Below the pieces are notes generated by a model, which saw nothing but the letters and a program-made list of their open reading frames with translations, ran no database searches and was not told the DNA's origin. This document shows positions 1-64,000 of a DNA stretch of 64,000 nt, piece by piece (positions within the stretch are counted from its first letter, which is position 1; each line of letters opens with the position of its first letter). Location: IMG/VR virus record IMGVR_UViG_3300042509_001805, positions 1 to 64,000 of that record. The stretch is one strand, 5' to 3'. This DNA is from a virus. The translations under genes were made by a program, and so were the position numbers.

Positions 1-371
1 TGGCACATAAAAATACAACTTGGCATCAGTATTCTACGATAAGCAGCCTGCATAATGATTGTACCCATCGAGCAAATTTGACCATAACCAATTAATGTGA
101 TTCTACAGTTACACGATTTAATTACATCAAAAATACCCATACCAGAATGCCAATCACCACCGATAGTTTGCATGTAAATTGTAATAGGGTCTTGACTTAT
201 GCTTTGAAGGATATTGATATTCTTCATGAAATTTTGACTCATTCTAAAATCAACGCCAGTGCTTTGATTTTCAGAAGCGTCTTCTTTTTCGTGTAAGTAT
301 ATTATTCTATTTTCAAGATCAAGATTATAATCATGAATATCAGAAATCGTATCGTTTTTGTCCTTCGGCAT
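1..371 (-). CDS. ClpP-like serine protease, 3' part outside window
   Basis: The visible 123 codons read as a ClpP-fold protease. The stretch ITIYMQTIGGDWHSGMGIFD resembles the ClpP segment that binds substrate and carries the GG turn. GQICSMG places a serine where ClpP has its nucleophile. The catalytic His and Asp would lie beyond base 1. In phages such proteins are either capsid maturation proteases or free ClpP homologues; the context here does not decide. The ATG lies inside the end of the upstream ERCC4-type gene (32-bp overlap), so the two are probably translated together. Confidence 0.75.
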   Translation of the reverse strand, partial: MPKDKNDTISDIHDYNLDLENRIIYLHEKEDASENQSTGVDFRMSQNFMKNINILQSISQDPITIYMQTIGGDWHSGMGIFDVIKSCNCRITLIGYGQICSMGTIIMQAAYRRILMPSCIFMC

Positions 372-915
372 CTTCCTCGTCCTTTTTATCGAATAGTTCG
401 GTAAGTCTTTTGAAAATACTATTACAAATTAAAAATGCGCTATGTTTGTTGTCGCAGAAAATAACATTAACTTCATACTTGATAGATATTTCGAGTAAAC
501 ATTTGATCAAATACTTTCCGGTTATTTTTGTTTCTTGTATTATATCAAATTTTTTGCCGCTAGGTTTCGGACCACCGTCTAGATATTTTTGATACGCCGC
601 CTGTTCTTGTTCATTCAGTAAACTAGTTGGATAGCCTATAACATCAGAAGCAGAAAACTCAAGTAAAATATAACGAAATGGAAAATCTCGCATTCTTTCC
701 ACTTCTTTATAAAATGCTTCTTTCTTCCTGCCTAAATTCATTGCTATTTCTGATACCGAAGCTTTTCGTTCAACACAAATAACATCTTCATAGCCTTTGA
801 TTGTGTAGTCTCCAGTCAGAAGAGTGCCAAGTTCCATTCCTTCGCACTTATCGTATTCTGAAAAAAACCAACCTTCTTGTTCGCGCGTATCTTTTATAAC
901 AGTATACTTGCTCAT
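340..915 (-). CDS. ERCC4/XPF-type structure-specific nuclease
   Basis: 191 aa. The N-terminal half carries the ERCC4 nuclease signature: DTREQ (residues 9-13), GDYTI (35-39) and VERKA (48-52), equivalent to the metal-binding GDxxxxxERKxxxD core of XPF/Mus81. No helix-hairpin-helix tandem is obvious in the C-terminal half, so this is a minimal phage version. Family members cut branched or flap DNA, which suits recombination, repair or packaging. It sits in the minus-strand operon between the ClpP-like gene and a small unknown gene, two bases from the latter. Confidence 0.85.
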   Translation of the reverse strand: MSKYTVIKDTREQEGWFFSEYDKCEGMELGTLLTGDYTIKGYEDVICVERKASVSEIAMNLGRKKEAFYKEVERMRDFPFRYILLEFSASDVIGYPTSLLNEQEQAAYQKYLDGGPKPSGKKFDIIQETKITGKYLIKCLLEISIKYEVNVIFCDNKHSAFLICNSIFKRLTELFDKKDEEDAEGQKRYDF

Positions 916-917
916 AC

Positions 918-1163
918 TTATGCGTTTATATCTGGCTCGGAAGGAGGCGCTGGAGGAGGCGACGGTGGAGTTTCTTCACCAATTGGACGGTTGTCTGTTT
1001 TTTGAATTCGGACTTTGTTTGTTACTTGATCTAAACTACAGCGAATACCGTATTTTCGATTGTACTTTCCGCAAAATTCATTGAATGCAACAATATCGTC
1101 ACAATCAATAGTTATGTCGCCGCCTTGTAAAATTTGCTGTAAAGCTTGCTCTAGATTATTCAT
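918..1163 (-). CDS. Small acidic protein with proline-rich tail
   Basis: 81 aa, not recognised. The first 55 residues look like a small globular alpha/beta domain, and the tail is PPSPPPAPPSEP-like and probably disordered. Its start overlaps the end of the HNH gene by four bases (ATGA type), and it ends two bases before the ERCC4-type nuclease start, so it is co-translated with two nucleases. A role as their partner is inference only. Confidence 0.7.
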   Translation of the reverse strand: MNNLEQALQQILQGGDITIDCDDIVAFNEFCGKYNRKYGIRCSLDQVTNKVRIQKTDNRPIGEETPPSPPPAPPSEPDINA

Positions 1164-1432
1164 TTTTTGCTCCTAACCTTTTCTGTAAAATATGAAATAT
1201 AATGTGATTCAAACCCTGTAACATCTTTATGGCATAATTTGCATAAAGTTATTCCATTATCTGTATCGTAACGAAGAGTACTGGCTGAACTCCATTTCAT
1301 TATATGATGAACATTCAGCCTTAAGTTTTTACCTTTTTTATTACACATTTGGCATGTGAATTTGTCTCTTTTTAGAACAGCATCGCGAAACCTCTTGTAA
1401 ACAGGGTCGCTGTAATCTCGCTTCTTCGACAT
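1160..1432 (-). CDS. HNH endonuclease
   Basis: 90 aa. RDKFTCQMC, LNVHHI, NGITLCKLCH give the HNH fold: two CxxC knuckles for structural zinc plus the HH dyad and the late N and H. Residues 1-20 are basic. Small phage HNH proteins act as homing nucleases or as terminase-associated nickases. Its first 92 bases overlap the 3' end of the GDP-mannose dehydratase gene in another frame, which is unusually long and may reflect a homing-type insertion next to that gene. Confidence 0.85.
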   Translation of the reverse strand: MSKKRDYSDPVYKRFRDAVLKRDKFTCQMCNKKGKNLRLNVHHIMKWSSASTLRYDTDNGITLCKLCHKDVTGFESHYISYFTEKVRSKK

Positions 1433-2477
1433 CGTGGTCTACCATTCTTTCTGCTAGTTGAGTAAAACTAATTTCTCGCTGCCACCCAAGCACTCTTTCA
1501 GCTTTAGCTGGAATCCCAAGGAGATAATCCACTTCGGATGGACGATAAAATTGTGGATCAACCACAACATAATTCACCCAGTTTTCAATTCCAATCCGAG
1601 CAAAAGCAGCATCTAAAAATTCTCGCACACTGTATGTTTGCCCTGTGGCAACAACGTAATCGTCAGGAGTTTCTTGCTGAAGCATGAGCCACATGGCATT
1701 TACATAATCTTGAGCATGACCCCAATCACGCTTTGCATCCAAATTACCCAAACGTAATTTCGGAAAAGAATCTCTTGTGGCAATTATATAATGGTCATCG
1801 AAAGCAATATCGCCAAGTTTATTGTATTTATTGCTCCATCTTACATACTCGCCAATCCATTTTGTAATTTTGCGTGTTACAAAATGTTCGCCGCGACGTT
1901 CTGACTCATGGTTGAACAAAATGCCGCTACTAGCATGTATTCCATAACTGTCACGATAGTTTCGCACCAAATGATGTGCGGCCAGTTTGGCAATAGCATA
2001 AGGGCTTTGCGGTAAAAACTTGGTATCTTCGTCTTGGAATTTTAATACTGGCCCATTGTATTCATCGTAAGTTTCATCGTAAGAAGCCCCGAACATTTCA
2101 CTGCTGCTGGCTTGATAAAATCGAATTTCACTTTTTCGTGACGAGTATCGTATCGCTTCAAGTATATTCAATACTCCACCGGCTGTGATATCCCATGTTA
2201 AACTCGGTTGTTTAAAACTAGTACCAACATGCGACTGAGCGGCAAGGTTGTAGATTTCATCGGGCTGAGAATCTTCTATAACTTTACTGACATTAAAACC
2301 ATCGGTAATGTCACCCTCGACGATATTTATTTTGGGCAGAAGGTGTTCAATACGAGCGAGTGTATTAACACTCACACGGCGAGTTACACCCGTAACTGCA
2401 TACCCTTTTGCCAAAAGCAACTCGGCCAAATAACTTCCGTCTTGTCCAGTAATACCCCAAATTAAAGCTTTCTTCAT
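1341..2477 (-). CDS. gmd: GDP-mannose 4,6-dehydratase
   Basis: 378 aa, near the usual family length. It is an extended SDR enzyme that converts GDP-mannose to GDP-4-keto-6-deoxymannose, the first step to GDP-fucose, rhamnose or perosamine. Visible motifs are the NAD(P) loop GITGQDGSYLAELL near the N-terminus, SSSEMFG, the catalytic YxxxK in SPYAIAKL, and GEHFVTRKIT. The last 30 residues run over the HNH gene and look non-homologous, so the native C-terminus may have been altered. With the glycosyltransferases at 35.3, 43.2 and 47.8 kb it suggests sugar decoration of virion or host surface. Confidence 0.92.
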   Translation of the reverse strand: MKKALIWGITGQDGSYLAELLLAKGYAVTGVTRRVSVNTLARIEHLLPKINIVEGDITDGFNVSKVIEDSQPDEIYNLAAQSHVGTSFKQPSLTWDITAGGVLNILEAIRYSSRKSEIRFYQASSSEMFGASYDETYDEYNGPVLKFQDEDTKFLPQSPYAIAKLAAHHLVRNYRDSYGIHASSGILFNHESERRGEHFVTRKITKWIGEYVRWSNKYNKLGDIAFDDHYIIATRDSFPKLRLGNLDAKRDWGHAQDYVNAMWLMLQQETPDDYVVATGQTYSVREFLDAAFARIGIENWVNYVVVDPQFYRPSEVDYLLGIPAKAERVLGWQREISFTQLAERMVDHDVEEARLQRPCLQEVSRCCSKKRQIHMPNV

Positions 2478-3275
2478 TTATTGTTCCTTGATTAATGTTT
2501 CAGAAGTTAAAAATGGTTGGTCAATCGTGCCGTCCTCGTACCGATGATATTCACTCAGTTTTTCTTTTTCGTGATGCATGGCAAGACGCATTTTTTCCAT
2601 TTCCAACCCAATCCTTGTGCGAAATTCTGAATCGGTTGCAATTTGTTTTACAAGTGCTGCAAATGTTTCGCGACTGTCTTCGATGGCCTTGATGCGTTGC
2701 TCGCGTGTTCCCTTCAAGTCTTTCAGCATTGTTGCTTTGCGTGTTTGCAAATCTTTATAATCACGCGAAAGCGTTTCCTGCGAAGCCCGCAAAACCGCCA
2801 CCTGACGTTCAAGCTGGATGATGTATTCCATATCGCGTTGATCTTTATCCACAGCCTTCTCTTCTTGAACGAGACGTTCATACGTCGAGATTTCGTTTTG
2901 ATTTTCTTGCTGGCTCCTCAAAATCCTATTCATCAAAATTTCCAACTTTATAGTGTCAATGATTTGCATTTCCTCGGTATGAAACACATCGTCCTTGAAC
3001 TGACTCCACATCTTTTTAAAATGAAACTCAAACATTTCAAGCTCGTCTTCATTGAACTGATGTTTTAATTCACGATAATATGGCTTGGTTTTAAGCTCGT
3101 TGGCAACAGCAGCTTCTTGCTTTTGCTTGGCCGAAAAGCCTATTTTTTTGCTGATCCACTCGCGCACACTTTCAGGGTCGCGGTCGAGTTGTTGGGAGAT
3201 TTGCTCTATCGACAATACCTCGGCATTGGCCTCGATATAGGACATTTCTTCAACTGAAAATCTACCTTTTTTCAA
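2478..3275 (-). CDS. HTH-plus-coiled-coil protein, possible small terminase
   Basis: 265 aa. TTG start preceded by AAGGA. Residues 1-45 resemble a DNA-binding helix-turn-helix (SIEQISQQLDRDPESVREWI). Residues 110-240 are highly charged and heptad-like, predicting long coiled coils. HTH followed by oligomerising coiled coil is the plan of phage small terminase subunits, but no large terminase is visible here, so that label is inference. It could also be a transcription or virion-associated coiled-coil protein. Its stop abuts the gmd start. Confidence 0.6.
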   Translation of the reverse strand: MKKGRFSVEEMSYIEANAEVLSIEQISQQLDRDPESVREWISKKIGFSAKQKQEAAVANELKTKPYYRELKHQFNEDELEMFEFHFKKMWSQFKDDVFHTEEMQIIDTIKLEILMNRILRSQQENQNEISTYERLVQEEKAVDKDQRDMEYIIQLERQVAVLRASQETLSRDYKDLQTRKATMLKDLKGTREQRIKAIEDSRETFAALVKQIATDSEFRTRIGLEMEKMRLAMHHEKEKLSEYHRYEDGTIDQPFLTSETLIKEQ

Positions 3276-3290
3276 ATTGCTTTCCTTGTG

Positions 3291-3812
3291 TTATGTCAAC
3301 TCGTCAAGTTCGCCATTGATAATCTGCTCGATAATATTTATAATATTGGCCTTGCGGCCTTTGGGCAGAGGAGAGTTTGACTGTAATCTTAAATAATCAC
3401 GACGCAAATGTGTGGGGAGTTTACGATCAATAAGTTCGAGTATTTCCTTTACATAAGCATCGTTGTTTACGTCGGGCGCGGTGTGCATTGTATAAACATT
3501 GTCGATACTAACAGGTTCGAGCAAGTCGCGCTTTTGGTGTTGTATTTTTTCGGCCTCGGTTCCGTAGTCCATGCGGTAGTAATTATCGCGTTTAAATGTT
3601 TTCAAACGATTGTTTATATGCGTGTACATAAAGTTTTCCAGTGGGCGAGTAGGGTCATAACTTTTTAGCCCAGCAAATCCAATGAGAAAAGCTTCTTGTT
3701 CGATATCTTCGACTTCATACCCAGCAAAAACATATTTTGGGGCTAATCTTTTGGCAATTTTTTGAATAGTGGCAATAACTTCCTGTTCGTTTAATCCATC
3801 AGGTATTTTCAT
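3291..3812 (-). CDS. T4 gp55-like late sigma factor
   Basis: 173 aa from the ATG at 3812, chosen because GAGGAG sits five bases upstream; an earlier in-frame start lacks this. The region GYEVEDIEQEAFLIGFAGL with YDPTRPLENFMYTHINNRL matches sigma region 2 as seen in T4 gp55 and cyanophage late sigma factors. No clear region 4 is present, which is also true of gp55. It would direct host RNA polymerase to late promoters (TATAAATA in T4). It overlaps the preceding 88-aa gene by 14 bases. Confidence 0.8.
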   Translation of the reverse strand: MKIPDGLNEQEVIATIQKIAKRLAPKYVFAGYEVEDIEQEAFLIGFAGLKSYDPTRPLENFMYTHINNRLKTFKRDNYYRMDYGTEAEKIQHQKRDLLEPVSIDNVYTMHTAPDVNNDAYVKEILELIDRKLPTHLRRDYLRLQSNSPLPKGRKANIINIIEQIINGELDELT

Positions 3813-4065
3813 TAAGCTCCTCGTCAATTTCATCAATCAAACGCTCTTCTTCGCGGCGTAGATCGGCTGGGTCTGGTTGATACTGAAAACTCCAGTCAAT
3901 AACTGGTTGCATTGTTTCAGAATTTTCAACCGCCCGCAAACGCGCAAGTTCGTCTATTGTTAGTGGGCGATCCGGCAACTCAAGGTCGCGGGCAATTGAT
4001 TTGCGTAGCTCGTCGGTGTCAACAGCTTCGACATTAAAAAGATTTTTTGGTTTTAAATTTTTCAT
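3799..4065 (-). CDS. Small acidic protein heading the minus-strand operon
   Basis: 88 aa, not recognised. It has strong AAGGAG seven to eight bases before the ATG, and an acidic C-terminus rich in Glu and Asp. It precedes the late sigma gene by an overlap and so may be a regulator or co-factor of it (inference). The divergent gap 4066-4168 holds only an AT-rich stretch; a weak minus-strand -10 (TATAAT, 4086-4091) is present without a good -35. Confidence 0.7.
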   Translation of the reverse strand: MKNLKPKNLFNVEAVDTDELRKSIARDLELPDRPLTIDELARLRAVENSETMQPVIDWSFQYQPDPADLRREEERLIDEIDEELNENT

Positions 4066-4168
4066 TATATTTCTCCTTTTGTATCATTATATCTCCAAAC
4101 AGTAAAATATACACAAATTTCGAAATTTTTGCGTATGTTATAGCAGAGAAAAGTTTAAGGGTCAAAGT

Positions 4169-4717
4169 ATGGACGAATCAATGATAAACATTTTTGTACT
4201 GGGTTTTGTGTGTTTGCTGGGACTATTTTTAGTGCTGGTGGAATTGCACCATTTAAATTTAACTCTAAAAGAATTAGTCAAAGCTGTAAAAATGGGCCGC
4301 AAGCCCGGAGTTGTATTTCCTGTTTTTAAAGATGGAGAAAAGAATATGTTAAAGTTTTATTTGTCGCTGCCAGCCAAGGGTGCTGCCGACGTTGTGGCCC
4401 GCGAACTGCTCGTTTCGATTGCTGGTGCTGAACCAGCTTTGTACGTCTTGGGCGCTGACGCCGCACAAAGCGCTGAGTTTTCTGGTTCCGACAACAGCAC
4501 TGTTGTTGGTACACTAGTTGACATTGACGACGCTGGAAACCGATCAAGTGCAAGCTCGTTCGAGTTTGTTTTGGTTGACACAATTCCTCCTGCTACACCC
4601 GGAGCAGTTGGATTGGTTGTAACCGAAGAAGTTGCTGACCCAACACCAGAGCCAGAAGCTCCGGTCGAACCAGCCGAACCAGCCGAACCAGAAGTTCCCG
4701 AAACTCCCGAAGGCTAA
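4169..4717 (+). CDS. Membrane-anchored protein with Pro/Glu tail
   Basis: 182 aa as one frame. Residues 6-25 are a hydrophobic segment. A beta-rich middle (residues 60-145, pattern SLPAKGAADVVARELLVSIAG) resembles an Ig-like or virion decoration domain, and the end is a repetitive PEPEAPVEP-type tail. An internal ATG at 4345 with GGAG eight bases upstream could instead start a separate 123-aa protein, leaving a 58-aa membrane protein in front. Which is used cannot be decided by eye. Confidence 0.65.
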   Translation: MDESMINIFVLGFVCLLGLFLVLVELHHLNLTLKELVKAVKMGRKPGVVFPVFKDGEKNMLKFYLSLPAKGAADVVARELLVSIAGAEPALYVLGADAAQSAEFSGSDNSTVVGTLVDIDDAGNRSSASSFEFVLVDTIPPATPGAVGLVVTEEVADPTPEPEAPVEPAEPAEPEVPETPEG

Positions 4718-4748
4718 TGCAACACAGTTGCAAAAGTTTTCGAAACGG

Positions 4749-4779
4749 AACCGTTGAAAGCAATTTCAGCGGTTTTTTT
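4749..4779 (+). terminator. Rho-independent terminator
   Basis: An 11-bp stem (AACCGTTGAAA with TTTCAGCGGTT), GCAA tetraloop, then seven Ts. It closes the 4169-4717 transcription unit before the early cassette region. Confidence 0.85.
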
Positions 4780-4804
4780 ATCAACAACCATGTGTAATCA
4801 ATTT

Positions 4805-4860
4805 GGTTTAGCTAAGACATTTACAAATATTGATGGGCAATTTAGTCTGAACCACCCCGG
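4805..4860 (-). repeat. Family B repeat, inverted copy
   Basis: Reverse complement contains GTCTTAGCTAAACC, matching the start of the family B intergenic repeats at 11.9, 21.8, 22.2, 22.5, 22.7 and 23.8 kb. It lies in the gap between the first terminator and the first early promoter. Confidence 0.5.
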
Positions 4861-4968
4861 CGTTTGTCAAGGGGAAATCCACTTTTTTTCCTGAACATAA
4901 AATACCACCCCCTAGCTAGGGCATTTCGGAAATTTTTGTCTTTTTTTTCTGATTTTGGCTGTAGGCTA

Positions 4969-4996
4969 TTGACATTTCCTGTCGATATGGTATAAT
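4969..4996 (+). promoter_or_regulatory. Early promoter P1
   Basis: TTGACA at 4969-4974 and TATAAT at 4991-4996, 16-bp spacer containing GTCGATA. It is the first of the near-identical cassette promoters and drives the 54-aa gene at 5038. Confidence 0.9.
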
Positions 4997-5037
4997 AGAG
5001 ACATCGAAAGCAAGTTAATCACACAAAGGAAACGAAC

Positions 5038-5202
5038 ATGAAACACAACGTTAAAATCATCGAAGAAAAGACAACCAAGGCAATCAACGGCGTTTGGTTC
5101 AAAGTTTACGTTAACGGGATTAGCGTAGGCTATCGCTCGACACGCGAACAAGCCGAGAAACTTTCTCAAGAAATTTTGGCAAAAAAGACTTATCGCTCTT
5201 GA
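5038..5202 (+). CDS. Early microprotein, KVYVNG family member 1
   Basis: 54 aa, start chosen by AAAGGAAACGAAC before ATG. It belongs to a paralogous group in this window whose core reads F/Y-KVYVNG..V....TREQAE followed by a basic helix; the closest copy is at 8832. A two- or three-strand sheet plus helix is likely. The TGA stop (5200-5202) lies within the -35 hexamer of the next promoter. Function unknown; small early phage proteins commonly bind host machinery. Confidence 0.8.
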   Translation: MKHNVKIIEEKTTKAINGVWFKVYVNGISVGYRSTREQAEKLSQEILAKKTYRS

Positions 5203-5226
5203 CAATGGATGCCGATATAGTATAAT
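5199..5226 (+). promoter_or_regulatory. Early promoter P2
   Basis: TTGACA 5199-5204, TATAAT 5221-5226, 16-bp spacer with GCCGATA. The -35 box includes the stop codon of the upstream gene. Confidence 0.9.
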
Positions 5227-5264
5227 AGAAGCATACAAAAGACAATCACACAAAGGAAAAAAGA

Positions 5265-5453
5265 ATGAACGAAACAGAATTCAGCTTGACAATCAACGGA
5301 ACCACTTTTGTAGCTACTTGGTTCGACAAAGAAGACGACCGCGTAGCCGAGTGGTACATCGACGCTAACGGTGAACGTGTTGGCAAGTTTCGCGGTTATC
5401 CAAGTAACGCAAAGCAAGTAGAAAATTTCATCCGGCATTTTCTTGCCAAGTAA
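5265..5453 (+). CDS. Early microprotein, IDANGE family member 1
   Basis: 62 aa, AAAGGA upstream. Paralogue of the 68-aa protein at 8335: both share AT(W/F)...D..R..E(W/L)(Y/W)ID.NGE..G..R and a C-terminal helix with Q(V/I)E..(I/V). Predicted beta-rich with a C-terminal helix. Function unknown. Confidence 0.8.
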   Translation: MNETEFSLTINGTTFVATWFDKEDDRVAEWYIDANGERVGKFRGYPSNAKQVENFIRHFLAK

Positions 5454-5537
5454 ACGATGAATACCGACGAAACGGTTGGTAGTGTACAGCTGTAAAATAG
5501 TGTACACGCGTATACTAGTCGGGCCGACCCAAATCGT

Positions 5538-5566
5538 CGTAAGTCCTAGAGCCACAAGGACTTATG
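5538..5566 (+). repeat. Cassette hairpin 1 with upstream TGTACA palindromes
   Basis: Arms TAAGTCCT/AGGACTTA around loop AGAGCCACA. Upstream lie two palindromic sites (5481-5494 and 5499-5515, TGTACA type) and a GGGCCGACCC block. Downstream is an A/T-rich tract, then promoter P3. This order recurs through 21.7 kb. Confidence 0.85.
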
Positions 5567-5614
5567 GCAACAGGAAAAATTCTGAAAAAAATTTCTTTTT
5601 TTGTTCTAAAGCTA

Positions 5615-5642
5615 TTGACAGTGTTTTGCCGATATGTATAAT
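5615..5642 (+). promoter_or_regulatory. Early promoter P3
   Basis: TTGACA 5615-5620, TATAAT 5637-5642, 16-bp spacer with GCCGATA. Drives the gene at 5685. Confidence 0.9.
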
Positions 5643-5684
5643 AAGGACATGAGAAACAACAACACACAACAAAAGGAAACGAAA

Positions 5685-5819
5685 ATGAACACTGTCAAGA
5701 TTGTCAAGGTTAACACTTGCTGGGGAGCTTACTGGTACACCGTAAAGGTTAACGGAATTGCCGTTGCGAATTGCGGTACATTGTCACACGCTCAAGAAAT
5801 TTCTAAAAAATATTCCTAA
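5685..5819 (+). CDS. Early microprotein, VKVNG family member 2
   Basis: 44 aa from the ATG with AAAGGAAACGAAA upstream. It matches the 5038 family: YTVKVNGIAVA followed by a short helix with SHAQEIS. Nearest relative is the 58-aa protein at 6302 (both have CGTL and A(Q/R)). Function unknown. Confidence 0.75.
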   Translation: MNTVKIVKVNTCWGAYWYTVKVNGIAVANCGTLSHAQEISKKYS

Positions 5820-5824
5820 AGCTA

Positions 5825-5852
5825 TTGACAACCGATTGCCGATAAGTATAAT
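5825..5852 (+). promoter_or_regulatory. Early promoter P4
   Basis: TTGACA 5825-5830, TATAAT 5847-5852, 16-bp spacer with GCCGATA, six bases after the upstream stop. Confidence 0.9.
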
Positions 5853-5886
5853 AACAACATACGAAACACAACACAAGGAAACGACA

Positions 5887-6051
5887 ATGGACAGCTTTGA
5901 CAACATTCAGTGCGACGAAATGCCATTCGAACCCAAGCAATCGGACTGGCTGGAGTTTCAAATGTGGCTTGACAGCTTGCCGATTCGCGACGATGAAATC
6001 GGGGTTGAATACGGGCCTATCGAGTTTCCTGCCGATGACCTTCCCTTCTAA
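5887..6051 (+). CDS. Early acidic microprotein, MDSF family member 1
   Basis: 54 aa, strongly acidic, AAGGAAACGACA before ATG. It resembles the 63-aa protein at 11556: MDSF start, (P/Q)(K/T)..DW.E(F/Y)Q.W core and an acidic end. The 40 bases after the stop (AGGGCTTGACCC... with CGCCCAAGTCGCG) are also shared with that copy, so gene and trailer were duplicated together. Function unknown; DNA-mimic-like acidity is only a guess. Confidence 0.75.
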   Translation: MDSFDNIQCDEMPFEPKQSDWLEFQMWLDSLPIRDDEIGVEYGPIEFPADDLPF

Positions 6052-6093
6052 GGGCTTGACCCACAAGCCTCGCCCAAGTCGCGAGCATAGTTC

Positions 6094-6120
6094 GCCTCTC
6101 TATTCCAAAAGAGGCTTTTT
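6094..6120 (+). terminator. Rho-independent terminator
   Basis: GCCTCT/AGAGGC six-bp stem with a ten-base loop and five Ts, following the duplicated trailer sequence of the 5887 gene. Confidence 0.75.
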
Positions 6121-6126
6121 ATACAC

Positions 6127-6195
6127 TAGTGTACAAGCGTACACCTGCCGGGCCGACCCAAATCGCCGTAAGTCCTAGAGCGCCAAGGGTTTACG
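6127..6195 (+). repeat. Cassette palindrome and hairpin 2
   Basis: TAGTGTACAAGCGTACAC palindrome (6127-6144), GC-rich GGGCCGACCC, then hairpin 6167-6195 with loop CTAGAGCGCCAAG in forward orientation. Confidence 0.8.
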
Positions 6196-6244
6196 TCAAT
6201 TCAAAAAATTCCTAGAAAAATTTCTTTTTTTCTGCTCAAGTCTA

Positions 6245-6272
6245 TTGACATTTCTAGCCGATACTGTATAAT
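6245..6272 (+). promoter_or_regulatory. Early promoter P5
   Basis: TTGACA 6245-6250, TATAAT 6267-6272, 16-bp spacer with GCCGATA. Drives the gene at 6302. Confidence 0.9.
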
Positions 6273-6301
6273 AGAAGCATAACACAACAAGGAAAATAAA
6301 A

Positions 6302-6478
6302 ATGACTATCTCAATTATCCCCCACGAAGCAACTAGCGGCTACGGCTTTCATTACACTGTAGAAATCGCCGGTTCGGTTGTTGCAATCTGCGGAACTCTG
6401 CATCATGCTCGCAAAGTTGCTGACGAAAAAAGAAAAGAATATCTCAAAAATTTGATTGATGGTATTGACAGTTTGTAA
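6302..6478 (+). CDS. Early microprotein, VNG-like family member 3
   Basis: 58 aa, AAGGA upstream. FHYTVEIAGSVVAICGTLHHARK aligns by eye with the 5685 protein, with a longer basic helix at the end. The next promoter (P6) begins inside its last codons. Function unknown. Confidence 0.75.
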   Translation: MTISIIPHEATSGYGFHYTVEIAGSVVAICGTLHHARKVADEKRKEYLKNLIDGIDSL

Positions 6479-6492
6479 CCGATAAGTATAAT
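6465..6492 (+). promoter_or_regulatory. Early promoter P6
   Basis: TTGACA 6465-6470, TATAAT 6487-6492, 16-bp spacer with ACCGATA; the -35 lies within the upstream coding sequence. Confidence 0.85.
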
Positions 6493-6517
6493 AAGAACAC
6501 ACACAAAGGAAAAAAAC

Positions 6518-6718
6518 ATGAAAACAGAACTACTCAAAAAAGCCGCTATTGCTCACCTTCCGCACGTTACTGATTACAAGTTGATTAACGAATTGCAACA
6601 ACGAATTGTGGCTGATATTGTAGGTCATGAAAATGGTCGCGGTTGTTTGAGCAGTGAATACATTTCCAAACTGAACGCATTAAATGATGCAATCAACGCG
6701 GTTAAGGTTCACTGGTAA
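6518..6718 (+). CDS. Small helical protein
   Basis: 66 aa, AAAGGA before ATG. Mostly helical and mildly amphipathic. Not recognised and without a visible paralogue here. Confidence 0.7.
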   Translation: MKTELLKKAAIAHLPHVTDYKLINELQQRIVADIVGHENGRGCLSSEYISKLNALNDAINAVKVHW

Positions 6719-6733
6719 TAATTTTACAATAAT

Positions 6734-6741
6734 TATAAATA
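6734..6741 (+). promoter_or_regulatory. TATAAATA octamer, possible late promoter
   Basis: Exact T4-type late -10 octamer 32 bases before the ATG at 6773. The only reason to take it seriously is the gp55-like sigma gene at 3291; chance occurrence in AT-rich DNA is possible. Confidence 0.3.
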
Positions 6742-6772
6742 CAACACACACACACACACAAGGAAACGAAAA

Positions 6773-6907
6773 ATGAAAATTTACATTGCAATCGAAGCGG
6801 ATAAGGGTCTTGGGCAAACCATGATTCGAGCTTTTTATAACAAAGAAGAAGCTGAAAAATTCGCAAAAGAAAATCGTTATTGGATTGAAGAAGTTGAATT
6901 GTCGTAA
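6773..6907 (+). CDS. Small early protein
   Basis: 44 aa, AAGGAAACGAAAA before ATG, preceded by an (AC)n run. Sequence IYIAIEAD...IRAFYNKEEAEKFAKEN suggests a strand-helix fold like small phage proteins that take a number-like role, but the family is not recognised. It starts a four-gene run with 6921 and 7113. Confidence 0.7.
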   Translation: MKIYIAIEADKGLGQTMIRAFYNKEEAEKFAKENRYWIEEVELS

Positions 6908-6920
6908 CGAAAGGAAAATT

Positions 6921-7100
6921 ATGTTCGACCGTTTTGCCGTTGCCGTTTTTTTAATGGATTATCATAGTGGCCAGTGGAGCCGAGGCTATCGCATTCTATC
7001 CAAAATGCGGCCCGAAAATTTCTCCTCTGATTTCTGTGAAGAAATGCGGAACACCGAATATTACGCTCACCTAGTTGCAAATTATGAAAACGAAGTATAA
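6921..7100 (+). CDS. Small early protein
   Basis: 59 aa from the ATG preceded by AAGGAAAATT; an earlier in-frame start would overlap the upstream gene and lacks an RBS. Not recognised. Confidence 0.7.
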   Translation: MFDRFAVAVFLMDYHSGQWSRGYRILSKMRPENFSSDFCEEMRNTEYYAHLVANYENEV

Positions 7101-7112
7101 GGAAAAATTATA

Positions 7113-7439
7113 ATGTTTACACGCGCCCAATATCTTGCCGGTGAATGTTCGCACCAAGAATATTACGGTCAATTTGTTAATCAGTGGATTCTTACTTGCG
7201 TAAAGGGAAAATATGGAGTTAATCGATTAATTGAAGCTGAAAAGCTTGATATTAATTTTAACACTATCCCATTGTATTCATGGGACCAACTGAATATAAT
7301 GTCGGCAGTTGACCAAGAACTTTGGGCTGCTGCTAATGGTTCACGATATTACAGCCTATCTGATAATCTTTGCATCCAAAAACAAGCTGCTCGAATGATT
7401 GTAGAAAAATATCATAGTGAACAAAACGCCACTGTCTGA
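7113..7439 (+). CDS. Conserved-looking phage protein, unknown
   Basis: 108 aa, AAGGA 10 bases upstream. Alpha-helical, with FNTIPLYSWDQL and the aromatic-rich YYGQFVN. It resembles small phage proteins that carry an EYY..FV pattern, but no named family can be assigned. Last gene before a cassette boundary. Confidence 0.7.
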   Translation: MFTRAQYLAGECSHQEYYGQFVNQWILTCVKGKYGVNRLIEAEKLDINFNTIPLYSWDQLNIMSAVDQELWAAANGSRYYSLSDNLCIQKQAARMIVEKYHSEQNATV

Positions 7440-7471
7440 CCCTATGTAAACAGACTGCGCAAAACAACCGC

Positions 7472-7500
7472 CCTAAGTGCTAGAGCCACAAGGACTTAGG
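7472..7500 (+). repeat. Cassette hairpin 3
   Basis: CCTAAGTGCTAGAGCCACAA with GGACTTAGG; forward loop. Seventeen bases from hairpin 4, so this cassette carries a tandem pair. The rest of the 7440-7879 gap holds two copies of CCAATGAGCAG (near 7590 and 7612) and no strong gene. Confidence 0.8.
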
Positions 7501-7517
7501 TCAACGCGGGCCGCCGC

Positions 7518-7553
7518 CGTAAGTCGCAAGTCCTAGAGCCGCAAGGGTTTACG
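7518..7553 (+). repeat. Cassette hairpin 4, with 7-base insertion
   Basis: CGTAAGTCGCAAGTCCTAGA then GCCGCAAGGGTTTACG: the 5' arm is lengthened by a partial duplication (CGCAAGT). Confidence 0.75.
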
Positions 7554-7760
7554 TCAATTCTCTAGAGCAATCGTCATGCCAATCGGCAAGTGAACAAAGA
7601 TTGTACATGCCAATGAGCAGAATCTATGCAGCCAATGAGCAGTTTCTGTACACCCAGCAACGCTGCTTAAATTTTAGGCACGAAAACCGCGTGTTTTGAG
7701 CAGGAAAAAAATTCTGTGCTTAATTTTTGACTTGGCACGGGATTCGCTCTATATAGTGGT

Positions 7761-7829
7761 ATGGAAAGTAAAAATCAAAAACAGAAACTTGCTGGGGAAA
7801 GAAAAGTTTCTGCTAAAGATTTAGCTTGA
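7761..7829 (+). CDS. Possible 22-aa peptide
   Basis: ATG ten bases after a TATATA/TATAGT -10-like box (with TTGACT at 7729-7734), no RBS, so it would be leaderless. It ends with TGA inside the -35 of P7, an arrangement shared with confirmed-looking genes here. Basic peptide, no family. Confidence 0.3.
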   Translation: MESKNQKQKLAGERKVSAKDLA

Positions 7830-7853
7830 CAATGACGATAAATATGGTATAAT
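7826..7853 (+). promoter_or_regulatory. Early promoter P7
   Basis: TTGACA 7826-7831, TATAAT 7848-7853, 16-bp spacer with GACGATA. Drives the gene at 7880. Confidence 0.85.
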
Positions 7854-7879
7854 AGAGTAATAAGAATTAAGGAAAAAAA

Positions 7880-8080
7880 ATGAAAATTCTAAAAAGTAAA
7901 ATCACAAAATTTGGTGCAAAAGTTAACCTAGTCGATGGTGGCGAAGGTACAAAACAATTCTTTGCACTGTCAAAACGTTATTGGATTTCTTATGGTGAAT
8001 CTGCAAGTCCTCAAAATAATTGCAGAAATCGCTCAGATAATCTGAAATATATCGAAAAAAAGTTTCAAGAAATTATCTAA
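7880..8080 (+). CDS. Small early protein
   Basis: 66 aa, AAGGA upstream. Begins MKILKSKITKFGAKVNLVDGG, then a FALSKRYWISYG strand pair and a basic helical end, weakly similar in layout to the KVYVNG family (short sheet then helix). Not recognised. Confidence 0.7.
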   Translation: MKILKSKITKFGAKVNLVDGGEGTKQFFALSKRYWISYGESASPQNNCRNRSDNLKYIEKKFQEII

Positions 8081-8085
8081 AGCTC

Positions 8086-8114
8086 TTGACAACATCTTGT
8101 CGATACTGTATAAT
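8086..8114 (+). promoter_or_regulatory. Early promoter P8
   Basis: TTGACA 8086-8091, TATAAT 8109-8114, spacer with GTCGATA. Confidence 0.85.
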
Positions 8115-8142
8115 AGAATCACACAACACAAAGGAAACGAAA

Positions 8143-8280
8143 ATGATTATCAACGGTTTTAAATTTTATGTTCGTCAACACGATACCGCCGACAAGTATT
8201 ATGTCGCGATGAAGGGCGATGTGGTTCTCACTTCAAAAAGTTTGGATTATCTTGTGAAAAAAGTCAAGAAACACGCTTGA
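8143..8280 (+). CDS. Early microprotein, VNG-like family member 4
   Basis: 45 aa, AAAGGAAACGAAA before ATG. FKFYVRQ...YYVAMKGDVVLTS then basic helix LVKKVKKHA; similar order to the 5038 group. The TGA stop is in the -35 of P9. Confidence 0.7.
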   Translation: MIINGFKFYVRQHDTADKYYVAMKGDVVLTSKSLDYLVKKVKKHA

Positions 8281-8304
8281 CAACGCCGATAATTACTGTA
8301 TAAT
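8277..8304 (+). promoter_or_regulatory. Early promoter P9
   Basis: TTGACA 8277-8282, TATAAT 8299-8304, 16-bp spacer with GCCGATA shifted five bases left. The -35 includes the previous stop codon. Confidence 0.85.
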
Positions 8305-8334
8305 AACAACACACAACACAACAAAGGAAAAAAT

Positions 8335-8541
8335 ATGATTGAAAAATTTGATTACAATAGTTATGAAATCGCGACGTTTGTATATGACGGCGACCGCGAA
8401 CGTTTGAAGGAATTGTGGATTGATGTCAACGGCGAATTTATTGGGGCGATTCGATTTCGCTCGATGAAACCATCGCAAGAACAAATCGAACAATACGTTG
8501 ACGAATATCTTTCAGAAATGGCATTGGGATACGAAATATGA
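8335..8541 (+). CDS. Early microprotein, IDVNGE family member 2
   Basis: 68 aa, AAAGGA upstream. Paralogue of 5265: IATFVYDGDRERLKELWIDV then NGEFIGAIRFR and a C-terminal helix. Ends in an ATGA overlap with the next gene. Function unknown. Confidence 0.8.
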   Translation: MIEKFDYNSYEIATFVYDGDRERLKELWIDVNGEFIGAIRFRSMKPSQEQIEQYVDEYLSEMALGYEI

Positions 8542-8666
8542 AAAACGAAATTGAAAGCCTGGAAAGTATGTCGTATGATGAACTACTTCAGGCGGCTATT
8601 GCTCTGCTTGAAAATGCGGTCGAATTACGGGCCGAATTGGATAAAATCAGGGGCATCATCAGATGA
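8538..8666 (+). CDS. Small helical protein
   Basis: 42 aa. ATG overlaps the previous stop (ATGA). Sequence is acidic-amphipathic helix (YDELLQAAIALLENAVELRA), coiled-coil-like. Probably translated by re-initiation. Not recognised. Confidence 0.6.
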   Translation: MKNEIESLESMSYDELLQAAIALLENAVELRAELDKIRGIIR

Positions 8667-8671
8667 ACAAC

Positions 8672-8740
8672 TAGTGTACAAGTGTACAGTGGCCGGGCGG
8701 GCCGCAATCGACGTAAGTCCTAGAGCCACAAGGGTTTACG
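8672..8740 (+). repeat. Cassette palindrome and hairpin 5
   Basis: TAGTGTACAAGTGTACAG (8672-8689), GGCCGGGCGGGCC block, hairpin 8712-8740 with forward loop CTAGAGCCACAAG. Confidence 0.85.
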
Positions 8741-8788
8741 TCAACAAAAAAATTTTCCAGAAAATTTCCAGAATTGGGCTCAAGACTC

Positions 8789-8816
8789 TTGACAAATCCA
8801 GCCGATAGTGTATAAT
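8789..8816 (+). promoter_or_regulatory. Early promoter P10
   Basis: TTGACA 8789-8794, TATAAT 8811-8816, 16-bp spacer with GCCGATA. Confidence 0.9.
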
Positions 8817-8831
8817 AGAGGCATAAGGAAA

Positions 8832-9002
8832 ATGAAAATGAAAAACGAAATGACAATCACCGAAACCAAAACCAACAAGTCCCTAACCGGTTCTTTTTTC
8901 AAAGTTTACATTAACGGCCAACTGGTGGCAACTCGCACAACCCGCGAAGCCGCTGAAGAAGCTGGAAAAAAAATTCTGGAAAAAAAGGTCTACCGCTCTT
9001 GA
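8832..9002 (+). CDS. Early microprotein, KVYVNG family member 5
   Basis: 56 aa from the ATG after AAGGAA. Closest paralogue of 5038: FFKVYINGQLVATRTTREAA then AEEAGKKIL and the shared ending K.YRS. As in 5038, the CGC TCT TGA end runs into the next -35 box, so gene, ending and following promoter were copied as a unit. Confidence 0.8.
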   Translation: MKMKNEMTITETKTNKSLTGSFFKVYINGQLVATRTTREAAEEAGKKILEKKVYRS

Positions 9003-9026
9003 CAATGGCTGTCGGTTTGGTATAAT
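8999..9026 (+). promoter_or_regulatory. Early promoter P11
   Basis: TTGACA 8999-9004, TATAAT 9021-9026, 16-bp spacer with GTCGGTT, a degenerate copy of the spacer motif. Confidence 0.85.
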
Positions 9027-9069
9027 CAGAGCATAAGTTAATCACACAAACACAAAAGGAAAAAACACA

Positions 9070-9420
9070 ATGAACACTCAACAAGCTATCCGCGAATTTC
9101 AAGCCGCTATCGAATCCGTTATCGAAATCCCAAACAGTTGGTTGCCAACTGAATTGCATGATGACGTTCGTGGTGGTCGCACAATCGAACGTCTCAACGA
9201 ACTACTCGACGAACGCGATGGTATCACCGAACATCGCAAGCTCAAAGCTCTCAAAGCTCGCAACATCGAAAAGTATGCCGCTACAGTTGCAGCCGGTCAA
9301 GAAATTGATTACAATATTGGCGAACGCGACGAATTGCAACTCTATCGTAATGAATGTGCAATGATTGAAGGAATGATTCACGCTGGTCATATCGACCGCG
9401 ACGATTTGGAAGTAGAATAA
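9070..9420 (+). CDS. Helical early protein
   Basis: 116 aa, AAAGGA upstream. Almost wholly helical and charged, with coiled-coil character around residues 40-70. Not recognised. Stop and next start share a base (TAATG). Confidence 0.75.
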   Translation: MNTQQAIREFQAAIESVIEIPNSWLPTELHDDVRGGRTIERLNELLDERDGITEHRKLKALKARNIEKYAATVAAGQEIDYNIGERDELQLYRNECAMIEGMIHAGHIDRDDLEVE

Positions 9421-9617
9421 TGAACAGTAAAAAAATTGCAAAACGGCTTGAAGCAATGGGCTATAAGTTAACCCGCCGATTGAATTATTGGATTGTAAGT
9501 TGTGAGGAATTACCTTGGGATTGGGTATTTACTAACTTAAAAGAAGTTGAGCGTTGGACTCATATCGAAGAAACTGTTGGCGATAGATTTTGCTATCCCG
9601 AACCAGACGAGTGCTAA
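9420..9617 (+). CDS. Small early protein, possible acceptor-fold
   Basis: 65 aa. IAKRLEAMGYKLTRRLNYWI followed by SCEELPWDWVFTNLKEVERW looks like a small strand-helix protein. Translationally coupled on both sides (TAATG junctions). Not recognised. Confidence 0.75.
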   Translation: MNSKKIAKRLEAMGYKLTRRLNYWIVSCEELPWDWVFTNLKEVERWTHIEETVGDRFCYPEPDEC

Positions 9618-9724
9618 TGAAATTTTTTAAATCGTTTTTTATAATATTGTGGATGGTTGGGTTTTTGTATTGTAGTATAATGGCTGTTACTTTTCTAATT
9701 CTGGATTTTATAAAATGGTTTTGA
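9617..9724 (+). CDS. Single-pass membrane microprotein
   Basis: 35 aa, almost entirely hydrophobic after a KSFF start, starting in a TAATG overlap. One of several one-helix peptides found as last genes of cassettes here (see 10705, 12687, 14521, 27460). Role unknown; membrane localisation is inferred from composition. Confidence 0.6.
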   Translation: MKFFKSFFIILWMVGFLYCSIMAVTFLILDFIKWF

Positions 9725-9732
9725 ACACGCTA

Positions 9733-9801
9733 TAGTGTACAACTGTACAGGTCGGCGGGCGGCCCGGCGAGCCGTAAGTCCTAGAGCCTCAAGGGTTTAC
9801 G
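9733..9801 (+). repeat. Cassette palindrome and hairpin 6
   Basis: TAGTGTACAACTGTACAG (9733-9750), a GGCGGGCGGCCC block, hairpin 9773-9801, forward loop. Followed by TCAAGTAGGCAAA, also seen after hairpin 7. Confidence 0.85.
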
Positions 9802-9868
9802 TCTGTCAAGTAGGCAAAACCCATGCCACACAAAAAAGATTTTTTTTCTTATTTTTCTCTCAAGTATC

Positions 9869-9896
9869 TTGACAACTAGTGCCGATACTGTATAAT
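9869..9896 (+). promoter_or_regulatory. Early promoter P12
   Basis: TTGACA 9869-9874, TATAAT 9891-9896, 16-bp spacer with GCCGATA. Drives the Gp88-like gene. Confidence 0.9.
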
Positions 9897-9929
9897 GAGG
9901 AAGTCAATCACACACACAAGGAAAAAGTC

Positions 9930-10694
9930 ATGCTGAAATTCTCACCTGCTAACGTCAAGATTAAAGCCCTTAAACTCGTCGCCGCACTTGCCAAGTATTT
10001 GCCACGCGGTCGCCGTGTTTATAGTTTCGACTTGCTATCCGGTCATACTTGCCCATTCGCGAAATTATGCCGCAGTAAAGTAAAAATAATCGACGGCAAG
10101 CGTAAAATCTTTGATGGTCCGCATACTCAATTCCGCTGCTTTTCGGCAAGTCAAGAAGCGACATATACAAACGTTTATGAGCTACGCAAACACAATACGG
10201 AAATTCTGACCGCGATGAAAGACAACCAAGAAATTTTTGATATGTTAAATTCTTCTCTGCCCAAAAATGCTGGAGTTGTTCGCATTCACGTTGCGGGAGA
10301 CTTTTTCAATCAAGATTATTTCGACGCTTGGGTGATGGTTGCGATGAACAATCCGAACGTTCTATTTTACGCTTATACAAAAAGCCTGCGTTATTGGGTC
10401 AGCCGCATTGCAGTTATTCCCGCGAATATGATTCTGACCGCAAGCGAAGGCGGAAGCGAAGATAATTTAATTCAAGAATATAATTTGCGGAAAGCTGTCG
10501 TTGTTTACAACGAACAATCAGCCGCTGAACTCGGATTGGAAATTGACCACACCGACGAACATGCCGCCAACCCAGAAACGGCAAACCACGATTTTGCTCT
10601 TCTCATTCACGGTATTCAGCCAGCAGGCAGCGAAGCAGCCGCAGCGATTCGCGAATTGAAAAGGAACGGAGTTGAATTTGCTTATTCACGATAA
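9930..10694 (+). CDS. Gp88-like phage protein
   Basis: 254 aa from the ATG after AAGGA. It matches the phage/plasmid Gene product 88 family by eye: SGHTCPFAKLCRSKV with clustered cysteines, then FRCFSASQEA, VRIHVAGDFFNQDYFDAW and LFYAYTKSL. The family has a conserved CxxA..C start and a TIM-barrel-like middle (GDF, YTKS) reminiscent of radical enzymes, but its biochemical role is not established. The usual family length is comparable, so it looks intact. A single cassette promoter serves it. Confidence 0.8.
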   Translation: MLKFSPANVKIKALKLVAALAKYLPRGRRVYSFDLLSGHTCPFAKLCRSKVKIIDGKRKIFDGPHTQFRCFSASQEATYTNVYELRKHNTEILTAMKDNQEIFDMLNSSLPKNAGVVRIHVAGDFFNQDYFDAWVMVAMNNPNVLFYAYTKSLRYWVSRIAVIPANMILTASEGGSEDNLIQEYNLRKAVVVYNEQSAAELGLEIDHTDEHAANPETANHDFALLIHGIQPAGSEAAAAIRELKRNGVEFAYSR

Positions 10695-10704
10695 GGGGTA
10701 AAAC

Positions 10705-10776
10705 GTGATTTATATTTTGATTGTAGTTATATCGACAATTTTATTTTTAGCACTATCATGGAAAAATTCAGAATGA
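10705..10776 (+). CDS. Membrane microprotein, GTG start
   Basis: 23 aa, GTG start with AAGGGG upstream, a single hydrophobic helix (IYILIVVISTILFLALSW). Ends in an ATGA overlap with the next gene. Small size limits certainty. Confidence 0.45.
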   Translation: MIYILIVVISTILFLALSWKNSE

Positions 10777-11045
10777 AAAGTTTGGTTATATTTTCTTACA
10801 AGCAGCCAGTGGATGGTTCGGTTATTCGTTGGGGAATTTTAGAACGCGAACGCGATACTAAAAAAGAACCTTTATCAATCAATTCTTTATGCGGACCTTA
10901 TAGAAAACGCGATGCTAACTTTGAAAGGTCGCAACATCTTGACACTATAAAAACTCGCAACGGAATAAAAACATTTTATCGCGAGCGACAAAATTGGAAA
11001 ATCAAAATTCCATTTGTTGGAAGTATAGTATCGCGATTCGTATAG
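10773..11045 (+). CDS. Basic protein of unknown function
   Basis: 90 aa from the ATG overlapping the previous stop; an earlier ATG at 10758 is possible. Strongly basic, with many Arg/Lys and a mixed fold. Not recognised. It ends at the palindrome of cassette 7. Confidence 0.6.
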   Translation: MKSLVIFSYKQPVDGSVIRWGILERERDTKKEPLSINSLCGPYRKRDANFERSQHLDTIKTRNGIKTFYRERQNWKIKIPFVGSIVSRFV

Positions 11046-11111
11046 TGTACACGCGTACAGGGCGCGGGCCGTCCCGCCGCGTCGTAAGTCCTAGAGCCAC
11101 AAGCACTTACG
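11043..11111 (+). repeat. Cassette palindrome and hairpin 7
   Basis: TAGTGTACACGCGTACAG (11043-11060), GC-rich block, hairpin 11083-11111 with forward loop CTAGAGCCACAAG. Confidence 0.85.
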
Positions 11112-11187
11112 TCAGTCAAGTAGGCAAAGCGTGTGCCAGTGAAAAAAAATAAATTTCAAGAATCTTTTTTTATTTTGCTTCAGACTC

Positions 11188-11215
11188 TTGACAAACCTAG
11201 CCGATATTGTATAAT
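11188..11215 (+). promoter_or_regulatory. Early promoter P13
   Basis: TTGACA 11188-11193, TATAAT 11210-11215, 16-bp spacer with GCCGATA. Confidence 0.9.
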
Positions 11216-11246
11216 AAGGAAGTCAATCACACAAGCGAGAAAAAAA

Positions 11247-11489
11247 ATGTACAAAGTAGAAATTGCCACTGTTTACGGCCCCTTTTGTGGTCAAGGCGGT
11301 TATGGTACTGAAACCTGCATCGGTTTCGACCGTAGCGTTAAGCGGGCTTTTGCCAAGGCTCGCGGCCAAGGCAGTCACCGCTACGACCGTAGCCAGATTG
11401 TAACCGGCTCGCGTGGTGGCGGCGTTCCCGTTCTGGGTATGGTTCGGATTTCTCACAACGGAAAAATTATTTCCGAAATTTGGGATTGA
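11247..11489 (+). CDS. Gly/Arg-rich early protein
   Basis: 80 aa from the ATG after GCGAGA. Glycine-rich (GGYGTETCIGFDRS, GSRGGGVPVLG), basic, beta-type pattern. Not recognised; nucleic-acid binding is possible from composition only. Confidence 0.7.
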   Translation: MYKVEIATVYGPFCGQGGYGTETCIGFDRSVKRAFAKARGQGSHRYDRSQIVTGSRGGGVPVLGMVRISHNGKIISEIWD

Positions 11490-11493
11490 CCCC

Positions 11494-11521
11494 TTGACAG
11501 TTGTTTTTTCTTTGGTATAAT
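11494..11521 (+). promoter_or_regulatory. Early promoter P14
   Basis: TTGACA 11494-11499, TATAAT 11516-11521, 16-bp spacer but a T-rich spacer without the GNCGATA motif. Confidence 0.85.
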
Positions 11522-11555
11522 CAGCGTATCAGTCACACACTTTGGAGAATTGAAA

Positions 11556-11747
11556 ATGGACAGCTTCAGCACCAACCAACATTCCGACGAATTGGACTAT
11601 CAACCCACCGCTGCCGATTGGAACGAATACCAAGAGTGGTATGACGGCCAAGAGGCTTGCTACCCAGAGGGTGATGACCTCCTCGACAGCGACCCCATCG
11701 ACCTTTACGGTGGCGATGACTCGCACTACTGGCAATACGACGAATAG
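11556..11747 (+). CDS. Early acidic microprotein, MDSF family member 2
   Basis: 63 aa from the ATG after TTTGGAGAATTGAAA. Very acidic. Paralogue of 5887, including the 3' trailer AGGGCTTGACCCGCAA. Function unknown. Confidence 0.75.
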   Translation: MDSFSTNQHSDELDYQPTAADWNEYQEWYDGQEACYPEGDDLLDSDPIDLYGGDDSHYWQYDE

Positions 11748-11913
11748 GGCTTGACCCGCAAATCCCGCCCAAGTCGCGGGTATGGTATGGGGTCCATTCA
11801 AAAACCCCCTATATTCGGGAAAAGAGGTAGGCGAATTAACGTCAAGGATTTGAGAAGCCTTAGCGGTTCTGTCTTCAGCGGAAAACGGCCTCGAAGTACC
11901 ATATTTCATTTTG

Positions 11914-12035
11914 ACAGGTGAACACCTGTACACATAGTGTCTATGCTAAACAAAACCGATTTACTTTTTTTTCTTTGGCCGAAATTTAAGGTAGTCTTAC
12001 TCAAACTAATCTGAATTGCCCCAGCATTTGGGCCA
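11914..12035 (+). repeat. Family B repeat with ACAGGTG palindrome
   Basis: The perfect palindrome ACAGGTGAACACCTGT (11914-11930 region, continuing into TACAC) leads into GTCTATGCTAAAC...CGATTT...TTGGCCGAAATTT, a family B copy, and a second block ACTCAAACTAATCTGAATTGCC. The gap 11748-12197 also holds a weak GGGGT/ACCCC hairpin near 11790-11808 and cassette hairpin 8; no gene seen. Confidence 0.6.
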
Positions 12036-12057
12036 AAGTTTGCCCGGCCCGCGCCGC

Positions 12058-12085
12058 CCTAAGTCCTAGAGCCCCAAGGAGTTAC
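12058..12085 (+). repeat. Cassette hairpin 8
   Basis: CCTAAGTCCTAGAGCCCCAA with GGAGTTAC; forward loop, one arm mismatch. Confidence 0.75.
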
Positions 12086-12122
12086 AACGATTGAAAAAAA
12101 ACTTTTTTTCTGCTAAAGTTCC

Positions 12123-12177
12123 TTGACATTGTGTGCCGATATAGTATAATAGAGAAAGTGTGCCGATATAGTATAAT
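12123..12177 (+). promoter_or_regulatory. Early promoter P15 with duplicated -10 block
   Basis: TTGACA 12123-12128 and TATAAT 12145-12150 (16-bp spacer, GCCGATA), followed by a direct repeat of GTGTGCCGATATAGTATAAT so that a second TATAAT occurs at 12172-12177. The second -10 has no good -35. Confidence 0.85.
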
Positions 12178-12197
12178 AGAGAAAAAAGAGAAACGAA

Positions 12198-12485
12198 ATG
12201 AAAGTTGAAGTAACGCCCGCAAAGCCTGATTTCCAGCCCGTCACCCTGAGTATCACCATTGAGTCGTTTGCCGAACTCGCTGTGCTTTTTGCTCGATTCA
12301 ATTGCCCAGTTGCGATTATTAAACAACATGGCTTTGGTGATGGCCCAATGAACACCAGACTCGCAAGAGCAGCAGATTTTAGCATCGAAGATATCGATGA
12401 AGGCGGCAGAATTTTCGACCATATTTCAGACATAGCTAGAGGTTATTATTACGCGATGTATAATGTGGGAAAAGGAGAACGATAA
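12198..12485 (+). CDS. Early protein, unknown
   Basis: 95 aa after GAGAAACGAA. Mixed alpha/beta with FSIEDIDEGGRIFDHISDIA. Not recognised. Overlaps next start (TAATG). Confidence 0.7.
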   Translation: MKVEVTPAKPDFQPVTLSITIESFAELAVLFARFNCPVAIIKQHGFGDGPMNTRLARAADFSIEDIDEGGRIFDHISDIARGYYYAMYNVGKGER

Positions 12486-12691
12486 TGCTACAAATGACTA
12501 AGAATGAAATTATTTGCGAAATTTTGGAACAAACAACGCCCGATGAGCTAATGTTCGACCTTGAAAATACCGATATTGAATGGTATACTGACTTGGTGTG
12601 CGATGTTGTGTTTATGCGTACTGTAAGATATCAAGATGTTTGCGACGCTTTAGTGTGGTTTGCTTCACAAGAATTGGAGGCTTTAAATTAG
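12485..12691 (+). CDS. Acidic helical early protein
   Basis: 68 aa, AAGGAGAACG upstream. Helical, acidic. Not recognised. Its last codons contain GGAGG, which could serve as RBS for a following membrane peptide. Confidence 0.7.
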   Translation: MLQMTKNEIICEILEQTTPDELMFDLENTDIEWYTDLVCDVVFMRTVRYQDVCDALVWFASQELEALN

Positions 12692-12785
12692 ACAAAGACT
12701 TTTATTTTGGGCAGGAACAATTACTGTTTGGTGTTGTTTTATTTTACTCATGAGCTTAATTTTAGTGGGGATATACAACGGCTAA
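12687..12785 (+). CDS. Possible membrane microprotein with ATT start
   Basis: 32 aa single-helix hydrophobic frame (LLFWAGTITVWCCFILLMSL). The only in-frame start is ATT at 12687, seven bases after GGAGG and overlapping the previous TAG. ATT starts are rare, so this is tentative, but the composition matches other cassette-end membrane peptides. Confidence 0.3.
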   Translation: MRQRLLFWAGTITVWCCFILLMSLILVGIYNG

Positions 12786-12805
12786 AAAATTTCTTAAGTT
12801 TTGAC

Positions 12806-12833
12806 TTGACATAGACGATAAGTATGTTAGAAT
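12806..12833 (+). promoter_or_regulatory. Early promoter P16
   Basis: TTGACA 12806-12811, TAGAAT 12828-12833, 16-bp spacer with GACGATA. Confidence 0.75.
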
Positions 12834-12873
12834 GATATTGTAAATGATGTTTCACTTTTTTGGAGAATGTGCT

Positions 12874-13077
12874 ATGATGGTTGATTTGTACGGCAAGCGT
12901 AACGAGCGTAAGGTTTCTTTCCTGTATCCTGTTGGTGGCAAGAAGAATGTTCTTCGGGCCGTAAATGGTGTAAAGGTTCGCAGTTATACTGGACCGAATG
13001 GGCGTGGTATTACCGTCCGCGAAGACAGCGGAATCATGAAGTCCTTTTCGGTCAGCAAGTGCGTAGCTGGTCTTTAA
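12874..13077 (+). CDS. Small basic protein, unknown
   Basis: 67 aa from the ATG eight bases after TTTTGGAGAA; an upstream in-frame ATG at 12844 lacks an RBS. Basic and beta-rich (VRSYTGPNGRGITVRED). Not recognised. Confidence 0.65.
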   Translation: MMVDLYGKRNERKVSFLYPVGGKKNVLRAVNGVKVRSYTGPNGRGITVREDSGIMKSFSVSKCVAGL

Positions 13078-13164
13078 TTGCTACGCTTGCAACGGCGACG
13101 GTCAGCAGACAATCGCTAAGGTGCGGAACAAACCAACAAAATCCGCACGACTCGATTGGGCGAG

Positions 13165-13172
13165 TATAAATA
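13165..13172 (+). promoter_or_regulatory. TATAAATA octamer in non-coding region
   Basis: Second exact T4-type late octamer, in the 13078-13345 gap. That gap also has the hairpin GCGGCGGCATTTGCCGC near 13189 and no convincing gene; it may encode a structured RNA. Confidence 0.3.
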
Positions 13173-13283
13173 GGATGATAGGCCCAATGCGGCGGCATTT
13201 GCCGCGAATCGGCATTAAAGTTTAGCCCTCCTGTCGTCAGACGGCAGCAAACTAAACGAGCTAGCGTGTCGCCCCAACAGTTC

Positions 13284-13332
13284 TTCGCCGTTCTGCTGCT
13301 GGTGGATAAAACGAACGGCGAGCTTTTTCTTT
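13284..13332 (+). terminator. Hairpin terminator
   Basis: TTCGCCGTT pairs with AACGGCGA across a 21-base loop, followed by GCTTTTTCTTTT. It ends just before the next gene. Confidence 0.6.
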
Positions 13333-13345
13333 TAGGAAATGAAAC

Positions 13346-13528
13346 GTGAAACTGATTGTATTGGATTTTCTCATCGGCATATGTCATATCTTTACCGTAA
13401 CTAAGGAGTTATGCGAAAGCGAAGATAATATCGTTGATTTCCTAATGGAAAAAGATTTTAATCTTGACAACATTCAGTATATGTATGGCGACATACCGAT
13501 AATAGGCGACATGAAAGTTGTGTTGTAA
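13346..13528 (+). CDS. Small acidic protein, GTG start
   Basis: 60 aa, GTG start, AGGAAA 12 bases upstream. Acidic; hydrophobic first 20 residues then a soluble end. Not recognised. Confidence 0.6.
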   Translation: MKLIVLDFLIGICHIFTVTKELCESEDNIVDFLMEKDFNLDNIQYMYGDIPIIGDMKVVL

Positions 13529-13719
13529 TGCAACTACTTGACAAACTCTTGCGATATGCTAAAATGATTCGTGAAGACCGTGCCACTGTTTGTTTGTGGT
13601 GCGGTAGACATTTAGTACTGCTTTGGGACGTACTTTTTTGGAGTAGCATTGCGGCTGGCGGTTGGCTGTTTGGTTACTTGATTTGTATTACGTTTAACAT
13701 TGGGAGTTTTGCGCAGTGA
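13528..13719 (+). CDS. Small membrane protein
   Basis: 63 aa with TAATG coupling. Residues 25-58 form one or two hydrophobic helices (LLWDVLFWSSIAAGGWLFGY). WCGRH could bind metal but is a single pair. Promoter P17 lies over its first codons, so a shorter start at Met13 is possible. Confidence 0.6.
   Translation: MQLLDKLLRYAKMIREDRATVCLWCGRHLVLLWDVLFWSSIAAGGWLFGYLICITFNIGSFAQ
13538..13565 (+). promoter_or_regulatory. Intragenic promoter P17
   Basis: TTGACA 13538-13543, TAAAAT 13560-13565, 16-bp spacer with TGCGATA. It sits within the first 38 bases of the 13528 gene. Confidence 0.6.
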
Positions 13720-13961
13720 AAACTTTTCTTGAATTTAGCGGATGGATAGAGCTTGACGAAAAAACACAAATGTGTTATTATGGAAACGGCGACCCAAAAA
13801 GAATAACGCTAAAGGAATGGCAACAGCTTCCTAGGCAAGAGCAAAGTAATTATTGGATAGAACAAGAAGATTTTGACGTACTGTACCGCTATGGCGTAGA
13901 TAGTGATTTTTTTGATTGGCGTTTAGTTTTGGGAGAAAAATATGACGAAGAAGCTGTTTAG
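13716..13961 (+). CDS. Acidic protein, unknown
   Basis: 81 aa, GTG start in a GTGA overlap with the previous stop. Trp/Tyr-rich and acidic. Not recognised. Confidence 0.65.
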   Translation: MKTFLEFSGWIELDEKTQMCYYGNGDPKRITLKEWQQLPRQEQSNYWIEQEDFDVLYRYGVDSDFFDWRLVLGEKYDEEAV

Positions 13962-14118
13962 TTTGGGGCAAACTTTTGTTGTGAATGGTGTCGAATGGAC
14001 TGGCCGCGAGTATCGACTTGATGCCGCGTTTGAAGGATGGACGATTGTTGCCGTAAACGGCAGTAATCAAGTGGCACAATTTAGTCTTGCAGACGTTGAA
14101 AAAGCACTGGGGGTATGA
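13942..14118 (+). CDS. Small beta-rich protein, unknown
   Basis: 58 aa. ATG eight bases after GGGAG; overlaps the previous gene by 20 bases. The pattern F.LGQTFVVNGVEWTGREYRL resembles short beta-barrel-like phage proteins. Not recognised. Confidence 0.65.
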   Translation: MTKKLFSLGQTFVVNGVEWTGREYRLDAAFEGWTIVAVNGSNQVAQFSLADVEKALGV

Positions 14119-14124
14119 TATACT
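14096..14124 (+). promoter_or_regulatory. Promoter for tRNA-like RNA
   Basis: TTGAAA 14096-14101 and TATACT 14119-14124, 17-bp spacer. Predicted start falls at about 14131-14133, the 5' end of the tRNA-like sequence. Confidence 0.6.
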
Positions 14125-14132
14125 AGCGGTAT

Positions 14133-14200
14133 GGGCCAGCCGCTGGTTGCGGACTTGACTCTTATAAGGTCGATGATGGGATTCGATTTCCTGCTGGCCT
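14133..14200 (+). tRNA. Candidate tRNA-Ile(UAU), compact
   Basis: A 7-bp acceptor (GGGCCAG with CTGGCCT), short D-arm (CCGC/GCGG), anticodon loop CTTATAA giving UAU at 14163-14165 with U33 and A37, and a T-arm with loop TTCGATT. Only 68 nt and lacking U8, so it is compact and possibly degenerate. UAU would read the rare AUA codon. It is preceded directly by its own promoter and sits among protein genes, not in the main tRNA cluster. Confidence 0.55.
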
Positions 14201-14202
14201 AT

Positions 14203-14230
14203 TTGACTTTAGCAAAATGCATGGTAGAAT
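14203..14230 (+). promoter_or_regulatory. Promoter P18
   Basis: TTGACT 14203-14208, TAGAAT 14225-14230, 16-bp spacer. Begins immediately after the tRNA-like sequence. Confidence 0.6.
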
Positions 14231-14251
14231 GATTGAAAAGGAGAACGTAAC

Positions 14252-14521
14252 GTGGCTAAACGCAAAAAGAAACTTCCGGTTGCGAGTGGTGAAATGTTGG
14301 ATTTTGTGGTGACTTTAGAGCGTCCCGAAACTGGTACAATTGTGCGGTATATCGAGCAGTTCAGCCCGTTTAATCCCGCGACTGGACAGCTATATACTCA
14401 TCGAGAGTTTAGCGAACAACTTTTGCCATACGTCCGAGAAGTTGGCAAGAGTTTTGAAAATTGGAATATGTTTGTTGTTCTTGCCACAAACGAAGAAATC
14501 GAAGAACTAAAGAGTATATAA
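14252..14521 (+). CDS. Early protein, unknown
   Basis: 89 aa, GTG start after AAGGAGAACGTAAC. Basic N-terminus AKRKKKL, then a mixed domain (FVVTLERPETGTIVRYIEQF). Not recognised. Stop coupled to the next ATG (TAATG). Confidence 0.65.
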   Translation: MAKRKKKLPVASGEMLDFVVTLERPETGTIVRYIEQFSPFNPATGQLYTHREFSEQLLPYVREVGKSFENWNMFVVLATNEEIEELKSI

Positions 14522-14595
14522 TGGGCATACTTATTGGGCTAGTTCTTGCATTTATTTTTGTGCAGAAAATATACCATCTCAACGGAAACCGCTAG
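14521..14595 (+). CDS. Membrane microprotein
   Basis: 24 aa, single hydrophobic helix (GILIGLVLAFIFVQKI), translationally coupled to the gene before it. Short, so tentative. Confidence 0.45.
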   Translation: MGILIGLVLAFIFVQKIYHLNGNR

Positions 14596-14618
14596 GTCGG
14601 CGGGCCGACCCGCCGCGT

Positions 14619-14647
14619 CGTAAGTCCTTGTGGCCCTAGCACTTACG
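14619..14647 (+). repeat. Cassette hairpin 9, loop inverted
   Basis: Arms CGTAAGTCC.../...CACTTACG as before, but the loop reads CTTGTGGCCCTAG, the reverse complement of the loop in copies 1-8. Preceded by CGGCGGGCCGACCCGCCG but no TGTACA site. Confidence 0.85.
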
Positions 14648-14683
14648 TCAACAAAAAAATTTCTTAATTTTTTCTCAAGTCGG

Positions 14684-14711
14684 TTGACATTCTGTGTCGA
14701 TAATGTATAAT
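14684..14711 (+). promoter_or_regulatory. Early promoter P19
   Basis: TTGACA 14684-14689, TATAAT 14706-14711, 16-bp spacer with GTCGATA. Confidence 0.9.
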
Positions 14712-14730
14712 AGGAAGCAAGGAGAACGCA

Positions 14731-14976
14731 ATGTATAAAAATTTTACGATTGAAATTAACTGCTGGCGATGCCACGAACCATACCGCGTCAAGCCTAACT
14801 GTGAAGGTTTTCTTCAGTGGATTAGGGGAGAAGCTTTGATTCAGGACGCAATGCCAGAACTTACTGCTGACCAACGCGAACTGATTATGAGTGGAACTTG
14901 CGACCGCTGTTGGAACGCTATGTTTCCATACAACGAAATTCTCTCGGCTGAAGTTCTTGACAAGGACGGTCGATAA
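14731..14976 (+). CDS. Zinc-finger-like early protein
   Basis: 81 aa after AAGGAG. CWRCH (residues 11-15) and CDRCW (57-61) give two CxxC pairs for one zinc, flanking a helical segment. Similar small phage proteins bind nucleic acid or host factors, but no family is assigned. P20 overlaps its last codons. Confidence 0.7.
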   Translation: MYKNFTIEINCWRCHEPYRVKPNCEGFLQWIRGEALIQDAMPELTADQRELIMSGTCDRCWNAMFPYNEILSAEVLDKDGR

Positions 14977-14984
14977 TGTATACT
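14957..14984 (+). promoter_or_regulatory. Early promoter P20
   Basis: TTGACA 14957-14962, TATACT 14979-14984, 16-bp spacer with GTCGATA; the spacer contains the upstream stop codon. Confidence 0.75.
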
Positions 14985-15024
14985 AAGGAAGTAAGTTAAA
15001 GTCACACATTTTGGAGATTGAATT

Positions 15025-15423
15025 ATGGGTTTGGACCAGTATGCTTTCGCACGTAAGGGTGAACCTGAAAAGTATATCGATAAAAATTGGCTTGGCAAGG
15101 ACCAAGAATTTATTCGCTATCCAGAAAAAAACGAAATCGCCTATTGGCGAAAGCACCCCAATTTGCAAGGTTGGATGGAAAATCTATACCGCGAAAAGGG
15201 TGGTGACGCTGAATCTTTCAACTGCGTTGATGTTGAATTGACGCTCGAAGATTTGAACCGTTTAGAGCGTGATATTAATAAAGGTGCTTTACCAAGCACG
15301 ACCGGCTTTTTCTTTGGTTCAGATTCCGACGAATACTACAAAGAACAAGACGAGAAATTTATCGACGCGGCTCGCGATTCAATTATTAACGGTTACACTG
15401 TTGTTTATAATTCGTGGTGGTAA
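15025..15423 (+). CDS. MGLDQYA-type conserved phage protein
   Basis: 132 aa after TTTTGGAGATTGAATT. The start MGLDQYAFARKGE, the middle AYWRKHPNLQGWMENLY and the end GYTVVYNSWW are typical of a family of conserved hypothetical proteins common in phages and bacteria. No biochemical function is established that I know of. Likely intact. Confidence 0.75.
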   Translation: MGLDQYAFARKGEPEKYIDKNWLGKDQEFIRYPEKNEIAYWRKHPNLQGWMENLYREKGGDAESFNCVDVELTLEDLNRLERDINKGALPSTTGFFFGSDSDEYYKEQDEKFIDAARDSIINGYTVVYNSWW

Positions 15424-15454
15424 CTAACGTTAAAGAAATAACAAGGAGAAAGTT

Positions 15455-15763
15455 ATGAGCAAATACTTTACAGCAGCAGAAGCAAAGAAATTGGCCGGAA
15501 AATCAGTTGAAGAAAAAGTTGAGCTTTTGTGTGAATCAATCAAGAAAAACGCCAGCGAACGTAAACGTTCATTAATAACTGGTTGGGAGCACAAAGAAGA
15601 CCGAGATTTGTGGATTGATGGTGGATACAGCCGAACAGAAGATTGGGAAAAAGCAAAAAAGATTCTTGAGGCACTTGGTTATAAAGTTACATTTTATTGT
15701 CAAGAGCCCCCATCCGTGTGGGCAATCCCAATCGTTGCTATGTATACCATAATTGAGTGGTAA
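15455..15763 (+). CDS. Early protein, unknown
   Basis: 102 aa after AAGGAGAAAGTT. Helical N-terminal half, then a strand-helix region (ALGYKVTFYCQEPPSVWAIP). Not recognised; likely co-transcribed with 15025. Confidence 0.7.
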   Translation: MSKYFTAAEAKKLAGKSVEEKVELLCESIKKNASERKRSLITGWEHKEDRDLWIDGGYSRTEDWEKAKKILEALGYKVTFYCQEPPSVWAIPIVAMYTIIEW

Positions 15764-15791
15764 CTGACAAACTGCTTCAAAGGAACGTAAC

Positions 15792-15980
15792 GTGAAAATT
15801 TGGTGTGTAGCGTGTTTTTACGAAGTCCAGCGTGATGCCCATTGGCGTTTGGAACTCAGCAATATTTATTTGTTTAGTTCTGCTCAACTGGCAAATAAGT
15901 TTGTTAGGAGTAATTATTACCAAAAAATGAACTACGACGCATTTGAAACTTATGAATCAGAGGTTGACAATGCGGTTTAG
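15792..15980 (+). CDS. Small protein, unknown
   Basis: 62 aa, GTG start after AAAGGAACGTAAC. The strand-then-helix plan (KIWCVACFYEV...SSAQLANKFVRSNY) resembles short proteins that report environmental inputs in phages, but is unassigned. Its 3' end contains P21. Confidence 0.65.
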   Translation: MKIWCVACFYEVQRDAHWRLELSNIYLFSSAQLANKFVRSNYYQKMNYDAFETYESEVDNAV

Positions 15981-15991
15981 TGTGGTATACT
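15964..15991 (+). promoter_or_regulatory. Promoter P21
   Basis: TTGACA 15964-15969, TATACT 15986-15991, 16-bp spacer without the GNCGATA motif. Only seven bases to the ATG at 15998, so the first gene would have almost no leader. Confidence 0.65.
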
Positions 15992-15997
15992 TGCGTT

Positions 15998-16129
15998 ATG
16001 AAGATTAAAATCAACAAAGTGGCAACGGGTCACAATCCGCCAGTATTTCGCTGCGGCAAGTGGCAGGATAAGCGTAAACGGCGTGAGCGTACTCGCGCAG
16101 CACAAAGATTAAAGTGGAGTCGGGAATGA
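15998..16129 (+). CDS. Small basic protein
   Basis: 43 aa, too short for most callers. Very basic: RCGKWQDKRKRRERTRAAQR. No RBS; the P21 start site is 1-3 bases upstream, so it may be leaderless. Ends with an ATGA overlap into the next gene. Nucleic-acid binding is plausible from composition. Confidence 0.5.
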   Translation: MKIKINKVATGHNPPVFRCGKWQDKRKRRERTRAAQRLKWSRE

Positions 16130-16386
16130 GCGTAAAGACTCTTGTTCGTTGTCGCGGATTTACTGAAATTTTTAGCGATAACAAATACACATATATTTAT
16201 CACAATGGTAATATGGGTGACACAGAAAGTCATATTCGCAAAAATTTTGATAGTATGTATTTTGATGGAGCGTACAACAGGCTTGAAAGGCAAGCAAATG
16301 TTATTAAAGATGGCTCGCCTGATTACAGTTTTGTTTTACGTGTTCCTACAAATGTATTTAACGCTTTGATAAAGGAGAACGAATGA
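16126..16386 (+). CDS. Small protein, unknown
   Basis: 86 aa from the ATG in the ATGA overlap; a longer frame from 16114 lacks support. Mixed fold with SDNKYTYIYHNGNMGD. Not recognised. Ends with another ATGA overlap. Confidence 0.7.
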   Translation: MSVKTLVRCRGFTEIFSDNKYTYIYHNGNMGDTESHIRKNFDSMYFDGAYNRLERQANVIKDGSPDYSFVLRVPTNVFNALIKENE

Positions 16387-16751
16387 TTAAGATTAAAGGT
16401 TTGCCGGAAGGCTATGACATTGTGAGGATTGGCAGGCCAGAGGCTTGCGAATTATTTATAGGTGGCACTGGGATGGTGGAAAGGTCAAGCGGTGATTTGA
16501 TGGCCGCTTGCTACCTCATCGTCCGCAAAATCGAGCGGCCAAAGCAATACAGGCCGTTTGCCAGTGCTGAGGAGTTTAAGCCGCATCGGGATAGGTGGAC
16601 AAGGCGAATCGCATACGACCCACAAGGAAATGATATTTACCCGCCAACACGATACAGCGATTTAGGTTATCACGGGTTCAAATGGCAATGGTGCTTTGAG
16701 AACTTTTCATTTGACGATGGTACCCCATTTGGCGTGGAGGTGAGTGAATGA
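16383..16751 (+). CDS. GYDIVRIGRP family protein 1
   Basis: 122 aa after AAGGAGAACGA. Paralogue of the 122-aa protein at 39729: both share LPEGY(D/E)(I/L)VRIGRP, Y(L/V)(I/V)(V/L)RKIE(R/K)P, YRPFA, and the end GxPFGVE. A small beta-rich domain seems likely. The two copies stand in different operons, 23 kb apart. Function unknown. Confidence 0.75.
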   Translation: MIKIKGLPEGYDIVRIGRPEACELFIGGTGMVERSSGDLMAACYLIVRKIERPKQYRPFASAEEFKPHRDRWTRRIAYDPQGNDIYPPTRYSDLGYHGFKWQWCFENFSFDDGTPFGVEVSE

Positions 16752-16894
16752 AGGTCTTTGTTGTAATTTGTTTTAAGGTAATTGGCCGCGAACATATTTT
16801 TGTAAATGCCGCCGTTTTCAAAAACTCAAATGACGCATCTACGTTTGGTGCAAATTATGACGATTCAATAGTAATCGAAAGGACTGTATCTTGA
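16748..16894 (+). CDS. Small protein, unknown
   Basis: 48 aa in an ATGA overlap. Strand-rich start KVFVVICFKVIGREHIFVNA. Ends in TTGA, sharing bases with the TTG start of the next gene. Not recognised. Confidence 0.6.
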   Translation: MKVFVVICFKVIGREHIFVNAAVFKNSNDASTFGANYDDSIVIERTVS

Positions 16895-17313
16895 ACGCCA
16901 AAGTTTATATTTACTGGAATTTACATAAGCGTTGTTTCAGTGCAAAACGAAACGGCAAAGTTTTCGCCCACTTCCGAAATGCCAGCATTTTGAATCCTGA
17001 GTTTCGAGTGAGTGCTGCTGGATGCCGCCGTGTTCGTCGCGATGGTCGCAAAAATGTTCATGCCAACATTGTATGCGAATTGGAGAATTTTACAATTCAT
17101 TCAGACAGCAGAATCGCCCCTGTTAGTGACGCTACTGCTGAGTATGCTTACTATAATCCGTATCTTTACGAAACTTTTGTTGACAACGAAGGTGATGCAT
17201 TGTATAATGCACAAAGTGCCGAGTTAACCACTTATGAGCATATGCTCAATTACTATAAAAATTTGAAAGAAAGACAACCCATTATTTACATTACGAAAGA
17301 AGCAAATGACTAA
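16891..17313 (+). CDS. Basic protein, unknown, TTG start
   Basis: 140 aa, TTG start within the previous stop (TTGA). Cationic N-terminal half with RKNVHANIVCELENFTIHSD and an acidic middle. Not recognised. It contains a good internal promoter at 17180-17208. Confidence 0.65.
   Translation: MNAKVYIYWNLHKRCFSAKRNGKVFAHFRNASILNPEFRVSAAGCRRVRRDGRKNVHANIVCELENFTIHSDSRIAPVSDATAEYAYYNPYLYETFVDNEGDALYNAQSAELTTYEHMLNYYKNLKERQPIIYITKEAND
17180..17208 (+). promoter_or_regulatory. Internal promoter
   Basis: TTGACA 17180-17185, TATAAT 17203-17208, 17-bp spacer, inside the 16891 coding sequence. It could add transcription of 17306-17978. Confidence 0.5.
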
Positions 17314-17500
17314 CGACATTGCAAAAAGATTAGAAAACGACATTGCAAAAAGATTAGAAAAACTCCAAGATGACTTGAACCATCTGGCCGAGAAACTCTC
17401 TGGAGAAGGTCCATCTAGCTATACCGAACGAAAAGAGCGAGCAAAAGAACGACAAGCTTTTGTTAGTGAAATAGAAAGAATGCAAAATGAAAGTGAATAA
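17306..17500 (+). CDS. Coiled-coil protein with fresh internal duplication
   Basis: 64 aa. An exact 24-bp tandem duplication makes NDIAKRLE NDIAKRLE at the N-terminus. The rest is charged helix. Not recognised. The identical copies suggest a recent slippage event. Confidence 0.6.
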   Translation: MTNDIAKRLENDIAKRLEKLQDDLNHLAEKLSGEGPSSYTERKERAKERQAFVSEIERMQNESE

Positions 17501-17696
17501 GCACAACCGCGACCTAATTATTGCCGAATATATCGACCGTACCATCGATGGAATGGATATTAAAGGACTTATTGAATATGTTCGTGGCGGAATAGAAGCC
17601 GACCTTAAACATTATTCCGATACAGAATTGGAATATGAAATTCTTGACCAATACGATGATTTTCCTTGGTACGATTTTGATTATGCAGATGAATAA
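17487..17696 (+). CDS. Acidic protein, unknown
   Basis: 69 aa, ATG overlapping the previous gene by 14 bases. Acidic, helical, with YDDFPWYDFDYADE at the end. Not recognised. Confidence 0.65.
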   Translation: MKVNKHNRDLIIAEYIDRTIDGMDIKGLIEYVRGGIEADLKHYSDTELEYEILDQYDDFPWYDFDYADE

Positions 17697-17768
17697 AGTA
17701 TAAGGTTTTGGCGGCCCTGTTGGTAGTTTTGTTATTGAATATAAGGAACCTTCATTAGAGAATAAATA

Positions 17769-17978
17769 ATGACCGAAAACCCACTACAACTAGCAACTAA
17801 AAATTGGATAGAAGCAGTCCAGAAGTATTATGAGAATACTCGTAGTAATGAATTGACCCAAATTCATATGAGGGGTTATTTCAGCGGTTGGAGCGAACGC
17901 GAGATTCTGGAATTTGCGAATAAATTGGCTAAAAATGAACAGGACTATCCTTTGTATAGAGAGAACGAGAATAAATAG
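17769..17978 (+). CDS. Small helical protein
   Basis: 69 aa; AAGGAA is about 25 bases upstream and no closer RBS is seen. Helical. Not recognised. It is the last gene before cassette hairpin 10. Confidence 0.55.
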   Translation: MTENPLQLATKNWIEAVQKYYENTRSNELTQIHMRGYFSGWSEREILEFANKLAKNEQDYPLYRENENK

Positions 17979-17993
17979 GCCCGCCCGCCGAGC

Positions 17994-18022
17994 CCTAAGT
18001 CCTTGTGCCGCTAGGACTTACG
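17994..18022 (+). repeat. Cassette hairpin 10, loop inverted
   Basis: CCTAAGTCCTTGTGCCGCTA with GGACTTACG. Two copies of TTCCCGCTCGGGA follow (near 18050 and 18090), a palindromic pair not seen elsewhere. Confidence 0.8.
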
Positions 18023-18137
18023 TCAATCAAGCAAAGCAACTTTTGTGCCATTCCCGCTCGGGAAAATTCTAGGCAAACCGCAAAAGTTATTCCCGCTCGG
18101 GACAGAAAACTTTTTTCTTTTTTTTCTCTCAAGCCAC

Positions 18138-18165
18138 TTGACCTTCGCGGTCGATAAAGTATAAT
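18138..18165 (+). promoter_or_regulatory. Early promoter P22
   Basis: TTGACC 18138-18143, TATAAT 18160-18165, 16-bp spacer with GTCGATA. Drives the amidoligase gene. Confidence 0.85.
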
Positions 18166-18202
18166 GAGAGAGTAAGTCACACACAATGTTTAGGAGTTAG
18201 TT

Positions 18203-19054
18203 ATGCCTCGCCGTGTTGTTAGTTGTCAGTTGCCGCCCGTCAAAACGTGCAAGAATACCAATTGTGCTAGTGTTGCTATTAGCTACGATGGTTTCTGCAA
18301 GTCGCACGCTCCAAGTCGTCGCATTAAGAGCTATAATTCGCGTCCGCGATGTAGTTCACGATGGGCGAATCCTATCGGTATCGAACTCGAAATGATTCAT
18401 CCAGAATCCGCAAGCCGTTTGGCACAAGTTGCCCGCTTTGCATGTACCGATGCCAGTTTACCCTATGGTGGTGCGGAAATCAAGCTGGTGCAAGATGCCA
18501 GTAAGATTACCAATATCGCCGCCGATACTGCTCAACGTGCTGGCCTTGCTGGTGCAAAGGTTAATCGTAGCTGCGGTTTTCATGTTCATATGGGATTGCC
18601 CAATGGTGTCAGCGTTGGATTAGAGCGTCGAAGCGATGCGAACTGGTCAAGCTGTAACGCCCGTTATCGTTTGTGGGCATTGGCAACAAACTTTCAAGAA
18701 TACTTTTTTGATATTGTTCCCAAAACTCGCCGCACGAACCACTATTGCTCGCCGTTGACAAGCGTAACCAATAGTTTACATTCTCACTATGCTTGGCTAT
18801 CTGTTTCGCACCGTGTTCCTACGGTCGAACTACGGATTCATAGCGGAACGGTCAATCCGTGGAAAGTCAAAGGTTGGGTCGAAGTCGCTGTGCGTTTGCG
18901 TGAAATGGTAAACGCCGCGATTCTCGGAACCCAAGGTTGGGATAATCTTCCTAGCAAGAAGTTTGTAGATTATATGGAACCGGGAACACTTGGTTCCAAG
19001 TATTTGCTCGCTCGCGAATGTGCTGGTGGCAAACTGGTAAATTTTGGATTCTAA
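18203..19054 (+). CDS. Amidoligase-type COOH-NH2 ligase
   Basis: 283 aa. Residues 12-34 hold a zinc-knuckle-like CKNTNCASVA..CKSH. The catalytic domain shows the amidoligase (glutamine-synthetase-like fold) pattern: GIELEMI (58-64), DASLPYGGAEIKL, CGFHVHMGLP (124-133), RTNHYC, and VELRIHSGTVNPWKVKGWV. The family uses ATP to join a carboxylate to an amine, making peptide-like tags. It is followed by a class II glutamine amidotransferase, a pairing known from comparative genomics of this family. Substrate unknown. Confidence 0.85.
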   Translation: MPRRVVSCQLPPVKTCKNTNCASVAISYDGFCKSHAPSRRIKSYNSRPRCSSRWANPIGIELEMIHPESASRLAQVARFACTDASLPYGGAEIKLVQDASKITNIAADTAQRAGLAGAKVNRSCGFHVHMGLPNGVSVGLERRSDANWSSCNARYRLWALATNFQEYFFDIVPKTRRTNHYCSPLTSVTNSLHSHYAWLSVSHRVPTVELRIHSGTVNPWKVKGWVEVAVRLREMVNAAILGTQGWDNLPSKKFVDYMEPGTLGSKYLLARECAGGKLVNFGF

Positions 19055-19105
19055 TTATCGTTCGATAGAACGTACACACACTCACTTTTTTTGGAGAATT
19101 TTATT

Positions 19106-19972
19106 ATGTGTCGATTGGCTTATATTCCGGGCAACTGCAAAGTAAACCGTACTGATTTGGTGGACCTTTTGCATATGCTGCAAAAGTCGTTTGGTGGCGA
19201 TGGTAACGGATTCGTTGCCGTTGGTCCCAATGGTGAGGAGTTTAGCGAGAAGGGTGTCAAGTTAGACAACGATGCTATCGTTATCAAAACTTGGAAACTT
19301 ATCAAAAAGGGTTGGTCGGTTTACTATCATACTCGCAAGATTAGCGTAGGCTGGAGTAGCGACAAGCAATGCCATCCGCACCGTATCAACGGTGACAAGT
19401 TCAAGGGTTGGCTGTGCCACAATGGAACGTGGAATGATGGAGTACCGCTTGCCAATTATCTTAACTGTGGTAGCGATACCGCTGCTCTTGCTCGATGTAT
19501 CGGCAAGTTTGGTATCGAGGGAGCAGAAAAACGCAATCTGTTTCCCAAGTCGGGCGTGTTTCTTATCTACGGTAGCGAGAATGGCGAATCGCCTATTCAT
19601 CGCGTAGTCAAGAAATCGGGCGACTTGCAATACTGCCCCAAGACTGGTATTTGGGCCAGTGAGTTCGAAAAGGATTGGCCGTACTGGTCGCAGGTTTATA
19701 CCGCAACTGTTGGCAAGCACTTGCTTTGCAAACCAGCCCCACAATATATTTCGCCTGCTCGCGGTAATGGTGGCAAGTTTGTGAGTCGCAAGAATAGCCA
19801 TCCTGATATTATTGATTCAGGAATTCCAGCACCGTGGGACGATGATGACCGAACCGTTGTTGATTCGCGTCGCTCGTTGTCGCAACGATTGTGGCCGCAA
19901 GACCCTACTGAGTACGAACCAGAGCCAGATTGGGAATATCGTGGCGGATACCCACGACGCGATTTGAGTTAG
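19106..19972 (+). CDS. Class II glutamine amidotransferase
   Basis: 288 aa from the ATG after TTTTTGGAGAA; starting here puts Cys at position 2, the Ntn nucleophile. Other class II features are GGDGNGFVAVG, HTRKISVG with a CHPH segment, and HNGTWND followed by SDTAALARC. It would release ammonia from glutamine (or hydrolyse a gamma-glutamyl bond). The last 90 residues are Pro/Arg/Asp-rich and seem disordered. With the upstream amidoligase it forms a likely two-enzyme modification pair. Confidence 0.85.
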   Translation: MCRLAYIPGNCKVNRTDLVDLLHMLQKSFGGDGNGFVAVGPNGEEFSEKGVKLDNDAIVIKTWKLIKKGWSVYYHTRKISVGWSSDKQCHPHRINGDKFKGWLCHNGTWNDGVPLANYLNCGSDTAALARCIGKFGIEGAEKRNLFPKSGVFLIYGSENGESPIHRVVKKSGDLQYCPKTGIWASEFEKDWPYWSQVYTATVGKHLLCKPAPQYISPARGNGGKFVSRKNSHPDIIDSGIPAPWDDDDRTVVDSRRSLSQRLWPQDPTEYEPEPDWEYRGGYPRRDLS

Positions 19973-20024
19973 TGTGTGTGTGTGTTTGTAGGTGAGTTTT
20001 ATCTTTTAACTTTAGGAGTATTTT

Positions 20025-20114
20025 ATGAAGAAGTGTACTGGTTGTGGCCGTCCAATTGAAACTGTTGTTATTCGTCAATGTCCAAAATGCATCAACAATC
20101 GCGCTGGATTATAA
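20025..20114 (+). CDS. Mini zinc-ribbon peptide
   Basis: 29 aa after TTTAGGAGTATTTT. CTGCG and CPKCI are two CxxC knuckles nine residues apart, a minimal zinc ribbon. A run of GT repeats flanks it on both sides (19974-19986 and 20115-20132). It may be a substrate, a subunit or a regulator of the amidoligase pair (inference). Confidence 0.6.
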   Translation: MKKCTGCGRPIETVVIRQCPKCINNRAGL

Positions 20115-20167
20115 GTGTGTGTGTGTGTGTGTGATGCCCAACAGCTTGGGGGACGCAAGTCCCCCGG

Positions 20168-20234
20168 CTGTACGGGTGTACACTACGCGGGCCGCCCCGC
20201 GACGCCCTAAGTCCTTGTGGCTCTAAGACTTACG
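20168..20234 (+). repeat. Cassette palindrome and hairpin 11, loop inverted
   Basis: CTGTACGGGTGTACACTA (20168-20185), GCGGGCCGCCCCGC block, hairpin 20206-20234 with loop CTTGTGGCTCTAAG in the inverted orientation. Confidence 0.85.
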
Positions 20235-20301
20235 TCAATCCGCTAGGCAAACCTCATGCCAAACAAAAACAAAAATCTTTTTTCTTTTTTCCTCAAGATA
20301 C

Positions 20302-20329
20302 TTGACAAGCAATGCCGATATAGTATAAT
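20302..20329 (+). promoter_or_regulatory. Early promoter P23, driving an RNA gene
   Basis: TTGACA 20302-20307, TATAAT 20324-20329, 16-bp spacer with GCCGATA. Predicted start about 20336, exactly the first base of the structured RNA; no ORF follows. Confidence 0.85.
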
Positions 20330-20335
20330 AAGGAA

Positions 20336-20462
20336 GTGAGCAGTGGCCTGACAAGCAGGTACGACTCTCGACAGTTAAGGACCGGGAAGCTCCGGGCTGA
20401 ACCGTTTCGTAGCGGTTACTGTTGATTGCTGCTGTTGGCGGTGTTCGATTCCCGCCGCTCAC
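20336..20462 (+). ncRNA. tRNA-like structured RNA with own promoter
   Basis: 127 nt. Ends pair as GTGAGC/GCTCAC. A T-arm follows the tRNA rule (loop TTCGATT, G53-C61 closing pair) with one bulged U. In place of a normal anticodon arm is a 7-bp stem (20369-20375 with 20418-20424) enclosing two hairpins (CCGG/CCGG and AACCG/CGGTT). No isotype can be assigned. It could be an intron-bearing tRNA, a decoy or a separate RNA class. The DUF932 promoter begins 19 bases after it. Confidence 0.65.
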
Positions 20463-20480
20463 ATTTTTTAAAAATTCCGC

Positions 20481-20508
20481 TTGACATTCGTTGAGCGTAA
20501 CGTATAAT
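20481..20508 (+). promoter_or_regulatory. Promoter P24
   Basis: TTGACA 20481-20486, TATAAT 20503-20508, 16-bp spacer lacking GNCGATA. Drives the DUF932 gene. Confidence 0.85.
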
Positions 20509-20552
20509 TCAAGAGTAACAAGTTCAGTTTTTTTTCACGAAGGGTTTTTACC

Positions 20553-21473
20553 ATGTCTACTGTTTCCCGTTCTAATGTTTCTGCCAACGAAATCTCGGCT
20601 CGCGTTGCCGCTGCTTTCAACTTCACTGTTGACAAGTTCCCGCTTGCTGGCCCAGATGGTCTTCGCACTCCGTGGTACGGTATGTTCCGCTCTGACAACA
20701 ACGAAGTTGTTGGTAACGGTTCTGTAACCTCGCGGTACTGTCCACACCAAACCGAAGACGTTCTCGCACTGGTGGATGCCGCCAGCGAAGCGTTTGAAGG
20801 TGTGGCGAGTGTTGACACCTACTTCCGCGATGGGCATTATGTCGCCATCGAACCAACTCGCGAACAACGTTATGCGATTTTCGGCACTGCCGACAACATC
20901 TTTCCGCGTGTCGTGATTCGTGCGGGTTACGATGGCAAGGCGTTCAACGCCGCGATGGGTTATTACCGCGATGCTTGCCGCAATCTGGCAATCATGCGAC
21001 AAGTTAGCGGAACCACCGTTTCCATCCGCCACACTAGCGGACTGCGAAGCCGCATGGATTCGCTGATTCAAAGCTTTACGAGTCTTCGCGATTCGTGGCA
21101 AATGCTGGCCGCAACTGCGGTTCAGCTTGAATCAACTCGCGTGAATCTTGCGGACTTCCTTCGCGAAGTTTACGGCGAACCCGAAACCGACAGCGGTCGT
21201 GCTGCGACTATCCATCGCAATCGTACCGAAACGATTTTCAATCGTGTGATGGATGAACGTAGCCGCACTGGTCGCGGTGCTATGCCAGCCGATTTCCGCG
21301 TCAGCGGTTGGGAAGCGTTCAACGCTGTGCAGGGATTCGTTCAGCATGAATCAACTCGCAAGAGTTCGGCTCGCGGTGCTGCCGCAACCGGATTTGGTCG
21401 AATCATCGCCGCCGCTAACGATGCTGCGGTTCAACGTGCCGAACGTGCTGCGATGAATCTGCTCGCGGTTTAA
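20553..21473 (+). CDS. DUF932-family protein
   Basis: 306 aa after CGAAGGGTTTTTACC. DUF932 signs: TPWYGMFRSDNNEVVG (residues 39-54), then SRYCPHQTEDVLALVDAA, and a helical C-terminal half. The family is widespread in phages and plasmids, often highly expressed, with no settled function. Its GC content looks higher than that of neighbours, fitting strong codon selection or transfer. Followed by a strong terminator, so it is a monocistronic unit. Confidence 0.85.
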   Translation: MSTVSRSNVSANEISARVAAAFNFTVDKFPLAGPDGLRTPWYGMFRSDNNEVVGNGSVTSRYCPHQTEDVLALVDAASEAFEGVASVDTYFRDGHYVAIEPTREQRYAIFGTADNIFPRVVIRAGYDGKAFNAAMGYYRDACRNLAIMRQVSGTTVSIRHTSGLRSRMDSLIQSFTSLRDSWQMLAATAVQLESTRVNLADFLREVYGEPETDSGRAATIHRNRTETIFNRVMDERSRTGRGAMPADFRVSGWEAFNAVQGFVQHESTRKSSARGAAATGFGRIIAAANDAAVQRAERAAMNLLAV

Positions 21474-21500
21474 TCTTTCGTGTGTTTCCTTTCGTGTGAG

Positions 21501-21534
21501 CCAGTGGCGGCATTTTGCCGCCGCTGGTTTTTTT
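21501..21534 (+). terminator. Strong rho-independent terminator
   Basis: CCAGTGGCGGCA pairs with TGCCGCCGCTGG (12 bp, one wobble), short T loop, then seven Ts. Confidence 0.9.
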
Positions 21535-21547
21535 AGATAGGTGTACA

Positions 21548-21607
21548 ATGGTATACATACTAATCGTCATTGTGGCGTGTATTATATTTTTGATGCTGGA
21601 ATTATAA
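21548..21607 (+). CDS. Possible 19-aa membrane peptide
   Basis: ATG GTA... gives a single hydrophobic helix (MVYILIVIVACIIFLMLEL). It starts inside a TGTACA-type palindrome with only a weak AGG upstream, and lies between two terminators. Similar to other one-helix peptides in the region; tentative. Confidence 0.3.
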   Translation: MVYILIVIVACIIFLMLEL

Positions 21608-21622
21608 TTCCGGTTATACTCT

Positions 21623-21645
21623 GGCCGCCTAGCGCGGCCTTTTTT
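21623..21645 (+). terminator. Rho-independent terminator
   Basis: GGCCGC CTAGC GCGGCC then a six-T run. Confidence 0.85.
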
Positions 21646-21666
21646 ATTATACTTTCGGTGAGTTGA

Positions 21667-21739
21667 CGTAAGTCCTTGGGGCTCTAGGAGTTACGACGCG
21701 CGGGGCCGGGCGGCTTACTGTACATCTGTACACCTGTAC
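21667..21739 (-). repeat. Cassette element 12, whole unit inverted
   Basis: Hairpin 21667-21695 comes first, then the GC-rich block, then a double TGTACA site (21718-21739). This is the reverse of the order in all other cassettes, so the full element lies on the opposite strand. Confidence 0.85.
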
Positions 21740-21751
21740 GAATTTTCACTA

Positions 21752-21780
21752 TTGACATTCTGTCTCTGCTAAACTATACT
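21752..21780 (+). promoter_or_regulatory. Promoter-like start of a family B repeat
   Basis: TTGACA 21752-21757 and TATACT 21775-21780, 17-bp spacer, -10 falling inside the conserved GCTAAACTATACTGATTT of family B. In the other copies the -35 is poor. Confidence 0.5.
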
Positions 21781-21860
21781 GATTTGCTGGGAACTCTTGG
21801 CCGAAATTTGTCTTATCCAAAGTATTAAGATTTGCCCACAACATTTGGTCTGAATTCATA
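21758..21860 (+). repeat. Family B repeat
   Basis: Core TCTGCTAAACTATACTGATT, then GGAA..CTTGGCCGAAATTTG, then AAGATTTGCCCA-type block. Shared with copies at 11.94, 22.23, 22.55 and 22.67 kb. Confidence 0.65.
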
Positions 21861-21877
21861 TTTTGCTAAAGTGTGGC

Positions 21878-21906
21878 TTGACATTAGTCGATATGTATTG
21901 TATGAT
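21878..21906 (+). promoter_or_regulatory. Promoter of tRNA-Lys
   Basis: TTGACA 21878-21883, TATGAT 21901-21906, 17-bp spacer with GTCGATA. Predicted start is a few bases before the tRNA. Confidence 0.75.
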
Positions 21907-21916
21907 GTTATTGTAT

Positions 21917-21989
21917 GAGACTGTAGCTCAGATGGTAGAGCAATAGACTTTTAATCTATTGGTCGTGGGTTCGATCCCCGCCAGTCTCA
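21917..21989 (+). tRNA. tRNA-Lys(UUU)
   Basis: Full cloverleaf: acceptor GAGACTG/CAGTCTC, D-arm AGCTCAGATGGTAGAGC, anticodon loop CTTTTAA, T-arm with loop TTCGATC. No CCA encoded. Solitary tRNA with its own promoter. Confidence 0.95.
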
Positions 21990-22016
21990 CTTTTAATTTA
22001 ACTTTACAATAAATAT

Positions 22017-22214
22017 ATGCTCAAACAAAAAGAAATGACACGCGAACAGTTTTTAGCAATGTGCAAACGTATGAAATTGTTGCAAATAAAAGCCCGTAAA
22101 ACTGAGTGGGAATATCGTAGCAACACTCACACAGCACATTTTTTTCTCAAACGATCCACCAGCAAAACTGGACTGGCAGTTTGGATGAAAATTGACAACA
22201 AAGAAGATTTGTAG
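22017..22214 (+). CDS. Small basic protein
   Basis: 65 aa; no clear RBS before ATG at 22017, and Met7 (22035) is an alternative. Basic, strand-rich C-terminal half (TAHFFLKRSTSKTGLAVWMK). It follows tRNA-Lys by 27 bases and may share its transcript. Not recognised. Confidence 0.5.
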   Translation: MLKQKEMTREQFLAMCKRMKLLQIKARKTEWEYRSNTHTAHFFLKRSTSKTGLAVWMKIDNKEDL

Positions 22215-22231
22215 CAGGAAGAAGCTTAGGG

Positions 22232-22290
22232 TTGTCTTTTCTAAACTACATTGATTTCGCGGGAATCATGGCCAGAATTTGTATTATACT
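22232..22290 (+). repeat. Family B repeat
   Basis: TGTCTTTTCTAAACTACATT then GATTTCGCGGGAATCATGGCC and AGAATTTG. Confidence 0.65.
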
Positions 22291-22317
22291 ATTTTGATTT
22301 TGAAATAGGGTGAAAAA

Positions 22318-22521
22318 ATGAGATTCAAAGTTTTATTCCACGTTGATACAGAATTAGAAAAAGAATTTGAAACTTTAGAACAAGCAAAAGAATACGTTTT
22401 AAAAATAGATTCTGAATATGTTTTAGTTAATGATGATGAACAAAGTCAAAACGGTTATAGATGTAGATATCTGTGGGGAGGATATCCTGAAGGAATATCA
22501 GCTTTTATTATTGAACAATAG
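22318..22521 (+). CDS. Small acidic protein
   Basis: 67 aa after TAGGGTGAAAAA. FKVLFHVDTELEKEFETLEQ gives strand-helix; similar in plan to other small proteins here with an EQAKEYV helix. Not recognised. Flanked on both sides by family B repeats. Confidence 0.65.
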   Translation: MRFKVLFHVDTELEKEFETLEQAKEYVLKIDSEYVLVNDDEQSQNGYRCRYLWGGYPEGISAFIIEQ

Positions 22522-22545
22522 AAATTTGTTTAGGACTAGTGCGCT

Positions 22546-22745
22546 GTCTTTGCTGAACTATATTGATTTCGCCCAGCCCGTGGCCCAAATTTATGCCAAA
22601 GATTTAAAATGGTGTTTCTGTTTATTGTTATTGTTATTTATATACTTGTTTTTTGGCACGAACTTAACTAATTGTCTCTGCCAAACTACTTAGATTTTGC
22701 CCCGAGCATGGCCAAAATTTAGTCATAAAGATTTGCCCCAAGATT
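22546..22745 (+). repeat. Two family B repeats in tandem
   Basis: Copies begin at 22546 (TGTCTTTGCTGAACTATATT) and 22673 (TGTCTCTGCCAAACTACTTA), each followed by a TGGCC.AAATTTA block and AAAGATTT. The stretch 22522-22749 has no gene. Confidence 0.65.
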
Positions 22746-22749
22746 GTGA

Positions 22750-23058
22750 TTATGTTTTAAAGTAATGCATAACCAATAGAAATTGCACAACAGCCATTGT
22801 GCCAAGAGTGAAATAAGCATATTCTTTGCGTAGATAGTATAGTCTTATACAAGCAAAAAATATAACCCAAAGGCTCATCATTTTTACAGTCATAAACAGA
22901 GCCGGATTACCATCATCGGCTGCAAGCAGTACCTTGCCGATGGGATTGCTTTCTTCTTCATTTATAGTACATGCCAACTTAATTGTGTAATAATGGTCCA
23001 GCATACTGACGGCCCAAATCCACAAAAATAAAACGCCAAGGAAAAATCTATCGCGCAT
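22750..23058 (-). CDS. Small multi-pass membrane protein, DUF5658-like
   Basis: 102 aa, GGAG before ATG on the minus strand. Three hydrophobic segments (residues 6-20, 53-72, 82-100). LDHYYTIKL...NEEESNPIGKVLL resembles the D.xT...EaNPig pattern of DUF5658-like membrane proteins. Function unknown. With 23104 it forms a two-gene minus-strand island in a plus-strand region. Confidence 0.65.
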   Translation of the reverse strand: MRDRFFLGVLFLWIWAVSMLDHYYTIKLACTINEEESNPIGKVLLAADDGNPALFMTVKMMSLWVIFFACIRLYYLRKEYAYFTLGTMAVVQFLLVMHYFKT

Positions 23059-23103
23059 GATTGAATCTCCATGTATATACGGTACATATACATATACTCA
23101 AAA

Positions 23104-23472
23104 TCAAACACCAAGACCCATTTCGTCCATAAGATCATCCCAATAATGTTCAATCAATATTTTAACAACATAAGTTACTACTTTGTTTGAAACCCAACTC
23201 CATGTGAATGAATGGTCGTACCAACTTTTGTTTGCATCGTCCAATTTAATTTTTGATAGAACGTAACGTTTTAGTTCGATACGACATTCGCGTTGAGTGT
23301 CAAAATCTTCACGATTGCCGCTTTGCCAAGGCTGTTCTTGGAACCAACCCTCGGCAACATCTAAAGTTTCGCGCCCAAGATCAACACTATTGTCTTCATA
23401 TTCCTTTACAAGCGTCTCACCGTACTGCTTTATTTGTGGCAGGAACAAAGATTGATTAATTTTTATGGCCAT
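23104..23472 (-). CDS. Acidic protein, unknown
   Basis: 122 aa, AAGGGCAATAAC before ATG. Trp/Tyr-rich, helical, acidic. Not recognised. Likely co-transcribed with 22750. Confidence 0.65.
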   Translation of the reverse strand: MAIKINQSLFLPQIKQYGETLVKEYEDNSVDLGRETLDVAEGWFQEQPWQSGNREDFDTQRECRIELKRYVLSKIKLDDANKSWYDHSFTWSWVSNKVVTYVVKILIEHYWDDLMDEMGLGV

Positions 23473-24029
23473 GTTATTGCCCTTGAAATGAAATGTCGTA
23501 GCTAAACCAGCATGATTGTCGCACTCTAACTAATATGACTAAACCCCCTAAAAAGTGTCTCTCTCAAACAAATTTATGTTTTCCCCTGCCCAAAAATGTA
23601 TTAAAGCAAGCATAACAGCTAAGAAGAACCTCTGCAATATACCTTATATTATCCTAAAATGTAACTTTTTGCACAAAGAAGATTCTAGTTGTGGCTATAA
23701 TTCGCGGGATTTTGCGTGTTTTTGCGGCTATTTTAAACAATTAAATCTTTGTGATTGCTTGTTGTGGGGCAAGCAAGTTAAGTGTCTTAGCTAAACCTCT
23801 TTGTATGTTTATATCAATCCCATTGTATTTGCTTATACTTTATTATTATATGTACTTATGTATAGTATGTATATATACGTGTTTTTCTTACATTTTTGTG
23901 TGTTTTAGTGTTATGTAAAATACACTTTTCGCAGTCCTTTTTTAGTGTGCTTTTAGGTCATTATTCACCCACTATGATATCGATTCTATAGTCTGTAATA
24001 TCCCCAGATAGACATTTAAGGGAAAATTA
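23473..24029. other. 557-bp AT-rich gap with repeat fragments
   Basis: No convincing gene. It contains family B fragments (GTCGTAGCTAAACC near 23494 and GTGTCTTAGCTAAACC near 23781), a TAATATGACTAAACCCCCTA stretch, and a TA-rich section with short repeats of TATGTA (23840-23880). It separates the minus-strand pair from the next plus-strand operon, so it should hold divergent promoters; an origin or regulatory role is possible but unproven. Confidence 0.5.
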
Positions 24030-24221
24030 ATGGATAAAAAAAATAAAAAAATAAAGAAAAAATTCGAGTGCGTAGACTGTAATAAAAAAACAGATGACTA
24101 CTACAAAATACCCACCAATAAAGGTGGAATCTACAAATGCGCAAATTGCTATGAGTTGTGGATTGTTCGTTCGGCTCGCTCGTATGCCAGCCAATCAAAG
24201 AGCTACAACGAAGATAGTTGA
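24030..24221 (+). CDS. Small zinc-ribbon protein
   Basis: 63 aa after AAGGGAAAATTA. Basic N-terminus (KKNKKIKKKFE), then CVDC and CANC pairs 24 residues apart, forming a zinc ribbon. Not assigned to a named family. Confidence 0.7.
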   Translation: MDKKNKKIKKKFECVDCNKKTDDYYKIPTNKGGIYKCANCYELWIVRSARSYASQSKSYNEDS

Positions 24222-24265
24222 GTATAAACTACTAGTAAAACTACTCAAGCAAAAGGAACTCTTCT

Positions 24266-24664
24266 ATGTTAAAAGTCAAGCCTAATTTTTTGTTTTACCT
24301 TATTGGTTTTATTTTTATTGCTATCTTTTACTCTATTTACATGTCTGCCAAAAAAGAAGAAATAAATGCTTATGAGCTACAACGCCAGCAAGATCAAGTA
24401 AGAGTTATTTACTTCGGGGCTGAATGGTGTGATCCATGCAAAATAATGCGAAAAACTTTTGAGCAGAAAGAAATAAAGTCTGAGCTTGACAAACTACTTT
24501 TCAGGAAGTATGATATCGATATCGACATCAAAGAAAGCGAAAAATGGGCGATTAAGTCAGTTCCAACCATAATCACAATCGATAAAAATGGAAAAATAAA
24601 ACGATACACCGGGCTTTTAAAAAAAGAACAACTTTCTAGCATTTTGTCTGAATTGTTGAATTGA
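24266..24664 (+). CDS. Membrane-anchored thioredoxin-like protein
   Basis: 132 aa after AAAAGGAACTCTTCT. Residues 8-27 are a membrane anchor. Then VRVIYFGAEWCDPCKIMRKT carries a WCxxC redox site and SVPTIITIDKNGKI supplies the cis-Pro region of a thioredoxin fold. It probably faces the periplasm and reduces or isomerises disulfides. Phage thioredoxins usually lack an anchor, so this one may serve secreted Cys-rich phage proteins. The stop abuts P26. Confidence 0.85.
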   Translation: MLKVKPNFLFYLIGFIFIAIFYSIYMSAKKEEINAYELQRQQDQVRVIYFGAEWCDPCKIMRKTFEQKEIKSELDKLLFRKYDIDIDIKESEKWAIKSVPTIITIDKNGKIKRYTGLLKKEQLSSILSELLN

Positions 24665-24688
24665 CATTGACGATAATTATTGTATAAT
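24661..24688 (+). promoter_or_regulatory. Promoter P26
   Basis: TTGACA 24661-24666, TATAAT 24683-24688, 16-bp spacer with GACGATA; the -35 overlaps the previous stop codon (TGA). Confidence 0.85.
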
Positions 24689-24720
24689 GGCTTTTTTAAT
24701 TAGTTAACTTAGGAGGTTTT

Positions 24721-24924
24721 ATGGACGACTATGTTTATGACTTTGATTGGGAAATTGAACAAATATTGTTGACTATTGAATATTTCGAAGAAAGTATTGA
24801 AAATAACCGTTCAATGAATGAATTCGAGTATTACGAAACACTCAGAAAGATTCACGAACTCGAAAGCAAGGTAGAAAATTTACAATGGGCCAAAAAAAGA
24901 AGGTTAATTTATTGCGATCACTAA
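24721..24924 (+). CDS. Acidic helical protein
   Basis: 67 aa after TTAGGAGGTTTT, a strong RBS. Helical, acidic, coiled-coil-like (YYETLRKIHELESKVENLQW). Not recognised. Confidence 0.7.
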   Translation: MDDYVYDFDWEIEQILLTIEYFEESIENNRSMNEFEYYETLRKIHELESKVENLQWAKKRRLIYCDH

Positions 24925-25073
24925 AAATGGCTTTAGATATGCTTGATCGAGTCGAAGGTAGTGCAATCTACGAAATACAAAAAAGATTAAACAGCTACAC
25001 CGATCAAGAATATCGCGATATGTTAGAGCAAATTGCCGATATGTATAATCACTTAAAAAGTAGAGAAAGATGA
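24885..25073 (+). CDS. Small helical protein
   Basis: 62 aa; ATG lies 40 bases inside the previous gene. A shorter start at Met15 (24927) just after the previous stop is possible. Helical with LDRVEGSAIYEIQKRL. Not recognised. Ends with ATGA coupling. Confidence 0.6.
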   Translation: MGQKKKVNLLRSLKMALDMLDRVEGSAIYEIQKRLNSYTDQEYRDMLEQIADMYNHLKSRER

Positions 25074-25279
25074 ACAAAGCTATTTTATTTGCCGATTTCA
25101 TTCGATATGTAGAAAAAAACTATGAAAATTTTGATAAGTTTAGGTCTGAATACAATGTTTTAGAAGTAAGGAACCATGCCGCTCAAAACGGAGTAGAAAT
25201 GACACCAGAAGAAGTTGAAGATTGTTTTGATATGATAATTGCGGCGTTGGAATTCATTGATAATCAAAATTCATATTAA
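25070..25279 (+). CDS. Small acidic protein
   Basis: 69 aa, ATGA overlap with the previous gene. Helical, acidic. Not recognised. Confidence 0.65.
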   Translation: MNKAILFADFIRYVEKNYENFDKFRSEYNVLEVRNHAAQNGVEMTPEEVEDCFDMIIAALEFIDNQNSY

Positions 25280-25317
25280 ATTGCGTATTATACCTTACTA
25301 GTCTACAAGGAGTTCAA

Positions 25318-25641
25318 ATGAAGGCTACAATGAAAAAACCACAACAATCCCAAGATCCTGACTACGAAAAGCCAATTGCAAAAAATAAAATCAACCCAAA
25401 GGTTTTAAATAAATGGCTTTCCGATACAATGCATATTGACAAAATTAAAAATATAGTTAGAATAGACGCTGTTAATCTTTGGTCGATAGAATCGATTGAA
25501 AGATACCGAATCAATGTTTGGATTGAAGAAAAATTTGAAAATTGTGTTTATTTGAGAAATCGTATTGCAAATAGTTGGTTTGTACATTACGATAGGTCTA
25601 AAGAGAAAATTGTTAACAAAACTATTGAAGGAGAAAAGTAA
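25318..25641 (+). CDS. Basic protein, unknown
   Basis: 107 aa after ACAAGGAGTTCAA. Lys-rich disordered start, then a mixed domain (RINVWIEEKFENCVYLRNRI). Not recognised. TAATG coupling to the next gene. Confidence 0.7.
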   Translation: MKATMKKPQQSQDPDYEKPIAKNKINPKVLNKWLSDTMHIDKIKNIVRIDAVNLWSIESIERYRINVWIEEKFENCVYLRNRIANSWFVHYDRSKEKIVNKTIEGEK

Positions 25642-25859
25642 TGATGAAAGACATTATTGTTGAATTGGATCAAGACGGCTTTGTGGTTGGTGTTTGGTGT
25701 CCAGATGCTACTTACAATGTAAACATACTCGATAGGGCAGATAAAAATTTAGAGATTGAAGTTGCTTCTTACTATCACGACCTAGAAGAAGCTACCAAAG
25801 AATTGGTTAATTGTCTTGAAACAAATGAAGATTATATCAATCAGGGTATAGATTATTAA
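25641..25859 (+). CDS. Small acidic protein
   Basis: 72 aa, coupled start. VELDQDGFVVGVWCPDATYN then a helix with DLEEATKELVN; beta-then-alpha plan. Not recognised. Confidence 0.7.
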   Translation: MMKDIIVELDQDGFVVGVWCPDATYNVNILDRADKNLEIEVASYYHDLEEATKELVNCLETNEDYINQGIDY

Positions 25860-25869
25860 TGGTTTTATG

Positions 25870-25953
25870 CTGGGTAACAGCCCATAAAAGCCTTCTAAGC
25901 TTTTGTCTTTAACGTATGGGATGGAAGACTAGAGTTCGATTCTCTTATCCAGA
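25870..25953 (+). tRNA. Degenerate tRNA-Arg(UCU)-like RNA
   Basis: Acceptor CTGGGTA/TATCCAG and a T-arm with loop TTCGATT are canonical. A 5-bp anticodon stem (AAAGC/GCTTT) holds loop CTTCTAA, giving UCU (Arg, AGA). The D-region is only ten bases, so no D-arm can form, and the variable region (26 nt with GTCTT/AAGAC pairing) is too long for tRNA-Arg. It may be a pseudo-tRNA or a deliberate variant. Confidence 0.5.
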
Positions 25954-26022
25954 GTTTTTTTATTTTTATTAGGATTATATATTTAACTTATTTTACTATT
26001 TTGGAAAAAAATAGGCATTATT

Positions 26023-26274
26023 ATGCAATGGCATAAAGTAAACGGTTTGGTTGTGCCGATTGAAAAACCGAAGAAGCCAACACGAAAAGAATTAATGGAT
26101 ATGTATTACCTAATGCATTGTCGCTGTCCATCGTGCGGTAGCAATAACATCGCAAGTACCTGCGTAGGATACGCATTTAATGATATTGAAACAGCTAAGG
26201 ATGAAAATAGGGCAATGTGCGGTTGTGGGTGGCGTGGTATTGTGCATGACCTAGTTCCACAGGAAAAACTATGA
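26023..26274 (+). CDS. Small zinc-binding protein
   Basis: 83 aa. CRCPSCGSN and MCGCGW give paired cysteines 40 residues apart; similar two-knuckle proteins (Lar-like layout) are common in phages. No RBS as strong as neighbours. Ends in ATGA overlap. Confidence 0.65.
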   Translation: MQWHKVNGLVVPIEKPKKPTRKELMDMYYLMHCRCPSCGSNNIASTCVGYAFNDIETAKDENRAMCGCGWRGIVHDLVPQEKL

Positions 26275-26363
26275 ACGAAGAAAAGATTTATAGTTGGGGT
26301 GGCAGATATGCTTCAAACATTCCGCCAAATTATACTGATAAAGAAAAACAGGAGAAAACATGA
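26271..26363 (+). CDS. Short linker peptide gene
   Basis: 30 aa, ATGA overlaps on both sides (with 26023 and 26360). Polar peptide, no recognisable domain. It includes the RBS of the next gene (CAGGAGAAAACATG), so it may act mainly by coupling translation. Confidence 0.45.
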   Translation: MNEEKIYSWGGRYASNIPPNYTDKEKQEKT

Positions 26364-26665
26364 TTAAATATTTAGTATGTGCAGCGTTTTGTTTGATGGC
26401 ATCTTGTGTTAACGCTCAAGATTTGTATTACAACTACGGCGGTATTTATAACCCGCCTCAAAATTATCGTAATGTTTATCGTTATGACTATTATCAGCCG
26501 CGAGTAGTTGGATATATGCCAATCGTTCAGTGGATTCCACAAGGAACGTATTTGAATGTTGGGCCAGTTGTGGTTGACAAACAGCGGAGGCGTGTTATAA
26601 TGGGTATCAACGCGGGATTTTACGGTATTAACGGGGTTGACACTTATTATCTTTATGGGCGGTAA
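26360..26665 (+). CDS. Secreted Tyr-rich protein
   Basis: 101 aa. Signal peptide with cleavage likely after VNA (MIKYLVCAAFCLMASCVNA). The mature part is rich in Tyr, Asn and Pro (NYGGIYNPPQNYRNVYRYDY), resembling small exported proteins of planctomycetes. Function unknown. A consensus promoter lies within its 3' part. Confidence 0.75.
   Translation: MIKYLVCAAFCLMASCVNAQDLYYNYGGIYNPPQNYRNVYRYDYYQPRVVGYMPIVQWIPQGTYLNVGPVVVDKQRRRVIMGINAGFYGINGVDTYYLYGR
26574..26601 (+). promoter_or_regulatory. Internal promoter
   Basis: TTGACA 26574-26579, TATAAT 26596-26601, 16-bp spacer, inside the secreted protein gene; it would transcribe the YopX-like operon. Confidence 0.55.
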
Positions 26666-26684
26666 CCGTAGGTGAGCGAAAATT

Positions 26685-26732
26685 GTCGGAGAAAACGTCG
26701 GGGAAAACGTCGGGGAAAACGTCGGGGAAAAT
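26685..26732 (+). repeat. Four tandem 12-bp repeats
   Basis: Unit GTCGGGGAAAAC repeated four times (first copy GTCGGAGAAAAC, last ending AAAT), directly before AGAGGAGCAACAG and ATG 26748. Each unit contains a GGGGA/GGAGA stretch resembling an RBS. Confidence 0.85.
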
Positions 26733-26747
26733 TAGAGGAGCAACAGA

Positions 26748-27134
26748 ATGAGAGAGATTAAGTTTAGGGTTTGGTCAAAAGATAGAAAAATGTTTGTTGT
26801 GGATGGTATGAGCGTGGAAGACATACAAGAAGATGCTACTCATTCAGTACACTTGCCTATGCTTATTAAGCAGGAAGAGTGTGTTTGGCAACAGTATATT
26901 GGACTTAAAGACCTTAATGGAAGAGATATCTATGAGGGCGATATAGTTTCAATTTATTTAAACGGCCCATTAGAAACTTCTAAACCTAATACTGGCGTGG
27001 TTATTTGGAATGAAGATAATGCAGGTTTTGTAATGGCGACAAAAGTTTATGATGAAGATGTAAATTGGGAATTTTTACTTACTGAATTGACCGTAATTGG
27101 AAACATATTTGAAAACCCTGAGTTATTAAGATGA
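26748..27134 (+). CDS. YopX-family protein 1
   Basis: 128 aa after AGAGGAGCAACAG. YopX pattern: start MREIKFRVWSKDRKMFV, then QYIGLKDLNGRDIYEGDIV and end IGNIFENPEL. This beta-rich family is common in phages and its function is not firmly known. Forms an operon with a second YopX gene; they overlap by four bases. Confidence 0.9.
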   Translation: MREIKFRVWSKDRKMFVVDGMSVEDIQEDATHSVHLPMLIKQEECVWQQYIGLKDLNGRDIYEGDIVSIYLNGPLETSKPNTGVVIWNEDNAGFVMATKVYDEDVNWEFLLTELTVIGNIFENPELLR

Positions 27135-27460
27135 GAGAAAGTAAGTTTAGAATGTGGAATGTCGATGCTAACCGTTGGGCTGATATTGATGACTACTTTA
27201 GCGCAAAAAAGTTGATTTGGCAATTACGCACTGGACTCAAAGACCGTAACGGTCAAGAAATCTACGAAGGTGATTTAATTAACTTTTCTTGGCAGGCTGG
27301 ACATAAAGAATTTTATGAATGCAAAAACCAAGAAGTATTTTATAGCAACGAATGTGCAAGTTTTGTTTTTGGCAAAGACGAAATTTGTATGCTTGACCGC
27401 GTAGTATATGATACTTTAGAAGTTGTTGGAAACGTATTTGAAAACCCGGAGTTATTATAA
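27131..27460 (+). CDS. YopX-family protein 2
   Basis: 109 aa. Starts MRESKFRMWNVDANRW and has LRTGLKDRNGQEIYEGDLI and VGNVFENPELL. Shorter than copy 1 in the N-terminal insert. Tandem duplication is likely. TAATG overlap with the next gene. Confidence 0.9.
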   Translation: MRESKFRMWNVDANRWADIDDYFSAKKLIWQLRTGLKDRNGQEIYEGDLINFSWQAGHKEFYECKNQEVFYSNECASFVFGKDEICMLDRVVYDTLEVVGNVFENPELL

Positions 27461-27600
27461 TGTACGGACCAAGCGAAGGACAATCATATGCCATTGGATG
27501 CTTAATGATTATACTTGTTATTCTATCTATATTTGGCGTAATGGAAATTATTGATATCGTCAAATATGTTTTTTCTCATCTAAAATGGGTTGACAATTAA
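27460..27600 (+). CDS. Small membrane protein
   Basis: 46 aa, coupled to YopX copy 2. Central helix AIGCLMIILVILSIFGVMEI. P27 begins in its last codons. Not recognised. Confidence 0.6.
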   Translation: MYGPSEGQSYAIGCLMIILVILSIFGVMEIIDIVKYVFSHLKWVDN

Positions 27601-27617
27601 GATTGTTGTGGTATAAT
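27590..27617 (+). promoter_or_regulatory. Promoter P27
   Basis: TTGACA 27590-27595, TATAAT 27612-27617, 16-bp spacer, no GNCGATA. The -35 overlaps the previous coding end. Confidence 0.85.
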
Positions 27618-27637
27618 GACGATAAAGGAGATTTAAA

Positions 27638-27661
27638 ATGAAAGTGGAGATGAGCGAATGA
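27638..27661 (+). CDS. Seven-codon leader peptide
   Basis: AAAGGAGATTTAAA precedes ATG with ideal spacing, but this frame is only MKVEMSE and ends in an ATGA overlap with the next gene. The strong RBS therefore serves a mini-ORF that couples to 27658. Its GTGGAG is the next gene's own RBS. Confidence 0.5.
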   Translation: MKVEMSE

Positions 27662-27939
27662 GCGAGTTTACAAAAGGACCGTGGCGGAAAGGCAATGTAG
27701 GCGAAATTATGCTGAATAACAAATACCGCGAAATCATTTCCGACGACGGGAAGATTGGATTGGTGTACGGAATTATTGACCAAGACAACAAGGCCAACGC
27801 CAATCTCATCGCAGCCGCACCGGAGTTGTACGAGGCTCTTCAAAAGGTGCTTGACCAATCGTGGAATGGACCTATCGACGCGGAGCATCACGCGAGAAAA
27901 CAGGCTGCTGCCGCACTAGCCAAAGCGAGGGGCGAATGA
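27658..27939 (+). CDS. Conserved phage protein (GPW...LIAAAPEL type)
   Basis: 93 aa. FTKGPWRKG at the start and ANANLIAAAPELYEALQKVL in the middle are typical of a very common phage hypothetical family. Function not established. ATGA overlap with the next gene. Confidence 0.8.
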   Translation: MSEFTKGPWRKGNVGEIMLNNKYREIISDDGKIGLVYGIIDQDNKANANLIAAAPELYEALQKVLDQSWNGPIDAEHHARKQAAAALAKARGE

Positions 27940-28283
27940 GCGAGATACAAGCTGGCGAAGGATGGCGGTTGCTGGGGCCAGATGAATCGGTAGATGGTTT
28001 TGGCGACGAGCATAAAACATCAGAGGGCGTATGGATTAAAGTGCCGTCATACTTCACCCTCCGGAAAGCCGCAGATTTTATCGCCGTTCGCCGCCGCATC
28101 CCGGTCAAGCCGGAGGCGGTGGAGATAGACGGTCATCGAGTCAGCCTTGACAACGGGTTCGTGCGAATCGGCAGCTTATTTTCGCAGTACTATTTTTCGT
28201 CACGCACTGAGGCGATTCGCAAACTTGGCGAGTGGTGTATTGCTGTTGCCGACTGGCGAGAGGCACAAGGAGATAGTAAATGA
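27936..28283 (+). CDS. GWRLLGPDE family protein 1
   Basis: 115 aa. Start motif AGEGWRLLGPDE, then GDE, a W-centred strand, and the (V/Y)RRRIP.KPEA block, ending with WREAQGD. Three paralogues are at 28280, 40536 and 40945. The domain looks like a small beta fold with a variable middle. Function unknown; such modules often appear in planctomycete and phage proteins. Confidence 0.8.
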   Translation: MSEIQAGEGWRLLGPDESVDGFGDEHKTSEGVWIKVPSYFTLRKAADFIAVRRRIPVKPEAVEIDGHRVSLDNGFVRIGSLFSQYYFSSRTEAIRKLGEWCIAVADWREAQGDSK

Positions 28284-28651
28284 GCGAGATTGAAGCTGGC
28301 GATGGATGGCGATTGCTGGGGCCAGATGAGGTAATCAAGAAAGGGGACGAAGTTTGCCCTTTGTTTAGCTTTATATGGTCAGAAGTCCCAGAGCAATTTA
28401 TTGGCAAAGAGAATCAAGGCTCACAAATCCGTCGCCGCATCCCGGCCAAGCCGGAAGCGTTGGACATCTGGAACGCTTTTGAGGTGAGTGTGGGCTCAGG
28501 TGTTGCCGCGACCTTCGTTATCCGACAGATGGGAGCGTCGCAAGACGAGTGGGACGTTGTTGTCGGCGATCTAAACGATGCCCGCCAACTAGCCGACTGG
28601 CTGACACGTTACGCCGACTGGCGAGAGGCACAGTATTTAAATGCAAAGTAA
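28280..28651 (+). CDS. GWRLLGPDE family protein 2
   Basis: 123 aa, ATGA overlap. Same plan as copy 1, with the PKPEALDIWNAFEV-type extension that copy 40536 also has, and the common end ARQLADWLTRYADWREAQ. Confidence 0.8.
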   Translation: MSEIEAGDGWRLLGPDEVIKKGDEVCPLFSFIWSEVPEQFIGKENQGSQIRRRIPAKPEALDIWNAFEVSVGSGVAATFVIRQMGASQDEWDVVVGDLNDARQLADWLTRYADWREAQYLNAK

Positions 28652-29012
28652 AAAATGCATAAAATGCAATCAAGAACTTGACGTTTCTTCTTTTGCTAAA
28701 AGGGGCGGTGAAAATTATTTACGAACCGAGTGTAAAAGATGCAATAACGAATCAACCAAAATAAGAAAGCTACTCAGGCAGCAAAACGAATCGCCGCCAG
28801 ACAATTACTGCTGCCCAATATGCGGCAGAAACAACGAGCAATGCGCTGGCCAAGGCGGAAAAGAAATACCGGCTTGGGTTATTGACCATTGCCACAAAAC
28901 AAATAAATTTAGAGGTTGGCTTTGCCATAAATGCAATCGTTCATTGGGTGGTTTCAATGATAGTATTGAGTTATTAAACAAAGCTATTGATTATTTAAAG
29001 AATTGGAGTTAA
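28641..29012 (+). CDS. Endonuclease VII-like Holliday junction resolvase
   Basis: 123 aa. Two zinc-type pairs (CIKC, CKRC) then CCPICGR and the signature DHCHKTNKFRGWLCHKCNRS with LGGFND, the active centre of T4 endonuclease VII (recombination endonuclease VII family). It resolves branched DNA before packaging. The N-terminal CxxC region is extra relative to the minimal domain. Overlaps the previous gene by 11 bases. Confidence 0.92.
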   Translation: MQSKKCIKCNQELDVSSFAKRGGENYLRTECKRCNNESTKIRKLLRQQNESPPDNYCCPICGRNNEQCAGQGGKEIPAWVIDHCHKTNKFRGWLCHKCNRSLGGFNDSIELLNKAIDYLKNWS

Positions 29013-29013
29013 A

Positions 29014-29367
29014 ATGAAAGTTGCTGTATATGGAACATTGCGTCGTGGTTTTGGAAATCATAGACTTTTAGCACATTCTAAATTTTTAGGGCAAACAAAA
29101 ACTGAACCAGTATTTACAATGTATGGTCATTTAGTTCCTTGGTTGTCTAATAATGGAACAACTTCTATTGTTGTTGAAGTTTACGAAGTTGATCAAACAA
29201 TAATGGATTCGCTTGATTGGCTAGAAGGCTATCCGTCTTATTACAATCGCCAGTTGATTAACACTGAATTTGGCGAAGCGTGGATTTATTTTATTGACAA
29301 TAGAGATTCGGGTGCTATAATAGAAAGTGGCGACTGGGCCGAGTATAGAAGGTCTGTGTTGCTTTAG
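29014..29367 (+). CDS. Gamma-glutamylcyclotransferase-like protein
   Basis: 117 aa. VAVYGTLRRGFGNHRLL is the substrate-loop motif of GGCT/AIG2-like proteins, and LDWLEGYPSYYNRQLI places the expected acidic residue. The family makes 5-oxoproline from gamma-glutamyl peptides; small phage versions may act on other gamma-glutamyl amines. It could in principle act on products of the amidoligase at 18.2 kb (inference). Confidence 0.85.
   Translation: MKVAVYGTLRRGFGNHRLLAHSKFLGQTKTEPVFTMYGHLVPWLSNNGTTSIVVEVYEVDQTIMDSLDWLEGYPSYYNRQLINTEFGEAWIYFIDNRDSGAIIESGDWAEYRRSVLL
29294..29321 (+). promoter_or_regulatory. Promoter for tRNA-Leu
   Basis: TTGACA 29294-29299, TATAAT 29316-29321, 16-bp spacer, within the end of the cyclotransferase-like gene, 51 bases before the tRNA. 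Confidence 0.7.
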
Positions 29368-29372
29368 TATTT

Positions 29373-29899
29373 GGCGCGGTGGTGAAATGGCAGACACTCA
29401 GGACTCAAAAAGGGTCGGCTATCTCGAAAGGGATAGTTAGTAAGGTGTAAATTCGGTGAACGCTTAACAGATAATGCTGATGCCAACGCCGAGCGAAGCT
29501 CAAATAAATATTGGAACTGTAAACTGAGTTCGATTCTCAGGATGCTTGGTTGCTGTGTGGTTCGATTCCACAATGCTCTCTGGTGAGGGGACTGGTTCGA
29601 ATCCAGTTGTTTGAGAACGTGTAGAGACTATAATCACCCACCTAATGTAGATAGCAAATTATATTGCGGGGGCAGACATAGTAGAGTGTATATCTCGTCT
29701 ACCTATCTATAATGGTGAAGGCATAGTCCAGACCACAAACATGGAAGATTCTCTCAGTGAGACAGAAACTCACGTTAATCAAACAAACAGAGTGGGGAGA
29801 GTGAGAGATAAAATATCCCCCATTGGCGGTGAAAACCGTAGTGGTAAGTAAAATCCTGTGGGAATTAAATCCCGTGCGGGTTCGAGTCCCGCTCGCGCT
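29373..29899 (+). tRNA. tRNA-Leu(UAA), split by a group I intron
   Basis: Exons 29373-29405 and 29849-29899. Joined, they give acceptor GGCGCGG/TCGCGCT, anticodon stem CAGGA/TCCTG with loop CTTAAAA (anticodon UAA), a long variable arm, and a T-arm with loop TTCGAGT. The intron sits between U33 and U34 of the anticodon loop, one base from the site known in cyanobacterial tRNA-Leu(UAA). No CCA is encoded. Confidence 0.85.
29406..29848 (+). ncRNA. Group I intron in tRNA-Leu
   Basis: 443 nt. P1 forms between exon GACT (29402-29405) and guide GGTC (29413-29416) with the required U-G at the splice site. P2 is CTATCT/GGATAG. P4 pairs TCGGTG (29453-29458) with CGCCGA (29487-29492). The R element (GTAGAGACTATA, 29621-29632) and S element (AAGGCATAGTCC) pair GACTAT with ATAGTC as P7. 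The last base is G. There is no homing endonuclease ORF. Between Q and R lie three T-arm-like hairpins (29524-29540, 29556-29572, 29591-29607). Confidence 0.85.
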
Positions 29900-29900
29900 A

Positions 29901-29994
29901 TTTCTCTATATTTTTTAAAAATGTTTTGTAAACAGTCAATCCTTTGCCGATAATACTAAGTATTCAAATGTAAATGAATCTTAATATAGAGAAA
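29901..29994. repeat. 12-bp inverted repeat before 30.0-kb operon
   Basis: TTTCTCTATATT (29901-29912) and AATATAGAGAAA (29983-29994) are perfect inverted copies. Between them is TTTGCCGATAATACT, which resembles an early promoter spacer and -10 but has no good -35. Confidence 0.7.
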
Positions 29995-29999
29995 GTAAA

Positions 30000-30743
30000 A
30001 TGTACCATCCGTACAAAAAAGGATATAGTGTACTACCGGCATTGGAAAAGTTAGATGGACCTATTTTTCACAAGGATGTTTTTTACGATGAATACATTGA
30101 AGCAAAAATTGAAATCTCAAAAAAAAGAAATCTTCTACTTTATAGTAACATTAGTAAAGATATACTTTATTGTGCAGAATCTGTAATAAAAGAAAATGCC
30201 GATTGGGTTAATCCAAATTACAGTTTTGGCGATATATGTATGCAGCTACAAGAAGATGTAGCAATTCATAGAATTGATAGAGCTACAAATTCTAATTGGT
30301 TAGCAGCATCGCATATTGCATTTCCATCGAGTTGGCGTCCAGAAGAAAAAATTGGAAAGGGATTAGAAGAAATTCATCAACCAGTACCGGGAATGAATTT
30401 AAAAAATAGCTACAGGTTAGCTGAAACTTCTTGTCGTCTTGGCCCATTCCAAAGATTCGTTTGGTCGCCAATTTTTGAGTATAGATTGGATTTTCATCCA
30501 GATAATCCAAAACAAAAGTTTGACCCAAAAAATCCAAAAATCTATGTTAAAGTAGAAAAGCAGATTACATATCCTTTGTTGGATGTTGATGCTTTTCTTT
30601 TTGTTTTAAGACAATACATTGTAGAGCCAGACCTTATTGACTTATATAGAACGTGTTGTACAATGACACCAGAACAAAAGAAATACAAAGGTATAACCGA
30701 TGAATTTCTTGATTTTTTATTTTTGTGGTTGGATCAAAGCTAA
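30000..30743 (+). CDS. DUF3445 heme-dependent demethylase-like protein
   Basis: 247 aa after GAGAAAGTAAA. The centre ASHIAFPSSWRPEEKIGKGL followed by EIHQPVPGM matches DUF3445, a PAS-type heme-binding family that includes a heme-dependent oxidative N-demethylase subunit. I see no obvious exception to the core motif. Such a protein is unusual in a phage. First gene of a six-gene operon. Confidence 0.8.
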   Translation: MYHPYKKGYSVLPALEKLDGPIFHKDVFYDEYIEAKIEISKKRNLLLYSNISKDILYCAESVIKENADWVNPNYSFGDICMQLQEDVAIHRIDRATNSNWLAASHIAFPSSWRPEEKIGKGLEEIHQPVPGMNLKNSYRLAETSCRLGPFQRFVWSPIFEYRLDFHPDNPKQKFDPKNPKIYVKVEKQITYPLLDVDAFLFVLRQYIVEPDLIDLYRTCCTMTPEQKKYKGITDEFLDFLFLWLDQS

Positions 30744-30755
30744 ACGGAGATTTTG

Positions 30756-31784
30756 ATGTATAATTTGTGCTGTATAAGTAACGAGCTAAAAGAACAAGGT
30801 TACTCATTCAAGACCATGACTTGGAAAAGATTTTGCCAACTTTCAGAATTGCATGGGCGAGGATATGCAATAATGGAGCTTGGGTATCGTTATTTAAACA
30901 ATATAAAAGTTACACATCAAATCATAAAACATTGTCATAAACACGGATGGGGATATCGCGTATCATCAGACCTTTTTCCTCTTTTAACTCATCCAGAAGC
31001 AAAATTCTTGCTCAAGAATATTCCACAGTATGACGATATTTTTGAAGAGTTTCGTGCTATACGAAACGGTAATTACAATGTGCGTTTATCTACTCATCCA
31101 GACCAATTCAATGTGCTTGCAAGTAATAATTTAGAGTCTGTGCGTAAAACAATTCAAGAACTATCGAATCATGGAATGGTTATGGATTTATTAGGATGTG
31201 AACAAAATTATAACAATCCAATAAATATTCATGTCAATTGCGCCGATGGTGAGCCAGAAGATATTGCCATGCGATTTACATACTGGCTTGCTGCCGCGCC
31301 ACACAACGTGCGGTCACGACTTGTTGTAGAAAATGAAGATAAGGGTATATGGACCGTAAGTAATCTACTTAGATATTTCTGGGAAGAATACGGAATTCCA
31401 ATAACGTTTGATAATCTGCATCATAAATGTAATCCTTGTGGTATGTCGGAAGAATTAGCTATGGCGCATTGTGCTGGAACATGGTATCATTATGGAGCAA
31501 AGCCGCTATTCCACTACAGCGAATCTTGCCCAAACAACAAAAACAAACGCGCTCATGCTGATATGCCAACAAACATTCCTCCATCAGATAAATATGATTG
31601 GGATGTCGAATTAAAAAATAAGGATAAAGCGATACGTCATTTATATTTAATTGAACTTATGCGAGAATCTGAATTACTTGGTGAATGGGCTGCTGATGTT
31701 GGTCCGCAGCGAGGCCCAAGTAGTGTTGCAAAAATAAATGCAGAAACAAAATCTGTTAACATTCAGTTGAAGGAATTATCATGA
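30756..31784 (+). CDS. uvdE: UV damage endonuclease UvdE
   Basis: 342 aa, ATG at 30756 nine bases after CGGAGA. TIM-barrel UvdE motifs: RLSTHPDQFNVLASNN (about residues 110-125), NIHVNCADG, LVVENEDKGIWTV and PITFDNLHHKCNP, which supply metal ligands His, Glu, Asp. It nicks 5' of UV photoproducts, starting repair of phage DNA. Length fits the family. ATGA overlap with the next gene. Confidence 0.92.
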   Translation: MYNLCCISNELKEQGYSFKTMTWKRFCQLSELHGRGYAIMELGYRYLNNIKVTHQIIKHCHKHGWGYRVSSDLFPLLTHPEAKFLLKNIPQYDDIFEEFRAIRNGNYNVRLSTHPDQFNVLASNNLESVRKTIQELSNHGMVMDLLGCEQNYNNPINIHVNCADGEPEDIAMRFTYWLAAAPHNVRSRLVVENEDKGIWTVSNLLRYFWEEYGIPITFDNLHHKCNPCGMSEELAMAHCAGTWYHYGAKPLFHYSESCPNNKNKRAHADMPTNIPPSDKYDWDVELKNKDKAIRHLYLIELMRESELLGEWAADVGPQRGPSSVAKINAETKSVNIQLKELS

Positions 31785-32593
31785 CTTATAAAGTAGGAAT
31801 AATTGGCCGGGGTTTTGTTGGAGGAGCAATTGAATCTTATCTTAAAGATAAATGCGATGTTGTATCTTATGACATACGCGACTCTTTAGATGCTGACCAA
31901 GGCTACAAAAATGTAGTTGATCACTCTGAAATTATTTATGTTTGCGTTCCTACACCACAAAATAGTGATGGTAGTTTTTGTAAAGATATTTTGGAACAAA
32001 GTATAAGACTAATAGATTTTCATGCTGCGCAAAAATCAACTCAACCAATTGTTGTAATAAAGTCAACAATGTCTCCGGGAACATTTGATGATCTTTACAA
32101 TATTTACAAGAACATTGAAATGGTTGTCAACCCAGAGTTTTTGACTGAACGAACAGCCAAGAAAGATGTTCAAAACACAAAAAAACATTTGATTGGAGGT
32201 TATTCAATCAATGCTGCACATCCCGTTATGGAGTTCATTTGGTCGATGTGGCCTAGTACAGATTGTTTTTATGTAGAACCAACTGAAGCTGAACTAATAA
32301 AATATATTACAAACTCTTTTTTTGCAGTAAAAGTTTCATTTGCAAATCATATACATGACTTGTGCGAGTCGCTTGGTATTGATTACGAAAGTATTTCTGA
32401 TACAATGATCCAAGTAGATCCAAGGGTTGGCGATCTTCATTGGAAAGTTCCCGGTCCAGATGGAAAGCTTGGATTTGGAGGAAGATGTTTTCCAAAAGAC
32501 TTGAATAGTATGATTGAACTATTCAATAAGCTTGAGCTTGATTGCGATGTTCTTTCTGCTGCCCAAAATTACAATTTAAAAATAAGGGATTGA
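31781..32593 (+). CDS. UDP-glucose/GDP-mannose dehydrogenase family protein
   Basis: 270 aa. Rossmann loop VGIIGRGFVGGAIESYL, then VCVPTP, STMSPGT, NPEFLTE, the helix EAELIKYITNSFFAVKVSFAN, and the catalytic Cys in GFGGRCFPKDL. The C-terminal UDP-binding domain of cellular enzymes is missing (about 400 aa is usual), so this is a shortened phage form. It would oxidise a nucleotide sugar to the uronic acid. Confidence 0.88.
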   Translation: MTYKVGIIGRGFVGGAIESYLKDKCDVVSYDIRDSLDADQGYKNVVDHSEIIYVCVPTPQNSDGSFCKDILEQSIRLIDFHAAQKSTQPIVVIKSTMSPGTFDDLYNIYKNIEMVVNPEFLTERTAKKDVQNTKKHLIGGYSINAAHPVMEFIWSMWPSTDCFYVEPTEAELIKYITNSFFAVKVSFANHIHDLCESLGIDYESISDTMIQVDPRVGDLHWKVPGPDGKLGFGGRCFPKDLNSMIELFNKLELDCDVLSAAQNYNLKIRD

Positions 32594-32594
32594 T

Positions 32595-33650
32595 ATGAAG
32601 ATAGTTGATGAAGTTAAACTTGATTTTGATGACATACTTCTTGTTCCAGCGAGATCACCAGCAGCAAGCCGAAAAGAAGTTGAGCTTAAACGGTTGTTTA
32701 AGTTTTTTCATTCTCCCCGACAATGGTATGGCATACCAATCATGGCAGCGAATATGGATGTTACAGGCACGTTTGCTATGGGCAATTCTTTATTGAACTG
32801 GTGTGCTGTTACCTGTCTTCACAAACATTATCCAATTGAAGAGGTAGTAAAATACTATAAGTCAAATAATGTTCAAAACAATGTTTGGATGAGCATTGGA
32901 ATGAATCAAGAAAAAGATATCGACAGGCTTATTGCAGTCGAAGATGCTACAGATTACTCTCCAAATATTTGTATTGATATTGCAAACGGTTATACCGAAA
33001 AGTTTGTTGAGTGGTGTGCAAAAGTAAGAAGTGTTTTCAAAGATTCAATTATTATGGCTGGTAATGTTTGTACTCCAGAAATGGTGCAGGAGTTGATTCT
33101 GCATGGCGGAGTCGATATAGTTAAGGTTGGAATTGGACCGGGAAGCGCGTGTCTGACTCGTCATATGACTGGTGTGGGATTCCCGCAACTTTCAGCGATT
33201 ATAGAGTGTAGTCATGCTGCTCATGGACTCAAAAGCGGAGAAGGCAGAATGGGATTGATTTGTGCTGATGGCGGATGTAGAATACCAGCAGACGTATGCA
33301 AAGCTTTCGCTGCCAACGCTGATTTTGTTATGCTTGGAGGAATGTTTGCAGGAGCAGATGAGTGTGATGGTGAATGGATAACCCAAGGCGATAAAAAATA
33401 TCTAACATTTTACGGAATGTCATCGCAAAAAGCACAATATAAGCATAACGGAGGAATGGCTACCTACAAAGCCAGTGAGGGTCGCGTCAAAAAAGTAGCT
33501 CATAAAGGTTCTGCCAATGATATTATGTCAGAAATTTGCGGTGGTCTTCGTAGCTGTTGTGCTTATACTGGCGCTATTTGCTTGAAAGATTTGCCAAAAT
33601 GTGCAAAAGCTGTCCGTGTTAACCGAGTTCATTTTGATAATACGGTTTAA
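32595..33650 (+). CDS. guaC: GMP reductase (IMPDH/GuaC family)
   Basis: 351 aa. LDFDDILLVPARS start, flap and substrate loop VGIGPGSACLTRHMTGVGFP with the catalytic Cys and Thr, then ICADGGCR and LGGMFAGADE. The lack of CBS domains and the length favour GMP reductase (GMP to IMP) over IMP dehydrogenase. It would re-route guanine nucleotides during infection. Confidence 0.88.
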   Translation: MKIVDEVKLDFDDILLVPARSPAASRKEVELKRLFKFFHSPRQWYGIPIMAANMDVTGTFAMGNSLLNWCAVTCLHKHYPIEEVVKYYKSNNVQNNVWMSIGMNQEKDIDRLIAVEDATDYSPNICIDIANGYTEKFVEWCAKVRSVFKDSIIMAGNVCTPEMVQELILHGGVDIVKVGIGPGSACLTRHMTGVGFPQLSAIIECSHAAHGLKSGEGRMGLICADGGCRIPADVCKAFAANADFVMLGGMFAGADECDGEWITQGDKKYLTFYGMSSQKAQYKHNGGMATYKASEGRVKKVAHKGSANDIMSEICGGLRSCCAYTGAICLKDLPKCAKAVRVNRVHFDNTV

Positions 33651-33695
33651 AATGTGTATAAAGCATCAAATGCGAGCTTTATTTTAGGTAAAATA

Positions 33696-33980
33696 ATGGA
33701 CAAAGAAAAACTAATAAAAACCATAAATTCAATTTATGAATGGCCCATAACAGAAGAAAAAATACTTGAGGTTTATGATAACTTCAAGAATATAATCAAA
33801 TGTGGCGATATAGAAACTATTGAATTCATGGAAAATGTAATCAAATTTGACAAAAAACGAAGAATGGAATACAGAAACTATCTAGCTTCAATTGGTTTTG
33901 AATTAAGGCCAAACGAACTAGACCAGTATATTTTATTGATGATTATTGCTATGTTAGATACGGTAAAAATTAATGGCTAG
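33696..33980 (+). CDS. Small helical protein
   Basis: 94 aa from the ATG after TTTTAGGTAAAATA; an upstream frame from 33654 is possible. Charged helices, no motif. Overlaps the next gene by eight bases. Not recognised. Confidence 0.65.
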   Translation: MDKEKLIKTINSIYEWPITEEKILEVYDNFKNIIKCGDIETIEFMENVIKFDKKRRMEYRNYLASIGFELRPNELDQYILLMIIAMLDTVKING

Positions 33981-35319
33981 ATCAAGACTTGGACACGGAT
34001 TTAAATGTTGCAAAGAAGAAAGTAGTTCTAGCTCTAGTTCATCTAGTTCCATTTCAACTGGAACGGCCAGTTCATCTACTTCTACTGGCGGTCCAAGTGG
34101 CGATTGTCCATGTTTAGTTTACTCTGAAAAGTTTTTAGCTTTTGACTCCTGTGACCCACAGGAAGACAGAATCGGCGCGATTAGTATAAATATGTCGCCA
34201 ACTAGAGTTTGCGGCAATCAAAATTTTACAATTAGCTTTACAATAAGAAATGAAACTGGTGGTACTTGGACTTCAACAAATGATGATTCTTTTGTTTACT
34301 TGGCGGTTGTAAACACCAATGGAAATTCATGTACTTTATGTTCTGATATTGATTATGTAAGCGCAAGCCCATCTCCACTTAGAACAAATCTTACCGGTGG
34401 AAATGTAGGATGCGCAATCATGCAAATAGATTGGTCTATAAACCTTGCCAACAACTCAGAAACTTCTTACTCGGCTACATTTACTATGGGTACAATTTGT
34501 AACTGTACCGACCCAGTTATTTTTGAAGTTGGTGTTGTGAGAGGCTGTCGCGCAACACTTTCTGCTGTATGCGATCCATGTCAACCATCTCCTTGTGTTG
34601 GTAATTGTCAGGTAAATAAACCATCAACAGCAACTGGTTCTGGCGGTCAGTTTTGGGATATACTATCCTCTACATATAATACGGCTAATGGCAACTGGTC
34701 ACTAACAGCTGTTGCTAAAACCCCTACTGGTGTTGGAGCTAGTAGTTTTAGCAGTGGTCAAGTAAGTAGTACCGGAGGAGCAAACGCTGCAATTAGTTCA
34801 CACGTTCCAGCTGCAAATTTTGGCGGTACAGCATATCCCGTCGGAACAGTAGTTACAATAAATGGAACATCAACTCCGCCGACTTCTGCGAATTGTTCAA
34901 CTTGGGGATTTGGTTTAGTTACATACGCTATAGTTTATCTTCCAGCAACTTGGACTTCAGAAATTTGTGCATCAGATTTTAATCCTATGAATTTTTTAGA
35001 TCAGGAAAATTATTCATATTCTAGCAATAGATCGTTATCTAGCGGATCTGGAGATATATCTTCAATATCAAGCTTTTCACTGACTTTAAATTCAGAAAAA
35101 TGTTGCGACGGAGCGTGTGTGGTTGATTGTGAAAATGGACAAGTTATTAGAACTATTTTTGATGATTGTGCTGGAAGAATATCAGACAGTGGAGAATCGT
35201 GTAATTGTCAGTCCGGTTTCGATCTAAATGTTTGTTATGAAAAACCAGATGGTCCCCTTGTAATTAAGTGTGGATACAAAGATTCCTCTTTGAATTATAT
35301 TGTTTGTGGAGATGTTTGA
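33973..35319 (+). CDS. Ser-linker, Cys-rich structural-type protein
   Basis: 448 aa. A short basic Cys-containing start (GFKCC) joins a long Ser/Thr linker (residues 18-42), then beta-rich domains with many cysteines (CNCTDPV, CDPCQPSPCVGNC, CENGQ, CNCQSG). No signal peptide. The plan resembles large adhesin or virion-associated proteins, with disulfides forming outside the cell. Likely displayed on the virion; this is inference from composition. Confidence 0.6.
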   Translation: MARSRLGHGFKCCKEESSSSSSSSSSISTGTASSSTSTGGPSGDCPCLVYSEKFLAFDSCDPQEDRIGAISINMSPTRVCGNQNFTISFTIRNETGGTWTSTNDDSFVYLAVVNTNGNSCTLCSDIDYVSASPSPLRTNLTGGNVGCAIMQIDWSINLANNSETSYSATFTMGTICNCTDPVIFEVGVVRGCRATLSAVCDPCQPSPCVGNCQVNKPSTATGSGGQFWDILSSTYNTANGNWSLTAVAKTPTGVGASSFSSGQVSSTGGANAAISSHVPAANFGGTAYPVGTVVTINGTSTPPTSANCSTWGFGLVTYAIVYLPATWTSEICASDFNPMNFLDQENYSYSSNRSLSSGSGDISSISSFSLTLNSEKCCDGACVVDCENGQVIRTIFDDCAGRISDSGESCNCQSGFDLNVCYEKPDGPLVIKCGYKDSSLNYIVCGDV

Positions 35320-35320
35320 A

Positions 35321-36652
35321 ATGAATTTTGATGACTTGCCATGCGATAAAAGAATTGCATCTTCTACAGATCCAAACAAAATGATTTGCCAAATAGCTAC
35401 ATCAAGACAGCCGTTTGAAGTAGAAGTCACTCCAACATTTTGTGAAACTTGTTTAAAGTGCGGAGGCTATCAAGCCGATAACAACAATAAAGGCATCAAG
35501 CTAGCTTCAATTTATTCAGCGAAAAAACAATCTGAACAAGTTTACCAACTGGCGGAAATCAACAATGGCGATGGTCCCGGAACCGAACTTAAAAAGATGA
35601 TTCCAAAGTGGCTAGAAAGAAAAGAATGCGGGTGTGCAAACTTTGCAAAGAAAATGAATATATGGGGTCCAGATTTATGCGAAAAAAATATAGAGCAAAT
35701 AGTTGACAAACTTCATTCCGAATCCAAAAAGCTTGCAATGTTTTCTTGGGTTCCAGATGTTTGCACACGAACTGTTTGTTATAAGCTTGCCACTACTGCG
35801 ATAAAAAGAGCCAGAGAAAAAGAAGGTAACTTAAAAAACAAGTGGTTTGTTGCTGTTACAACAGCACCAAGAAAAGAACAAACTCTTAGTATTTGTTTGG
35901 ATTCATTGCTTATCAATGGCTGGCGACCGTACATTTTTGCCGAACCCGGAAACTATGACTATCTCAATGAAGAATATCGTTCTAATTTAATTTTGAACAA
36001 AGAACGAAAAGGAGTTTGGTGGAATTGGATTCAAAGTTGCAGATATGCTCTTGAAAATTCTGATGCAGACGTTATAATGACAGTTCAAGACGACTCATTA
36101 TTTCATCCAGACGCAAAAGACATTGCTGAAATGTTTATGTGGCCATCTAAGGATGTTGGATTTATTTCTTTATATACACCAAAACATTACAGCTTGATGT
36201 CAAGACAAAAATCTTTAAAAAGATCCACTGGAATAAATAGAATACATACCAAAGCTTTATGGGGAGCTTGTGCTTTGATTTGGCCAAGAGAAGTGCTTGA
36301 AAAAGTAATGCAGCATGAGTTGATAGAAGGATGGCTTGGCGCTCCACTAAAAACAATGTCAGCTTGGGAAGAAAGAAAAAGAAAAAGAAAAGAAGAGCCT
36401 TGGACTATTCAAAATAGTGATACCGGCATAGGAAAAATCATGAACAGAATGGGTCGCAGTATGTGGTTTGTTGACCCTTCGCCTGTGCAGCATATAGCTA
36501 AATATTCAGCAATTAATCATGGAGGAAACGAAGGCAGAAGAAATTGCGGACGATGCGCAAACTTTAAAATTCCTCTTAAAGAACAAGTTCCTTTTTTGTT
36601 CAATGGAGAGCCAGCAAAAACTTTTTCTGCAAAAGAAATAGAATTGAGTTGA
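35321..36652 (+). CDS. Glycosyltransferase with Cys-rich N-terminal region
   Basis: 443 aa from ATG 35321, nine bases after GGAG. Residues 1-150 contain paired cysteines (CETCLKCGG, ECGCANF) and an unassigned domain. The second half is GT-A-like: FVAVTTAPRKEQTLSICLDS, then ADVIMTVQDDS giving the DxD-type site, and GACALIWPREVLEKV. It may glycosylate a phage structural protein such as the Ser-rich product just upstream. Confidence 0.75.
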   Translation: MNFDDLPCDKRIASSTDPNKMICQIATSRQPFEVEVTPTFCETCLKCGGYQADNNNKGIKLASIYSAKKQSEQVYQLAEINNGDGPGTELKKMIPKWLERKECGCANFAKKMNIWGPDLCEKNIEQIVDKLHSESKKLAMFSWVPDVCTRTVCYKLATTAIKRAREKEGNLKNKWFVAVTTAPRKEQTLSICLDSLLINGWRPYIFAEPGNYDYLNEEYRSNLILNKERKGVWWNWIQSCRYALENSDADVIMTVQDDSLFHPDAKDIAEMFMWPSKDVGFISLYTPKHYSLMSRQKSLKRSTGINRIHTKALWGACALIWPREVLEKVMQHELIEGWLGAPLKTMSAWEERKRKRKEEPWTIQNSDTGIGKIMNRMGRSMWFVDPSPVQHIAKYSAINHGGNEGRRNCGRCANFKIPLKEQVPFLFNGEPAKTFSAKEIELS

Positions 36653-36677
36653 CATAAGTATTGATAGAATGTATAAT
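36649..36677 (+). promoter_or_regulatory. Promoter P28
   Basis: TTGACA 36649-36654, TATAAT 36672-36677, 17-bp spacer; the -35 overlaps the stop of the glycosyltransferase gene. It serves the secreted protein gene and probably the tRNA cluster. Confidence 0.85.
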
Positions 36678-36736
36678 AAGTATATGAATAACGATTACGG
36701 CGTGTAATCTTTTTTGTTTAGTGTAAGGAGTTTATT

Positions 36737-37096
36737 GTGAAAAATTTTGTTTTGTTGATTTTGGTTTTTGTTTTTGGTGTAATTGCTAGTACTTCAGTTT
36801 CGGCCCAAGAGCCTATTGCAGAAGCCCCTCCTTCTGTTCAAACGCTCGTTCATCAAGAACAAGGGCAAACTTCGGTTGCAACATTGGCCTTGTCACAGTC
36901 TTGCGCAAATTGCACAGGAAGTTCAGTTGCCACAACAATGATTAGCACTCCAGTAAAGTTTATTCAACGGCTTGCGTGTTCATCTCCAGTTCAGCGCGTA
37001 GCTCAGGCTCCGTCGCGATTTGGTCACTGGGTTCAGTGCAATAAACCAGTTCGGTCTGCGATGCGAAATGTAGCTTGCCGTTTGCGTTGTCGATAA
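36737..37096 (+). CDS. Secreted protein
   Basis: 119 aa, GTG start after TAAGGAGTTTATT. Signal peptide MKNFVLLILVFVFGVIASTS then VSA cut site. Mature part has Cys pairs (SCANC, CRLRC) and a basic end. Not assigned; similar small exported proteins are typical of planctomycetes. Confidence 0.75.
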   Translation: MKNFVLLILVFVFGVIASTSVSAQEPIAEAPPSVQTLVHQEQGQTSVATLALSQSCANCTGSSVATTMISTPVKFIQRLACSSPVQRVAQAPSRFGHWVQCNKPVRSAMRNVACRLRCR

Positions 37097-37165
37097 CAAT
37101 AGAAACAAAAGTCGGAAGCGTCTGCTTTGCATTCAGCGATTAGACAGATAGACAATACTAGACTC

Positions 37166-37191
37166 GCCGGTGAAAATCCGGCTTGTTTCTT
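37166..37191 (+). terminator. Hairpin with T-rich tail
   Basis: GCCGG TGAAAAT CCGGC followed by TTGTTTCTTTT, just before tRNA-Thr. May attenuate entry into the tRNA cluster. Confidence 0.6.
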
Positions 37192-37193
37192 TT

Positions 37194-37266
37194 GCTGCTC
37201 TAGTTCAATTGGTAGAACAATAGTTTTGTAAACTATATGTTGTGGGTTCAAGTCCCACGGGTAGCT
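37194..37266 (+). tRNA. tRNA-Thr(UGU)
   Basis: Acceptor GCTGCTC/GGGTAGC, anticodon loop TTTGTAA (UGU), T-arm with loop TTCAAGT. No CCA. First of the cluster. Confidence 0.93.
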
Positions 37267-37271
37267 TTTAC

Positions 37272-37343
37272 TGCCCTGTTGTGTAACTGGCAGCACGGCA
37301 GACTTTGACTCTGCTAGTCTAGGTTCAAATCCTAGCGGGGCAA
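37272..37343 (+). tRNA. tRNA-Gln(UUG)
   Basis: Acceptor TGCCCTG/CGGGGCA, anticodon stem GCAGA/TCTGC with loop CTTTGAC (UUG), T-arm loop TTCAAAT. D-arm GTGTAACTGGCAGCAC. Confidence 0.93.
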
Positions 37344-37345
37344 TT

Positions 37346-37416
37346 CGAGCTATAGTTTAAAGGTAAAATGTAACTCTGATAAAGTTAAGATGGGGGTTCA
37401 ATTCCTTCTGGCTCGA
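37346..37416 (+). tRNA. tRNA-Ile(GAU)
   Basis: Acceptor CGAGCTA/TGGCTCG, anticodon stem TAACT/AGTTA with loop CTGATAA (GAU), T-arm GGGGG/CCTTC with two wobble pairs, loop TTCAATT. Confidence 0.88.
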
Positions 37417-37421
37417 CTTAT

Positions 37422-37494
37422 GACTCCTTGGCATGTCTGGGATTGCAGCAAGCTGTTAACTTGCACTAGCTCGGTTCGATTCCGAGAGGGGTCT
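37422..37494 (+). tRNA. tRNA-Asn(GUU)
   Basis: Acceptor GACTCCT/AGGGGTC, anticodon stem GCAAG/CTTGC with loop CTGTTAA (GUU), T-arm loop TTCGATT. Confidence 0.93.
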
Positions 37495-37500
37495 TTATAA

Positions 37501-37574
37501 CGGAAAGTAGCTCAGTTTGGCAGAGCGCTTGCCTTGGGAGCAAGAGGCCACAGGTTCGAATCCTGTTTTTCCGA
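37501..37574 (+). tRNA. tRNA-Pro(UGG)
   Basis: Acceptor CGGAAAG/TTTTCCG, anticodon stem CTTGC/GCAAG with loop CTTGGGA (UGG), T-arm loop TTCGAAT. Confidence 0.93.
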
Positions 37575-37576
37575 CT

Positions 37577-37712
37577 GGCATATTAGTTTAATGGGTAATT
37601 GTAGATCTTAGCTAAATCTATTTAAATTACGCATTCAAGTTTTCTAGAAACTGTAGAATGTTAAAGCGCCGTGAGTCCACGGAAGAATACGGTTCGATTC
37701 CGTAATATGCCG
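37577..37712 (+). tRNA. tRNA-like RNA with enlarged centre, isotype unclear
   Basis: The acceptor GGCATAT/ATATGCC is perfect and the T-arm (TACGG/CCGTA, loop TTCGATT) canonical. Between D-like and T-arms are about 90 nt: a stem GTAGAT/ATCTAT with a nine-base loop CTTAGCTAA, a CATTC/GAATG helix with an inner hairpin, and CCGTG/CACGG. A normal seven-base anticodon loop cannot be formed; UAG is only one possibility. At 136 nt it is too long for a plain tRNA and too short for a group I intron insert. Confidence 0.5.
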
Positions 37713-37717
37713 CTATT

Positions 37718-37797
37718 GGAATGTATCCGAACGGTGAGGAAGCTGTTTTGAAAACAGTAGCCCGAAAGGGTTGTGGGTTCGAATCCTACACATTCCG
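37718..37797 (+). tRNA. tRNA-Ser(UGA)
   Basis: Acceptor GGAATGT/ACATTCC, anticodon loop TTTGAAA (UGA), long variable arm GCCC GAAA GGGT, T-arm loop TTCGAAT. Discriminator G fits Ser. Confidence 0.93.
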
Positions 37798-37832
37798 CTT
37801 GCAAAAAGAGATATCGTAAGATATAATACATT

Positions 37833-37922
37833 GGGAGTGAGGCTACTGCTGGTTGTGTAGCGTCAGACTGTAAATCTGATCCTTATTAGGTAACATCGGG
37901 GGTTCAATTCCCTCTGCTCCCA
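37833..37922 (+). tRNA. tRNA-Tyr(GUA)
   Basis: Acceptor GGGAGTG/TGCTCCC, anticodon stem TCAGA/TCTGA with loop CTGTAAA (GUA), long variable arm, T-arm loop TTCAATT. A TATAAT at 37822-37827 lies just upstream. Confidence 0.92.
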
Positions 37923-37963
37923 CTTGGAAAAGAGGCAAATTCTTTGTAGAGGAATAACAAAAA

Positions 37964-38037
37964 GGTGCTATAGATCAATTGGTTAGATCGTCAGCCTGTC
38001 ACGCTGAAGGTTACGGGTTCGAGTCCCGTTAGCATCG
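37964..38037 (+). tRNA. tRNA-Asp(GUC)
   Basis: Acceptor GGTGCTA/TAGCATC, anticodon loop CTGTCAC (GUC), T-arm ACGGG/CCCGT with loop TTCGAGT. Discriminator G fits Asp. Confidence 0.93.
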
Positions 38038-38152
38038 TTTATTAAGTTTTGGTTAATAATTGTTAACATAACCTTTTAGCATAGCCTATTTGAGTAAATT
38101 AAACTATAACACAGAATGTTAATTTAGTTTATTATGTCAAAAGGAATGTTTA

Positions 38153-39190
38153 ATGAAAAACCGAAATGCTTTTACTTTGATTGAATTGTTGGTTGTTATT
38201 GCTATTATTGGTATTCTTGTTGGAATGCTGTTGCCAGCAATTCAAAGTGTCCGCGAAGCGGCGCGTAGAACACAATGTATGAACAATATGCGGCAGCTTG
38301 GAATAGCGGTTATGAATTACGAAAGTGCTGCTAAGTTTTTACCAGCAAGCCGCTGGGGAACCAATAGAACTATAACAAATAGTCCAATTACTGGTGTAAC
38401 TTTGAATGTCCATAGTGCAAAAACTAAAGATCACTCTTGGCTTGCTCTTGTTCTTCCATACATCGAACAGGTTGGACTTGCAGACCTTTATGACGGAGGT
38501 AATAATTCTTATTGGTGGAATGGCGCTCCTACATCAAATCCATCTTCAAACAATCTATCTGTGTCAAGAACATCTGTGAATACATTTTTGTGTCCAACTT
38601 CTCCGGGAAGCAACCGTACAGATCCATATTTGATTGTTGGTGCTGCTGCCGGTGACTATAGTTCAATAAATGAAGTTAAAGAGGATTTTTACACTGTTGG
38701 TTTGGGTTTAGCTGCTACTGCTGTTCCTGCTCAACGCGCCCGCGATGGCGTATTGGCAAAAGATGTAAGAAATCCACTGCGAGACGTTGTAGACGGAACA
38801 TCAAACACTATAATGATTGGGGAAGCAAGTGGCGCTCCAGATGTTTATATTCGTAGAAAATTAATGACACTAACTGAATACAATGTGTATATCGCTGATG
38901 GTGGTACAAAGGTTACAAACTCAATTGCTGGTCGATTTGTTTTGGTTGATGGAACTGGTTGGGCAGATCCTGATCGTGGATATTCAATCAACGGATCAAG
39001 AGCTAGTGGAGCGGCTGGTGGAAATCGCGTTATGAATTACATAAATGCAAGCGAACCGTTTAGTTTTCATCCCGGTGGTTGTGCTTTTGTAAGAGCAGAC
39101 GGCTCAACAGAATATGTTGGAGAAACTATTGCTCCAGCTGTTTTTGCAGCAAAATGCACACGCGCCGGTTCAGAAATTATACAAGAATAA
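38153..39190 (+). CDS. DUF1559 prepilin-like protein
   Basis: 345 aa after AAAAGGAATGTTTA. The N-terminus is a type IV prepilin/pseudopilin motif ([20 protein letters not shown]) followed at once by [19 protein letters not shown], the hallmark of DUF1559. The end [20 protein letters not shown] is also typical. DUF1559 proteins are hugely expanded in Planctomycetes, where they are exported and cell-surface pseudopilin-like. It looks complete. Presence between a tRNA array and a tmRNA in a phage is remarkable and points to host acquisition. Confidence 0.93.
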
Positions 39191-39476
39191 GGGCTAGAAA
39201 GGTTTCGAATCAGTATAGAGATTTTAAATGCATCGCGTAGTTGGGATAGAGGCTACGTTAAAACTATTCCAAAATTTTAATTGGCAAGAATACTCTTGCT
39301 CTCGCTGCCTAATAAGTAGCTAGGGTTGCCCGACACCTTACTAACCAAAGTCGGGTAATATTATATCACTCTTAGACTGACTTGTTGCGGCGGTCAGGTA
39401 AAAAATGCAGCAACTAACGATGTAGATTTTAACTTTGTAAGTATCTGATGACCCGTTTTCGATAACGGCTAGTCCA
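39191..39476 (+). ncRNA. ssrA: tmRNA
   Basis: 286 nt. The 5' end GGGCTAG pairs with CTAGTCC (39469-39475); the third pair is G-U, the alanyl-tRNA synthetase identity element, and the discriminator is A. GGTTTCGAAT follows the 5' acceptor as in other tmRNAs. The tag frame at 39283-39309 reads GKNTLALAA, then two stops (TAA TAA). A hairpin CCCGAC/GTCGGG and further paired segments fit the pseudoknot region. The T-arm loop (TTCGAT) looks one base short. The CCA end is not encoded. It starts at the base after the DUF1559 stop. Confidence 0.88.
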
Positions 39477-39555
39477 CTGAAGTTTTTAAAAAACGAGCTT
39501 CTCTGCCATGCGTAGAGGAAGTAACAAAGCCGTCCATAGTGGCGGCTTTAGCTTT

Positions 39556-39652
39556 GGGAAAGTGATGATAAAGACGCTAAATAGAATAAAAGACAATGGT
39601 AGGCTTGCTCCTGAGTCGGAGCCTGATGCTGGTTCGAATCCAGCCTTTCCCA
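39556..39652 (+). tRNA. tRNA-like RNA with abnormal centre
   Basis: Acceptor GGGAAAG/CTTTCCC and T-arm (GCTGG/CCAGC, loop TTCGAAT) are canonical. The middle lacks a D-arm and has an AGGCT/AGCCT stem interrupted by GCTCC TGAGTC GGAGC. No anticodon can be fixed. An eight-T run follows, so it may also end transcription. The preceding 39477-39555 stretch has no gene. Confidence 0.5.
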
Positions 39653-39670
39653 TTTTTTTTGATCGCGATG

Positions 39671-39698
39671 TTGACAAGCACATTTCGTATGCTATAAT
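39671..39698 (+). promoter_or_regulatory. Promoter P29
   Basis: TTGACA 39671-39676, TATAAT 39693-39698, 16-bp spacer. Confidence 0.85.
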
Positions 39699-39728
39699 AA
39701 AGGAAAGCCAAATGGGAAGGAGAAAATA

Positions 39729-40097
39729 ATGATTGAGGGAATTCCAGTTGGGTATGAACTGGTGCGGATTGGACGGCCTCTGTGCGGAGAGCAAATTCTG
39801 AGCCCAGACGGAAGGGTTGTGTTCATGAGCGGTGGAGCGTTGGACGTTAATTACGTCGTCCTTCGCAAAATCGAAAAACCCAAGACCTACAGGCCATTTG
39901 CCAATGGTGATGAGTATGCACCGCACTTTAGTAGGTTGGTTATTGAAGTGAACGATAATAATTTGACGTATCTACCAACAGCATTTGATAAAAACAAAGT
40001 GTGGCTTGGACCCGGTTTTAATGGGTGTACTTGGGACGAAGCATTCTGTGTTTTTAAATTCAAGGACAGCGGCGAGCCATTTGGTGTGGAGGAGTAG
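39729..40097 (+). CDS. GYELVRIGRP family protein 2
   Basis: 122 aa after GGAAGGAGAAAATA. Paralogue of 16383: same start, RKIEKPKTYRPFANGDE and final FGVEE. Function unknown. Confidence 0.8.
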   Translation: MIEGIPVGYELVRIGRPLCGEQILSPDGRVVFMSGGALDVNYVVLRKIEKPKTYRPFANGDEYAPHFSRLVIEVNDNNLTYLPTAFDKNKVWLGPGFNGCTWDEAFCVFKFKDSGEPFGVEE

Positions 40098-40099
40098 TG

Positions 40100-40285
40100 A
40101 TGTTTGATTGTGAAGACGATCCGCCGTGGCTTGATTACCTAGTTTTTTTGTTTCCGCCATTCGCAATAGCAATGGCAGTTACAGCTTCGATGTTGTTTGG
40201 AGATACATTGCGAGCAAAAGTTATTCGTAAAAGCGAACCAGTTAGAGTTGAGATTGTTGACCAAGGGAAAGCGAGGGGCGAATGA
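40100..40285 (+). CDS. Small membrane protein
   Basis: 61 aa from ATG 40100 after GGAGGAG; a GTG at 40097 is possible. One transmembrane helix (LVFLFPPFAIAMAVTASML), then a basic cytoplasmic end. Overlaps the next gene (ATGA). Confidence 0.7.
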   Translation: MFDCEDDPPWLDYLVFLFPPFAIAMAVTASMLFGDTLRAKVIRKSEPVRVEIVDQGKARGE

Positions 40286-40536
40286 ACGAGTGGAAGTCGA
40301 TAACCGAAATGCCAGACAACTTTTGTGGAGATGTTTGGGTTTTCTCGCCGCACGTAAAACAACCAGAGTTGGCTCACACCTATCTAGCTGGATGGAGCAA
40401 AGACCCAAGCAAGCGTGTATTCGAGACAATCTATACAGTCCACGACAGCGAGGGATTGAACGCTGAATACTTCAGAGACGTTTCCCATTACATGGAGGTT
40501 GTTCCTCCAGAGCCACCAATAGTGAGGGTAGAATAA
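40282..40536 (+). CDS. DUF551-like protein
   Basis: 84 aa. Starts WKSITEMPDNFCGDVWVFSP and ends DVSHYMEVVPPEPP, the W..i...P......V.V ... THW(M).lPepP layout of DUF551 phage proteins. Function unknown. Coupled on both sides. Confidence 0.7.
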   Translation: MNEWKSITEMPDNFCGDVWVFSPHVKQPELAHTYLAGWSKDPSKRVFETIYTVHDSEGLNAEYFRDVSHYMEVVPPEPPIVRVE

Positions 40537-40961
40537 TGAATGAGGAATGGTTGGCGAGTGAAATAGAGAAGTTTGAAAAGGAAAAAGCAATGAGCGAGAT
40601 ACAAACTGGCGAAGGTTACAGGTTAATCGACAAGGCAAAGGACACAAAGCGACCGGGAGATGAGTATTGGTCCTGTTTTGGCGACTGGGCTTTAGCGTCG
40701 AATGACGGCATGTTTCACCCCGAACACGTTTACCGTCGCCGCATCCCGGCCAAGCCGGAAGCGATGGAGATTTGGAACGCTTTTAAGGTGCAATGTGGCT
40801 ACGCACCAGACCACTTTGCAATTTGGCAAGTTGGTCCACCCGATTCCGCTGGCGATGTTGTTATTGGTAATGCAGCCGAAGCCCGCCAACTAGCCGACTG
40901 GTTGACGAGGTTTGCCGAATGGCGAGAAGCACAAGGGGACAACAATGAACGAACAAATTGA
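40536..40961 (+). CDS. GWRLLGPDE family protein 3
   Basis: 141 aa. The family domain begins at an internal ATG (40590, EIQTGEGYRLIDKAKD) that has its own AAAAGGAAAAAGC; the extra 18 N-terminal residues are acidic. Shares YRRRIPAKPEAMEIWNAF and LADWLTRFAEWREAQGD with copy 28280. Confidence 0.75.
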   Translation: MNEEWLASEIEKFEKEKAMSEIQTGEGYRLIDKAKDTKRPGDEYWSCFGDWALASNDGMFHPEHVYRRRIPAKPEAMEIWNAFKVQCGYAPDHFAIWQVGPPDSAGDVVIGNAAEARQLADWLTRFAEWREAQGDNNERTN

Positions 40962-41316
40962 GCCCGGCGATGGATGGCGGTTGCTGGGACCGGATGAACC
41001 AGTATTTCCATTAGACGAACTTTACTTTGCGGAAGGTGGAAGCTGGCATCAAATGTCTCCACAGAATTTCCTTTGCAAAGCAAAGCTATGGACCGCCGTT
41101 CGCCGCAAAATCCCAGCCCTGCCAGATGTGTTAAAGATTCAGAGTGAAGGCGGGTCAATATCGCTGGAAACCATTCCTCGCGGACCTGCTTATATTATTC
41201 AGCGATGGGAAGATTCAAGGGATGAGGTTCGACTGGATACCACCGAGCAAATTCGCCAAGTAATCGCATGGCTACAACAAGTTGTTGACTGGCGAGAGCA
41301 AGGAGAACAAAAATGA
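40945..41316 (+). CDS. GWRLLGPDE family protein 4
   Basis: 123 aa from ATG 40945 after AAGGGGACAAC; overlaps copy 3 by 17 bases. EPGDGWRLLGPDEPV, then AVRRKIPALPDVLKI. The most divergent copy. Confidence 0.75.
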   Translation: MNEQIEPGDGWRLLGPDEPVFPLDELYFAEGGSWHQMSPQNFLCKAKLWTAVRRKIPALPDVLKIQSEGGSISLETIPRGPAYIIQRWEDSRDEVRLDTTEQIRQVIAWLQQVVDWREQGEQK

Positions 41317-41356
41317 GCTTAATATGATATTTTTTGCTGGAGTTTTGATTGGGGGC

Positions 41357-41384
41357 TTGACGATACTGTTTTGTATGGTATAAT
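41357..41384 (+). promoter_or_regulatory. Promoter P30
   Basis: TTGACG 41357-41362, TATAAT 41379-41384, 16-bp spacer. A 19-codon hydrophobic frame (41324-41383, MIFFAGVLIGGL...) coincides with it and is too weak to call as a gene. Confidence 0.75.
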
Positions 41385-41416
41385 TGAGTTGTAACATCAA
41401 CAATTTGGAGAACACA

Positions 41417-41818
41417 ATGAATCGACAAGAAATTTTCAACAAAGTTTACGATTACGCAAAGACTATGCAGGGGCCGTCATATTTTATGGAAAATGACACA
41501 AGCCCAACATGTGCATATCGCGGATGCAATGGAAACAGGTGTTTGATTGGGGCTTTGATTCCCGATAGTCTTTATTGCAAAGAAATGGAAGCTAACGTTA
41601 TTGAAAACTTGTTGGGAGAATTTCCACAGCTTGACGACTACTTTGAAGTAAAAAGTGAAGACGATGTGAGGTTTCTAGCAAGTCTTCAAATGTGTCACGA
41701 TAATTCTTGTAACTTTAATAATCGTTTTGCTCCAGATAAAGTTCCATTGGATCTTTTCAAAGAGCGATTAATGGAAAACTTGAAAGATTTTGCAGAAGCT
41801 AATAATTTGAAAGTCTAA
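41417..41818 (+). CDS. Conserved phage protein (CAYRGCNGNRCLIG type)
   Basis: 133 aa after TTTGGAGAACACA. CAYRGCNGNRCLIGALIPDS and LQMCHD..C are recurrent in phage and bacterial hypothetical proteins, with the cysteines perhaps binding metal. Function unknown. Confidence 0.75.
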   Translation: MNRQEIFNKVYDYAKTMQGPSYFMENDTSPTCAYRGCNGNRCLIGALIPDSLYCKEMEANVIENLLGEFPQLDDYFEVKSEDDVRFLASLQMCHDNSCNFNNRFAPDKVPLDLFKERLMENLKDFAEANNLKV

Positions 41819-41836
41819 AAAATTTTGTTTTTATTG

Positions 41837-41864
41837 TGGACAATCTAGTTTATCGAGATATAAT
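41837..41864 (+). promoter_or_regulatory. Possible promoter
   Basis: TGGACA 41837-41842, TATAAT 41859-41864, 16-bp spacer ending ATCGAGA, near the early consensus. Confidence 0.55.
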
Positions 41865-41898
41865 ATGTTGTATCAAAACGAACAACAAAGGTTTTGGG

Positions 41899-42318
41899 AT
41901 GGTTAAAAAAAAGAAACGAATTCCTCTTAAAGAATGTCCAGCTTGTCAAGCAAAAGTTCATGCAAGAAAAGCTGAATGCGAGGAATGTGGACATTGTTTT
42001 TACGAAAAGAAAAGTAAACTTGTTACTGATTGGACAAAATTAAAAATTGGTGATATAGTTAGATCACTGTATGGAAATGGACCTTATTGGGAAGATCCAG
42101 TTAGTAAAGAAAAACTGTACATGGGTTCGTATGGAAAGTTTGCTGTCAATAAAGTTGGTGACAATTACATTGGGTGTTCAGAGGTAAAAAAATATGGTGG
42201 CTTTTCTAGTGGCTATCATATATTATATATGGGTGAATTTAAAAGGTCTAATTTGTGTGATAATCTTTATAGATGCCCGCATAAATTAATTAGTGTTTCT
42301 TTAAAAGGAGAGCGTTGA
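41899..42318 (+). CDS. Zinc-ribbon protein with SH3-like half
   Basis: 139 aa from ATG 41899 after AAAGG. Lys-rich start, CPAC and CEECGHC form a zinc ribbon (residues 12-32), then a beta-rich domain (KIGDIVRSLYGNGPYW) like a small SH3 barrel. Not assigned to a named family. Confidence 0.7.
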   Translation: MVKKKKRIPLKECPACQAKVHARKAECEECGHCFYEKKSKLVTDWTKLKIGDIVRSLYGNGPYWEDPVSKEKLYMGSYGKFAVNKVGDNYIGCSEVKKYGGFSSGYHILYMGEFKRSNLCDNLYRCPHKLISVSLKGER

Positions 42319-42530
42319 TGTTTACTGATTGGAATTCTATTCTGTCGAATAGAGGAAATGTTCATACCGTTAATAACTTTGCTAACGGTAGTATTAGTGG
42401 CGAGGATTTTTATGCTAGATTTTGTGGAACTCCTCTTGGTGGTTCTATTCGTAATCTTCTTAGGACTTACGGAGTTGAGCGAGCGAGAATTTTGGCCAAG
42501 AAAGCGTTGAATCGTCGAGAACTTGTTTAA
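42318..42530 (+). CDS. Small basic protein
   Basis: 70 aa after AAAAGGAGAGCGTTG. Start overlaps the previous stop by one base. Helical, basic C-terminus. Not recognised; encoded just before SSB. Confidence 0.7.
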   Translation: MFTDWNSILSNRGNVHTVNNFANGSISGEDFYARFCGTPLGGSIRNLLRTYGVERARILAKKALNRRELV

Positions 42531-42547
42531 TTTTTAGAGGTGCAATT

Positions 42548-42904
42548 ATGTTGAATAATCGTGTTATTTTGAAGGGTAATTTGACTAAAGATCCAGAATA
42601 CAAGACTGTATCCGACAAGGAACTTGTATCTTTCCGTATCGCTGTAAATGAGTCAGTCGGTAATGGAAAGGAAGAAACAGTTTACATGGATGTTGATGGA
42701 TGGGGAAGTCATGCTGGTTATGCCCGCGATGTTTCTCTGAGCAAGGGTGATCGTGTGATTATCGATGGCCGTTTGCGTCAGCGAAACTGGGAAGACAAGG
42801 CTGGCGCGAACCGAACTTCTTATACTGTTTTGCCTAGTACTTTTTCTAAGGTTGTGAAGCCACCAAAAATGGACGCCGAACCATCAGGATCTGAAACTTT
42901 CTAA
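42548..42904 (+). CDS. ssb: Single-stranded DNA-binding protein
   Basis: 118 aa after TTAGAGGTGCAATT. OB-fold SSB pattern: NRVILKGNLTKDPEYKTVSD, VSFRIAVNES, VYMDVDGWG, and LSKGDRVIIDGRLRQRNWED. The tail is short (PSGSETF) and lacks the acidic DDIPF end of bacterial SSBs, so partner binding may differ. It protects ssDNA in replication and repair. Confidence 0.88.
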   Translation: MLNNRVILKGNLTKDPEYKTVSDKELVSFRIAVNESVGNGKEETVYMDVDGWGSHAGYARDVSLSKGDRVIIDGRLRQRNWEDKAGANRTSYTVLPSTFSKVVKPPKMDAEPSGSETF

Positions 42905-42915
42905 GTTTAAGTACA

Positions 42916-43125
42916 ATGAAAAATAGACAATACTTGATAAATGCGTTGAGAGATATTGAGCTTAGGCTTAGTTTATTGCAAGAGCGATCTTATTCTCTAG
43001 AGCAAAATTCTTCCGAACTACGTCAGGTAGATAAACGAAGAAAGAAGCTTGATAAAAATAGAGAAAAAATTTTGAGAAAACTTGAGCAACTTAATAGCAA
43101 TCAAGATTATAATAATTTAGACTAG
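42916..43125 (+). CDS. Coiled-coil protein
   Basis: 69 aa, charged heptads throughout (LRQVDKRRKKLDKNREKILR). No strong RBS. Not recognised. Followed by a terminator. Confidence 0.6.
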   Translation: MKNRQYLINALRDIELRLSLLQERSYSLEQNSSELRQVDKRRKKLDKNREKILRKLEQLNSNQDYNNLD

Positions 43126-43156
43126 AGTCAATCCATAATACTCTAGAGGAAATTGA

Positions 43157-43186
43157 GATACCCTTTTAATAGGGGTATCTTTTTTT
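43157..43186 (+). terminator. Rho-independent terminator
   Basis: GATACCC/GGGTATC stem with a nine-base loop, then seven Ts. Ends the SSB unit. Confidence 0.9.
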
Positions 43187-43221
43187 ATAGGTTTGTCTTA
43201 CTCGTACTAATCGGATTGCAT

Positions 43222-44040
43222 ATGAAAACAGGAATAGTTATAGGTCACAATACAGGTCTTGGTGATCAAATCATAATGAATGGTGCGGTAAGATACTTAG
43301 CTGAAGTTTATGACACGGTTTGGTTTGTTACATGGGAAAATAGAAAAAAACACGCTGAATTTCTTTATAAAAATTGTGCAAATATTGAAATTTATACTAA
43401 ACCATCAATAGCAAGTTCTAGACAAGGTATACTTAGAATGAGTGCGGCATATGAAGAAATAACAAAGCAGCACAATGACTATGAATTTAAACCATACAAT
43501 AGATGTTTTTATCCATCTGTTGATGATTGGAAAAAATTTCAAATTAAAATGAAATTACCGGATAATGTAATATTCCCAAGGGTATTTTATGGTATAATTG
43601 GAGTTCCATACGAAAAAAGATATCAATATCAACAAATACCAAGAGATTTAGTAGTTGAAAAAAAGATATTTGAAAAGTTAAATATTAGTAAACCATATGC
43701 ATTCGTAGTAAATGATTCTCGTTCATCAAAATATGAATTTAAAATTAATACTAATCTTAAAATTATTAACCCGCTAGAATATGATTTCTGGAAAGATACT
43801 TTAATTTATGATTGGCAGACAGTTATTGAGAATGCTTCCGAAGTACATTTAGTAAACACAAGTTGGTTTCATTTAGCAAGAACACTAAAGTTAAACTCCA
43901 AAAAGTTTTATTATTGCGCTAGAAATATCCTAATGTGTGAACAAAGCGAAGAATTCGTAAACGATGAATTTGATAATAACTGGATAATAGTAAAGACTAA
44001 AACTTTAGAAAAAGTTAAGAAAAAATGGTGGTTAAATTAA
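43222..44040 (+). CDS. GT-B-type glycosyltransferase (GT9-like)
   Basis: 272 aa from ATG 43222; no clear RBS. Start VIGHNTGLGDQIIMNGAVRY resembles the N-terminus of heptosyltransferase-like enzymes, and EVHLVNTSWFHLARTL matches the substrate-site segment of that fold. Very AT-rich codon use compared with genes around 20 kb. Sugar and acceptor unknown. Confidence 0.7.
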   Translation: MKTGIVIGHNTGLGDQIIMNGAVRYLAEVYDTVWFVTWENRKKHAEFLYKNCANIEIYTKPSIASSRQGILRMSAAYEEITKQHNDYEFKPYNRCFYPSVDDWKKFQIKMKLPDNVIFPRVFYGIIGVPYEKRYQYQQIPRDLVVEKKIFEKLNISKPYAFVVNDSRSSKYEFKINTNLKIINPLEYDFWKDTLIYDWQTVIENASEVHLVNTSWFHLARTLKLNSKKFYYCARNILMCEQSEEFVNDEFDNNWIIVKTKTLEKVKKKWWLN

Positions 44041-44053
44041 GGGGAATAAAAAA

Positions 44054-44278
44054 ATGCAAAAACCGAATAAATCTAAACAACAAAAACAATTAAAGAATGG
44101 TAAAAAGAAACGATCAAAACAATTAAAAAGAAACGAGCAAAATAAGACTAAAAGACTAAAACGTCTTTTAAAAAACACACAAAAAAGACAAATCGAGAAC
44201 GAAACATTCAAGCTTGAAGACGAAATAAGACGAATACAAAACAAGGGCTTGACATTCAGAAATCCTATTGTAGAATAG
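44054..44278 (+). CDS. Lys/Arg-rich protein
   Basis: 74 aa after GGGGAATAAAAAA. Extremely basic first 50 residues (KQQKQLKNGKKKRSKQLKRN), then an amphipathic end. Could bind nucleic acid. P31 overlaps its final codons. Confidence 0.65.
   Translation: MQKPNKSKQQKQLKNGKKKRSKQLKRNEQNKTKRLKRLLKNTQKRQIENETFKLEDEIRRIQNKGLTFRNPIVE
44249..44276 (+). promoter_or_regulatory. Promoter P31
   Basis: TTGACA 44249-44254, TAGAAT 44271-44276, 16-bp spacer, within the end of the upstream gene. Confidence 0.7.
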
Positions 44279-44306
44279 TGTTTTTAAGAAGTTTGGAGGA
44301 TTGGCG

Positions 44307-44771
44307 ATGCAAAATACTGGGACTTGGAATTCTGATTTGGCTTTGTTTTATCTGGCCGTTTTTTTGACTCCGTTGTGGCTCAAGATGATTTTATGGACAA
44401 TTAACACTTTCGGGGCTAACGTAAAAGTAATTAGAGTAGAAAAAGAGGTTCAGGTTCCAGTGACTGTTTACCGCGATAGAACAGTTTACAAAACAGTACC
44501 AAAAACTCCAAAAACTCCAAAAGCTCCAAAAACCCAGCCGGTAAAACCGATTAAGACTAAAGTTGCAGCTACTCCTAAAGTCACTACTGTTGTAAAGCAA
44601 CTTACAGAAGCATCGATTATTTCTGATGCTGTATCCGGTTTGAGAGTATTAGGAATTCATAAAAGTCAAGGTCGTGATTTGGCTGAAAAAATAGCTAATA
44701 AACAACAATACAATACCGCTGAAGAATTATTGCAAGATTGTATTGCCCATATCCATAAAATGCGTACATAA
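44307..44771 (+). CDS. Membrane protein with PKTPK linker and RuvA-C-like end
   Basis: 154 aa from ATG 44307 after TTTGGAGGATTGGCG. A hydrophobic N-terminal segment (residues 10-35), a PKTPKTPKAPKTQPVKP linker, and a C-terminal helical domain (ISDAVSGLRVLGIHKSQGRD) reminiscent of the RuvA C-terminal three-helix unit. The last match is weak. Confidence 0.65.
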   Translation: MQNTGTWNSDLALFYLAVFLTPLWLKMILWTINTFGANVKVIRVEKEVQVPVTVYRDRTVYKTVPKTPKTPKAPKTQPVKPIKTKVAATPKVTTVVKQLTEASIISDAVSGLRVLGIHKSQGRDLAEKIANKQQYNTAEELLQDCIAHIHKMRT

Positions 44772-44804
44772 TAATATATCTTCAACAACCCAAAATGGTG
44801 TATC

Positions 44805-45308
44805 ATGTACAAATATTTGCTGTCTTTATTATTTTTTGTTTTATTTGTAGCTTCAACATCTGCTCAAACGTATTACTATTCTTATAGTGGTTACAGTAAA
44901 GGCGGATTTAATTGGCCCGGAACTACAAAAGAGCAAACTAATAAGTTGATTCAAGAATCTTTCGCAGAGATAAACAGGCATTCAAAAATGCAAGTCAAGC
45001 CTTGGTCTGGCAAAGGAAGCTACCAAATTACTATAAAGTTTTCTAATAAAGTTCCATACAATGCTCTTGCTGTTATGGATGGAAATACCATGCTAATAAG
45101 CAAAACAAGACCAGTTCAGCCAGTAAACTGTAGAAGTGTAGTTATACATGAATTTTTTCATTATCTTAACTATAAAGCAAACCCTCAAGCAGATAAGTGG
45201 GGACATAGCAACGATAAAAACTGCGCGTTCAACATCAATGGTAATATTGATAAACTTTGTCCCGCAGAAGTTCAGTTTTTAATAAACAAATTTGGTAAAA
45301 AGCAATGA
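44805..45308 (+). CDS. Secreted zinc metalloprotease-like protein
   Basis: 167 aa. Signal peptide to about residue 20 (LLSLLFFVLFVASTSAQ). VVIHEFFHYLNYK gives HExxH, with GHSND 15 residues later possibly supplying the third ligand. Matrixin-like in layout. Four cysteines may form disulfides. Likely acts outside the cytoplasm, perhaps in lysis or receptor processing. Coupled (ATGA) to a PAP2-like gene. Confidence 0.75.
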   Translation: MYKYLLSLLFFVLFVASTSAQTYYYSYSGYSKGGFNWPGTTKEQTNKLIQESFAEINRHSKMQVKPWSGKGSYQITIKFSNKVPYNALAVMDGNTMLISKTRPVQPVNCRSVVIHEFFHYLNYKANPQADKWGHSNDKNCAFNINGNIDKLCPAEVQFLINKFGKKQ

Positions 45309-45964
45309 AAATATTCGAAGTTGCCCAGCAAATACGAACTAAAGTAAATTCGCTAAAATATTCAGATACGCCCGAAACTCAAAAGGTTAGTAGCTTGATA
45401 GAGGTTGGATGGCAAAACGCTTTACCAAAACCGCCAGAAAATACTAGCGATATAACTATAAGTGAGCTTAGGTATCTAGAAAAATTGACAAGAGTTTTAT
45501 CGCCAGCGGAAAAAGAGTTGGTGAAAGTTGTTGACATAGAATCTTTAGACTTATTTAGAAATGTAGCAAGAAAAAATAACATCAAACTAAATGAAGACGG
45601 TTTTGTAAAATTATGGAATATATGTAGACCAATAGTATTTAATTTAAAAGCAAAGTTTAATAGACCAAGACCACAGCAACTAGCCCCGTATTTTGGTATA
45701 AATGTAAACGTAATAACAACCAAAACACATCAAACGCCAGCTTACCCATCTGGGCATACTCTTTATGCCGCATTAGCCGCGCATCTTTTTTCTGCCAAAT
45801 ATCCAGAATTATCTGGTGAGTTTTTTAGTCTTGTTGGTACTGTTGGTGAAGCAAGGTGCTTGCAAGGTGTTCACTATCCAAGTGATAATGAGGCATCAAT
45901 GACTATTTCCAGTGTTTTATGGGAAGACTTAAAGTACAAATTGTTTCCTGATCTTTTTATATAA
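45305..45964 (+). CDS. PAP2-like phosphatase
   Basis: 219 aa. The three PAP2 motifs can be seen: KAKFNRPRP, TPAYPSGHT and ARCLQGVHYPSD. Unlike membrane PAP2 enzymes there are no clear transmembrane helices, so it is a soluble acid-phosphatase type. The motif-3 region starts A-R instead of S-R. The substrate is unknown. Confidence 0.8.
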   Translation: MKIFEVAQQIRTKVNSLKYSDTPETQKVSSLIEVGWQNALPKPPENTSDITISELRYLEKLTRVLSPAEKELVKVVDIESLDLFRNVARKNNIKLNEDGFVKLWNICRPIVFNLKAKFNRPRPQQLAPYFGINVNVITTKTHQTPAYPSGHTLYAALAAHLFSAKYPELSGEFFSLVGTVGEARCLQGVHYPSDNEASMTISSVLWEDLKYKLFPDLFI

Positions 45965-45974
45965 GGGTTTATAT

Positions 45975-46802
45975 ATGCCACTTCCGACACGACGCGAAGA
46001 TGAGTCTCGCGAAAATTACATTTCTAGATGTATGTCAGACAATAAAGTTTCTGATGAATTTCCAGATCGTCAACAAAGAATTGCTGTTTGCATGTCCAAG
46101 GCTTGCGAAGGTCTTTCGGCAGTAGCTTCTGCCGACTTGCAGTATAGTGTTGAAGAATTTGGTTATACTGAAGATGTAAATGAAGATAATTTTTACATTC
46201 CAAGCGAAGATGAATACCTAAGTATCGCCAGTATTAAAGTTACTCTTGAAGAAGAAGATGAAGAAGATGATACCGAGGAGGACGAGGAAGACGATGAAGA
46301 GGATGATGTAGAAGAAATTGATGCTTCTAAAGAACTTCCGGGTCTCTGGGAAAACATTCGTAGAAAGCGCGAAAGAGAAGGTAAAGACTACAAGCCAGCA
46401 AAACGCGGAGATAAAGATCGTCCAAAACCAGACGCATGGAAACAAGCTCAAAGTAAGTTTGTTTACGAAAACCCTAAAACTGGCGAGCGTTATTCTTATA
46501 TTCGTCAAGGTAACTACAAAAAAGATGGTACTATGCTTGTTTATAAGGGTAAATCATCAGAGTATCAAGGTCGAAAAGTCAAACTAAACAAGCCATTTAG
46601 AACCCCTGACGGCCCTAAGAAGTTTGCTGTTTATACGCGAAATGATAGTGGTAAGGTAGTTATTGTTCGTTTTGGCGACCCTACAACTGACATAAAAAGA
46701 GACGATCCAGAGCGTAGAAAATCTTTTAGAGCAAGGCACAGATGCGATACAAATCCCGGTCCACGCTGGAAAGCACGTTATTGGGCGTGTCGTAGCTGGT
46801 GA
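45975..46802 (+). CDS. Phage structural-type protein with basic C-terminal domain
   Basis: 275 aa. N-terminal domain (LPTRREDESRENYISRCMSD), acidic linker of Glu/Asp (residues 90-115), LWENIRRKREREGKDYKPAK, and C-terminal GDPTTDIKRDDPERRKSFRA followed by RHRCDTNPGPRWKARYWACR. These last two segments recur in portal, capsid or protease-associated phage proteins. Probably a head-assembly component; the exact role is not clear. Confidence 0.7.
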   Translation: MPLPTRREDESRENYISRCMSDNKVSDEFPDRQQRIAVCMSKACEGLSAVASADLQYSVEEFGYTEDVNEDNFYIPSEDEYLSIASIKVTLEEEDEEDDTEEDEEDDEEDDVEEIDASKELPGLWENIRRKREREGKDYKPAKRGDKDRPKPDAWKQAQSKFVYENPKTGERYSYIRQGNYKKDGTMLVYKGKSSEYQGRKVKLNKPFRTPDGPKKFAVYTRNDSGKVVIVRFGDPTTDIKRDDPERRKSFRARHRCDTNPGPRWKARYWACRSW

Positions 46803-46805
46803 TAT

Positions 46806-47093
46806 ATGCAAAGATTAATAGCAATTCTTATTATAATTTCACAACTTGCTAATGTAATAATAAGTTCATTTACAGAAGACGCCTCTGAAAATGATGCTGA
46901 TGAAATGCTTTGCAGTAAGGCTTGGAGATTACAAGATAAACCATTTTGGAATACAGTAAAAGTATTCTTTGATGAATACGCTTGGCCTCTTTCTGTTTGG
47001 AAAGGAAAATACTCAACTCACTGCGAAGCTTGTTTTTATCAAGAAAAATCAAGAATAGAAGATAGGTTAAAACAATACAAAGACTGGAGTTAA
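46806..47093 (+). CDS. Small exported or membrane protein
   Basis: 95 aa with a hydrophobic N-terminal 20 residues (LIAILIIISQLANVIISS). Contains three Cys and several Trp. Not recognised. Confidence 0.6.
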   Translation: MQRLIAILIIISQLANVIISSFTEDASENDADEMLCSKAWRLQDKPFWNTVKVFFDEYAWPLSVWKGKYSTHCEACFYQEKSRIEDRLKQYKDWS

Positions 47094-47094
47094 A

Positions 47095-47502
47095 ATGAAT
47101 ATTTGGACCTCAATTAAAACATGGTTTCTTGGTTGGTTTGTTGGAAGTAAAGAGCTTAAAGTAATAGAAATACTTGAAAGCGCAGATACGTTATTCAACA
47201 AGTCTTTTCCAATAGTAAAGCAAATAGATGAAGAGTTAAAACCGGCTCTTAGAAGTTTGGCTGCTAAAAATGGCGATGAAGCTGATGTATATGAAACAAT
47301 ATTAGCATTCTTGAAAAAGTTTGAAGGTGTACTTGAAGACTTTCATAAACTTGCTAAACAGGTTTACGAACTTCCAATACCAGATATGCTGTTTACAATA
47401 GCTATCGAAATTTTAAAAGCTCAATCTGCTGGAAATGTATCTTTATCGTTGCTTAGACTTTCTGTAGAATTAGCTTATAACGTATACAAAAAAACAAAGT
47501 AA
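47095..47502 (+). CDS. Helical membrane-associated protein
   Basis: 135 aa. Amphipathic start (IWTSIKTWFLGWFVG), then helices. Possibly a holin-type or virion-associated membrane protein; no family match. One base after the previous stop. Confidence 0.55.
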   Translation: MNIWTSIKTWFLGWFVGSKELKVIEILESADTLFNKSFPIVKQIDEELKPALRSLAAKNGDEADVYETILAFLKKFEGVLEDFHKLAKQVYELPIPDMLFTIAIEILKAQSAGNVSLSLLRLSVELAYNVYKKTK

Positions 47503-47554
47503 AAGTAATGTCTTTTGGAGCAATTGGTCAGTTTATGATTAAAGGGGTGATACT

Positions 47555-47800
47555 ATGCTTATCAAAGTTGAAAATAAAGATGGTTACAAAACATCCAATC
47601 CATTTTATTATCACACCAAGGATGAAAATGATAAACATTATCTTTTTTCTGAGTTTCAACTTGCCGTAGCTTCCGAAAGAGCAGATAAGAATAAAGAGGA
47701 TTTACCTAAAGAAAAAAAGTCCCACGCCTGTTTTTATTCCTTTGTTTGTGGTGTTTTAGTTGGTTTTATTCTAACGTTTGTTTATTGTTATTTTTTCTAA
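47555..47800 (+). CDS. Tail-anchored small membrane protein
   Basis: 81 aa after AAAGGGGTGATACT. Soluble charged part, then a C-terminal helix (FYSFVCGVLVGFILTFVYCY). Spanin- or holin-like in size; function unknown. Confidence 0.6.
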   Translation: MLIKVENKDGYKTSNPFYYHTKDENDKHYLFSEFQLAVASERADKNKEDLPKEKKSHACFYSFVCGVLVGFILTFVYCYFF

Positions 47801-47809
47801 TGGTGTATT

Positions 47810-48868
47810 TTGAATCATATCAAACTGATAGCTCCTATCAATAGTCTTGGATATGGGGTAGCTGGATACAATTTATTCAAAGAGTTATATCAACTTCATC
47901 CATCCACTGCCCTTTATCCTATTTCTCAGCCAGAGTTTGTAGACGAATACGTTCAGACAGGAATGAATAATAGGTCTGCAAATTTCCCAAATTCTCCATG
48001 CGTTAAAATCTGGCATCAAAATGATGTACATTCTTTTATTGGGAAAGGTTTACATGTGGGTTTTCCCATTTTTGAACTTACTGAGTTTTCCAACGAAGAA
48101 AAACTTAGCATGTCGCATTGTGACAAGCTTTTTGTTTGCTCAGAATGGGCTAAAGATGTACTTTACAACCAAAGGGGATGGAGTTCTCCTGCCGTTCATG
48201 TAGTTCCACTTGGCGTTGATTCAGATGTTTTTCAGCCATGTTTATCCAGTAGAAAAACAACAGTATTTTTTAACTGTGGAAAATGGGAAAAACGTAAAGG
48301 TCACGATATTCTTTTGGAGTGCTTCAATTATGCGTTCGGGCCAAACGATAATGTAGAACTTTGGATGATGTGTGATAACCCATTTATTGGGCAAAACAAC
48401 GAAAAATGGATGAATCTATACAAAAATTCACCGCTTGGACACAAGATTAGATTTATTCCAAGGCAAAAAACTCACAAAGATGTGTATAATATCATGAAGC
48501 AAACAGATTGCGGTGTTTTTCCAGCTAGAGCAGAAGGTTGGAATCTGGAGTTACTAGAAATGATGTCTTGCGGTAAACAGGTAATAGCCACAAACTATTC
48601 AGCGCACACAGAATTTTGTAACAATAATAATTGTCATTTAGTTGACCCAGAAGGTTTCGAGCCAGCTTTTGATGGAGTATTTTTTTCAGGATCTTACGGA
48701 GAATGGGCAAGTCTGCAAAAAAAATCTAAAGAACAAGTAATTAGTTATATGCGAACCATACATAAACAAAAACAAGAAGGTTCCCACAAATTAAATACTA
48801 AAGGCATTGATACTTCAATTCAATTTAGTTGGCAAAATTCAGTACAGGAGTTATTAAATGGACTCTAG
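47810..48868 (+). CDS. GT-B group 1 glycosyltransferase
   Basis: 352 aa, TTG start. GT4-type features: SLGYGVAGYNLF at the start, HVVPLGVDSDVFQPC, NCGKWEKRKGHDILLE, and the E-x7-E region GWNLELLEMMSCGKQVIAT. Likely transfers a sugar from a nucleotide donor. Overlaps the next gene by 11 bases. It may work with Gmd and the sugar dehydrogenase. Confidence 0.85.
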   Translation: MNHIKLIAPINSLGYGVAGYNLFKELYQLHPSTALYPISQPEFVDEYVQTGMNNRSANFPNSPCVKIWHQNDVHSFIGKGLHVGFPIFELTEFSNEEKLSMSHCDKLFVCSEWAKDVLYNQRGWSSPAVHVVPLGVDSDVFQPCLSSRKTTVFFNCGKWEKRKGHDILLECFNYAFGPNDNVELWMMCDNPFIGQNNEKWMNLYKNSPLGHKIRFIPRQKTHKDVYNIMKQTDCGVFPARAEGWNLELLEMMSCGKQVIATNYSAHTEFCNNNNCHLVDPEGFEPAFDGVFFSGSYGEWASLQKKSKEQVISYMRTIHKQKQEGSHKLNTKGIDTSIQFSWQNSVQELLNGL

Positions 48869-49781
48869 TTTTCAAACATCCCGAAAAATTCTCGATCTTT
48901 ATCGTAATGGTTTCGTTGGGGCTATTTGTGACGAAGAAGATGTAAAAAAGCTTCTTGGTGAGCTTCCGATGCCAATTTTTGGTGCTGCTGCATATGATCT
49001 TAAAAATAGTGGTAAAGATAAATTAAGTTTGCCATATAAATGTTTGATTGATTTTGATCCAGATTTTGGCCCATCGGAAAGTCAAACCACTGGCGATTGT
49101 GTCAGTCATGCAACTAGAAATGCAATCGATGTAACGCGCGCTGTAGAAATTAAAAATGGAGATAAGGAAGATTTTATTGCTCGCGGAGCAACCGAAGGAA
49201 TATACCAGTCTCGCGGTCATAATGGTCAAGGAATGACATGTTCTGGAGCGGCTAGATATGTAAATCAAACTGGAGGTATTCTCCTTAGAAAGGATTATGG
49301 GGCAGTAAATCTTTCTGTATACAACTCAAGCCTTGGAGCGAACAGTAGAATTCCAGAGTCTGTTTATAAAATAGAAGCACAAAAACATCAAGTTAAAACA
49401 GTATCAAATGTAAGAACAGTTGAAGAAGCAAGAGATGCTTTAGCAAATGGTTACGCTCTTTCTGTTTGTTCTGGTTTTGGGTTTTCCAGCAAACGAGATT
49501 CCAATGGAATTGCTAAAAGATCCGGGCAATGGGCGCACGCGATGGCTTGGATAGCTTGTGATGATACCCGTGAAAGATTCAATGAAATCTTATTTTTAGT
49601 TCAAAACAGTTGGGGCATGTGGAATAGTGGACCAAAAATTCACGATCAGCCAGAAGGAAGTTTTTGGATCAGAGAAGCTGATGCGAGAGGAATGCTTGCA
49701 GAAGGAGGTTCTTGGGTATTTAGCGATGTAAACGGATTTCCTCCAAGAAAAATTATTTACAACAATAGCGAGGTTTTCTAA
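48858..49781 (+). CDS. Papain-like cysteine peptidase
   Basis: 307 aa. ESQTTGDCVSHATRNA aligns with the Q-x5-C active site region of papain-type enzymes, GQWAHAMAWIA supplies His, and LFLVQNSWGMWNSGP is the classical NSWG Asn motif. No signal peptide. It may process virion proteins or act in lysis. Coupled to a membrane protein gene (TAATG). Confidence 0.82.
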   Translation: MDSSFQTSRKILDLYRNGFVGAICDEEDVKKLLGELPMPIFGAAAYDLKNSGKDKLSLPYKCLIDFDPDFGPSESQTTGDCVSHATRNAIDVTRAVEIKNGDKEDFIARGATEGIYQSRGHNGQGMTCSGAARYVNQTGGILLRKDYGAVNLSVYNSSLGANSRIPESVYKIEAQKHQVKTVSNVRTVEEARDALANGYALSVCSGFGFSSKRDSNGIAKRSGQWAHAMAWIACDDTRERFNEILFLVQNSWGMWNSGPKIHDQPEGSFWIREADARGMLAEGGSWVFSDVNGFPPRKIIYNNSEVF

Positions 49782-50200
49782 TGAATATTCAGCAAAGAGC
49801 CATAATAGGCGCGATAATTATTGCAGCTTTTGTTTTTTTTACAAATCATGATAAAATTTCAAATTCCGCCTTGACAAATGATGAAATAACTAATATAATA
49901 ACACAGACAGAAAAGGCTTTTAATGAAGCGGAATCTAAAATTCTAAAGAATAATCCAAAGCCTGACGATAATAAACCAGTCGGCCCAGATCCAGATGCAG
50001 CAAAATGTATTTGCAAAGGAACCGGAAAAATAGTACAAGGAGACGGACATATTTCGCCATGTCCATACCATAGCAGCGGAGAATCTTCGCAGGTAATAGA
50101 TGGAGCTTGTGATAATTGTGGAAACATAAATTCTAACATTCTGATAACCAAATCAGATTATACTAGAAAAGATGTTTTAAATAGTGTGTTTGGTTATTAA
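49781..50200 (+). CDS. Membrane-anchored Cys-motif protein
   Basis: 139 aa. N-terminal anchor (IIGAIIIAAFVFF). CICKGTGKIVQGDGHISPCP resembles a DnaJ zinc-finger-like CxCxGxG module seen in several phage proteins, followed by CDNCG. Function unknown; probably periplasmic with bound zinc. Confidence 0.7.
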   Translation: MNIQQRAIIGAIIIAAFVFFTNHDKISNSALTNDEITNIITQTEKAFNEAESKILKNNPKPDDNKPVGPDPDAAKCICKGTGKIVQGDGHISPCPYHSSGESSQVIDGACDNCGNINSNILITKSDYTRKDVLNSVFGY

Positions 50201-50223
50201 TTTTTTCTCAAAGGAGAAACATA

Positions 50224-50400
50224 ATGGAAAAGTGGAAAGCTTTACTTACGTCGAGAAGATTTTGGGTTTCAGCCGTTGCTTTAAGCTCTATTGTTGCTTC
50301 CGAGGCTTTTGGCATTACTCTCAATCAAGAACAGCTTGTTGGTTTTGTTACAATTGTTGTAGCTTGGGTTATTGGGGACACGATTAGGGAAACCAAGTAA
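50224..50400 (+). CDS. Holin-like membrane protein
   Basis: 58 aa after CAAAGGAGAAACATA. KALLTSRRFWVSAVALSSIV and QLVGFVTIVVAWVIGDTIRE flank a short turn, giving two helices. This TSRRFW...W(V/I)GD layout is common in small phage holin-like proteins. Sits in a run of membrane protein genes. Confidence 0.65.
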   Translation: MEKWKALLTSRRFWVSAVALSSIVASEAFGITLNQEQLVGFVTIVVAWVIGDTIRETK

Positions 50401-50708
50401 TGAATTTATCAGATATAAGTCCTATTCAATGGGTATTTTTAATTGTTGGTGTTTTAATAGCTCTTCCGGCTGTAACGCCATATTTAACTTCCTTTTTGAA
50501 TAAGCGGAAAGATGCGCCTAAAGATAATGATGGTTATGAAACTTACAGTTTAACTGATATAGTTCATAAATGGGAAAGTTTAGAAGAGGCTTGCAGAAAA
50601 GCTAATTTAAATGAAGCTTCAGTAAAGTTAATCGAAGTTTTCCCTCTTTTGGCAAAAAAAGGAAATCCTGTTGATAATATAATGAGCAAATATAATCCTA
50701 ACCCATAA
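50400..50708 (+). CDS. Membrane protein with soluble C-terminal domain
   Basis: 102 aa, TAATG coupling. One helix (WVFLIVGVLIALPAVTPYL), then an acidic helical domain. Not recognised; perhaps part of a lysis module with 50224 and 50718. Confidence 0.65.
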   Translation: MNLSDISPIQWVFLIVGVLIALPAVTPYLTSFLNKRKDAPKDNDGYETYSLTDIVHKWESLEEACRKANLNEASVKLIEVFPLLAKKGNPVDNIMSKYNPNP

Positions 50709-50717
50709 GAGGTTAAA

Positions 50718-51176
50718 ATGAATAATGGCACACGGCTAGTTATTGGTTTGTGTTTGGTTTCGGTTGGTCTTTTTTGGAATAATTTAGTAAATCTTATTCC
50801 AAAAATCGATAAAAAAATTCCAAAACAAGTGGTTCAAATAGATAAGCCATCTGATGAAGTTTTTAATACTGTCAAATCAACGGCAGATTTAGTCACAGAC
50901 CCTAGCGATAAAATTAAATTGTGCATTTTCAACAACACCTTTTCAAAAAGAGTAACGTCTTATTCCGCTGACGCACAGCAGATTAACGATGTTTATGTTC
51001 AGGCGGCAAAAAATATTTTTGGCGACTCTTTGAAGGGTAAATACCAAGGATTTTCTGGGTCGTTGGACAAACTTTTTGGCTCAGTTTTAGGAATAGAAAA
51101 CCATATTGCTACAGATAAAGAAAAATCTGCAATATCTGATACTTTTAGGGGGTTGGCTTATTGCTTATCTTTATAA
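50718..51176 (+). CDS. Membrane-anchored protein
   Basis: 152 aa after AGAGGTTAAA. N-terminal anchor LVIGLCLVSVGLFWNNLVNL then a soluble domain. Not recognised. Ends the lysis-like run before a strong terminator. Confidence 0.65.
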   Translation: MNNGTRLVIGLCLVSVGLFWNNLVNLIPKIDKKIPKQVVQIDKPSDEVFNTVKSTADLVTDPSDKIKLCIFNNTFSKRVTSYSADAQQINDVYVQAAKNIFGDSLKGKYQGFSGSLDKLFGSVLGIENHIATDKEKSAISDTFRGLAYCLSL

Positions 51177-51182
51177 CAATAA

Positions 51183-51206
51183 AACGGGGCTTCGGCCCCG
51201 TTTTTT
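51183..51206 (+). terminator. Rho-independent terminator
   Basis: AACGGGGC TTCG GCCCCGTT followed by Ts; a textbook hairpin with a UUCG loop. Confidence 0.97.
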
Positions 51207-51223
51207 AAAATTGAAAGGAACTT

Positions 51224-51457
51224 ATGAATATAATTGATGTTTTGATAGACGAGTGCCGTTGTGCGATGAAACAACAAACATTTGAAATAAATAGCGTACT
51301 AGCAAACCCAACCCACGAAGGGTCTGTAAACAGGGCTTCTAAAGCTATTTACGAATATACAAAACATGAAACCGTACTTCAGAATTTGCTAAAGTTAAAA
51401 GGACAGATGGACGAAATGAATAATACCGAAGTTCAAGAAGAGGTAAATGAAAACTAA
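51224..51457 (+). CDS. Small helical protein
   Basis: 77 aa after GAAAGGAACTT. Helical, mildly acidic. Not recognised. Overlaps the next gene by 11 bases. Confidence 0.65.
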   Translation: MNIIDVLIDECRCAMKQQTFEINSVLANPTHEGSVNRASKAIYEYTKHETVLQNLLKLKGQMDEMNNTEVQEEVNEN

Positions 51458-51815
51458 AATAACCCTAATTGTAATAGAAACAATTCCTTATTTTAGACAA
51501 GGTATACCTCCAACGAAAATTTTAGTTGACAAAAATGGAAAGTTTCCTAGTGGATATATCTCAACAAAAACAGTTGAAGATACAATAAAAGAAATACTAT
51601 CAAATCACACATCATTGTCTCCAGACTTTCTTTGCCCAACTATCAGCAAACTTTTTCACGAAAAAGGCTCTGATGAGTGTGAAGCAATTTACACATGCGT
51701 TATCCAAAATGGAATCATCGGCACAAAAAATAATTCTAAAATGCTATCAATTGAGGAAATAAACATAGATGAGCGATATACAACACCAATCATCGCAGTC
51801 CCCAGATCAATTTGA
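51447..51815 (+). CDS. Protein of unknown function
   Basis: 122 aa. Mixed fold with IVIETIPYFRQGIPPTKILV. Not recognised. Its last 47 bases overlap the next gene. Confidence 0.65.
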   Translation: MKTKITLIVIETIPYFRQGIPPTKILVDKNGKFPSGYISTKTVEDTIKEILSNHTSLSPDFLCPTISKLFHEKGSDECEAIYTCVIQNGIIGTKNNSKMLSIEEINIDERYTTPIIAVPRSI

Positions 51816-52128
51816 AGAAGGCAGTAACAACGAAAATATTTCTGCGCAGTTGACTATTACTGTTGACAATCAGGGTTTTATATCCTATAATTGCGACTGG
51901 ACACCGGGAGAAAACGGAATCGTTGGCTTGGCTTCTATTTTTTACAGATTACTTTTAGCTAATTTTAGCGAAGAAATTCTTCTAGAAATTAAACAGCAGT
52001 GCGTATCAAATGATAGCGAAGCTGATTATATCGCAATAATTAATTTGATCAATAGTTATGATTCAAAATTAAACAAAAACGATGATAATCAAGTAGTTAT
52101 AGCTCCCGATCAAGTTTACCGAATATAA
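51769..52128 (+). CDS. Acidic protein, unknown
   Basis: 119 aa; ATG about 12 bases after GAGGAAAT. Ser/Gln-rich start, then LTITVDNQGFISYNCDWTPG and helices. Not recognised. Confidence 0.65.
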   Translation: MSDIQHQSSQSPDQFEEGSNNENISAQLTITVDNQGFISYNCDWTPGENGIVGLASIFYRLLLANFSEEILLEIKQQCVSNDSEADYIAIINLINSYDSKLNKNDDNQVVIAPDQVYRI

Positions 52129-52141
52129 CTGGAGAAGGTTT

Positions 52142-52780
52142 ATGGCAAGCAAAAAAATAGTCTGGAAAAGCTGGAATGCTGTTGCAGAAGAATACATAAA
52201 CTCATGCACGGAAGAACTAAACAAAATAGAAGAAGAATTGAATAACATGTCTGGAGAAGACGGTTTAATGGGAACCGGAACGCCAATATTTCTTAATTCT
52301 GAAAAGTTTAGTGGAATGCATACTCCATTTGGAGTTTTTCCTATCGATTCTCCATTCAAGCCATCAGACCGATGGGATTGCTGGATTGGAACAACAAATT
52401 TTAGCATCACTCAATCAATAAACAAAACGCTAAAAGAAAATATTGATGGAATTGAGGCTTTGAAAATAATGGGAAGGTATTCTTTTTGTGTAGGAATACC
52501 TTGCACATTCGACTTTCAGGATGTAAGATTAGAAATCGAAAAGAAGCTTTGCGTTTTCACCGAGAAGGAGGTAATGACAGACGAAGTAACGGAAACGGTT
52601 GCTTTGATGAAAGAACAGCTAAAACATAACAAATATTGGTCTATTTTAGTTGCTTCTACGGGTAAATTGGATTATGTTGTTTCTGACAATTTTGATCAGA
52701 AATACGTGGATGGTTTGAATCAGTTAGTAGAGTTAAAACAAAAAATTGGTGGAATAATTTTAAGGGGCGAAGATGGATAA
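52142..52780 (+). CDS. Protein of unknown function
   Basis: 212 aa after TGGAGAAGGTTT. Basic-acidic helical start, then a beta-rich middle (WIGTTNFSITQSI) and IEKKLCVFTEKEVM. Not recognised; sits between an unknown gene and a sigma factor in a structural-type operon. Confidence 0.65.
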   Translation: MASKKIVWKSWNAVAEEYINSCTEELNKIEEELNNMSGEDGLMGTGTPIFLNSEKFSGMHTPFGVFPIDSPFKPSDRWDCWIGTTNFSITQSINKTLKENIDGIEALKIMGRYSFCVGIPCTFDFQDVRLEIEKKLCVFTEKEVMTDEVTETVALMKEQLKHNKYWSILVASTGKLDYVVSDNFDQKYVDGLNQLVELKQKIGGIILRGEDG

Positions 52781-53246
52781 TATTAATCAAGAATTTGAAG
52801 CAAAGTGGAACGATTCTGATGTCAAAAGTATAATGAACAAGATATCTAACAAATATAGGAATAATATCGACATAGACGATATAGAGTCTATAAAAATGAA
52901 TACTCTTTGGAACTGTATAAAGAAGTTTGACGAGTCGAAGGGTACAAAATTTACTTCCTACTTGTTTCAACAGCTTACTTACGCTTTCAAAAATAAAATC
53001 AAAAGTAAACGCAACGAATTTAACTTTGAAAATATTGAAAAACAGGATGTTAATTACCAAGATAAGCTTGAGGTTATTGATATACTGAATAGTCTTGACG
53101 ATGAAACAACTCAAATTTTGCAACAAAAATTTTACCAAAATATGACCATGAAAGAAATTGGAAGAACCAATGGTTATTCTCGGGAAACTGCCCGTAGAAA
53201 GTTCAAAAATGCTATTGCGGAATGTAAAAACTTGCATAAATCTTGA
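52773..53246 (+). CDS. Sigma-70 family RNA polymerase sigma factor
   Basis: 157 aa. Region 2: DDIESIKMNTLWNCIKKFDE with SKGTKFTSYLFQQLTYAFK. Region 4: LDDETTQILQQKFYQNMTMK then EIGRTNGYSRETARRKFKNA, an HTH. Region 3 is absent, as in ECF-type sigmas. It differs from the gp55-like protein at 3291, which has no visible region 4, so the phage encodes two promoter-specificity factors. Confidence 0.82.
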   Translation: MDNINQEFEAKWNDSDVKSIMNKISNKYRNNIDIDDIESIKMNTLWNCIKKFDESKGTKFTSYLFQQLTYAFKNKIKSKRNEFNFENIEKQDVNYQDKLEVIDILNSLDDETTQILQQKFYQNMTMKEIGRTNGYSRETARRKFKNAIAECKNLHKS

Positions 53247-53347
53247 TTTTAATTGTGTATAGTAGTTTAGGAATAGGATCTCCTTTTGGATAACTGGGAA
53301 ATAAAGTTTTTTATGTTTATTTTAATTATATAATCGGAGATCGAACT

Positions 53348-54028
53348 ATGGCTGTGCAACCAAAATCTAGCTATTTGAGAAATACTGGCGGCGGCGCTTT
53401 TACTTCTCAACGTCAAGGCGGAACTCTTTACGCTAACGGCTCAACGGGGTCTGTCATCACCAAGGCATTTTTAGTTAAGGATGCTGTTGATGATGTAGTC
53501 AAATCTTATGGTGTTGTTCTTAGGGCTTATCCGGGATCAAGCGGAATGTACGGAACTCAGAAAATCGTTTCTGGTGGCGCTTTCGCTTATTTTGAAGCTG
53601 GTAAGTACATTATTAGAACAATCAGCACTACTATTGCTGGTGTTGCGTCTACTAAGCTTCTTATTCCCGGCTCAGACAATGGAAAGCGTAATGCTATTCA
53701 TCAGTTTATCCATGACTTTGGCGCTCGATTGCTCACTAAATGGCGAGCAAATGAGTTCTCTTGGCTTGGTGTATTTGATAATGGCAGCAAGATCAAGCGT
53801 CGTTACAACTGGGTTGATGCCGCTGGTACAGCAGCATCGAAACCTGTTACCGCTACCAATCTTGATATGATTAATCCAGTTGGTGGTGCTACTGCTCGAA
53901 AGAGCGATAGCGCTGCTAATCCAACCCGCGCAATTCCGGGTGAATTAGTTATGAAGGTTGACTTTGTAACAACAAACATTTCTAGCGGCGGAGACTTCTT
54001 CAACTATAAGCCTATCACAGGTATGTAG
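53348..54028 (+). CDS. Structural-type protein
   Basis: 226 aa after AATCGGAGATCGAACT. Gly/Ala/Ser/Thr-rich with little charge (NTGGGAFTSQRQGGTLYANG), beta-type pattern, no signal peptide. High-quality RBS and its own leader suggest strong expression. Likely a head decoration or other virion protein; no family is recognised. Confidence 0.6.
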   Translation: MAVQPKSSYLRNTGGGAFTSQRQGGTLYANGSTGSVITKAFLVKDAVDDVVKSYGVVLRAYPGSSGMYGTQKIVSGGAFAYFEAGKYIIRTISTTIAGVASTKLLIPGSDNGKRNAIHQFIHDFGARLLTKWRANEFSWLGVFDNGSKIKRRYNWVDAAGTAASKPVTATNLDMINPVGGATARKSDSAANPTRAIPGELVMKVDFVTTNISSGGDFFNYKPITGM

Positions 54029-54064
54029 TTTATTAATTCTTCCATTGTAAACCGGAGTACAATT

Positions 54065-54376
54065 ATGAATGAAGCTTGGGTTTTGATTAGAAATGTAGCA
54101 GAAGTAATAGGGATGTTTGCAATACCATTATTTTCTTGGGTTGTTTATACTATTGTTCAACAAGGTAAGCAAATTATTATTCTTGAACAAAAGGTAAATG
54201 ACTCGATTAGTCAGAGAATGACTGGTATTGAAAATAGAGTGGCTGGCGTAGAAACAAAAATGGAAGAAGTTATTAGCAACGTGGTCGAATTTAAAATGTA
54301 TGCCGTGGATAGTAAAAATATCCATACTCAAATTAATTCTAAACTAGACACGATTGTTTCTAAGTTGAAAATTTAG
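54065..54376 (+). CDS. Membrane protein with coiled-coil tail
   Basis: 103 aa. One helix (VIGMFAIPLFSWVVYTIV) then heptads (QRMTGIENRVAGVETKMEEV). Layout like holin-type or haemolysin XhlA-like phage proteins. Not assigned. Confidence 0.65.
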   Translation: MNEAWVLIRNVAEVIGMFAIPLFSWVVYTIVQQGKQIIILEQKVNDSISQRMTGIENRVAGVETKMEEVISNVVEFKMYAVDSKNIHTQINSKLDTIVSKLKI

Positions 54377-54409
54377 TAAGATAGTTCAACTATCTAAATA
54401 TATAGAAAG

Positions 54410-54446
54410 CCTGTCGATTTAAAACTCGGCAGGTTTTCTTTTTTTT
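54410..54446 (+). terminator. Rho-independent terminator
   Basis: CCTGTCG pairs with CGGCAGG (one wobble), loop ATTTAAAACT, then a T-rich run. Confidence 0.85.
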
Positions 54447-54448
54447 GA

Positions 54449-54477
54449 TTGATTTTTGGTCTGGAAAGGCGTATAAT
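54449..54477 (+). promoter_or_regulatory. Promoter of the nrd operon
   Basis: TTGATT 54449-54454 and TATAAT 54472-54477, 17-bp spacer, right after the terminator. Confidence 0.75.
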
Positions 54478-54515
54478 ACTCTACCAGATAAAAGTTTATA
54501 TAGAAAGGTATTGTA

Positions 54516-56753
54516 ATGAAAGTAACAAAGGTAAACGGAGAACAGGAAAATTTCTCTGTGGAAAAAATTCATAAAGTAGTTGAGTGGGCGACCAAAGGAA
54601 TTAACGGTGTGTCCTTTTCTGATGTTGAAATGAATGCTAATCTTTCGATATATGATGGAATTTCTACAAAGGAAATACATCAAGTATTGATTAAGTCTGC
54701 AAACGATCTTATTTCAATACATACGCCAAATTACCAGTATGTAGCATCTAGATTACTCAATATGCAACTCAGAAAAGAAGTCTGGAATTGTGGCAAGCGT
54801 TACAATCCGGTAGATTTTGTTGTGTTTGTAAAAAGAAATATTGATAACGGAATCTACGATCCGATATTGGAAAAGAAATGGGATAATGATCAGATTGAAG
54901 ATTTTGGTAAATATATTGACCATACCCGCGACGATTTATTTACATATGCTGGCTTGCAGCAAATGATTGATAAGTATCTTGTCAAGAATCGAAGCACTGG
55001 ACAAATTTATGAAACGCCACAGTTTGCTTATATGTGCATAGCGATGTGTCTTTTTAATACAGTCGAAGAAGTAAAACAGGCTTATGATTGTTATTCTACA
55101 TTCAAGATTAACCTTCCAACACCAATCATGGCTGGAGTTAGAACAAACATACGTCAATTTGCAAGCTGTGTTTTAGTTGACGTAGAAGATAATCTGGATA
55201 GTATTTTTTCAAGTATTCATGCAGTTGGAAAGTATACTGCTAGAAGGGCTGGTATAGGTCTTAATATAGGCCGTATGCGCCCGATAAACTCACCTATTCG
55301 TGGAGGAGAGGTTATTCACACCGGAGTTATTCCGTATTTAAAAAACTTTGAATCAGTTGTAAAGTCAACATCGCAAAACGGAATTCGTGGAGGAAGCGCA
55401 ACCGTTTATTGCCCTTGGTGGCACTATGAAATTGAAGATATTATTGTGCTGAAAAACAATGCTGGAACTGATGATAACCGAGTCCGAAAACTTGACTATT
55501 CAATTCAGTTTTGCAAATTGTTTTATGATCGACTCATCAATAATCAAGATATAACCCTTTTCAGTCCACACGAAGCAAAGGGTCTTTATGAAGCTTTTGG
55601 CAACAATAAGAAGTTTGAAGAGCTTTATTTGAAGTACGAAAACGCTCGCTCGATGAAGTTTAAAAAGAAAATACCAGCACGTAAACTTGCTGAAATTTTT
55701 GCCAGAGAACGCCTAGAAACTGGTAGGATTTATAGTATGAATCTGGATACAGCAAATGAACACGGCTCATGGGACATTCCATGTTATATGAGCAATCTTT
55801 GCTGTGAGATAGTACATCCCACAAAGCCAATAAAATCTATCGACGACCCAAACGGCGAAATTGGAATTTGTATTTTGTCTGCATTAAATCTTCTTGAAAT
55901 TTTTGAAAAAGAAGGTGATCTTGAAGAGGTTTGTAAGATAGCTGTAAAAACTCTGGACGCAGTTATTGATTATCAAGACTACCCAGTTTTGGCAGGCGAA
56001 AACTTTACAAAGAATCGTAGGTCTTTGGGTATTGGTGTTACTAATCTGGCTGGATTTTTGGCAAAGAATAAATTAAAATATGAAGACAAAGAAACCTTGA
56101 CTTTGGTTCATGGCGTTATGGAGAAAATACAATGGCATTTGATAAATGCTAGTTGCGAATTAGCTAAAGAAAAAGGAGCCTGTCCTAAGTTTAAAGACAC
56201 AAAATACGCTAAGGGTCTTATGCCAATTGACTGGTATAAAAAAACAGTTGACGAACTGGTTGCTCCAAGGTACAATATGGATTGGGAAGAGTTACGTCAA
56301 CGTGTTAAGAAATACGGTATGCGTCATTCTACACTTTCAGCGATTATGCCGTGTGAGTCTTCTAGTGTTATCCAGAACAGCACAAACGGTATCGAGCCAG
56401 TCAGAAGCTTGCTTTTGTTCAAAAAGGCCAAAAACGGCGTTTTAAAACAACTTGTTCCAAATTACCATATGCGAAAAAATTATTACACTTTAGCTTGGGA
56501 AATGACAACCAACAAGCCGATAATGAATGTTGCGGCAGTTATTCAGAAGTTTGTTGATATGAGCATGAGTACAAACTTATACTATAATTACGCTCACTAC
56601 GAAGGGGGAAATATTCCACTAAGCGTTTTAATTAAAGATCAAATTTACGGTTACAAGTATGGGCTTAAGAATTTTTACTATGCCAACACACCAGATGGTG
56701 ATGGTGATACAGAAAAAGGTATGAATTGCGAATCTGGCGCGTGTTCAATTTAA
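54516..56753 (+). CDS. nrdA: Ribonucleotide reductase class Ia, alpha subunit
   Basis: 745 aa, full family length. N-terminal ATP-cone (VTKVNGEQENFSVEKIHKVV), then PTPIMAGVRTNIRQFASCVL with the first active-site Cys, NIGRMRPINSPIRGGE, SNLCCEIVHPTKP holding the second, MPCESSSVIQNSTNGIEPVR, and a C-terminal CESGACSI redox pair. It reduces NDPs to dNDPs with NrdB. The gene pair is arranged nrdA-nrdB with a ten-base gap. Confidence 0.96.
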   Translation: MKVTKVNGEQENFSVEKIHKVVEWATKGINGVSFSDVEMNANLSIYDGISTKEIHQVLIKSANDLISIHTPNYQYVASRLLNMQLRKEVWNCGKRYNPVDFVVFVKRNIDNGIYDPILEKKWDNDQIEDFGKYIDHTRDDLFTYAGLQQMIDKYLVKNRSTGQIYETPQFAYMCIAMCLFNTVEEVKQAYDCYSTFKINLPTPIMAGVRTNIRQFASCVLVDVEDNLDSIFSSIHAVGKYTARRAGIGLNIGRMRPINSPIRGGEVIHTGVIPYLKNFESVVKSTSQNGIRGGSATVYCPWWHYEIEDIIVLKNNAGTDDNRVRKLDYSIQFCKLFYDRLINNQDITLFSPHEAKGLYEAFGNNKKFEELYLKYENARSMKFKKKIPARKLAEIFARERLETGRIYSMNLDTANEHGSWDIPCYMSNLCCEIVHPTKPIKSIDDPNGEIGICILSALNLLEIFEKEGDLEEVCKIAVKTLDAVIDYQDYPVLAGENFTKNRRSLGIGVTNLAGFLAKNKLKYEDKETLTLVHGVMEKIQWHLINASCELAKEKGACPKFKDTKYAKGLMPIDWYKKTVDELVAPRYNMDWEELRQRVKKYGMRHSTLSAIMPCESSSVIQNSTNGIEPVRSLLLFKKAKNGVLKQLVPNYHMRKNYYTLAWEMTTNKPIMNVAAVIQKFVDMSMSTNLYYNYAHYEGGNIPLSVLIKDQIYGYKYGLKNFYYANTPDGDGDTEKGMNCESGACSI

Positions 56754-56763
56754 AGAGGTATAA

Positions 56764-57834
56764 ATGAAAACTATTTTCAACACAGTAAATGTAGACCCAA
56801 TGACTCAACCACTTTTCCTTGGTAAAGATTTAGGGGTTCAAAGATATGATATTATTAAGTATCCTATATTCAAAGAGCTTGATAGCAAGCAAATGATGAA
56901 CTTTTGGCGACCAGAAGAAATCGAACTTAAAAAAGATCGTGGCGATTTTAAGGAAATGTCCGAGAACGAAAAGTTTATTTTTACGTCTAATCTTAAGTAT
57001 CAAACAATGTTGGATAGCGTTATTTGTCGCGGAGTTCCAACACTGTTGGAATATGTAACAAATAGCGAGCTTGAGGCGTGTTTGATGACATGGCAATTCT
57101 TTGAAAAAATCCATTCTCAAAGTTATAGCTATATCATTCAAAATGTTTACGCAGATAGCAAAGAAATCTTTGATGGTATTTATGAAGATCGAGAAATCAT
57201 GAAAAGGGCCAATAGCGCCATCGAAGACTACAACAATTTGATGGGCATGACTTGTGATACAAATAAAATTTCTGACATAAAAAAACAAATTTATATGACT
57301 ATTGTGAGTATAAATATTCTGGAAGCGGTTCGTTTTTATGTTAGTTTTGTGTGCAGCTTCGCTTTTGCTGAAAATAAGAAAATGGCTGGAAATGCAGATA
57401 TAATCAAGCTAATCAAGCGAGATGAAGCGTTACATCTAGCAAATACTCAGCAAATTCTGAAGATTTTACACAACGAAGAATCGGAAGGTTTTATTAAAAC
57501 GTCACAACAATGCGAAGAAGCAGCTTGTGAACTGTTTAACAGAGCCGCAAAAGAGGAAAAGGAATGGGCATCTTATTTGTTTAAGAATGGCTCGATTATA
57601 GGTCTAAACGAAACTGTACTACATCAGTACATCGACTGGCTTGTAATGTCAAGACGCAAAGCGATTGGATTGCCCTATGAAAATGTTGGCAAAAATCCAA
57701 TTGCAGGATGGACAGAACACTGGATGAATAGTGAGGCTGTTCAAGTTGCTCCGCAAGAACATGAAATTACCTCATACAAAATAGGAGCTAGTAAAAATGA
57801 TCTTGACGACATAGATTTTGGAGGCGTGTTATGA
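56764..57834 (+). CDS. nrdB: Ribonucleotide reductase class Ia, beta subunit
   Basis: 356 aa after AGAGGTATAA. Di-iron helices show E...EKFIFTSNLKYQ, SELEACLMTWQFFEKIHSQS with the E..H pair, and KRDEALHLANTQ. SYSYII supplies the radical Tyr region. C-terminal end (DLDDIDFGGVL) would dock on NrdA. Coupled (ATGA) to a protease gene. Confidence 0.95.
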   Translation: MKTIFNTVNVDPMTQPLFLGKDLGVQRYDIIKYPIFKELDSKQMMNFWRPEEIELKKDRGDFKEMSENEKFIFTSNLKYQTMLDSVICRGVPTLLEYVTNSELEACLMTWQFFEKIHSQSYSYIIQNVYADSKEIFDGIYEDREIMKRANSAIEDYNNLMGMTCDTNKISDIKKQIYMTIVSINILEAVRFYVSFVCSFAFAENKKMAGNADIIKLIKRDEALHLANTQQILKILHNEESEGFIKTSQQCEEAACELFNRAAKEEKEWASYLFKNGSIIGLNETVLHQYIDWLVMSRRKAIGLPYENVGKNPIAGWTEHWMNSEAVQVAPQEHEITSYKIGASKNDLDDIDFGGVL

Positions 57835-58451
57835 AAGCTCTGCAAAGAACTGCGTCTGTTTTGTTTCTATCTCTTGTTTCCGTTTTTTTAATTTGTTCGA
57901 GTATTTATAGTCAAACATGTTTTATAAGGTGTGAACCAGACAAGGAAACCGGAGGCGGAGCTTGCGGATCTGGCTTTTTTATTTCAAAAAATGAAATTTT
58001 AACTGCGGCCCATGTAATAAATGACGCAAATAATGTTAGAATTGAATTTGATGGAAAGTATTTTAAAGCTTTCGTTGTTAGACAAGATGCCACTAAAGAT
58101 TTAGCCCTTCTAAGAATAGAAGAAGAGCATGATAAATTTTATAAACTTAGTGACTCTTTCGGTAAAGCTGACCAAAAAGTAACTTGTTTTGGTTTTCCTA
58201 GAGGTGTTTGGACCTTGTATAAGTCAAGTGGTGTTATTAAGGAAGTTAATAGCGTTACAAGAGATTCTAGATATAAAGACAATCCGAGGATGGAATATGC
58301 TGTATTAATGGAAGTTACGAATGGAATGTCTGGAGGACCACTTCTTACTGAAGATAAAACCGTAATAGGGGTTTTAAGCAGCAAGAATATTATTGGCGAA
58401 CCAAGAGCTAATTTTATTGCTCTTGAAGATATAAAAAAGTTTCTTGACTAA
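57831..58451 (+). CDS. Secreted trypsin-like serine protease
   Basis: 206 aa. Signal peptide to about residue 29 (LFLSLVSVFLICSSIYSQ). Catalytic triad: TAAHV (His), DATKDLALLRI (Asp) and NGMSGGPLL (Ser), S1-type as in DegP without PDZ domains. Placed directly behind nrdB, an odd partner, so it may be controlled with early metabolism. Confidence 0.9.
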   Translation: MKALQRTASVLFLSLVSVFLICSSIYSQTCFIRCEPDKETGGGACGSGFFISKNEILTAAHVINDANNVRIEFDGKYFKAFVVRQDATKDLALLRIEEEHDKFYKLSDSFGKADQKVTCFGFPRGVWTLYKSSGVIKEVNSVTRDSRYKDNPRMEYAVLMEVTNGMSGGPLLTEDKTVIGVLSSKNIIGEPRANFIALEDIKKFLD

Positions 58452-58461
58452 GTAAAATAAA

Positions 58462-58547
58462 GCGCGGGCCAAGTGGTTGGCAGTATTTAACTTAAATGAC
58501 GATTAATGTTAAATACAGCAGTGCTGGTTCGACTCCAGCCCCTCGCC
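58462..58547 (+). tRNA. tRNA-like RNA with 9-bp anticodon-position stem
   Basis: D-arm GCC/GGC and T-arm (GCTGG/CCAGC, loop TTCGACT) are normal. The acceptor pairs GCGCGGG with CCCTCGC with one mismatch. In place of the anticodon arm is a perfect 9-bp helix GTATTTAAC/GTTAAATAC with a 16-base loop. No isotype can be given. It lies between the protease gene and thyX. Confidence 0.5.
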
Positions 58548-58581
58548 TTTTTAATTTTAATTTTGATTTGAGGGAAAATTT

Positions 58582-59265
58582 ATGCAAAATAAAGTTGAAC
58601 TTATGAGCCCTGATGGATATTATGGAAGCGATGAAATTATTGCTTGCAGTGCGTGGACTTCTACTAGTCGCGATTTAAATGATGAAAAGCGTGGCCGTAT
58701 TGGTAAACTAATTAAGATGTTGTGGGAGAATGGGCATGAAACGCCTTTTGAAAAGGGGATTGTTCACTTTCTTGTGGATACAGATATTGCTACGCACATT
58801 CATTTACTCAAACATCGCATTAGCAGTATCAATGCTGAGTCTGCACGGTATAAAGAACTAAAAGAAGATAAGTATTATCTACCGGAAGACTGGCGAGGCA
58901 TAATGGCTAAAACAAACGCATTAGTAATTGGGGATTCTAATGATGATAAAGACTGGATAAAATTACTAGAACAATATACTAATATAGGAAATAAGTTGTA
59001 TCACGATTGTTTAAAAGATTTATCGCCCGTTCTTGGTCGCAAGCGAGCCAAAGAATCGGCCCGTTTCTTCAAAACATACAACAGTCAGATTCAGAGCGAC
59101 ATTATGTTTAATATGCGTAGCTTTGCTAATTTTCTAAAACTAAGACTATCTCCAAACGCACAACTTGAAATCCGCGAAATCGCTCAACAAATGTTGCATT
59201 TGGTTAAGAATATTGAAGGTAATCCATTTAAGTACACTTTAGAAGCGTGGGGATATCAACAATGA
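58582..59265 (+). CDS. thyX: Flavin-dependent thymidylate synthase
   Basis: 227 aa after TTTGAGGGAAAATTT. LLKHRISSINAESARY contains the ThyX signature (RHRxxSxNxxSxRY, here KHR). SARFFKTYNSQIQSDIMFNM and FLKLRLSPNAQLEIRE are the FAD/dUMP-binding helices. It makes dTMP from dUMP with methylene-tetrahydrofolate and FAD. Same nucleotide-metabolism region as nrdAB. Size is usual. Confidence 0.95.
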   Translation: MQNKVELMSPDGYYGSDEIIACSAWTSTSRDLNDEKRGRIGKLIKMLWENGHETPFEKGIVHFLVDTDIATHIHLLKHRISSINAESARYKELKEDKYYLPEDWRGIMAKTNALVIGDSNDDKDWIKLLEQYTNIGNKLYHDCLKDLSPVLGRKRAKESARFFKTYNSQIQSDIMFNMRSFANFLKLRLSPNAQLEIREIAQQMLHLVKNIEGNPFKYTLEAWGYQQ

Positions 59266-59427
59266 GCTACAATGAATTAATCAAAGAGTTGCAATCGTAA
59301 CTATGGAAATTATGATAAATTTGGTTACGATAAAAAATCTACTCAAGATAACCACGAACCAGATTGTTTGCATCGACTGGCTAGTGAACTTTTAGAAGGA
59401 AAAGAAAATGGACAGAAGAACTTTTAA
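59262..59427 (+). pseudogene. Frameshifted small gene
   Basis: ATG overlaps the thyX stop (ATGA) and opens MSYNELIKELQS, then TAA. The +1 frame continues without stop from about 59292 (NYGNYDKFGYDKKSTQDNHE to ELLEGKENGQKNF), ending at 59427. One base change would restore a 55-aa protein. It is either a decayed gene, a programmed shift or a sequencing error. The tail includes the RBS (AGAAGGAAAAGAA) of the next gene. Confidence 0.5.
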
Positions 59428-59857
59428 TAAATCAATTGCTGCCACTTATGGATTGGTTGCATTTCCGCAACTAATAGAAGAAAATAAGCAACCCGCTCAG
59501 CCGACTCTTAAAAACTTTAATATTAAACTTTCTTATGGGTACGAATTTAATGCTCCAGATATCGATATGGTGTTGACATATGGAGATATTGAGTTAGAAT
59601 TTTATGTGTATAGCGTCGAATATAAATTTCCTAATGTAGAGCCATTGATAGAATCATCGCTGGGTAAGAATCGTATTTATTACACACTTTTGAGTATTGA
59701 CTTTTATCTCGATGGAATGAAAATCGATCCGCTTGATATCAACGATAAAGAAACAAAATATGAAGTAGTATTAAATATAACGGAAGATATAACCAAGAGA
59801 AAATGTGCAGTACTTCTACACGAAGTTGTTTTAAAAGAAAGGCGGCAGTTATGCTAG
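59408..59857 (+). CDS. Protein of unknown function
   Basis: 149 aa after GAAGGAAAAGAAA. The start MDRRTFNKSIAATYGLVAFP resembles a twin-Arg (RRTF) signal peptide. The remainder is beta-rich with acidic patches. Not recognised; overlaps the next gene by seven bases. Confidence 0.65.
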   Translation: MDRRTFNKSIAATYGLVAFPQLIEENKQPAQPTLKNFNIKLSYGYEFNAPDIDMVLTYGDIELEFYVYSVEYKFPNVEPLIESSLGKNRIYYTLLSIDFYLDGMKIDPLDINDKETKYEVVLNITEDITKRKCAVLLHEVVLKERRQLC

Positions 59858-60513
59858 TTGTTGGTGATGTTCACGGAAAATTCAACGAATACTACAATCT
59901 TGTCAAAGATGCAAGATCTTCGTTTCAAATTGGAGATTTTGGATTTGGGCAAGCTTGGAATGCGCTTAATTATTCTGAACTTGACCACAAGTTTCATAAA
60001 GTTGGTCAGGGAAACCACGACCCACATGACTCGCTACATGGTGATGTTAAATATTGGACTGGACGTTATGGGCCAGTTAATGTTGACGGTCACAATATAT
60101 TCTGGATTGGCGGCGCATTAAGTATCGATTTGGTTTATAGAGTTGCTGATTGGGTAAACAATAATAGAAATCCAGCCAGTCGCTCTTGGTGGGCTAACGA
60201 ACAGCTTACATATCAAGAAATGCGCGATTGTGAAAAAAAATGGAAAAACAAAAAACCAACCGTGGTATTTAGTCATACTTGCCCAAGCTCTATTATATTA
60301 AATCATTTCAATGGAAATAAGGGTACTAATATAATGGATACTTACGGATGGGGTTCTGGCTATACCGATATGACCAGTCAATTCCTAGAGCATTTGTGGG
60401 GCATTCACAAGCCTGATTTATGGATCTTTGGACACTTTCATAAATCGTGGAATCAAGTTATAGACGGAACAGAATTTCGCTGTTTAGCAGAACTGGAAAC
60501 TTTTAGTTTATAG
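59851..60513 (+). CDS. Calcineurin-like metallophosphoesterase
   Basis: 220 aa from ATG 59851 after GAAAGGCGGCAGTT. Metal-binding motifs in order: VGDVHG, IGDFG, VGQGNHDPHD, VVFSHTCPSS and FGHFHKSW, as in the calcineurin-like superfamily. The substrate could be a nucleic acid or nucleotide phosphate. Next gene is a tiny membrane peptide. Confidence 0.9.
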   Translation: MLVVGDVHGKFNEYYNLVKDARSSFQIGDFGFGQAWNALNYSELDHKFHKVGQGNHDPHDSLHGDVKYWTGRYGPVNVDGHNIFWIGGALSIDLVYRVADWVNNNRNPASRSWWANEQLTYQEMRDCEKKWKNKKPTVVFSHTCPSSIILNHFNGNKGTNIMDTYGWGSGYTDMTSQFLEHLWGIHKPDLWIFGHFHKSWNQVIDGTEFRCLAELETFSL

Positions 60514-60522
60514 GAATTTTAA

Positions 60523-60594
60523 ATGGAAATGATAGTTGCTTTATTTTTAGTTTGTTTTATGTTTGAATTTTTTTGTATGATCACTGATCAATGA
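60523..60594 (+). CDS. Membrane microprotein
   Basis: 23 aa after TAGGAATTTTAA; one hydrophobic helix (MIVALFLVCFMFEFFCMI). Another member of the one-helix peptide set; short, so uncertain. Confidence 0.4.
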   Translation: MEMIVALFLVCFMFEFFCMITDQ

Positions 60595-60601
60595 GGTAAA
60601 A

Positions 60602-60916
60602 ATGAACCCTTATGACATAATAACTAGTATTTTTTCAAAAGACGGTTTTTCAAATGAATTATTTTCTGTAAAGTTCAAAGACTCTATAAATGTAAAGATA
60701 GAGCAAAATAAAGAAGGCTTTTTAGTGTCCTTTATTGATAGCAAGCCTACAATAAAAGTAAACAAATACGTTTCGTTGTCTTTGACTGTTAATTCAATCC
60801 TTCTAAGAAAAAATAGTGGAGTTTTTCAAATCGATTATTTCCCAGATATTCCTTTTAGATACGATTGGATTTTTGGTGAAAATAACCCAGAAGGAGAATC
60901 AAATGAATTACAATAA
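60602..60916 (+). CDS. Protein of unknown function
   Basis: 104 aa after TGAGGTAAAA. Beta-rich (VKIEQNKEGFLVSFIDSKPT). Not recognised. Overlaps the next gene by 14 bases. Confidence 0.65.
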   Translation: MNPYDIITSIFSKDGFSNELFSVKFKDSINVKIEQNKEGFLVSFIDSKPTIKVNKYVSLSLTVNSILLRKNSGVFQIDYFPDIPFRYDWIFGENNPEGESNELQ

Positions 60917-61211
60917 TTTGCACGATGAAATAAATGCTAAATATGCAAATAGTCCTAGCAGGAAAAAATTAGCTGAAAAATGTTTAGAAAAAGCAAAAGA
61001 GTGGCTGGATAATTTTTCTGACGAAAACGACATTTCAAATTTGACCAATGTCGATATCAAAAAAATGAAGCGCGAATGTACAGCTTATGTCAAAAAAAAC
61101 GTTGATACAGGTGAAGAGCGTAAAATTTACGGCTCAGTTTTGCTTATGATTATTATGGGGGCGATTGTTTCTTGGTTAGTACAAAGACTTTTGGATGAAC
61201 TTTTCGATTAA
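60903..61211 (+). CDS. Protein with C-terminal membrane helix
   Basis: 102 aa from ATG 60903 after GAAGGAGAATCAA. Helical soluble part and an anchor at the end (YGSVLLMIIMGAIVSWLVQR). Not recognised. Confidence 0.65.
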   Translation: MNYNNLHDEINAKYANSPSRKKLAEKCLEKAKEWLDNFSDENDISNLTNVDIKKMKRECTAYVKKNVDTGEERKIYGSVLLMIIMGAIVSWLVQRLLDELFD

Positions 61212-61222
61212 AGGTAAAAATA

Positions 61223-61525
61223 ATGAATAATCTTGAAGACTATATTTCTAAAGTTAAACAATGGCATTATGACAGAAATCTCATCGAAGGAAGCAGTGAT
61301 AAAGATCAAACTTTGAAACTGCTACAAGAACTTGGAGAACTGTCCGATAGTGTTTGCAAGGGAAACGATATTCGTGACGATATTGGAGATATGTTAGTAG
61401 TTTTAATCAATATTGCTGAACGAAATAAGCTAAATCTTGAGGAGTGTTTGGCTAAGGCTTGGGATGATATCAAGGATAGAAAAGGAAGAATGGTTGATGG
61501 TATTTTTGTTAAAGACGTTAATTAA
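61223..61525 (+). CDS. MazG-like nucleotide pyrophosphohydrolase
   Basis: 100 aa. KLLQELGELSDSVCKGNDIR then DDIGDMLVVLINIAERN gives the ExxE...ExxD-type metal site of MazG/all-alpha NTP-PPases, and the tail WDDIKDRKGRMVDGIFVKD is typical. Phage MazG proteins hydrolyse NTPs or dNTPs and are proposed to affect host starvation signals. Fits with nrdAB and thyX nearby. Confidence 0.88.
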   Translation: MNNLEDYISKVKQWHYDRNLIEGSSDKDQTLKLLQELGELSDSVCKGNDIRDDIGDMLVVLINIAERNKLNLEECLAKAWDDIKDRKGRMVDGIFVKDVN

Positions 61526-61582
61526 CAATAAAAAATGCGTATAGTATTTTGTATCCAGTAATTAGAACTTTAGTACAACCAT

Positions 61583-62575
61583 ATGCCAAACCCATTTATA
61601 CCCCCGAATAATAGAATTTTTTATGCTTGTCAAGCCATACTGTTAGATGGCGTATACTTTGAGGGTGTGCAAAGCGCTGGAGTAAACTGGGATTTAACAA
61701 CAGAAATGCTGTTAGATAATACCAAAATAAGACAGCAAAAACATAGGTTTGGAAAACAGTCATATACAGTTACCATTTCTAGGGTTATTCCTAGAAGTGG
61801 TTCTTTTTTTTATTCATCTGCAACCCATCCATTATTGACAACCCTAAAAGGACCAATTCCTCCCACAAAAGATATATCTTTGATTTATGGTCCAGATAGT
61901 CAGTCTCATATAAGTAAAAATGACCAAACTATATCAAAAATTACTTACAATGATTCAATACTGACCTCTATTTCATATAGCATAAAAATTGATGGTCCAA
62001 TAACTGAAAATTTGACCTTTCAAAGTCATTCTTACACCAAGTCTAATGATACTATAAATTTAAATTCTACGCTGCCACAAAATGGGGCAACTATAAGAAG
62101 ACAGGATATTTCTTTTAGCGGTGGCTCGGCATCGACACTTCCAACAGAAGTTTTAAACGCTTTCAATATAGGTAATTCTATTGATGGAAAACCTGTGTAT
62201 GGTCTTCAGTCAATCGAAATTAATATAGAAATGAATTACAGAGATTTGCTGGACAATGGAACTTGGAATAGAAGTAGCGGAACAAAACAATTCAAACTTG
62301 TAGAAGTTCCAATTTCTGTAACTTCTTCTTTTATAGGTGTTATGCGATCACATTATGACGAAAGTCGCCCAAACATAGACCCAAGTTATTACGACACAAA
62401 TAGAACTATAGATTTAAAAGCAGTTGTTGATGGATCTGTTTTTAGATGGAATTTAGGAACCGACAATTATTTAACTGGTTTCGATTTCTCTGGTGGAGAT
62501 ACGGAGGGTGGAAATGTAGAAGCTACTCTTAGTTATCAGAATGACAGCAGTGATTTTTATTTTACAAAGTCATAA
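61583..62575 (+). CDS. Tail-tube-like virion protein
   Basis: 330 aa. No RBS or signal peptide of note. The start FYACQAILLDGVYFEGVQSAGVN is like phage tail tube or tail-associated proteins, with long beta stretches (LDLKAVV-type) after. It lacks motifs of enzymes. Assignment to the tail is inference from the pattern. Confidence 0.55.
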   Translation: MPNPFIPPNNRIFYACQAILLDGVYFEGVQSAGVNWDLTTEMLLDNTKIRQQKHRFGKQSYTVTISRVIPRSGSFFYSSATHPLLTTLKGPIPPTKDISLIYGPDSQSHISKNDQTISKITYNDSILTSISYSIKIDGPITENLTFQSHSYTKSNDTINLNSTLPQNGATIRRQDISFSGGSASTLPTEVLNAFNIGNSIDGKPVYGLQSIEINIEMNYRDLLDNGTWNRSSGTKQFKLVEVPISVTSSFIGVMRSHYDESRPNIDPSYYDTNRTIDLKAVVDGSVFRWNLGTDNYLTGFDFSGGDTEGGNVEATLSYQNDSSDFYFTKS

Positions 62576-62594
62576 TTCCGTAAAGGAAAAATAA

Positions 62595-63263
62595 ATGGCG
62601 AAAAAAAGGCAGGCGCAAAAACAATCAGTAAGACCTTCTCGTAAAACATTAAAACCAAAAACAAAAAATCAAGAAAATTACATTATAGCTATGGCAGAAT
62701 CAGACATAACATTTTGTTCTGGTCCAGCCGGATCTGGTAAAACTGCGGTTGCAGTTGGTTTAGCTTGTGAATATATTCTTGCAAATAAAGTTGAAAAAAT
62801 AGTTATAACTCGACCTGTTGTTGAATCTGGTAGAGGTCTTGGGTTTTTACCGGGAACTTTAACCGAAAAAGTACAACCGTATTTAGTTCCAATAATCGAA
62901 GAAATGAAACTATATCTTGGTATAGACACATACAATTTAATGCGGGCTTCAAATATAATAGAGATTTGCCCACTAGAATATATGCGCGGAAGAAATTTTC
63001 ATAATACATTTATGATTCTAGACGAAGGTCAAAATGCTACATTCGAGCAAATAAAAATGTTTTTAACTAGAATAGGAATAAACTCCAAGGCTATAGTAAA
63101 TGGCGACCTAGATCAAACTGATTTAAGAGGCGGTGATTACGGCGGGTTACATGAATGCATGAAACTTTTAGATGACTTAGAGGGTGTAGCTATTTGCAAA
63201 CTCGATTATTCAGATATTGTTAGAAACGGAATAATATCAAGGGTTTTAAGTAGACTGCGTTAA
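62595..63263 (+). CDS. phoH: PhoH-like P-loop ATPase
   Basis: 222 aa after GTAAAGGAAAAATAA. Walker A in GPAGSGKTAVAVGLA, then ITRPVVESGRGLGFLPGTLT, Walker B FMILDEGQNAT, and the sensor VNGDLDQTDLRGG. PhoH proteins are common in phages; the family has ATPase/RNA-helicase-like activity with an uncertain role. N-terminal 25 residues are basic and extra. Confidence 0.92.
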   Translation: MAKKRQAQKQSVRPSRKTLKPKTKNQENYIIAMAESDITFCSGPAGSGKTAVAVGLACEYILANKVEKIVITRPVVESGRGLGFLPGTLTEKVQPYLVPIIEEMKLYLGIDTYNLMRASNIIEICPLEYMRGRNFHNTFMILDEGQNATFEQIKMFLTRIGINSKAIVNGDLDQTDLRGGDYGGLHECMKLLDDLEGVAICKLDYSDIVRNGIISRVLSRLR

Positions 63264-63302
63264 CATTAGATTTTTTGTGTTTTATGGGCTGCTTTGTATT
63301 AC

Positions 63303-63310
63303 TATAAATA
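63303..63310 (+). promoter_or_regulatory. TATAAATA octamer, candidate late promoter
   Basis: Exact T4-type late octamer 31 bases before the ATG of the zinc-ribbon gene at 63341, in a short intergenic gap: the best placed of three copies in the window. Confidence 0.45.
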
Positions 63311-63340
63311 CAGCAGCCTTTATTTTTGATAGGATGGAAA

Positions 63341-63694
63341 ATGCCAACTTACGATTTTGAATGCGAGCCGTGCGCCTATATCACGGAAATAAGACAAAGT
63401 GCCAGTGAACCAAATATATTGAAATGTCCAATTTGCGAACAGGAAACGCTTAAAAAAGTTTTTATCTCCGCTCCAACTGTATTCGTTCGCGGAGAACCAA
63501 CAACGATAGGCCAATTAGCAGAACGAAATACAAGCAAAATTGGCAAATATGAGCTAGAAACTAAAAGAGAAAGTGATAAAATTCAAACCGCTGTAAGCGA
63601 AGAAGTAAAAAAGAAAAGAAAAGAACATAGAGCAATTCAGTCAATGACGCCAGAACAACAAGTTAAATATATAAAAACTGGGGAAATGCCTTGA
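63341..63694 (+). CDS. FmdB-like zinc-ribbon protein
   Basis: 117 aa from ATG 63341 after TAGGATGGAAA. PTYDFECEPC with CPICEQETLKKVF is the FmdB-type start: a zinc ribbon with CxxC pairs. Residues 60-117 are charged and probably extended. Family members are thought to be regulatory or assembly-associated. Ends with a TTGA overlap. Confidence 0.8.
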   Translation: MPTYDFECEPCAYITEIRQSASEPNILKCPICEQETLKKVFISAPTVFVRGEPTTIGQLAERNTSKIGKYELETKRESDKIQTAVSEEVKKKRKEHRAIQSMTPEQQVKYIKTGEMP

Positions 63695-63990
63695 ATCCAT
63701 ACGAAGCAAAATTTACTGAACTACTGAAAAAACATTACGAGTCAGTAACTCAACAAATAACAGAAAAACCTAGAAAAACAAATCCTCATATTGCAGTTTT
63801 GACATTCAAAATTGATGTTCGCGAGCTAGATAATCAAGGTATTATGGGAGAATCTATTTTGAGCAAGTCGGAATTATTGAAATATGGAATGAGTAATAAA
63901 GCACAAATTTTGATCAAAGGCGAAACAGAAGCTGATTGTATAAAAAAAGTAAAAGACATATTGGAGAATATAGATGCAAAATCCAGATGA
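63691..63990 (+). CDS. Small protein, TTG start
   Basis: 99 aa. TTG in the stop of the previous gene (TTGA). Mixed fold: HIAVLTFKIDVRELDNQGIM then a helix (ADCIKKVKDILENI). Not recognised. The next gene starts 17 bases before its end. Confidence 0.65.
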   Translation: MNPYEAKFTELLKKHYESVTQQITEKPRKTNPHIAVLTFKIDVRELDNQGIMGESILSKSELLKYGMSNKAQILIKGETEADCIKKVKDILENIDAKSR

Positions 63991-64000
63991 TGAAGTTTTA
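63974..64000 (+). CDS. 5' end of an unidentified gene
   Basis: ATG after TTGGAGAATATAG opens MQNPDDEVL and runs off the window. Nothing can be said about function. Confidence 0.5.

Follow-up and report, generated by a model that had tools for sequence, protein, structure and literature searches.

The window, a stretch of 64,000 nucleotides from an uncultured phage, raises the question of what an inverted repeat does that recurs ahead of early-type promoters, and whether it works as an RNA hairpin, as a docking site for a protein or as a site of recombination. The repeat is a near-palindrome of 29 bp, consisting of CGTAAGTCC, a loop and GGACTTACG, and a repeat search detected 12 copies of it. 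A weight matrix built from 228 sites of other loci, without the window, G002 and L022, recovers exactly the same 12 sites across the 64 kb at a score of at least 12, compared to a mean of 0.025 and a maximum of one match in 40 dinucleotide shuffles of the window. Both the count of at least twelve copies in a preliminary description of this DNA and the enrichment over shuffled sequence, which it had set as a test, are thus borne out. The dyads are confined to one array in a region of the phage.

The composition of the copies is more variable than first described. TAAGTCC/GGACTTA arms around a conserved 13-base loop had been reported; the 29-bp site is real and its central bases are common to the window copies, but perfect arms are found in only two of the 12 sites and the loop is present in both orientations. 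Seven copies have a 16-bp GTGTACA/TGTACA-type palindrome in register with the 29-bp site, always at 44.5 bp from centre to centre; six of them show the order given earlier as typical, and the seventh, at 21667, is inverted. Sites 7472 and 7525 together build the sole double element in a window where mostly one 29-bp site is kept per element. Some copies had been said to lack the palindrome, and our register check did not find it at 12058, 14619 and 17994. As a stand-alone motif the palindrome is moderately enriched, with 11 places at 11/14 or better versus a shuffle mean of 2.3 and a maximum of 7.

The TTGACA-TATAAT promoters of the preliminary description were also recovered. Positions 4901 to 22000 hold 26 matches to TTGACA-N15-19-TATAAT with at most one mismatch on the plus strand and none on the minus strand, whereas shuffles of this region have means of 0.36 (plus) and 0.44 (minus). 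The cassettes do not start at 4969 as proposed, as the promoter there, the first one, and many other window promoters have no element. The coordinates are listed in Table 1.

Table 1. Positions of element parts, promoters and candidate regulator genes in the window
Feature	Position	Strand	Basis or remark
16-bp palindrome GTGTACACGCGTATAC	5500..5515	+	centre 44.5 bp from 29-bp site 1
GC-rich spacer, 22 bp	5516..5537	+	register analysis
29-bp dyad site 1	5538..5566	+	repeat search, matrix scan
Promoter TTGACA-16-TATAAT	5615..5642	+	gap 48 from site 1
16-bp palindrome	6129..6144	+	44.5 bp from site 2
GC-rich spacer	6145..6166	+	register analysis
29-bp dyad site 2	6167..6195	+	repeat search, matrix scan
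Promoter	6245..6272	+	gap 49 from site 2
29-bp dyad site 3, first half of double element	7472..7500	+	repeat search, pair spacing
Spacer of double element, 24 bp	7501..7524	+	pair spacing
29-bp dyad site 4	7525..7553	+	53 bp after site 3; the following 130 bp lack a promoter with one mismatch or fewer
16-bp palindrome	8674..8689	+	44.5 bp from site 5
GC-rich spacer	8690..8711	+	register analysis
29-bp dyad site 5	8712..8740	+	repeat search, matrix scan
Promoter	8789..8816	+	gap 48 from site 5
16-bp palindrome	9735..9750	+	44.5 bp from site 6
GC-rich spacer	9751..9772	+	register analysis
29-bp dyad site 6	9773..9801	+	repeat search, matrix scan
Promoter	9869..9896	+	gap 67 from site 6
16-bp palindrome	11045..11060	+	44.5 bp from site 7
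GC-rich spacer	11061..11082	+	register analysis
29-bp dyad site 7	11083..11111	+	repeat search, matrix scan
Promoter	11188..11215	+	gap 76 from site 7
29-bp dyad site 8, GC block ahead, without in-register palindrome	12058..12086	+	repeat search, matrix scan
Promoter, -10 region duplicated up to 12177	12123..12150	+	gap 36 from site 8
29-bp dyad site 9, loop flipped, without in-register palindrome	14619..14647	+	repeat search, matrix scan
Promoter	14684..14711	+	gap 36 from site 9
29-bp dyad site 10, loop flipped, without in-register palindrome	17994..18022	+	repeat search, matrix scan
Promoter TTGACC-16-TATAAT	18138..18165	+	gap 115 from site 10
16-bp palindrome	20168..20183	+	44.5 bp from site 11
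GC-rich spacer	20184..20205	+	register analysis
29-bp dyad site 11, loop flipped	20206..20234	+	repeat search, matrix scan
Promoter preceding tRNA-like RNA	20302..20329	+	gap 67 from site 11
29-bp dyad site 12 of inverted element	21667..21695	-	repeat search, register, matrix scan
GC-rich spacer of inverted element	21696..21717	-	register analysis
16-bp palindrome of inverted element	21718..21733	-	44.5 bp from site 12
Promoter TTGACA-17-TATACT	21752..21780	+	gap 18 from inverted element's palindrome
Candidate binder, 265 aa, N-terminal three-helix HTH-like domain and long helices	2478..3275	-	
Sigma-70-region-2-like protein, adjoins candidate binder	3291..3836	-	

The phage has no close nucleotide match among 50,697 phages, and its DNA polymerase III-type polymerase matches 1323 records in this set, all below 60% identity. 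Tblastn searches of the same set with the DUF932 protein and with one homologue of the candidate binder gave no match. Our two protein-family listings cover the 25 commonest families of 35 and the 25 commonest of 27. The composite, which the preliminary description had proposed to seek in related phages, recurs there before early-type promoters.

The usual form in the relatives is a pair of 29-bp sites 52-53 bp (five helical turns) apart, with a spacer of 23-24 bp. In loci fetched without regard to spacing, the site-to-site distances below 200 bp are 53 bp (55 cases), 52 bp (29) and 50 bp (three), with none at 51 or 54 bp and the remaining 30 spread across 63-185 bp. The spacing is taken from these loci only, because the scan behind L109-L228 selected for 53 bp; among the matches listed, those selected loci hold 364 distances of 53 bp, six of 52 bp, three of 50 bp and single cases at 48, 54 and 55 bp. 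The gap between half-sites is 11 bp in 200 of 205 sites (overlapping loci included) and in 147 of 151 distinct sequences, in a set without L001-L021 and L101 (this phage, fragments and genome pieces). The spacer measures 23 or 24 bp in 437 of 444 pairs. Its GC content averages 70% and rises to about 98% in the middle of the 24-bp form, versus 36% in the outside flanks, and its sequence is only weakly conserved despite the GC-rich centre. The palindrome at 44.5 bp is also found at two of the seven sites of the relative G002. Parts held at fixed distances, like protein docking sites, point to one shared early-gene control system.

The preliminary description took the 29-bp site for a hairpin. 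PeSLs, the promoter early stem-loops of T4-type phages, were reportedly described by Arbiol in 2010 and Comeau in 2014, and by analogy the dyads and the GC block might form RNA hairpins that end or insulate the transcript coming from upstream ahead of the following promoter. The elements are indeed located between genes, minus strand terminator-like matches at 7470-7486 and 17977-17995 overlap elements, and a plus strand match at 21623-21639 ends 27 bp ahead of the inverted copy. However, a consensus scan found no plus strand terminator-like match inside the 12 copies, and in the whole region such matches number 25 versus 18.7 (sd 4.2) in shuffles. Five of the 12 window copies fold at z of about -1.7 or lower, but the other seven fold no better than z -1.5. 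The comparison of arms revealed no covariation. Their match was scored in sites that were recognised by anchor bases, had a partner 50, 52 or 53 bp away and enclosed a spacer with 55% GC or more; at positions 6-9 it is 1.83 versus 2.31 (sd 0.08) for shuffled arms, with none of 1000 shuffles as low. Complementarity of the spacer core is barely raised (5.65 versus 5.45, sd 0.08, in the 24-bp form; three of 500 shuffles as high). Moreover, hairpins need neither a fixed loop length nor a fixed spacing between sites. As covariation is absent, pairing falls below that of shuffled arms and the half-site spacing is near-invariant, we rejected the hairpin, and a PeSL-like stem-loop is quite unlikely. 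At gathering scores Rfam matched only tRNAs, tmRNA and a Pistol ribozyme, none at the elements, and nothing at 20300-20500. A strand-specific RNA function was also dropped: in the window the arm variant GGGTTTA preserves G-U pairs on the plus strand, but in L028, L033 and L102 the variant is TAAACCC in the left arm and its wobble pairs lie on the opposite strand.

We compiled 604 distinct elements among the matches listed, leaving out those flanked by fewer than 170 bp and those with identical cores; L109-L228, selected for 53-bp spacing, contribute 448 of the 604. Promoters were called at two mismatches or fewer and at most 130 bp from the element. In this listed set an outward-pointing sigma-70-type promoter is found at 357 elements, 356 of them one-sided, an inward-pointing one at 22 of 1208 element sides, and 247 elements have no such promoter. 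The gaps between element and promoter peak near 18, 28.5, 39, 49 and 60 bp, with counts of 33 (17-19 bp), 91 (28-30), 59 (38-40), 29 (48-51) and 19 (59-63) out of 358 listed, 269 of these promoter rows belonging to loci that had been chosen for their 53-bp pair. Using one gap per linker cluster (198 clusters, not proven independent of each other), the Rayleigh R at 10.5 bp is 0.69 for gaps of 15-70 bp (n=151) and 0.56 for 15-130 bp (n=195), and none of 2000 jittered sets reaches either value. Gaps of 55-130 bp alone gave no phasing (R 0.125; 859 of 2000 jittered sets as high). Element and promoter are thus helically phased for gaps up to about 70 bp. In the window, only three of nine same-strand gaps lie on a main peak (48, 49, 48), the rest being 36, 36, 67, 67, 76 and 115 bp.

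We consider it probable that the element is a protein-DNA docking platform, each copy receiving a dimeric DNA-binding protein a short distance ahead of a strong early promoter of the sigma-70 type. This reading builds on what is evident in the sequence: the motif, the fixed spacings, the lack of arm covariation, the one-sided promoters, the phasing, the confinement to an array and an excess of gene-order breaks. In relatives the usual platform would be the two dyads, five helical turns apart around the GC-rich core; in the lineage of the window one dyad would mostly have been replaced by the 16-bp palindrome in fixed register. The bound complex would face RNA polymerase from one side of the helix, in the manner of class I activators or phi29 p4, and presumably touch it. 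Because the promoters are already near consensus, it would most likely tune or shut off early transcription as a group and not be needed for initiation. That consensus promoters should need no activator counts against the docking platform. The genes of the array are probably early genes. The earlier proposal of palindrome and hairpin as regulator sites agrees with the fixed geometry, the phasing and the recurrence in relatives, though not in its hairpin part, and a role as 'distributed switch' is plausible.

A candidate for the binding protein is the HTH/coiled-coil protein encoded next to the array. Of the 22 large records that the element pattern itself brought up, 19 contain the gene for this protein, and the count is 23 of 26 when four records from other baits are added (G005 and G006 on contigs fetched by the binder protein itself, G003 and G004 by the DUF932 bait); the 26 are the records of at least 88 kb among the loci listed. 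In 23 of 23 cases a sigma-like gene lies within 0.8 kb; the analysis names a candidate regulator pair. PHROG 323, 'transcriptional regulator, D5-like', is matched by 34 of 41 family members at E ≤0.1 (best 3.3e-7; E 0.015 for the 265-aa protein of the window). PDB sequence searches had best E-values of 0.061 and 0.069, and Foldseek gave no match at E ≤0.001 against PDB and BFVD. The link to the element rests on this weak family match and on the neighbourhood, which any gene adjoining the array would share.

Early promoters are active before any phage protein has been made, so a host protein might instead bind the platform and boost the early promoters at once on entry, for which Fis at rRNA promoters is a precedent. 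The linker ahead of the -35, which is 68% AT, resembles an UP element with upstream sites. However, one scan of 84,980 species genomes for the 53-bp pair form showed no sign of a host regulon: it returned 56 stretches, of which six, located on five short MAG contigs (3.6-9.2 kb), have paired matrix sites, one has a single weak site and 49 have none. The short contigs with paired sites may well be phage DNA. We regard a host protein as rather unlikely.

Besides their link to promoters, the elements coincide with changes in gene order. In comparisons between relatives, gene adjacency is lost in 40 of 48 cases where an element lies at the junction, in 20 of 43 where there is a promoter only and in 16 of 75 where there is neither; the junction means are 0.891 (n=23) for elements and 0.615 (n=26) for promoter-only (p = 0.03, comparisons not independent). 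Besides a docking platform, the element is best read as a module boundary. These breaks, together with loops flipped at orthologous sites (17994 and 20206 of the window compared to G002) and units found in both orientations, could suggest a recombination site or mobile unit that exists chiefly for the exchange of gene modules. The excess over promoter-only junctions is modest, though, and helical phasing to a promoter would not be expected of such a site, which we find improbable. Integrase or resolvase sites were rejected, as Phage_integrase (PF00589) and Resolvase (PF00239) domains occur in none of five records, whose completeness is uncertain; and the relatives listed lack a crossover core common to their sites, as the central bases vary from copy to copy. 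The docking platform and the module boundary could be combined in a tentative and rather doubtful joint proposal: a large group of uncultured phages would control its whole early region by a distributed nucleoprotein switch, in which the HTH/coiled-coil protein, whose gene lies with that of the sigma-like factor next to the array, would occupy paired dyads five turns apart in front of about ten early promoters. There it would contact RNA polymerase on a constant face of the helix, might bridge elements and would switch all modules at once, and the exchangeable gene modules would be delimited by these same elements. The geometry (11-bp half-site gap, 52/53-bp pair, 10.5-bp phasing) is testable and common to many environmental phages, for which the phage collection yielded no near relative, and the element allows their early regions and module borders to be recognised in the sequence by itself.

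Class I activator sites, Fis sites at rrn P1 and phi29 p4 sites lie upstream of the -35 and act at integral helical turns. The element shares this position and these distances with them; it differs in forming an array in one phage region, and no family relation is shown. L5 stoperators are single asymmetric regulator sites in many copies scattered over the genome. Many dispersed copies are found here too, whereas the dyads are confined to one array.

No description of this element was found in the literature searched, which covers the PeSL papers in part; the earlier statement that no element of this composition had been described needs tempering, since PeSLs and ESAS, the nearest of the known kinds, are both repeated inverted-repeat elements linked to promoters or starts. 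Cluster K mycobacteriophages have 11-19 SAS/ESAS copies per genome, a short repeat linked to gene starts: SAS has 13 bp at the start codon, ESAS are inverted repeats of 17 bp that lie at translation starts and vary in their spacer, and about half of the copies have imperfect inverted repeats, which the authors consider more likely to be sites of protein binding (PMC3203893). Both systems have many short start- or promoter-linked repeats of inverted-repeat form that are read as protein sites; unlike ESAS, the element here has fixed spacing of half-sites and pairs and is linked to sigma-70-type promoters. In HGTV-1 a conserved TATA-box-like motif with an inverted repeat precedes most ORFs of one genome side and was likened to PeSLs (PMC3950731); in contrast to the phage here, HGTV-1 is an archaeal virus, without known relation. 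With the PeSLs of T4-type phages (PMC4503421, PMC3950731, PMC5931544) the element shares the many copies of an inverted repeat and early-type promoter composite between small genes, and the gene shuffling linked to them. Unlike in PeSLs, the inverted repeat here is not selected to pair, the copies hold no plus strand terminator signal in the consensus scan, and the dyad has a fixed length, is usually paired around a GC core and lies upstream at helically phased distances. A 'hairpin' repeat before phage promoters can thus probably be a protein-binding dyad, which may matter for other PeSL-like repeats.

Repeat finding yields 12 copies of the 29-bp unit in the window, from 5538 to 21667. The same 12 sites, and no others in the 64 kb, were recovered by a symmetric weight matrix trained on 228 sites from other loci, with the window, the IMG/VR contig G002 and the related locus L022 excluded. 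Dinucleotide shuffles of the window hold 0.025 matrix sites each. The preliminary description, which counted over 16 kb at least twelve copies of a composite made up of TGTACA palindrome, GC block, hairpin, T-rich tract and promoter, is therefore borne out in number as well as in enrichment over shuffled sequence. Its TTGACA-16-TATAAT promoters are also found: between 4901 and 22000 the + strand carries 26 near-perfect promoters and the - strand carries none, against 0.36 and 0.44 in shuffles, respectively. The TGTACA palindrome belongs to only part of the copies. In 7 of them it stands in register with the 29-bp site, at a centre-to-centre distance of 44.5 bp, and copies 12058, 14619, 17994 and the double element 7472/7525 have none in register, as had been said of some copies. 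The loop of the site occurs in both orientations, including at orthologous places in a relative: at 17994 and 20206 of the window and 19143 and 21184 of G002 the central bases are reverse-complemented, with the flanks in the same orientation. At 12466, 13276 and 14301 of G002 the layout of the window is mirrored: the GC block stands, with a GGACACCTTTGGTC stretch, on that side of the 29-bp site which faces the promoter.

Features located in the window
Feature	Position	Orientation	Remarks
Inverted copy of element and palindrome	21667-21733	inverted	one of the 7 in-register copies
Pistol ribozyme	13150-13211		within array; Rfam 47.7 bits, gathering score 34.5
Second repeat family TGTCTnTGCTAAACTAnnnTGATTT	21761, 22233, 22545, 22673		array end
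Second repeat family, less alike	~11937		within array
tRNA-Lys, further gene	21917		
Cluster of eight tRNA genes	37194-38037		
Phage tmRNA	39191-39479		

The dyad had been taken for a TAAGTCC/GGACTTA hairpin, and 5 of the 12 window copies do fold well compared with shuffles. However, we looked for covariation between the arms and found none, and arm positions 6-9 match less often than shuffled arms, a deficit still seen in 128 sites located by anchor bases alone (1.83 vs 2.31, sd 0.08; 0 of 1000 as low). Perfect 7-bp arms are present in only 5 of 238 sites. Nor did a scan find any terminator-like signal on the + strand inside the 12 window copies; two such signals on the - strand overlap elements, and one on the + strand stops 27 bp ahead of the inverted copy. 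Of 151 distinct sites, 147 have a gap of 11 bp between their half-sites (200 of 205 before repeat removal). A hairpin could do without a constant loop length and a constant distance to a second hairpin, but paired protein dimers on DNA require both. The fixed gap, the arms and the terminator scan all argue against the hairpin. Selection for a hairpin is absent, and we read the unit as a probable protein site.

The matrix found 311 sites, 258 of them distinct, in 87 sequences that total 1.06 Mb with overlapping loci counted in, and 1 in the block-shuffled control. The pair is the most frequent form of the unit in relatives. Among distinct sequences, site-to-site distances below 200 bp are 53 bp (55 cases), 52 bp (29) or 50 bp (3) and never 51 or 54 bp, with 30 others scattered across 63-185 bp; a distance of 52-53 bp corresponds to five helical turns. 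In 437 of 444 pairs the spacer measures 23 or 24 bp. Its GC content averages 70%, against 36% in the outside flanks, and in the 24-bp form the very middle reaches 98%. Two 24-bp spacers drawn at random agree at 47% of positions, and in a smaller set agreement is 49% where composition predicts 36%, so spacer length and composition are kept far better than the sequence, which is only weakly conserved. A search pattern for the 53-bp pair, with 20 fixed bases, matched at least 120 stretches in IMG/VR, and all 120 listed carry matrix sites (918 in total). The 56 stretches matched in 84,980 species genomes comprise 49 without any matrix site, six (five short MAG contigs) with paired sites and one with a single weak site. 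As far as these scans with the 53-bp pair pattern reach, the element is a phage element.

A promoter (at most 2 mismatches, within 130 bp) points away from 357 of the 604 distinct elements with enough flank, in 356 cases on one side only, and promoters point toward the element on 22 of 1,208 sides. When recounted under somewhat altered limits, 412 elements had promoters on one side, 9 on both and 183 on neither, and 55 sides had a promoter pointing toward the element, versus 33 in shuffled flanks. The gaps between element and -35 box peak at 17-19, 28-30, 38-40, 48-51 and 59-63 bp. With each of 198 linker clusters represented by a single gap, gaps of 15-70 bp (n=151) have a Rayleigh length of 0.69 at 10.5 bp and gaps of 15-130 bp (n=195) one of 0.56, neither reached by any of 2000 jittered sets; gaps of 55-130 bp alone give 0.125, no different from jitter. 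Loci selected for the 53-bp pair, not for promoter distance, supply three quarters of the promoter rows (269 of 358), and an earlier set excluding these loci also peaks at 39-40, 49-50 and 60-61 bp. Better examples of this phasing exist than the window, whose nine same-strand gaps are 48, 49, 48, 67, 76, 36, 36, 115 and 67 bp and whose inverted copy has its promoter 18 bp away. At 12123-12177, a tandem duplication of the -10 region and its surroundings has produced two TATAAT boxes.

A tRNA-like RNA at 20336-20463, right behind an element promoter, has matching ends GTGAGC/GCTCAC and a T-arm-like GGCGGTGTTCGATTCCCGCC, and is called by neither ARAGORN nor Rfam. Stretches with a tRNA-like CCA end follow an element promoter in the related locus L085 and, in L028, a promoter having the GC block without the 29-bp site. 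In G002 a stretch resembling the second repeat family lies ahead of the site at 16.7 kb. Within the scanned set A3, Hint and intein splicing domains have one matching member each (L014-L016 and L012 of G001).

The window was taken from a virus record of 77.5 kb, and G001, an IMG/VR contig of 148,313 bp, is identical to the window across the 18,146 bases compared. A 19-kb DNA query in near mode matched none of 50,697 deposited phages; 1323 records among them hold distant relatives of the DNA polymerase, every one below 60% identity. Over the window's first 4.9 kb, G002 (21 kb) shows about 81% identity; its array is rearranged and holds 7 sites. With the 265-aa protein (2478-3275) as bait we obtained the best 80 of 156 loci, and with the DUF932 protein (20553-21473) 9 loci, records of this phage included. 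Searching such relatives for the composite, we found that several bear the promoter array of the window type along with the 29-bp unit in degenerate form.

Within G001, the single-site pattern with at most 2 mismatches matches the array only, plus one 2-mismatch match at 12228; a control pattern yields just as many. In three further large records (G003, G004, G006) the pair form, scanned with at most 2 mismatches, is likewise confined to the array. Among 20 array loci, gene adjacency is broken in 40 of 48 comparisons made at element junctions, in 20 of 43 at promoter-only junctions and in 16 of 75 at junctions lacking both. The corresponding junction means are 0.891, 0.615 and 0.231; element and promoter-only junctions differ at p = 0.03, the comparisons not being independent. 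By this excess, elements mark module borders, and much of the effect accompanies promoter-bearing junctions in general.

One candidate for the binder is the 265-aa protein, whose AlphaFold2 model (pLDDT 83, pTM 0.56) places a three-helix HTH-like domain at the N-terminus, with long helices after it. Searches of the protein against Pfam (cut-off 0.001) and PHROG (cut-off 0.01) gave no match. With the cut-off at E 0.1, 34 of 41 family members match PHROG 323 ('transcriptional regulator, D5-like'), the lowest E-value being 3.3e-7 and that of the window protein 0.015. The gene ends 2.3 kb ahead of the first element, and of the 22 large records that the element pattern retrieved, 19 have a homologue, as do all four retrieved with other baits (23 of 26). 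In 12 records with both positions the distance from the homologue to the nearest pair, exact or listed, is 2.4-7.3 kb, and in G012 it is 14 kb; the elements found in G007 and G027 and the two listed loci of G023 are near a contig end. A sigma-70-region-2-like gene is found within 0.8 kb of the homologue in 23 of 23 records, in many touching it or almost so and in G006 766 bp away. A match to the sigma-like protein in G003 (C1:22506-23006) contains one in-frame TAG. Any gene in that position would keep the same company, so the two proteins are good candidates and no more.

We propose that each dyad would be bound by one dimeric protein, that two dimers five turns apart would sit on the same face of the DNA, and that this complex may then contact RNA polymerase at the promoter. 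Since the promoters are strong, we lean towards the complex tuning or shutting off these promoters, presumably early ones, as a group, the direction of the effect being our inference.

The earlier statement that no such element is described agrees with our literature search, which covers neither most subscription papers nor the two PeSL papers; in its working, however, the element is partly like known ones. We file it as a variant among the repeated phage promoter elements. It partly resembles the PeSLs (promoter early stem-loops) of T4-type phages, to which a role at module borders is ascribed too, but in our tests shows neither selection for a stem-loop nor, on the + strand within the window copies, their terminator. 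The likeness to the ESAS repeats of cluster K mycobacteriophages is also partial, their spacer being variable and the spacing here fixed.
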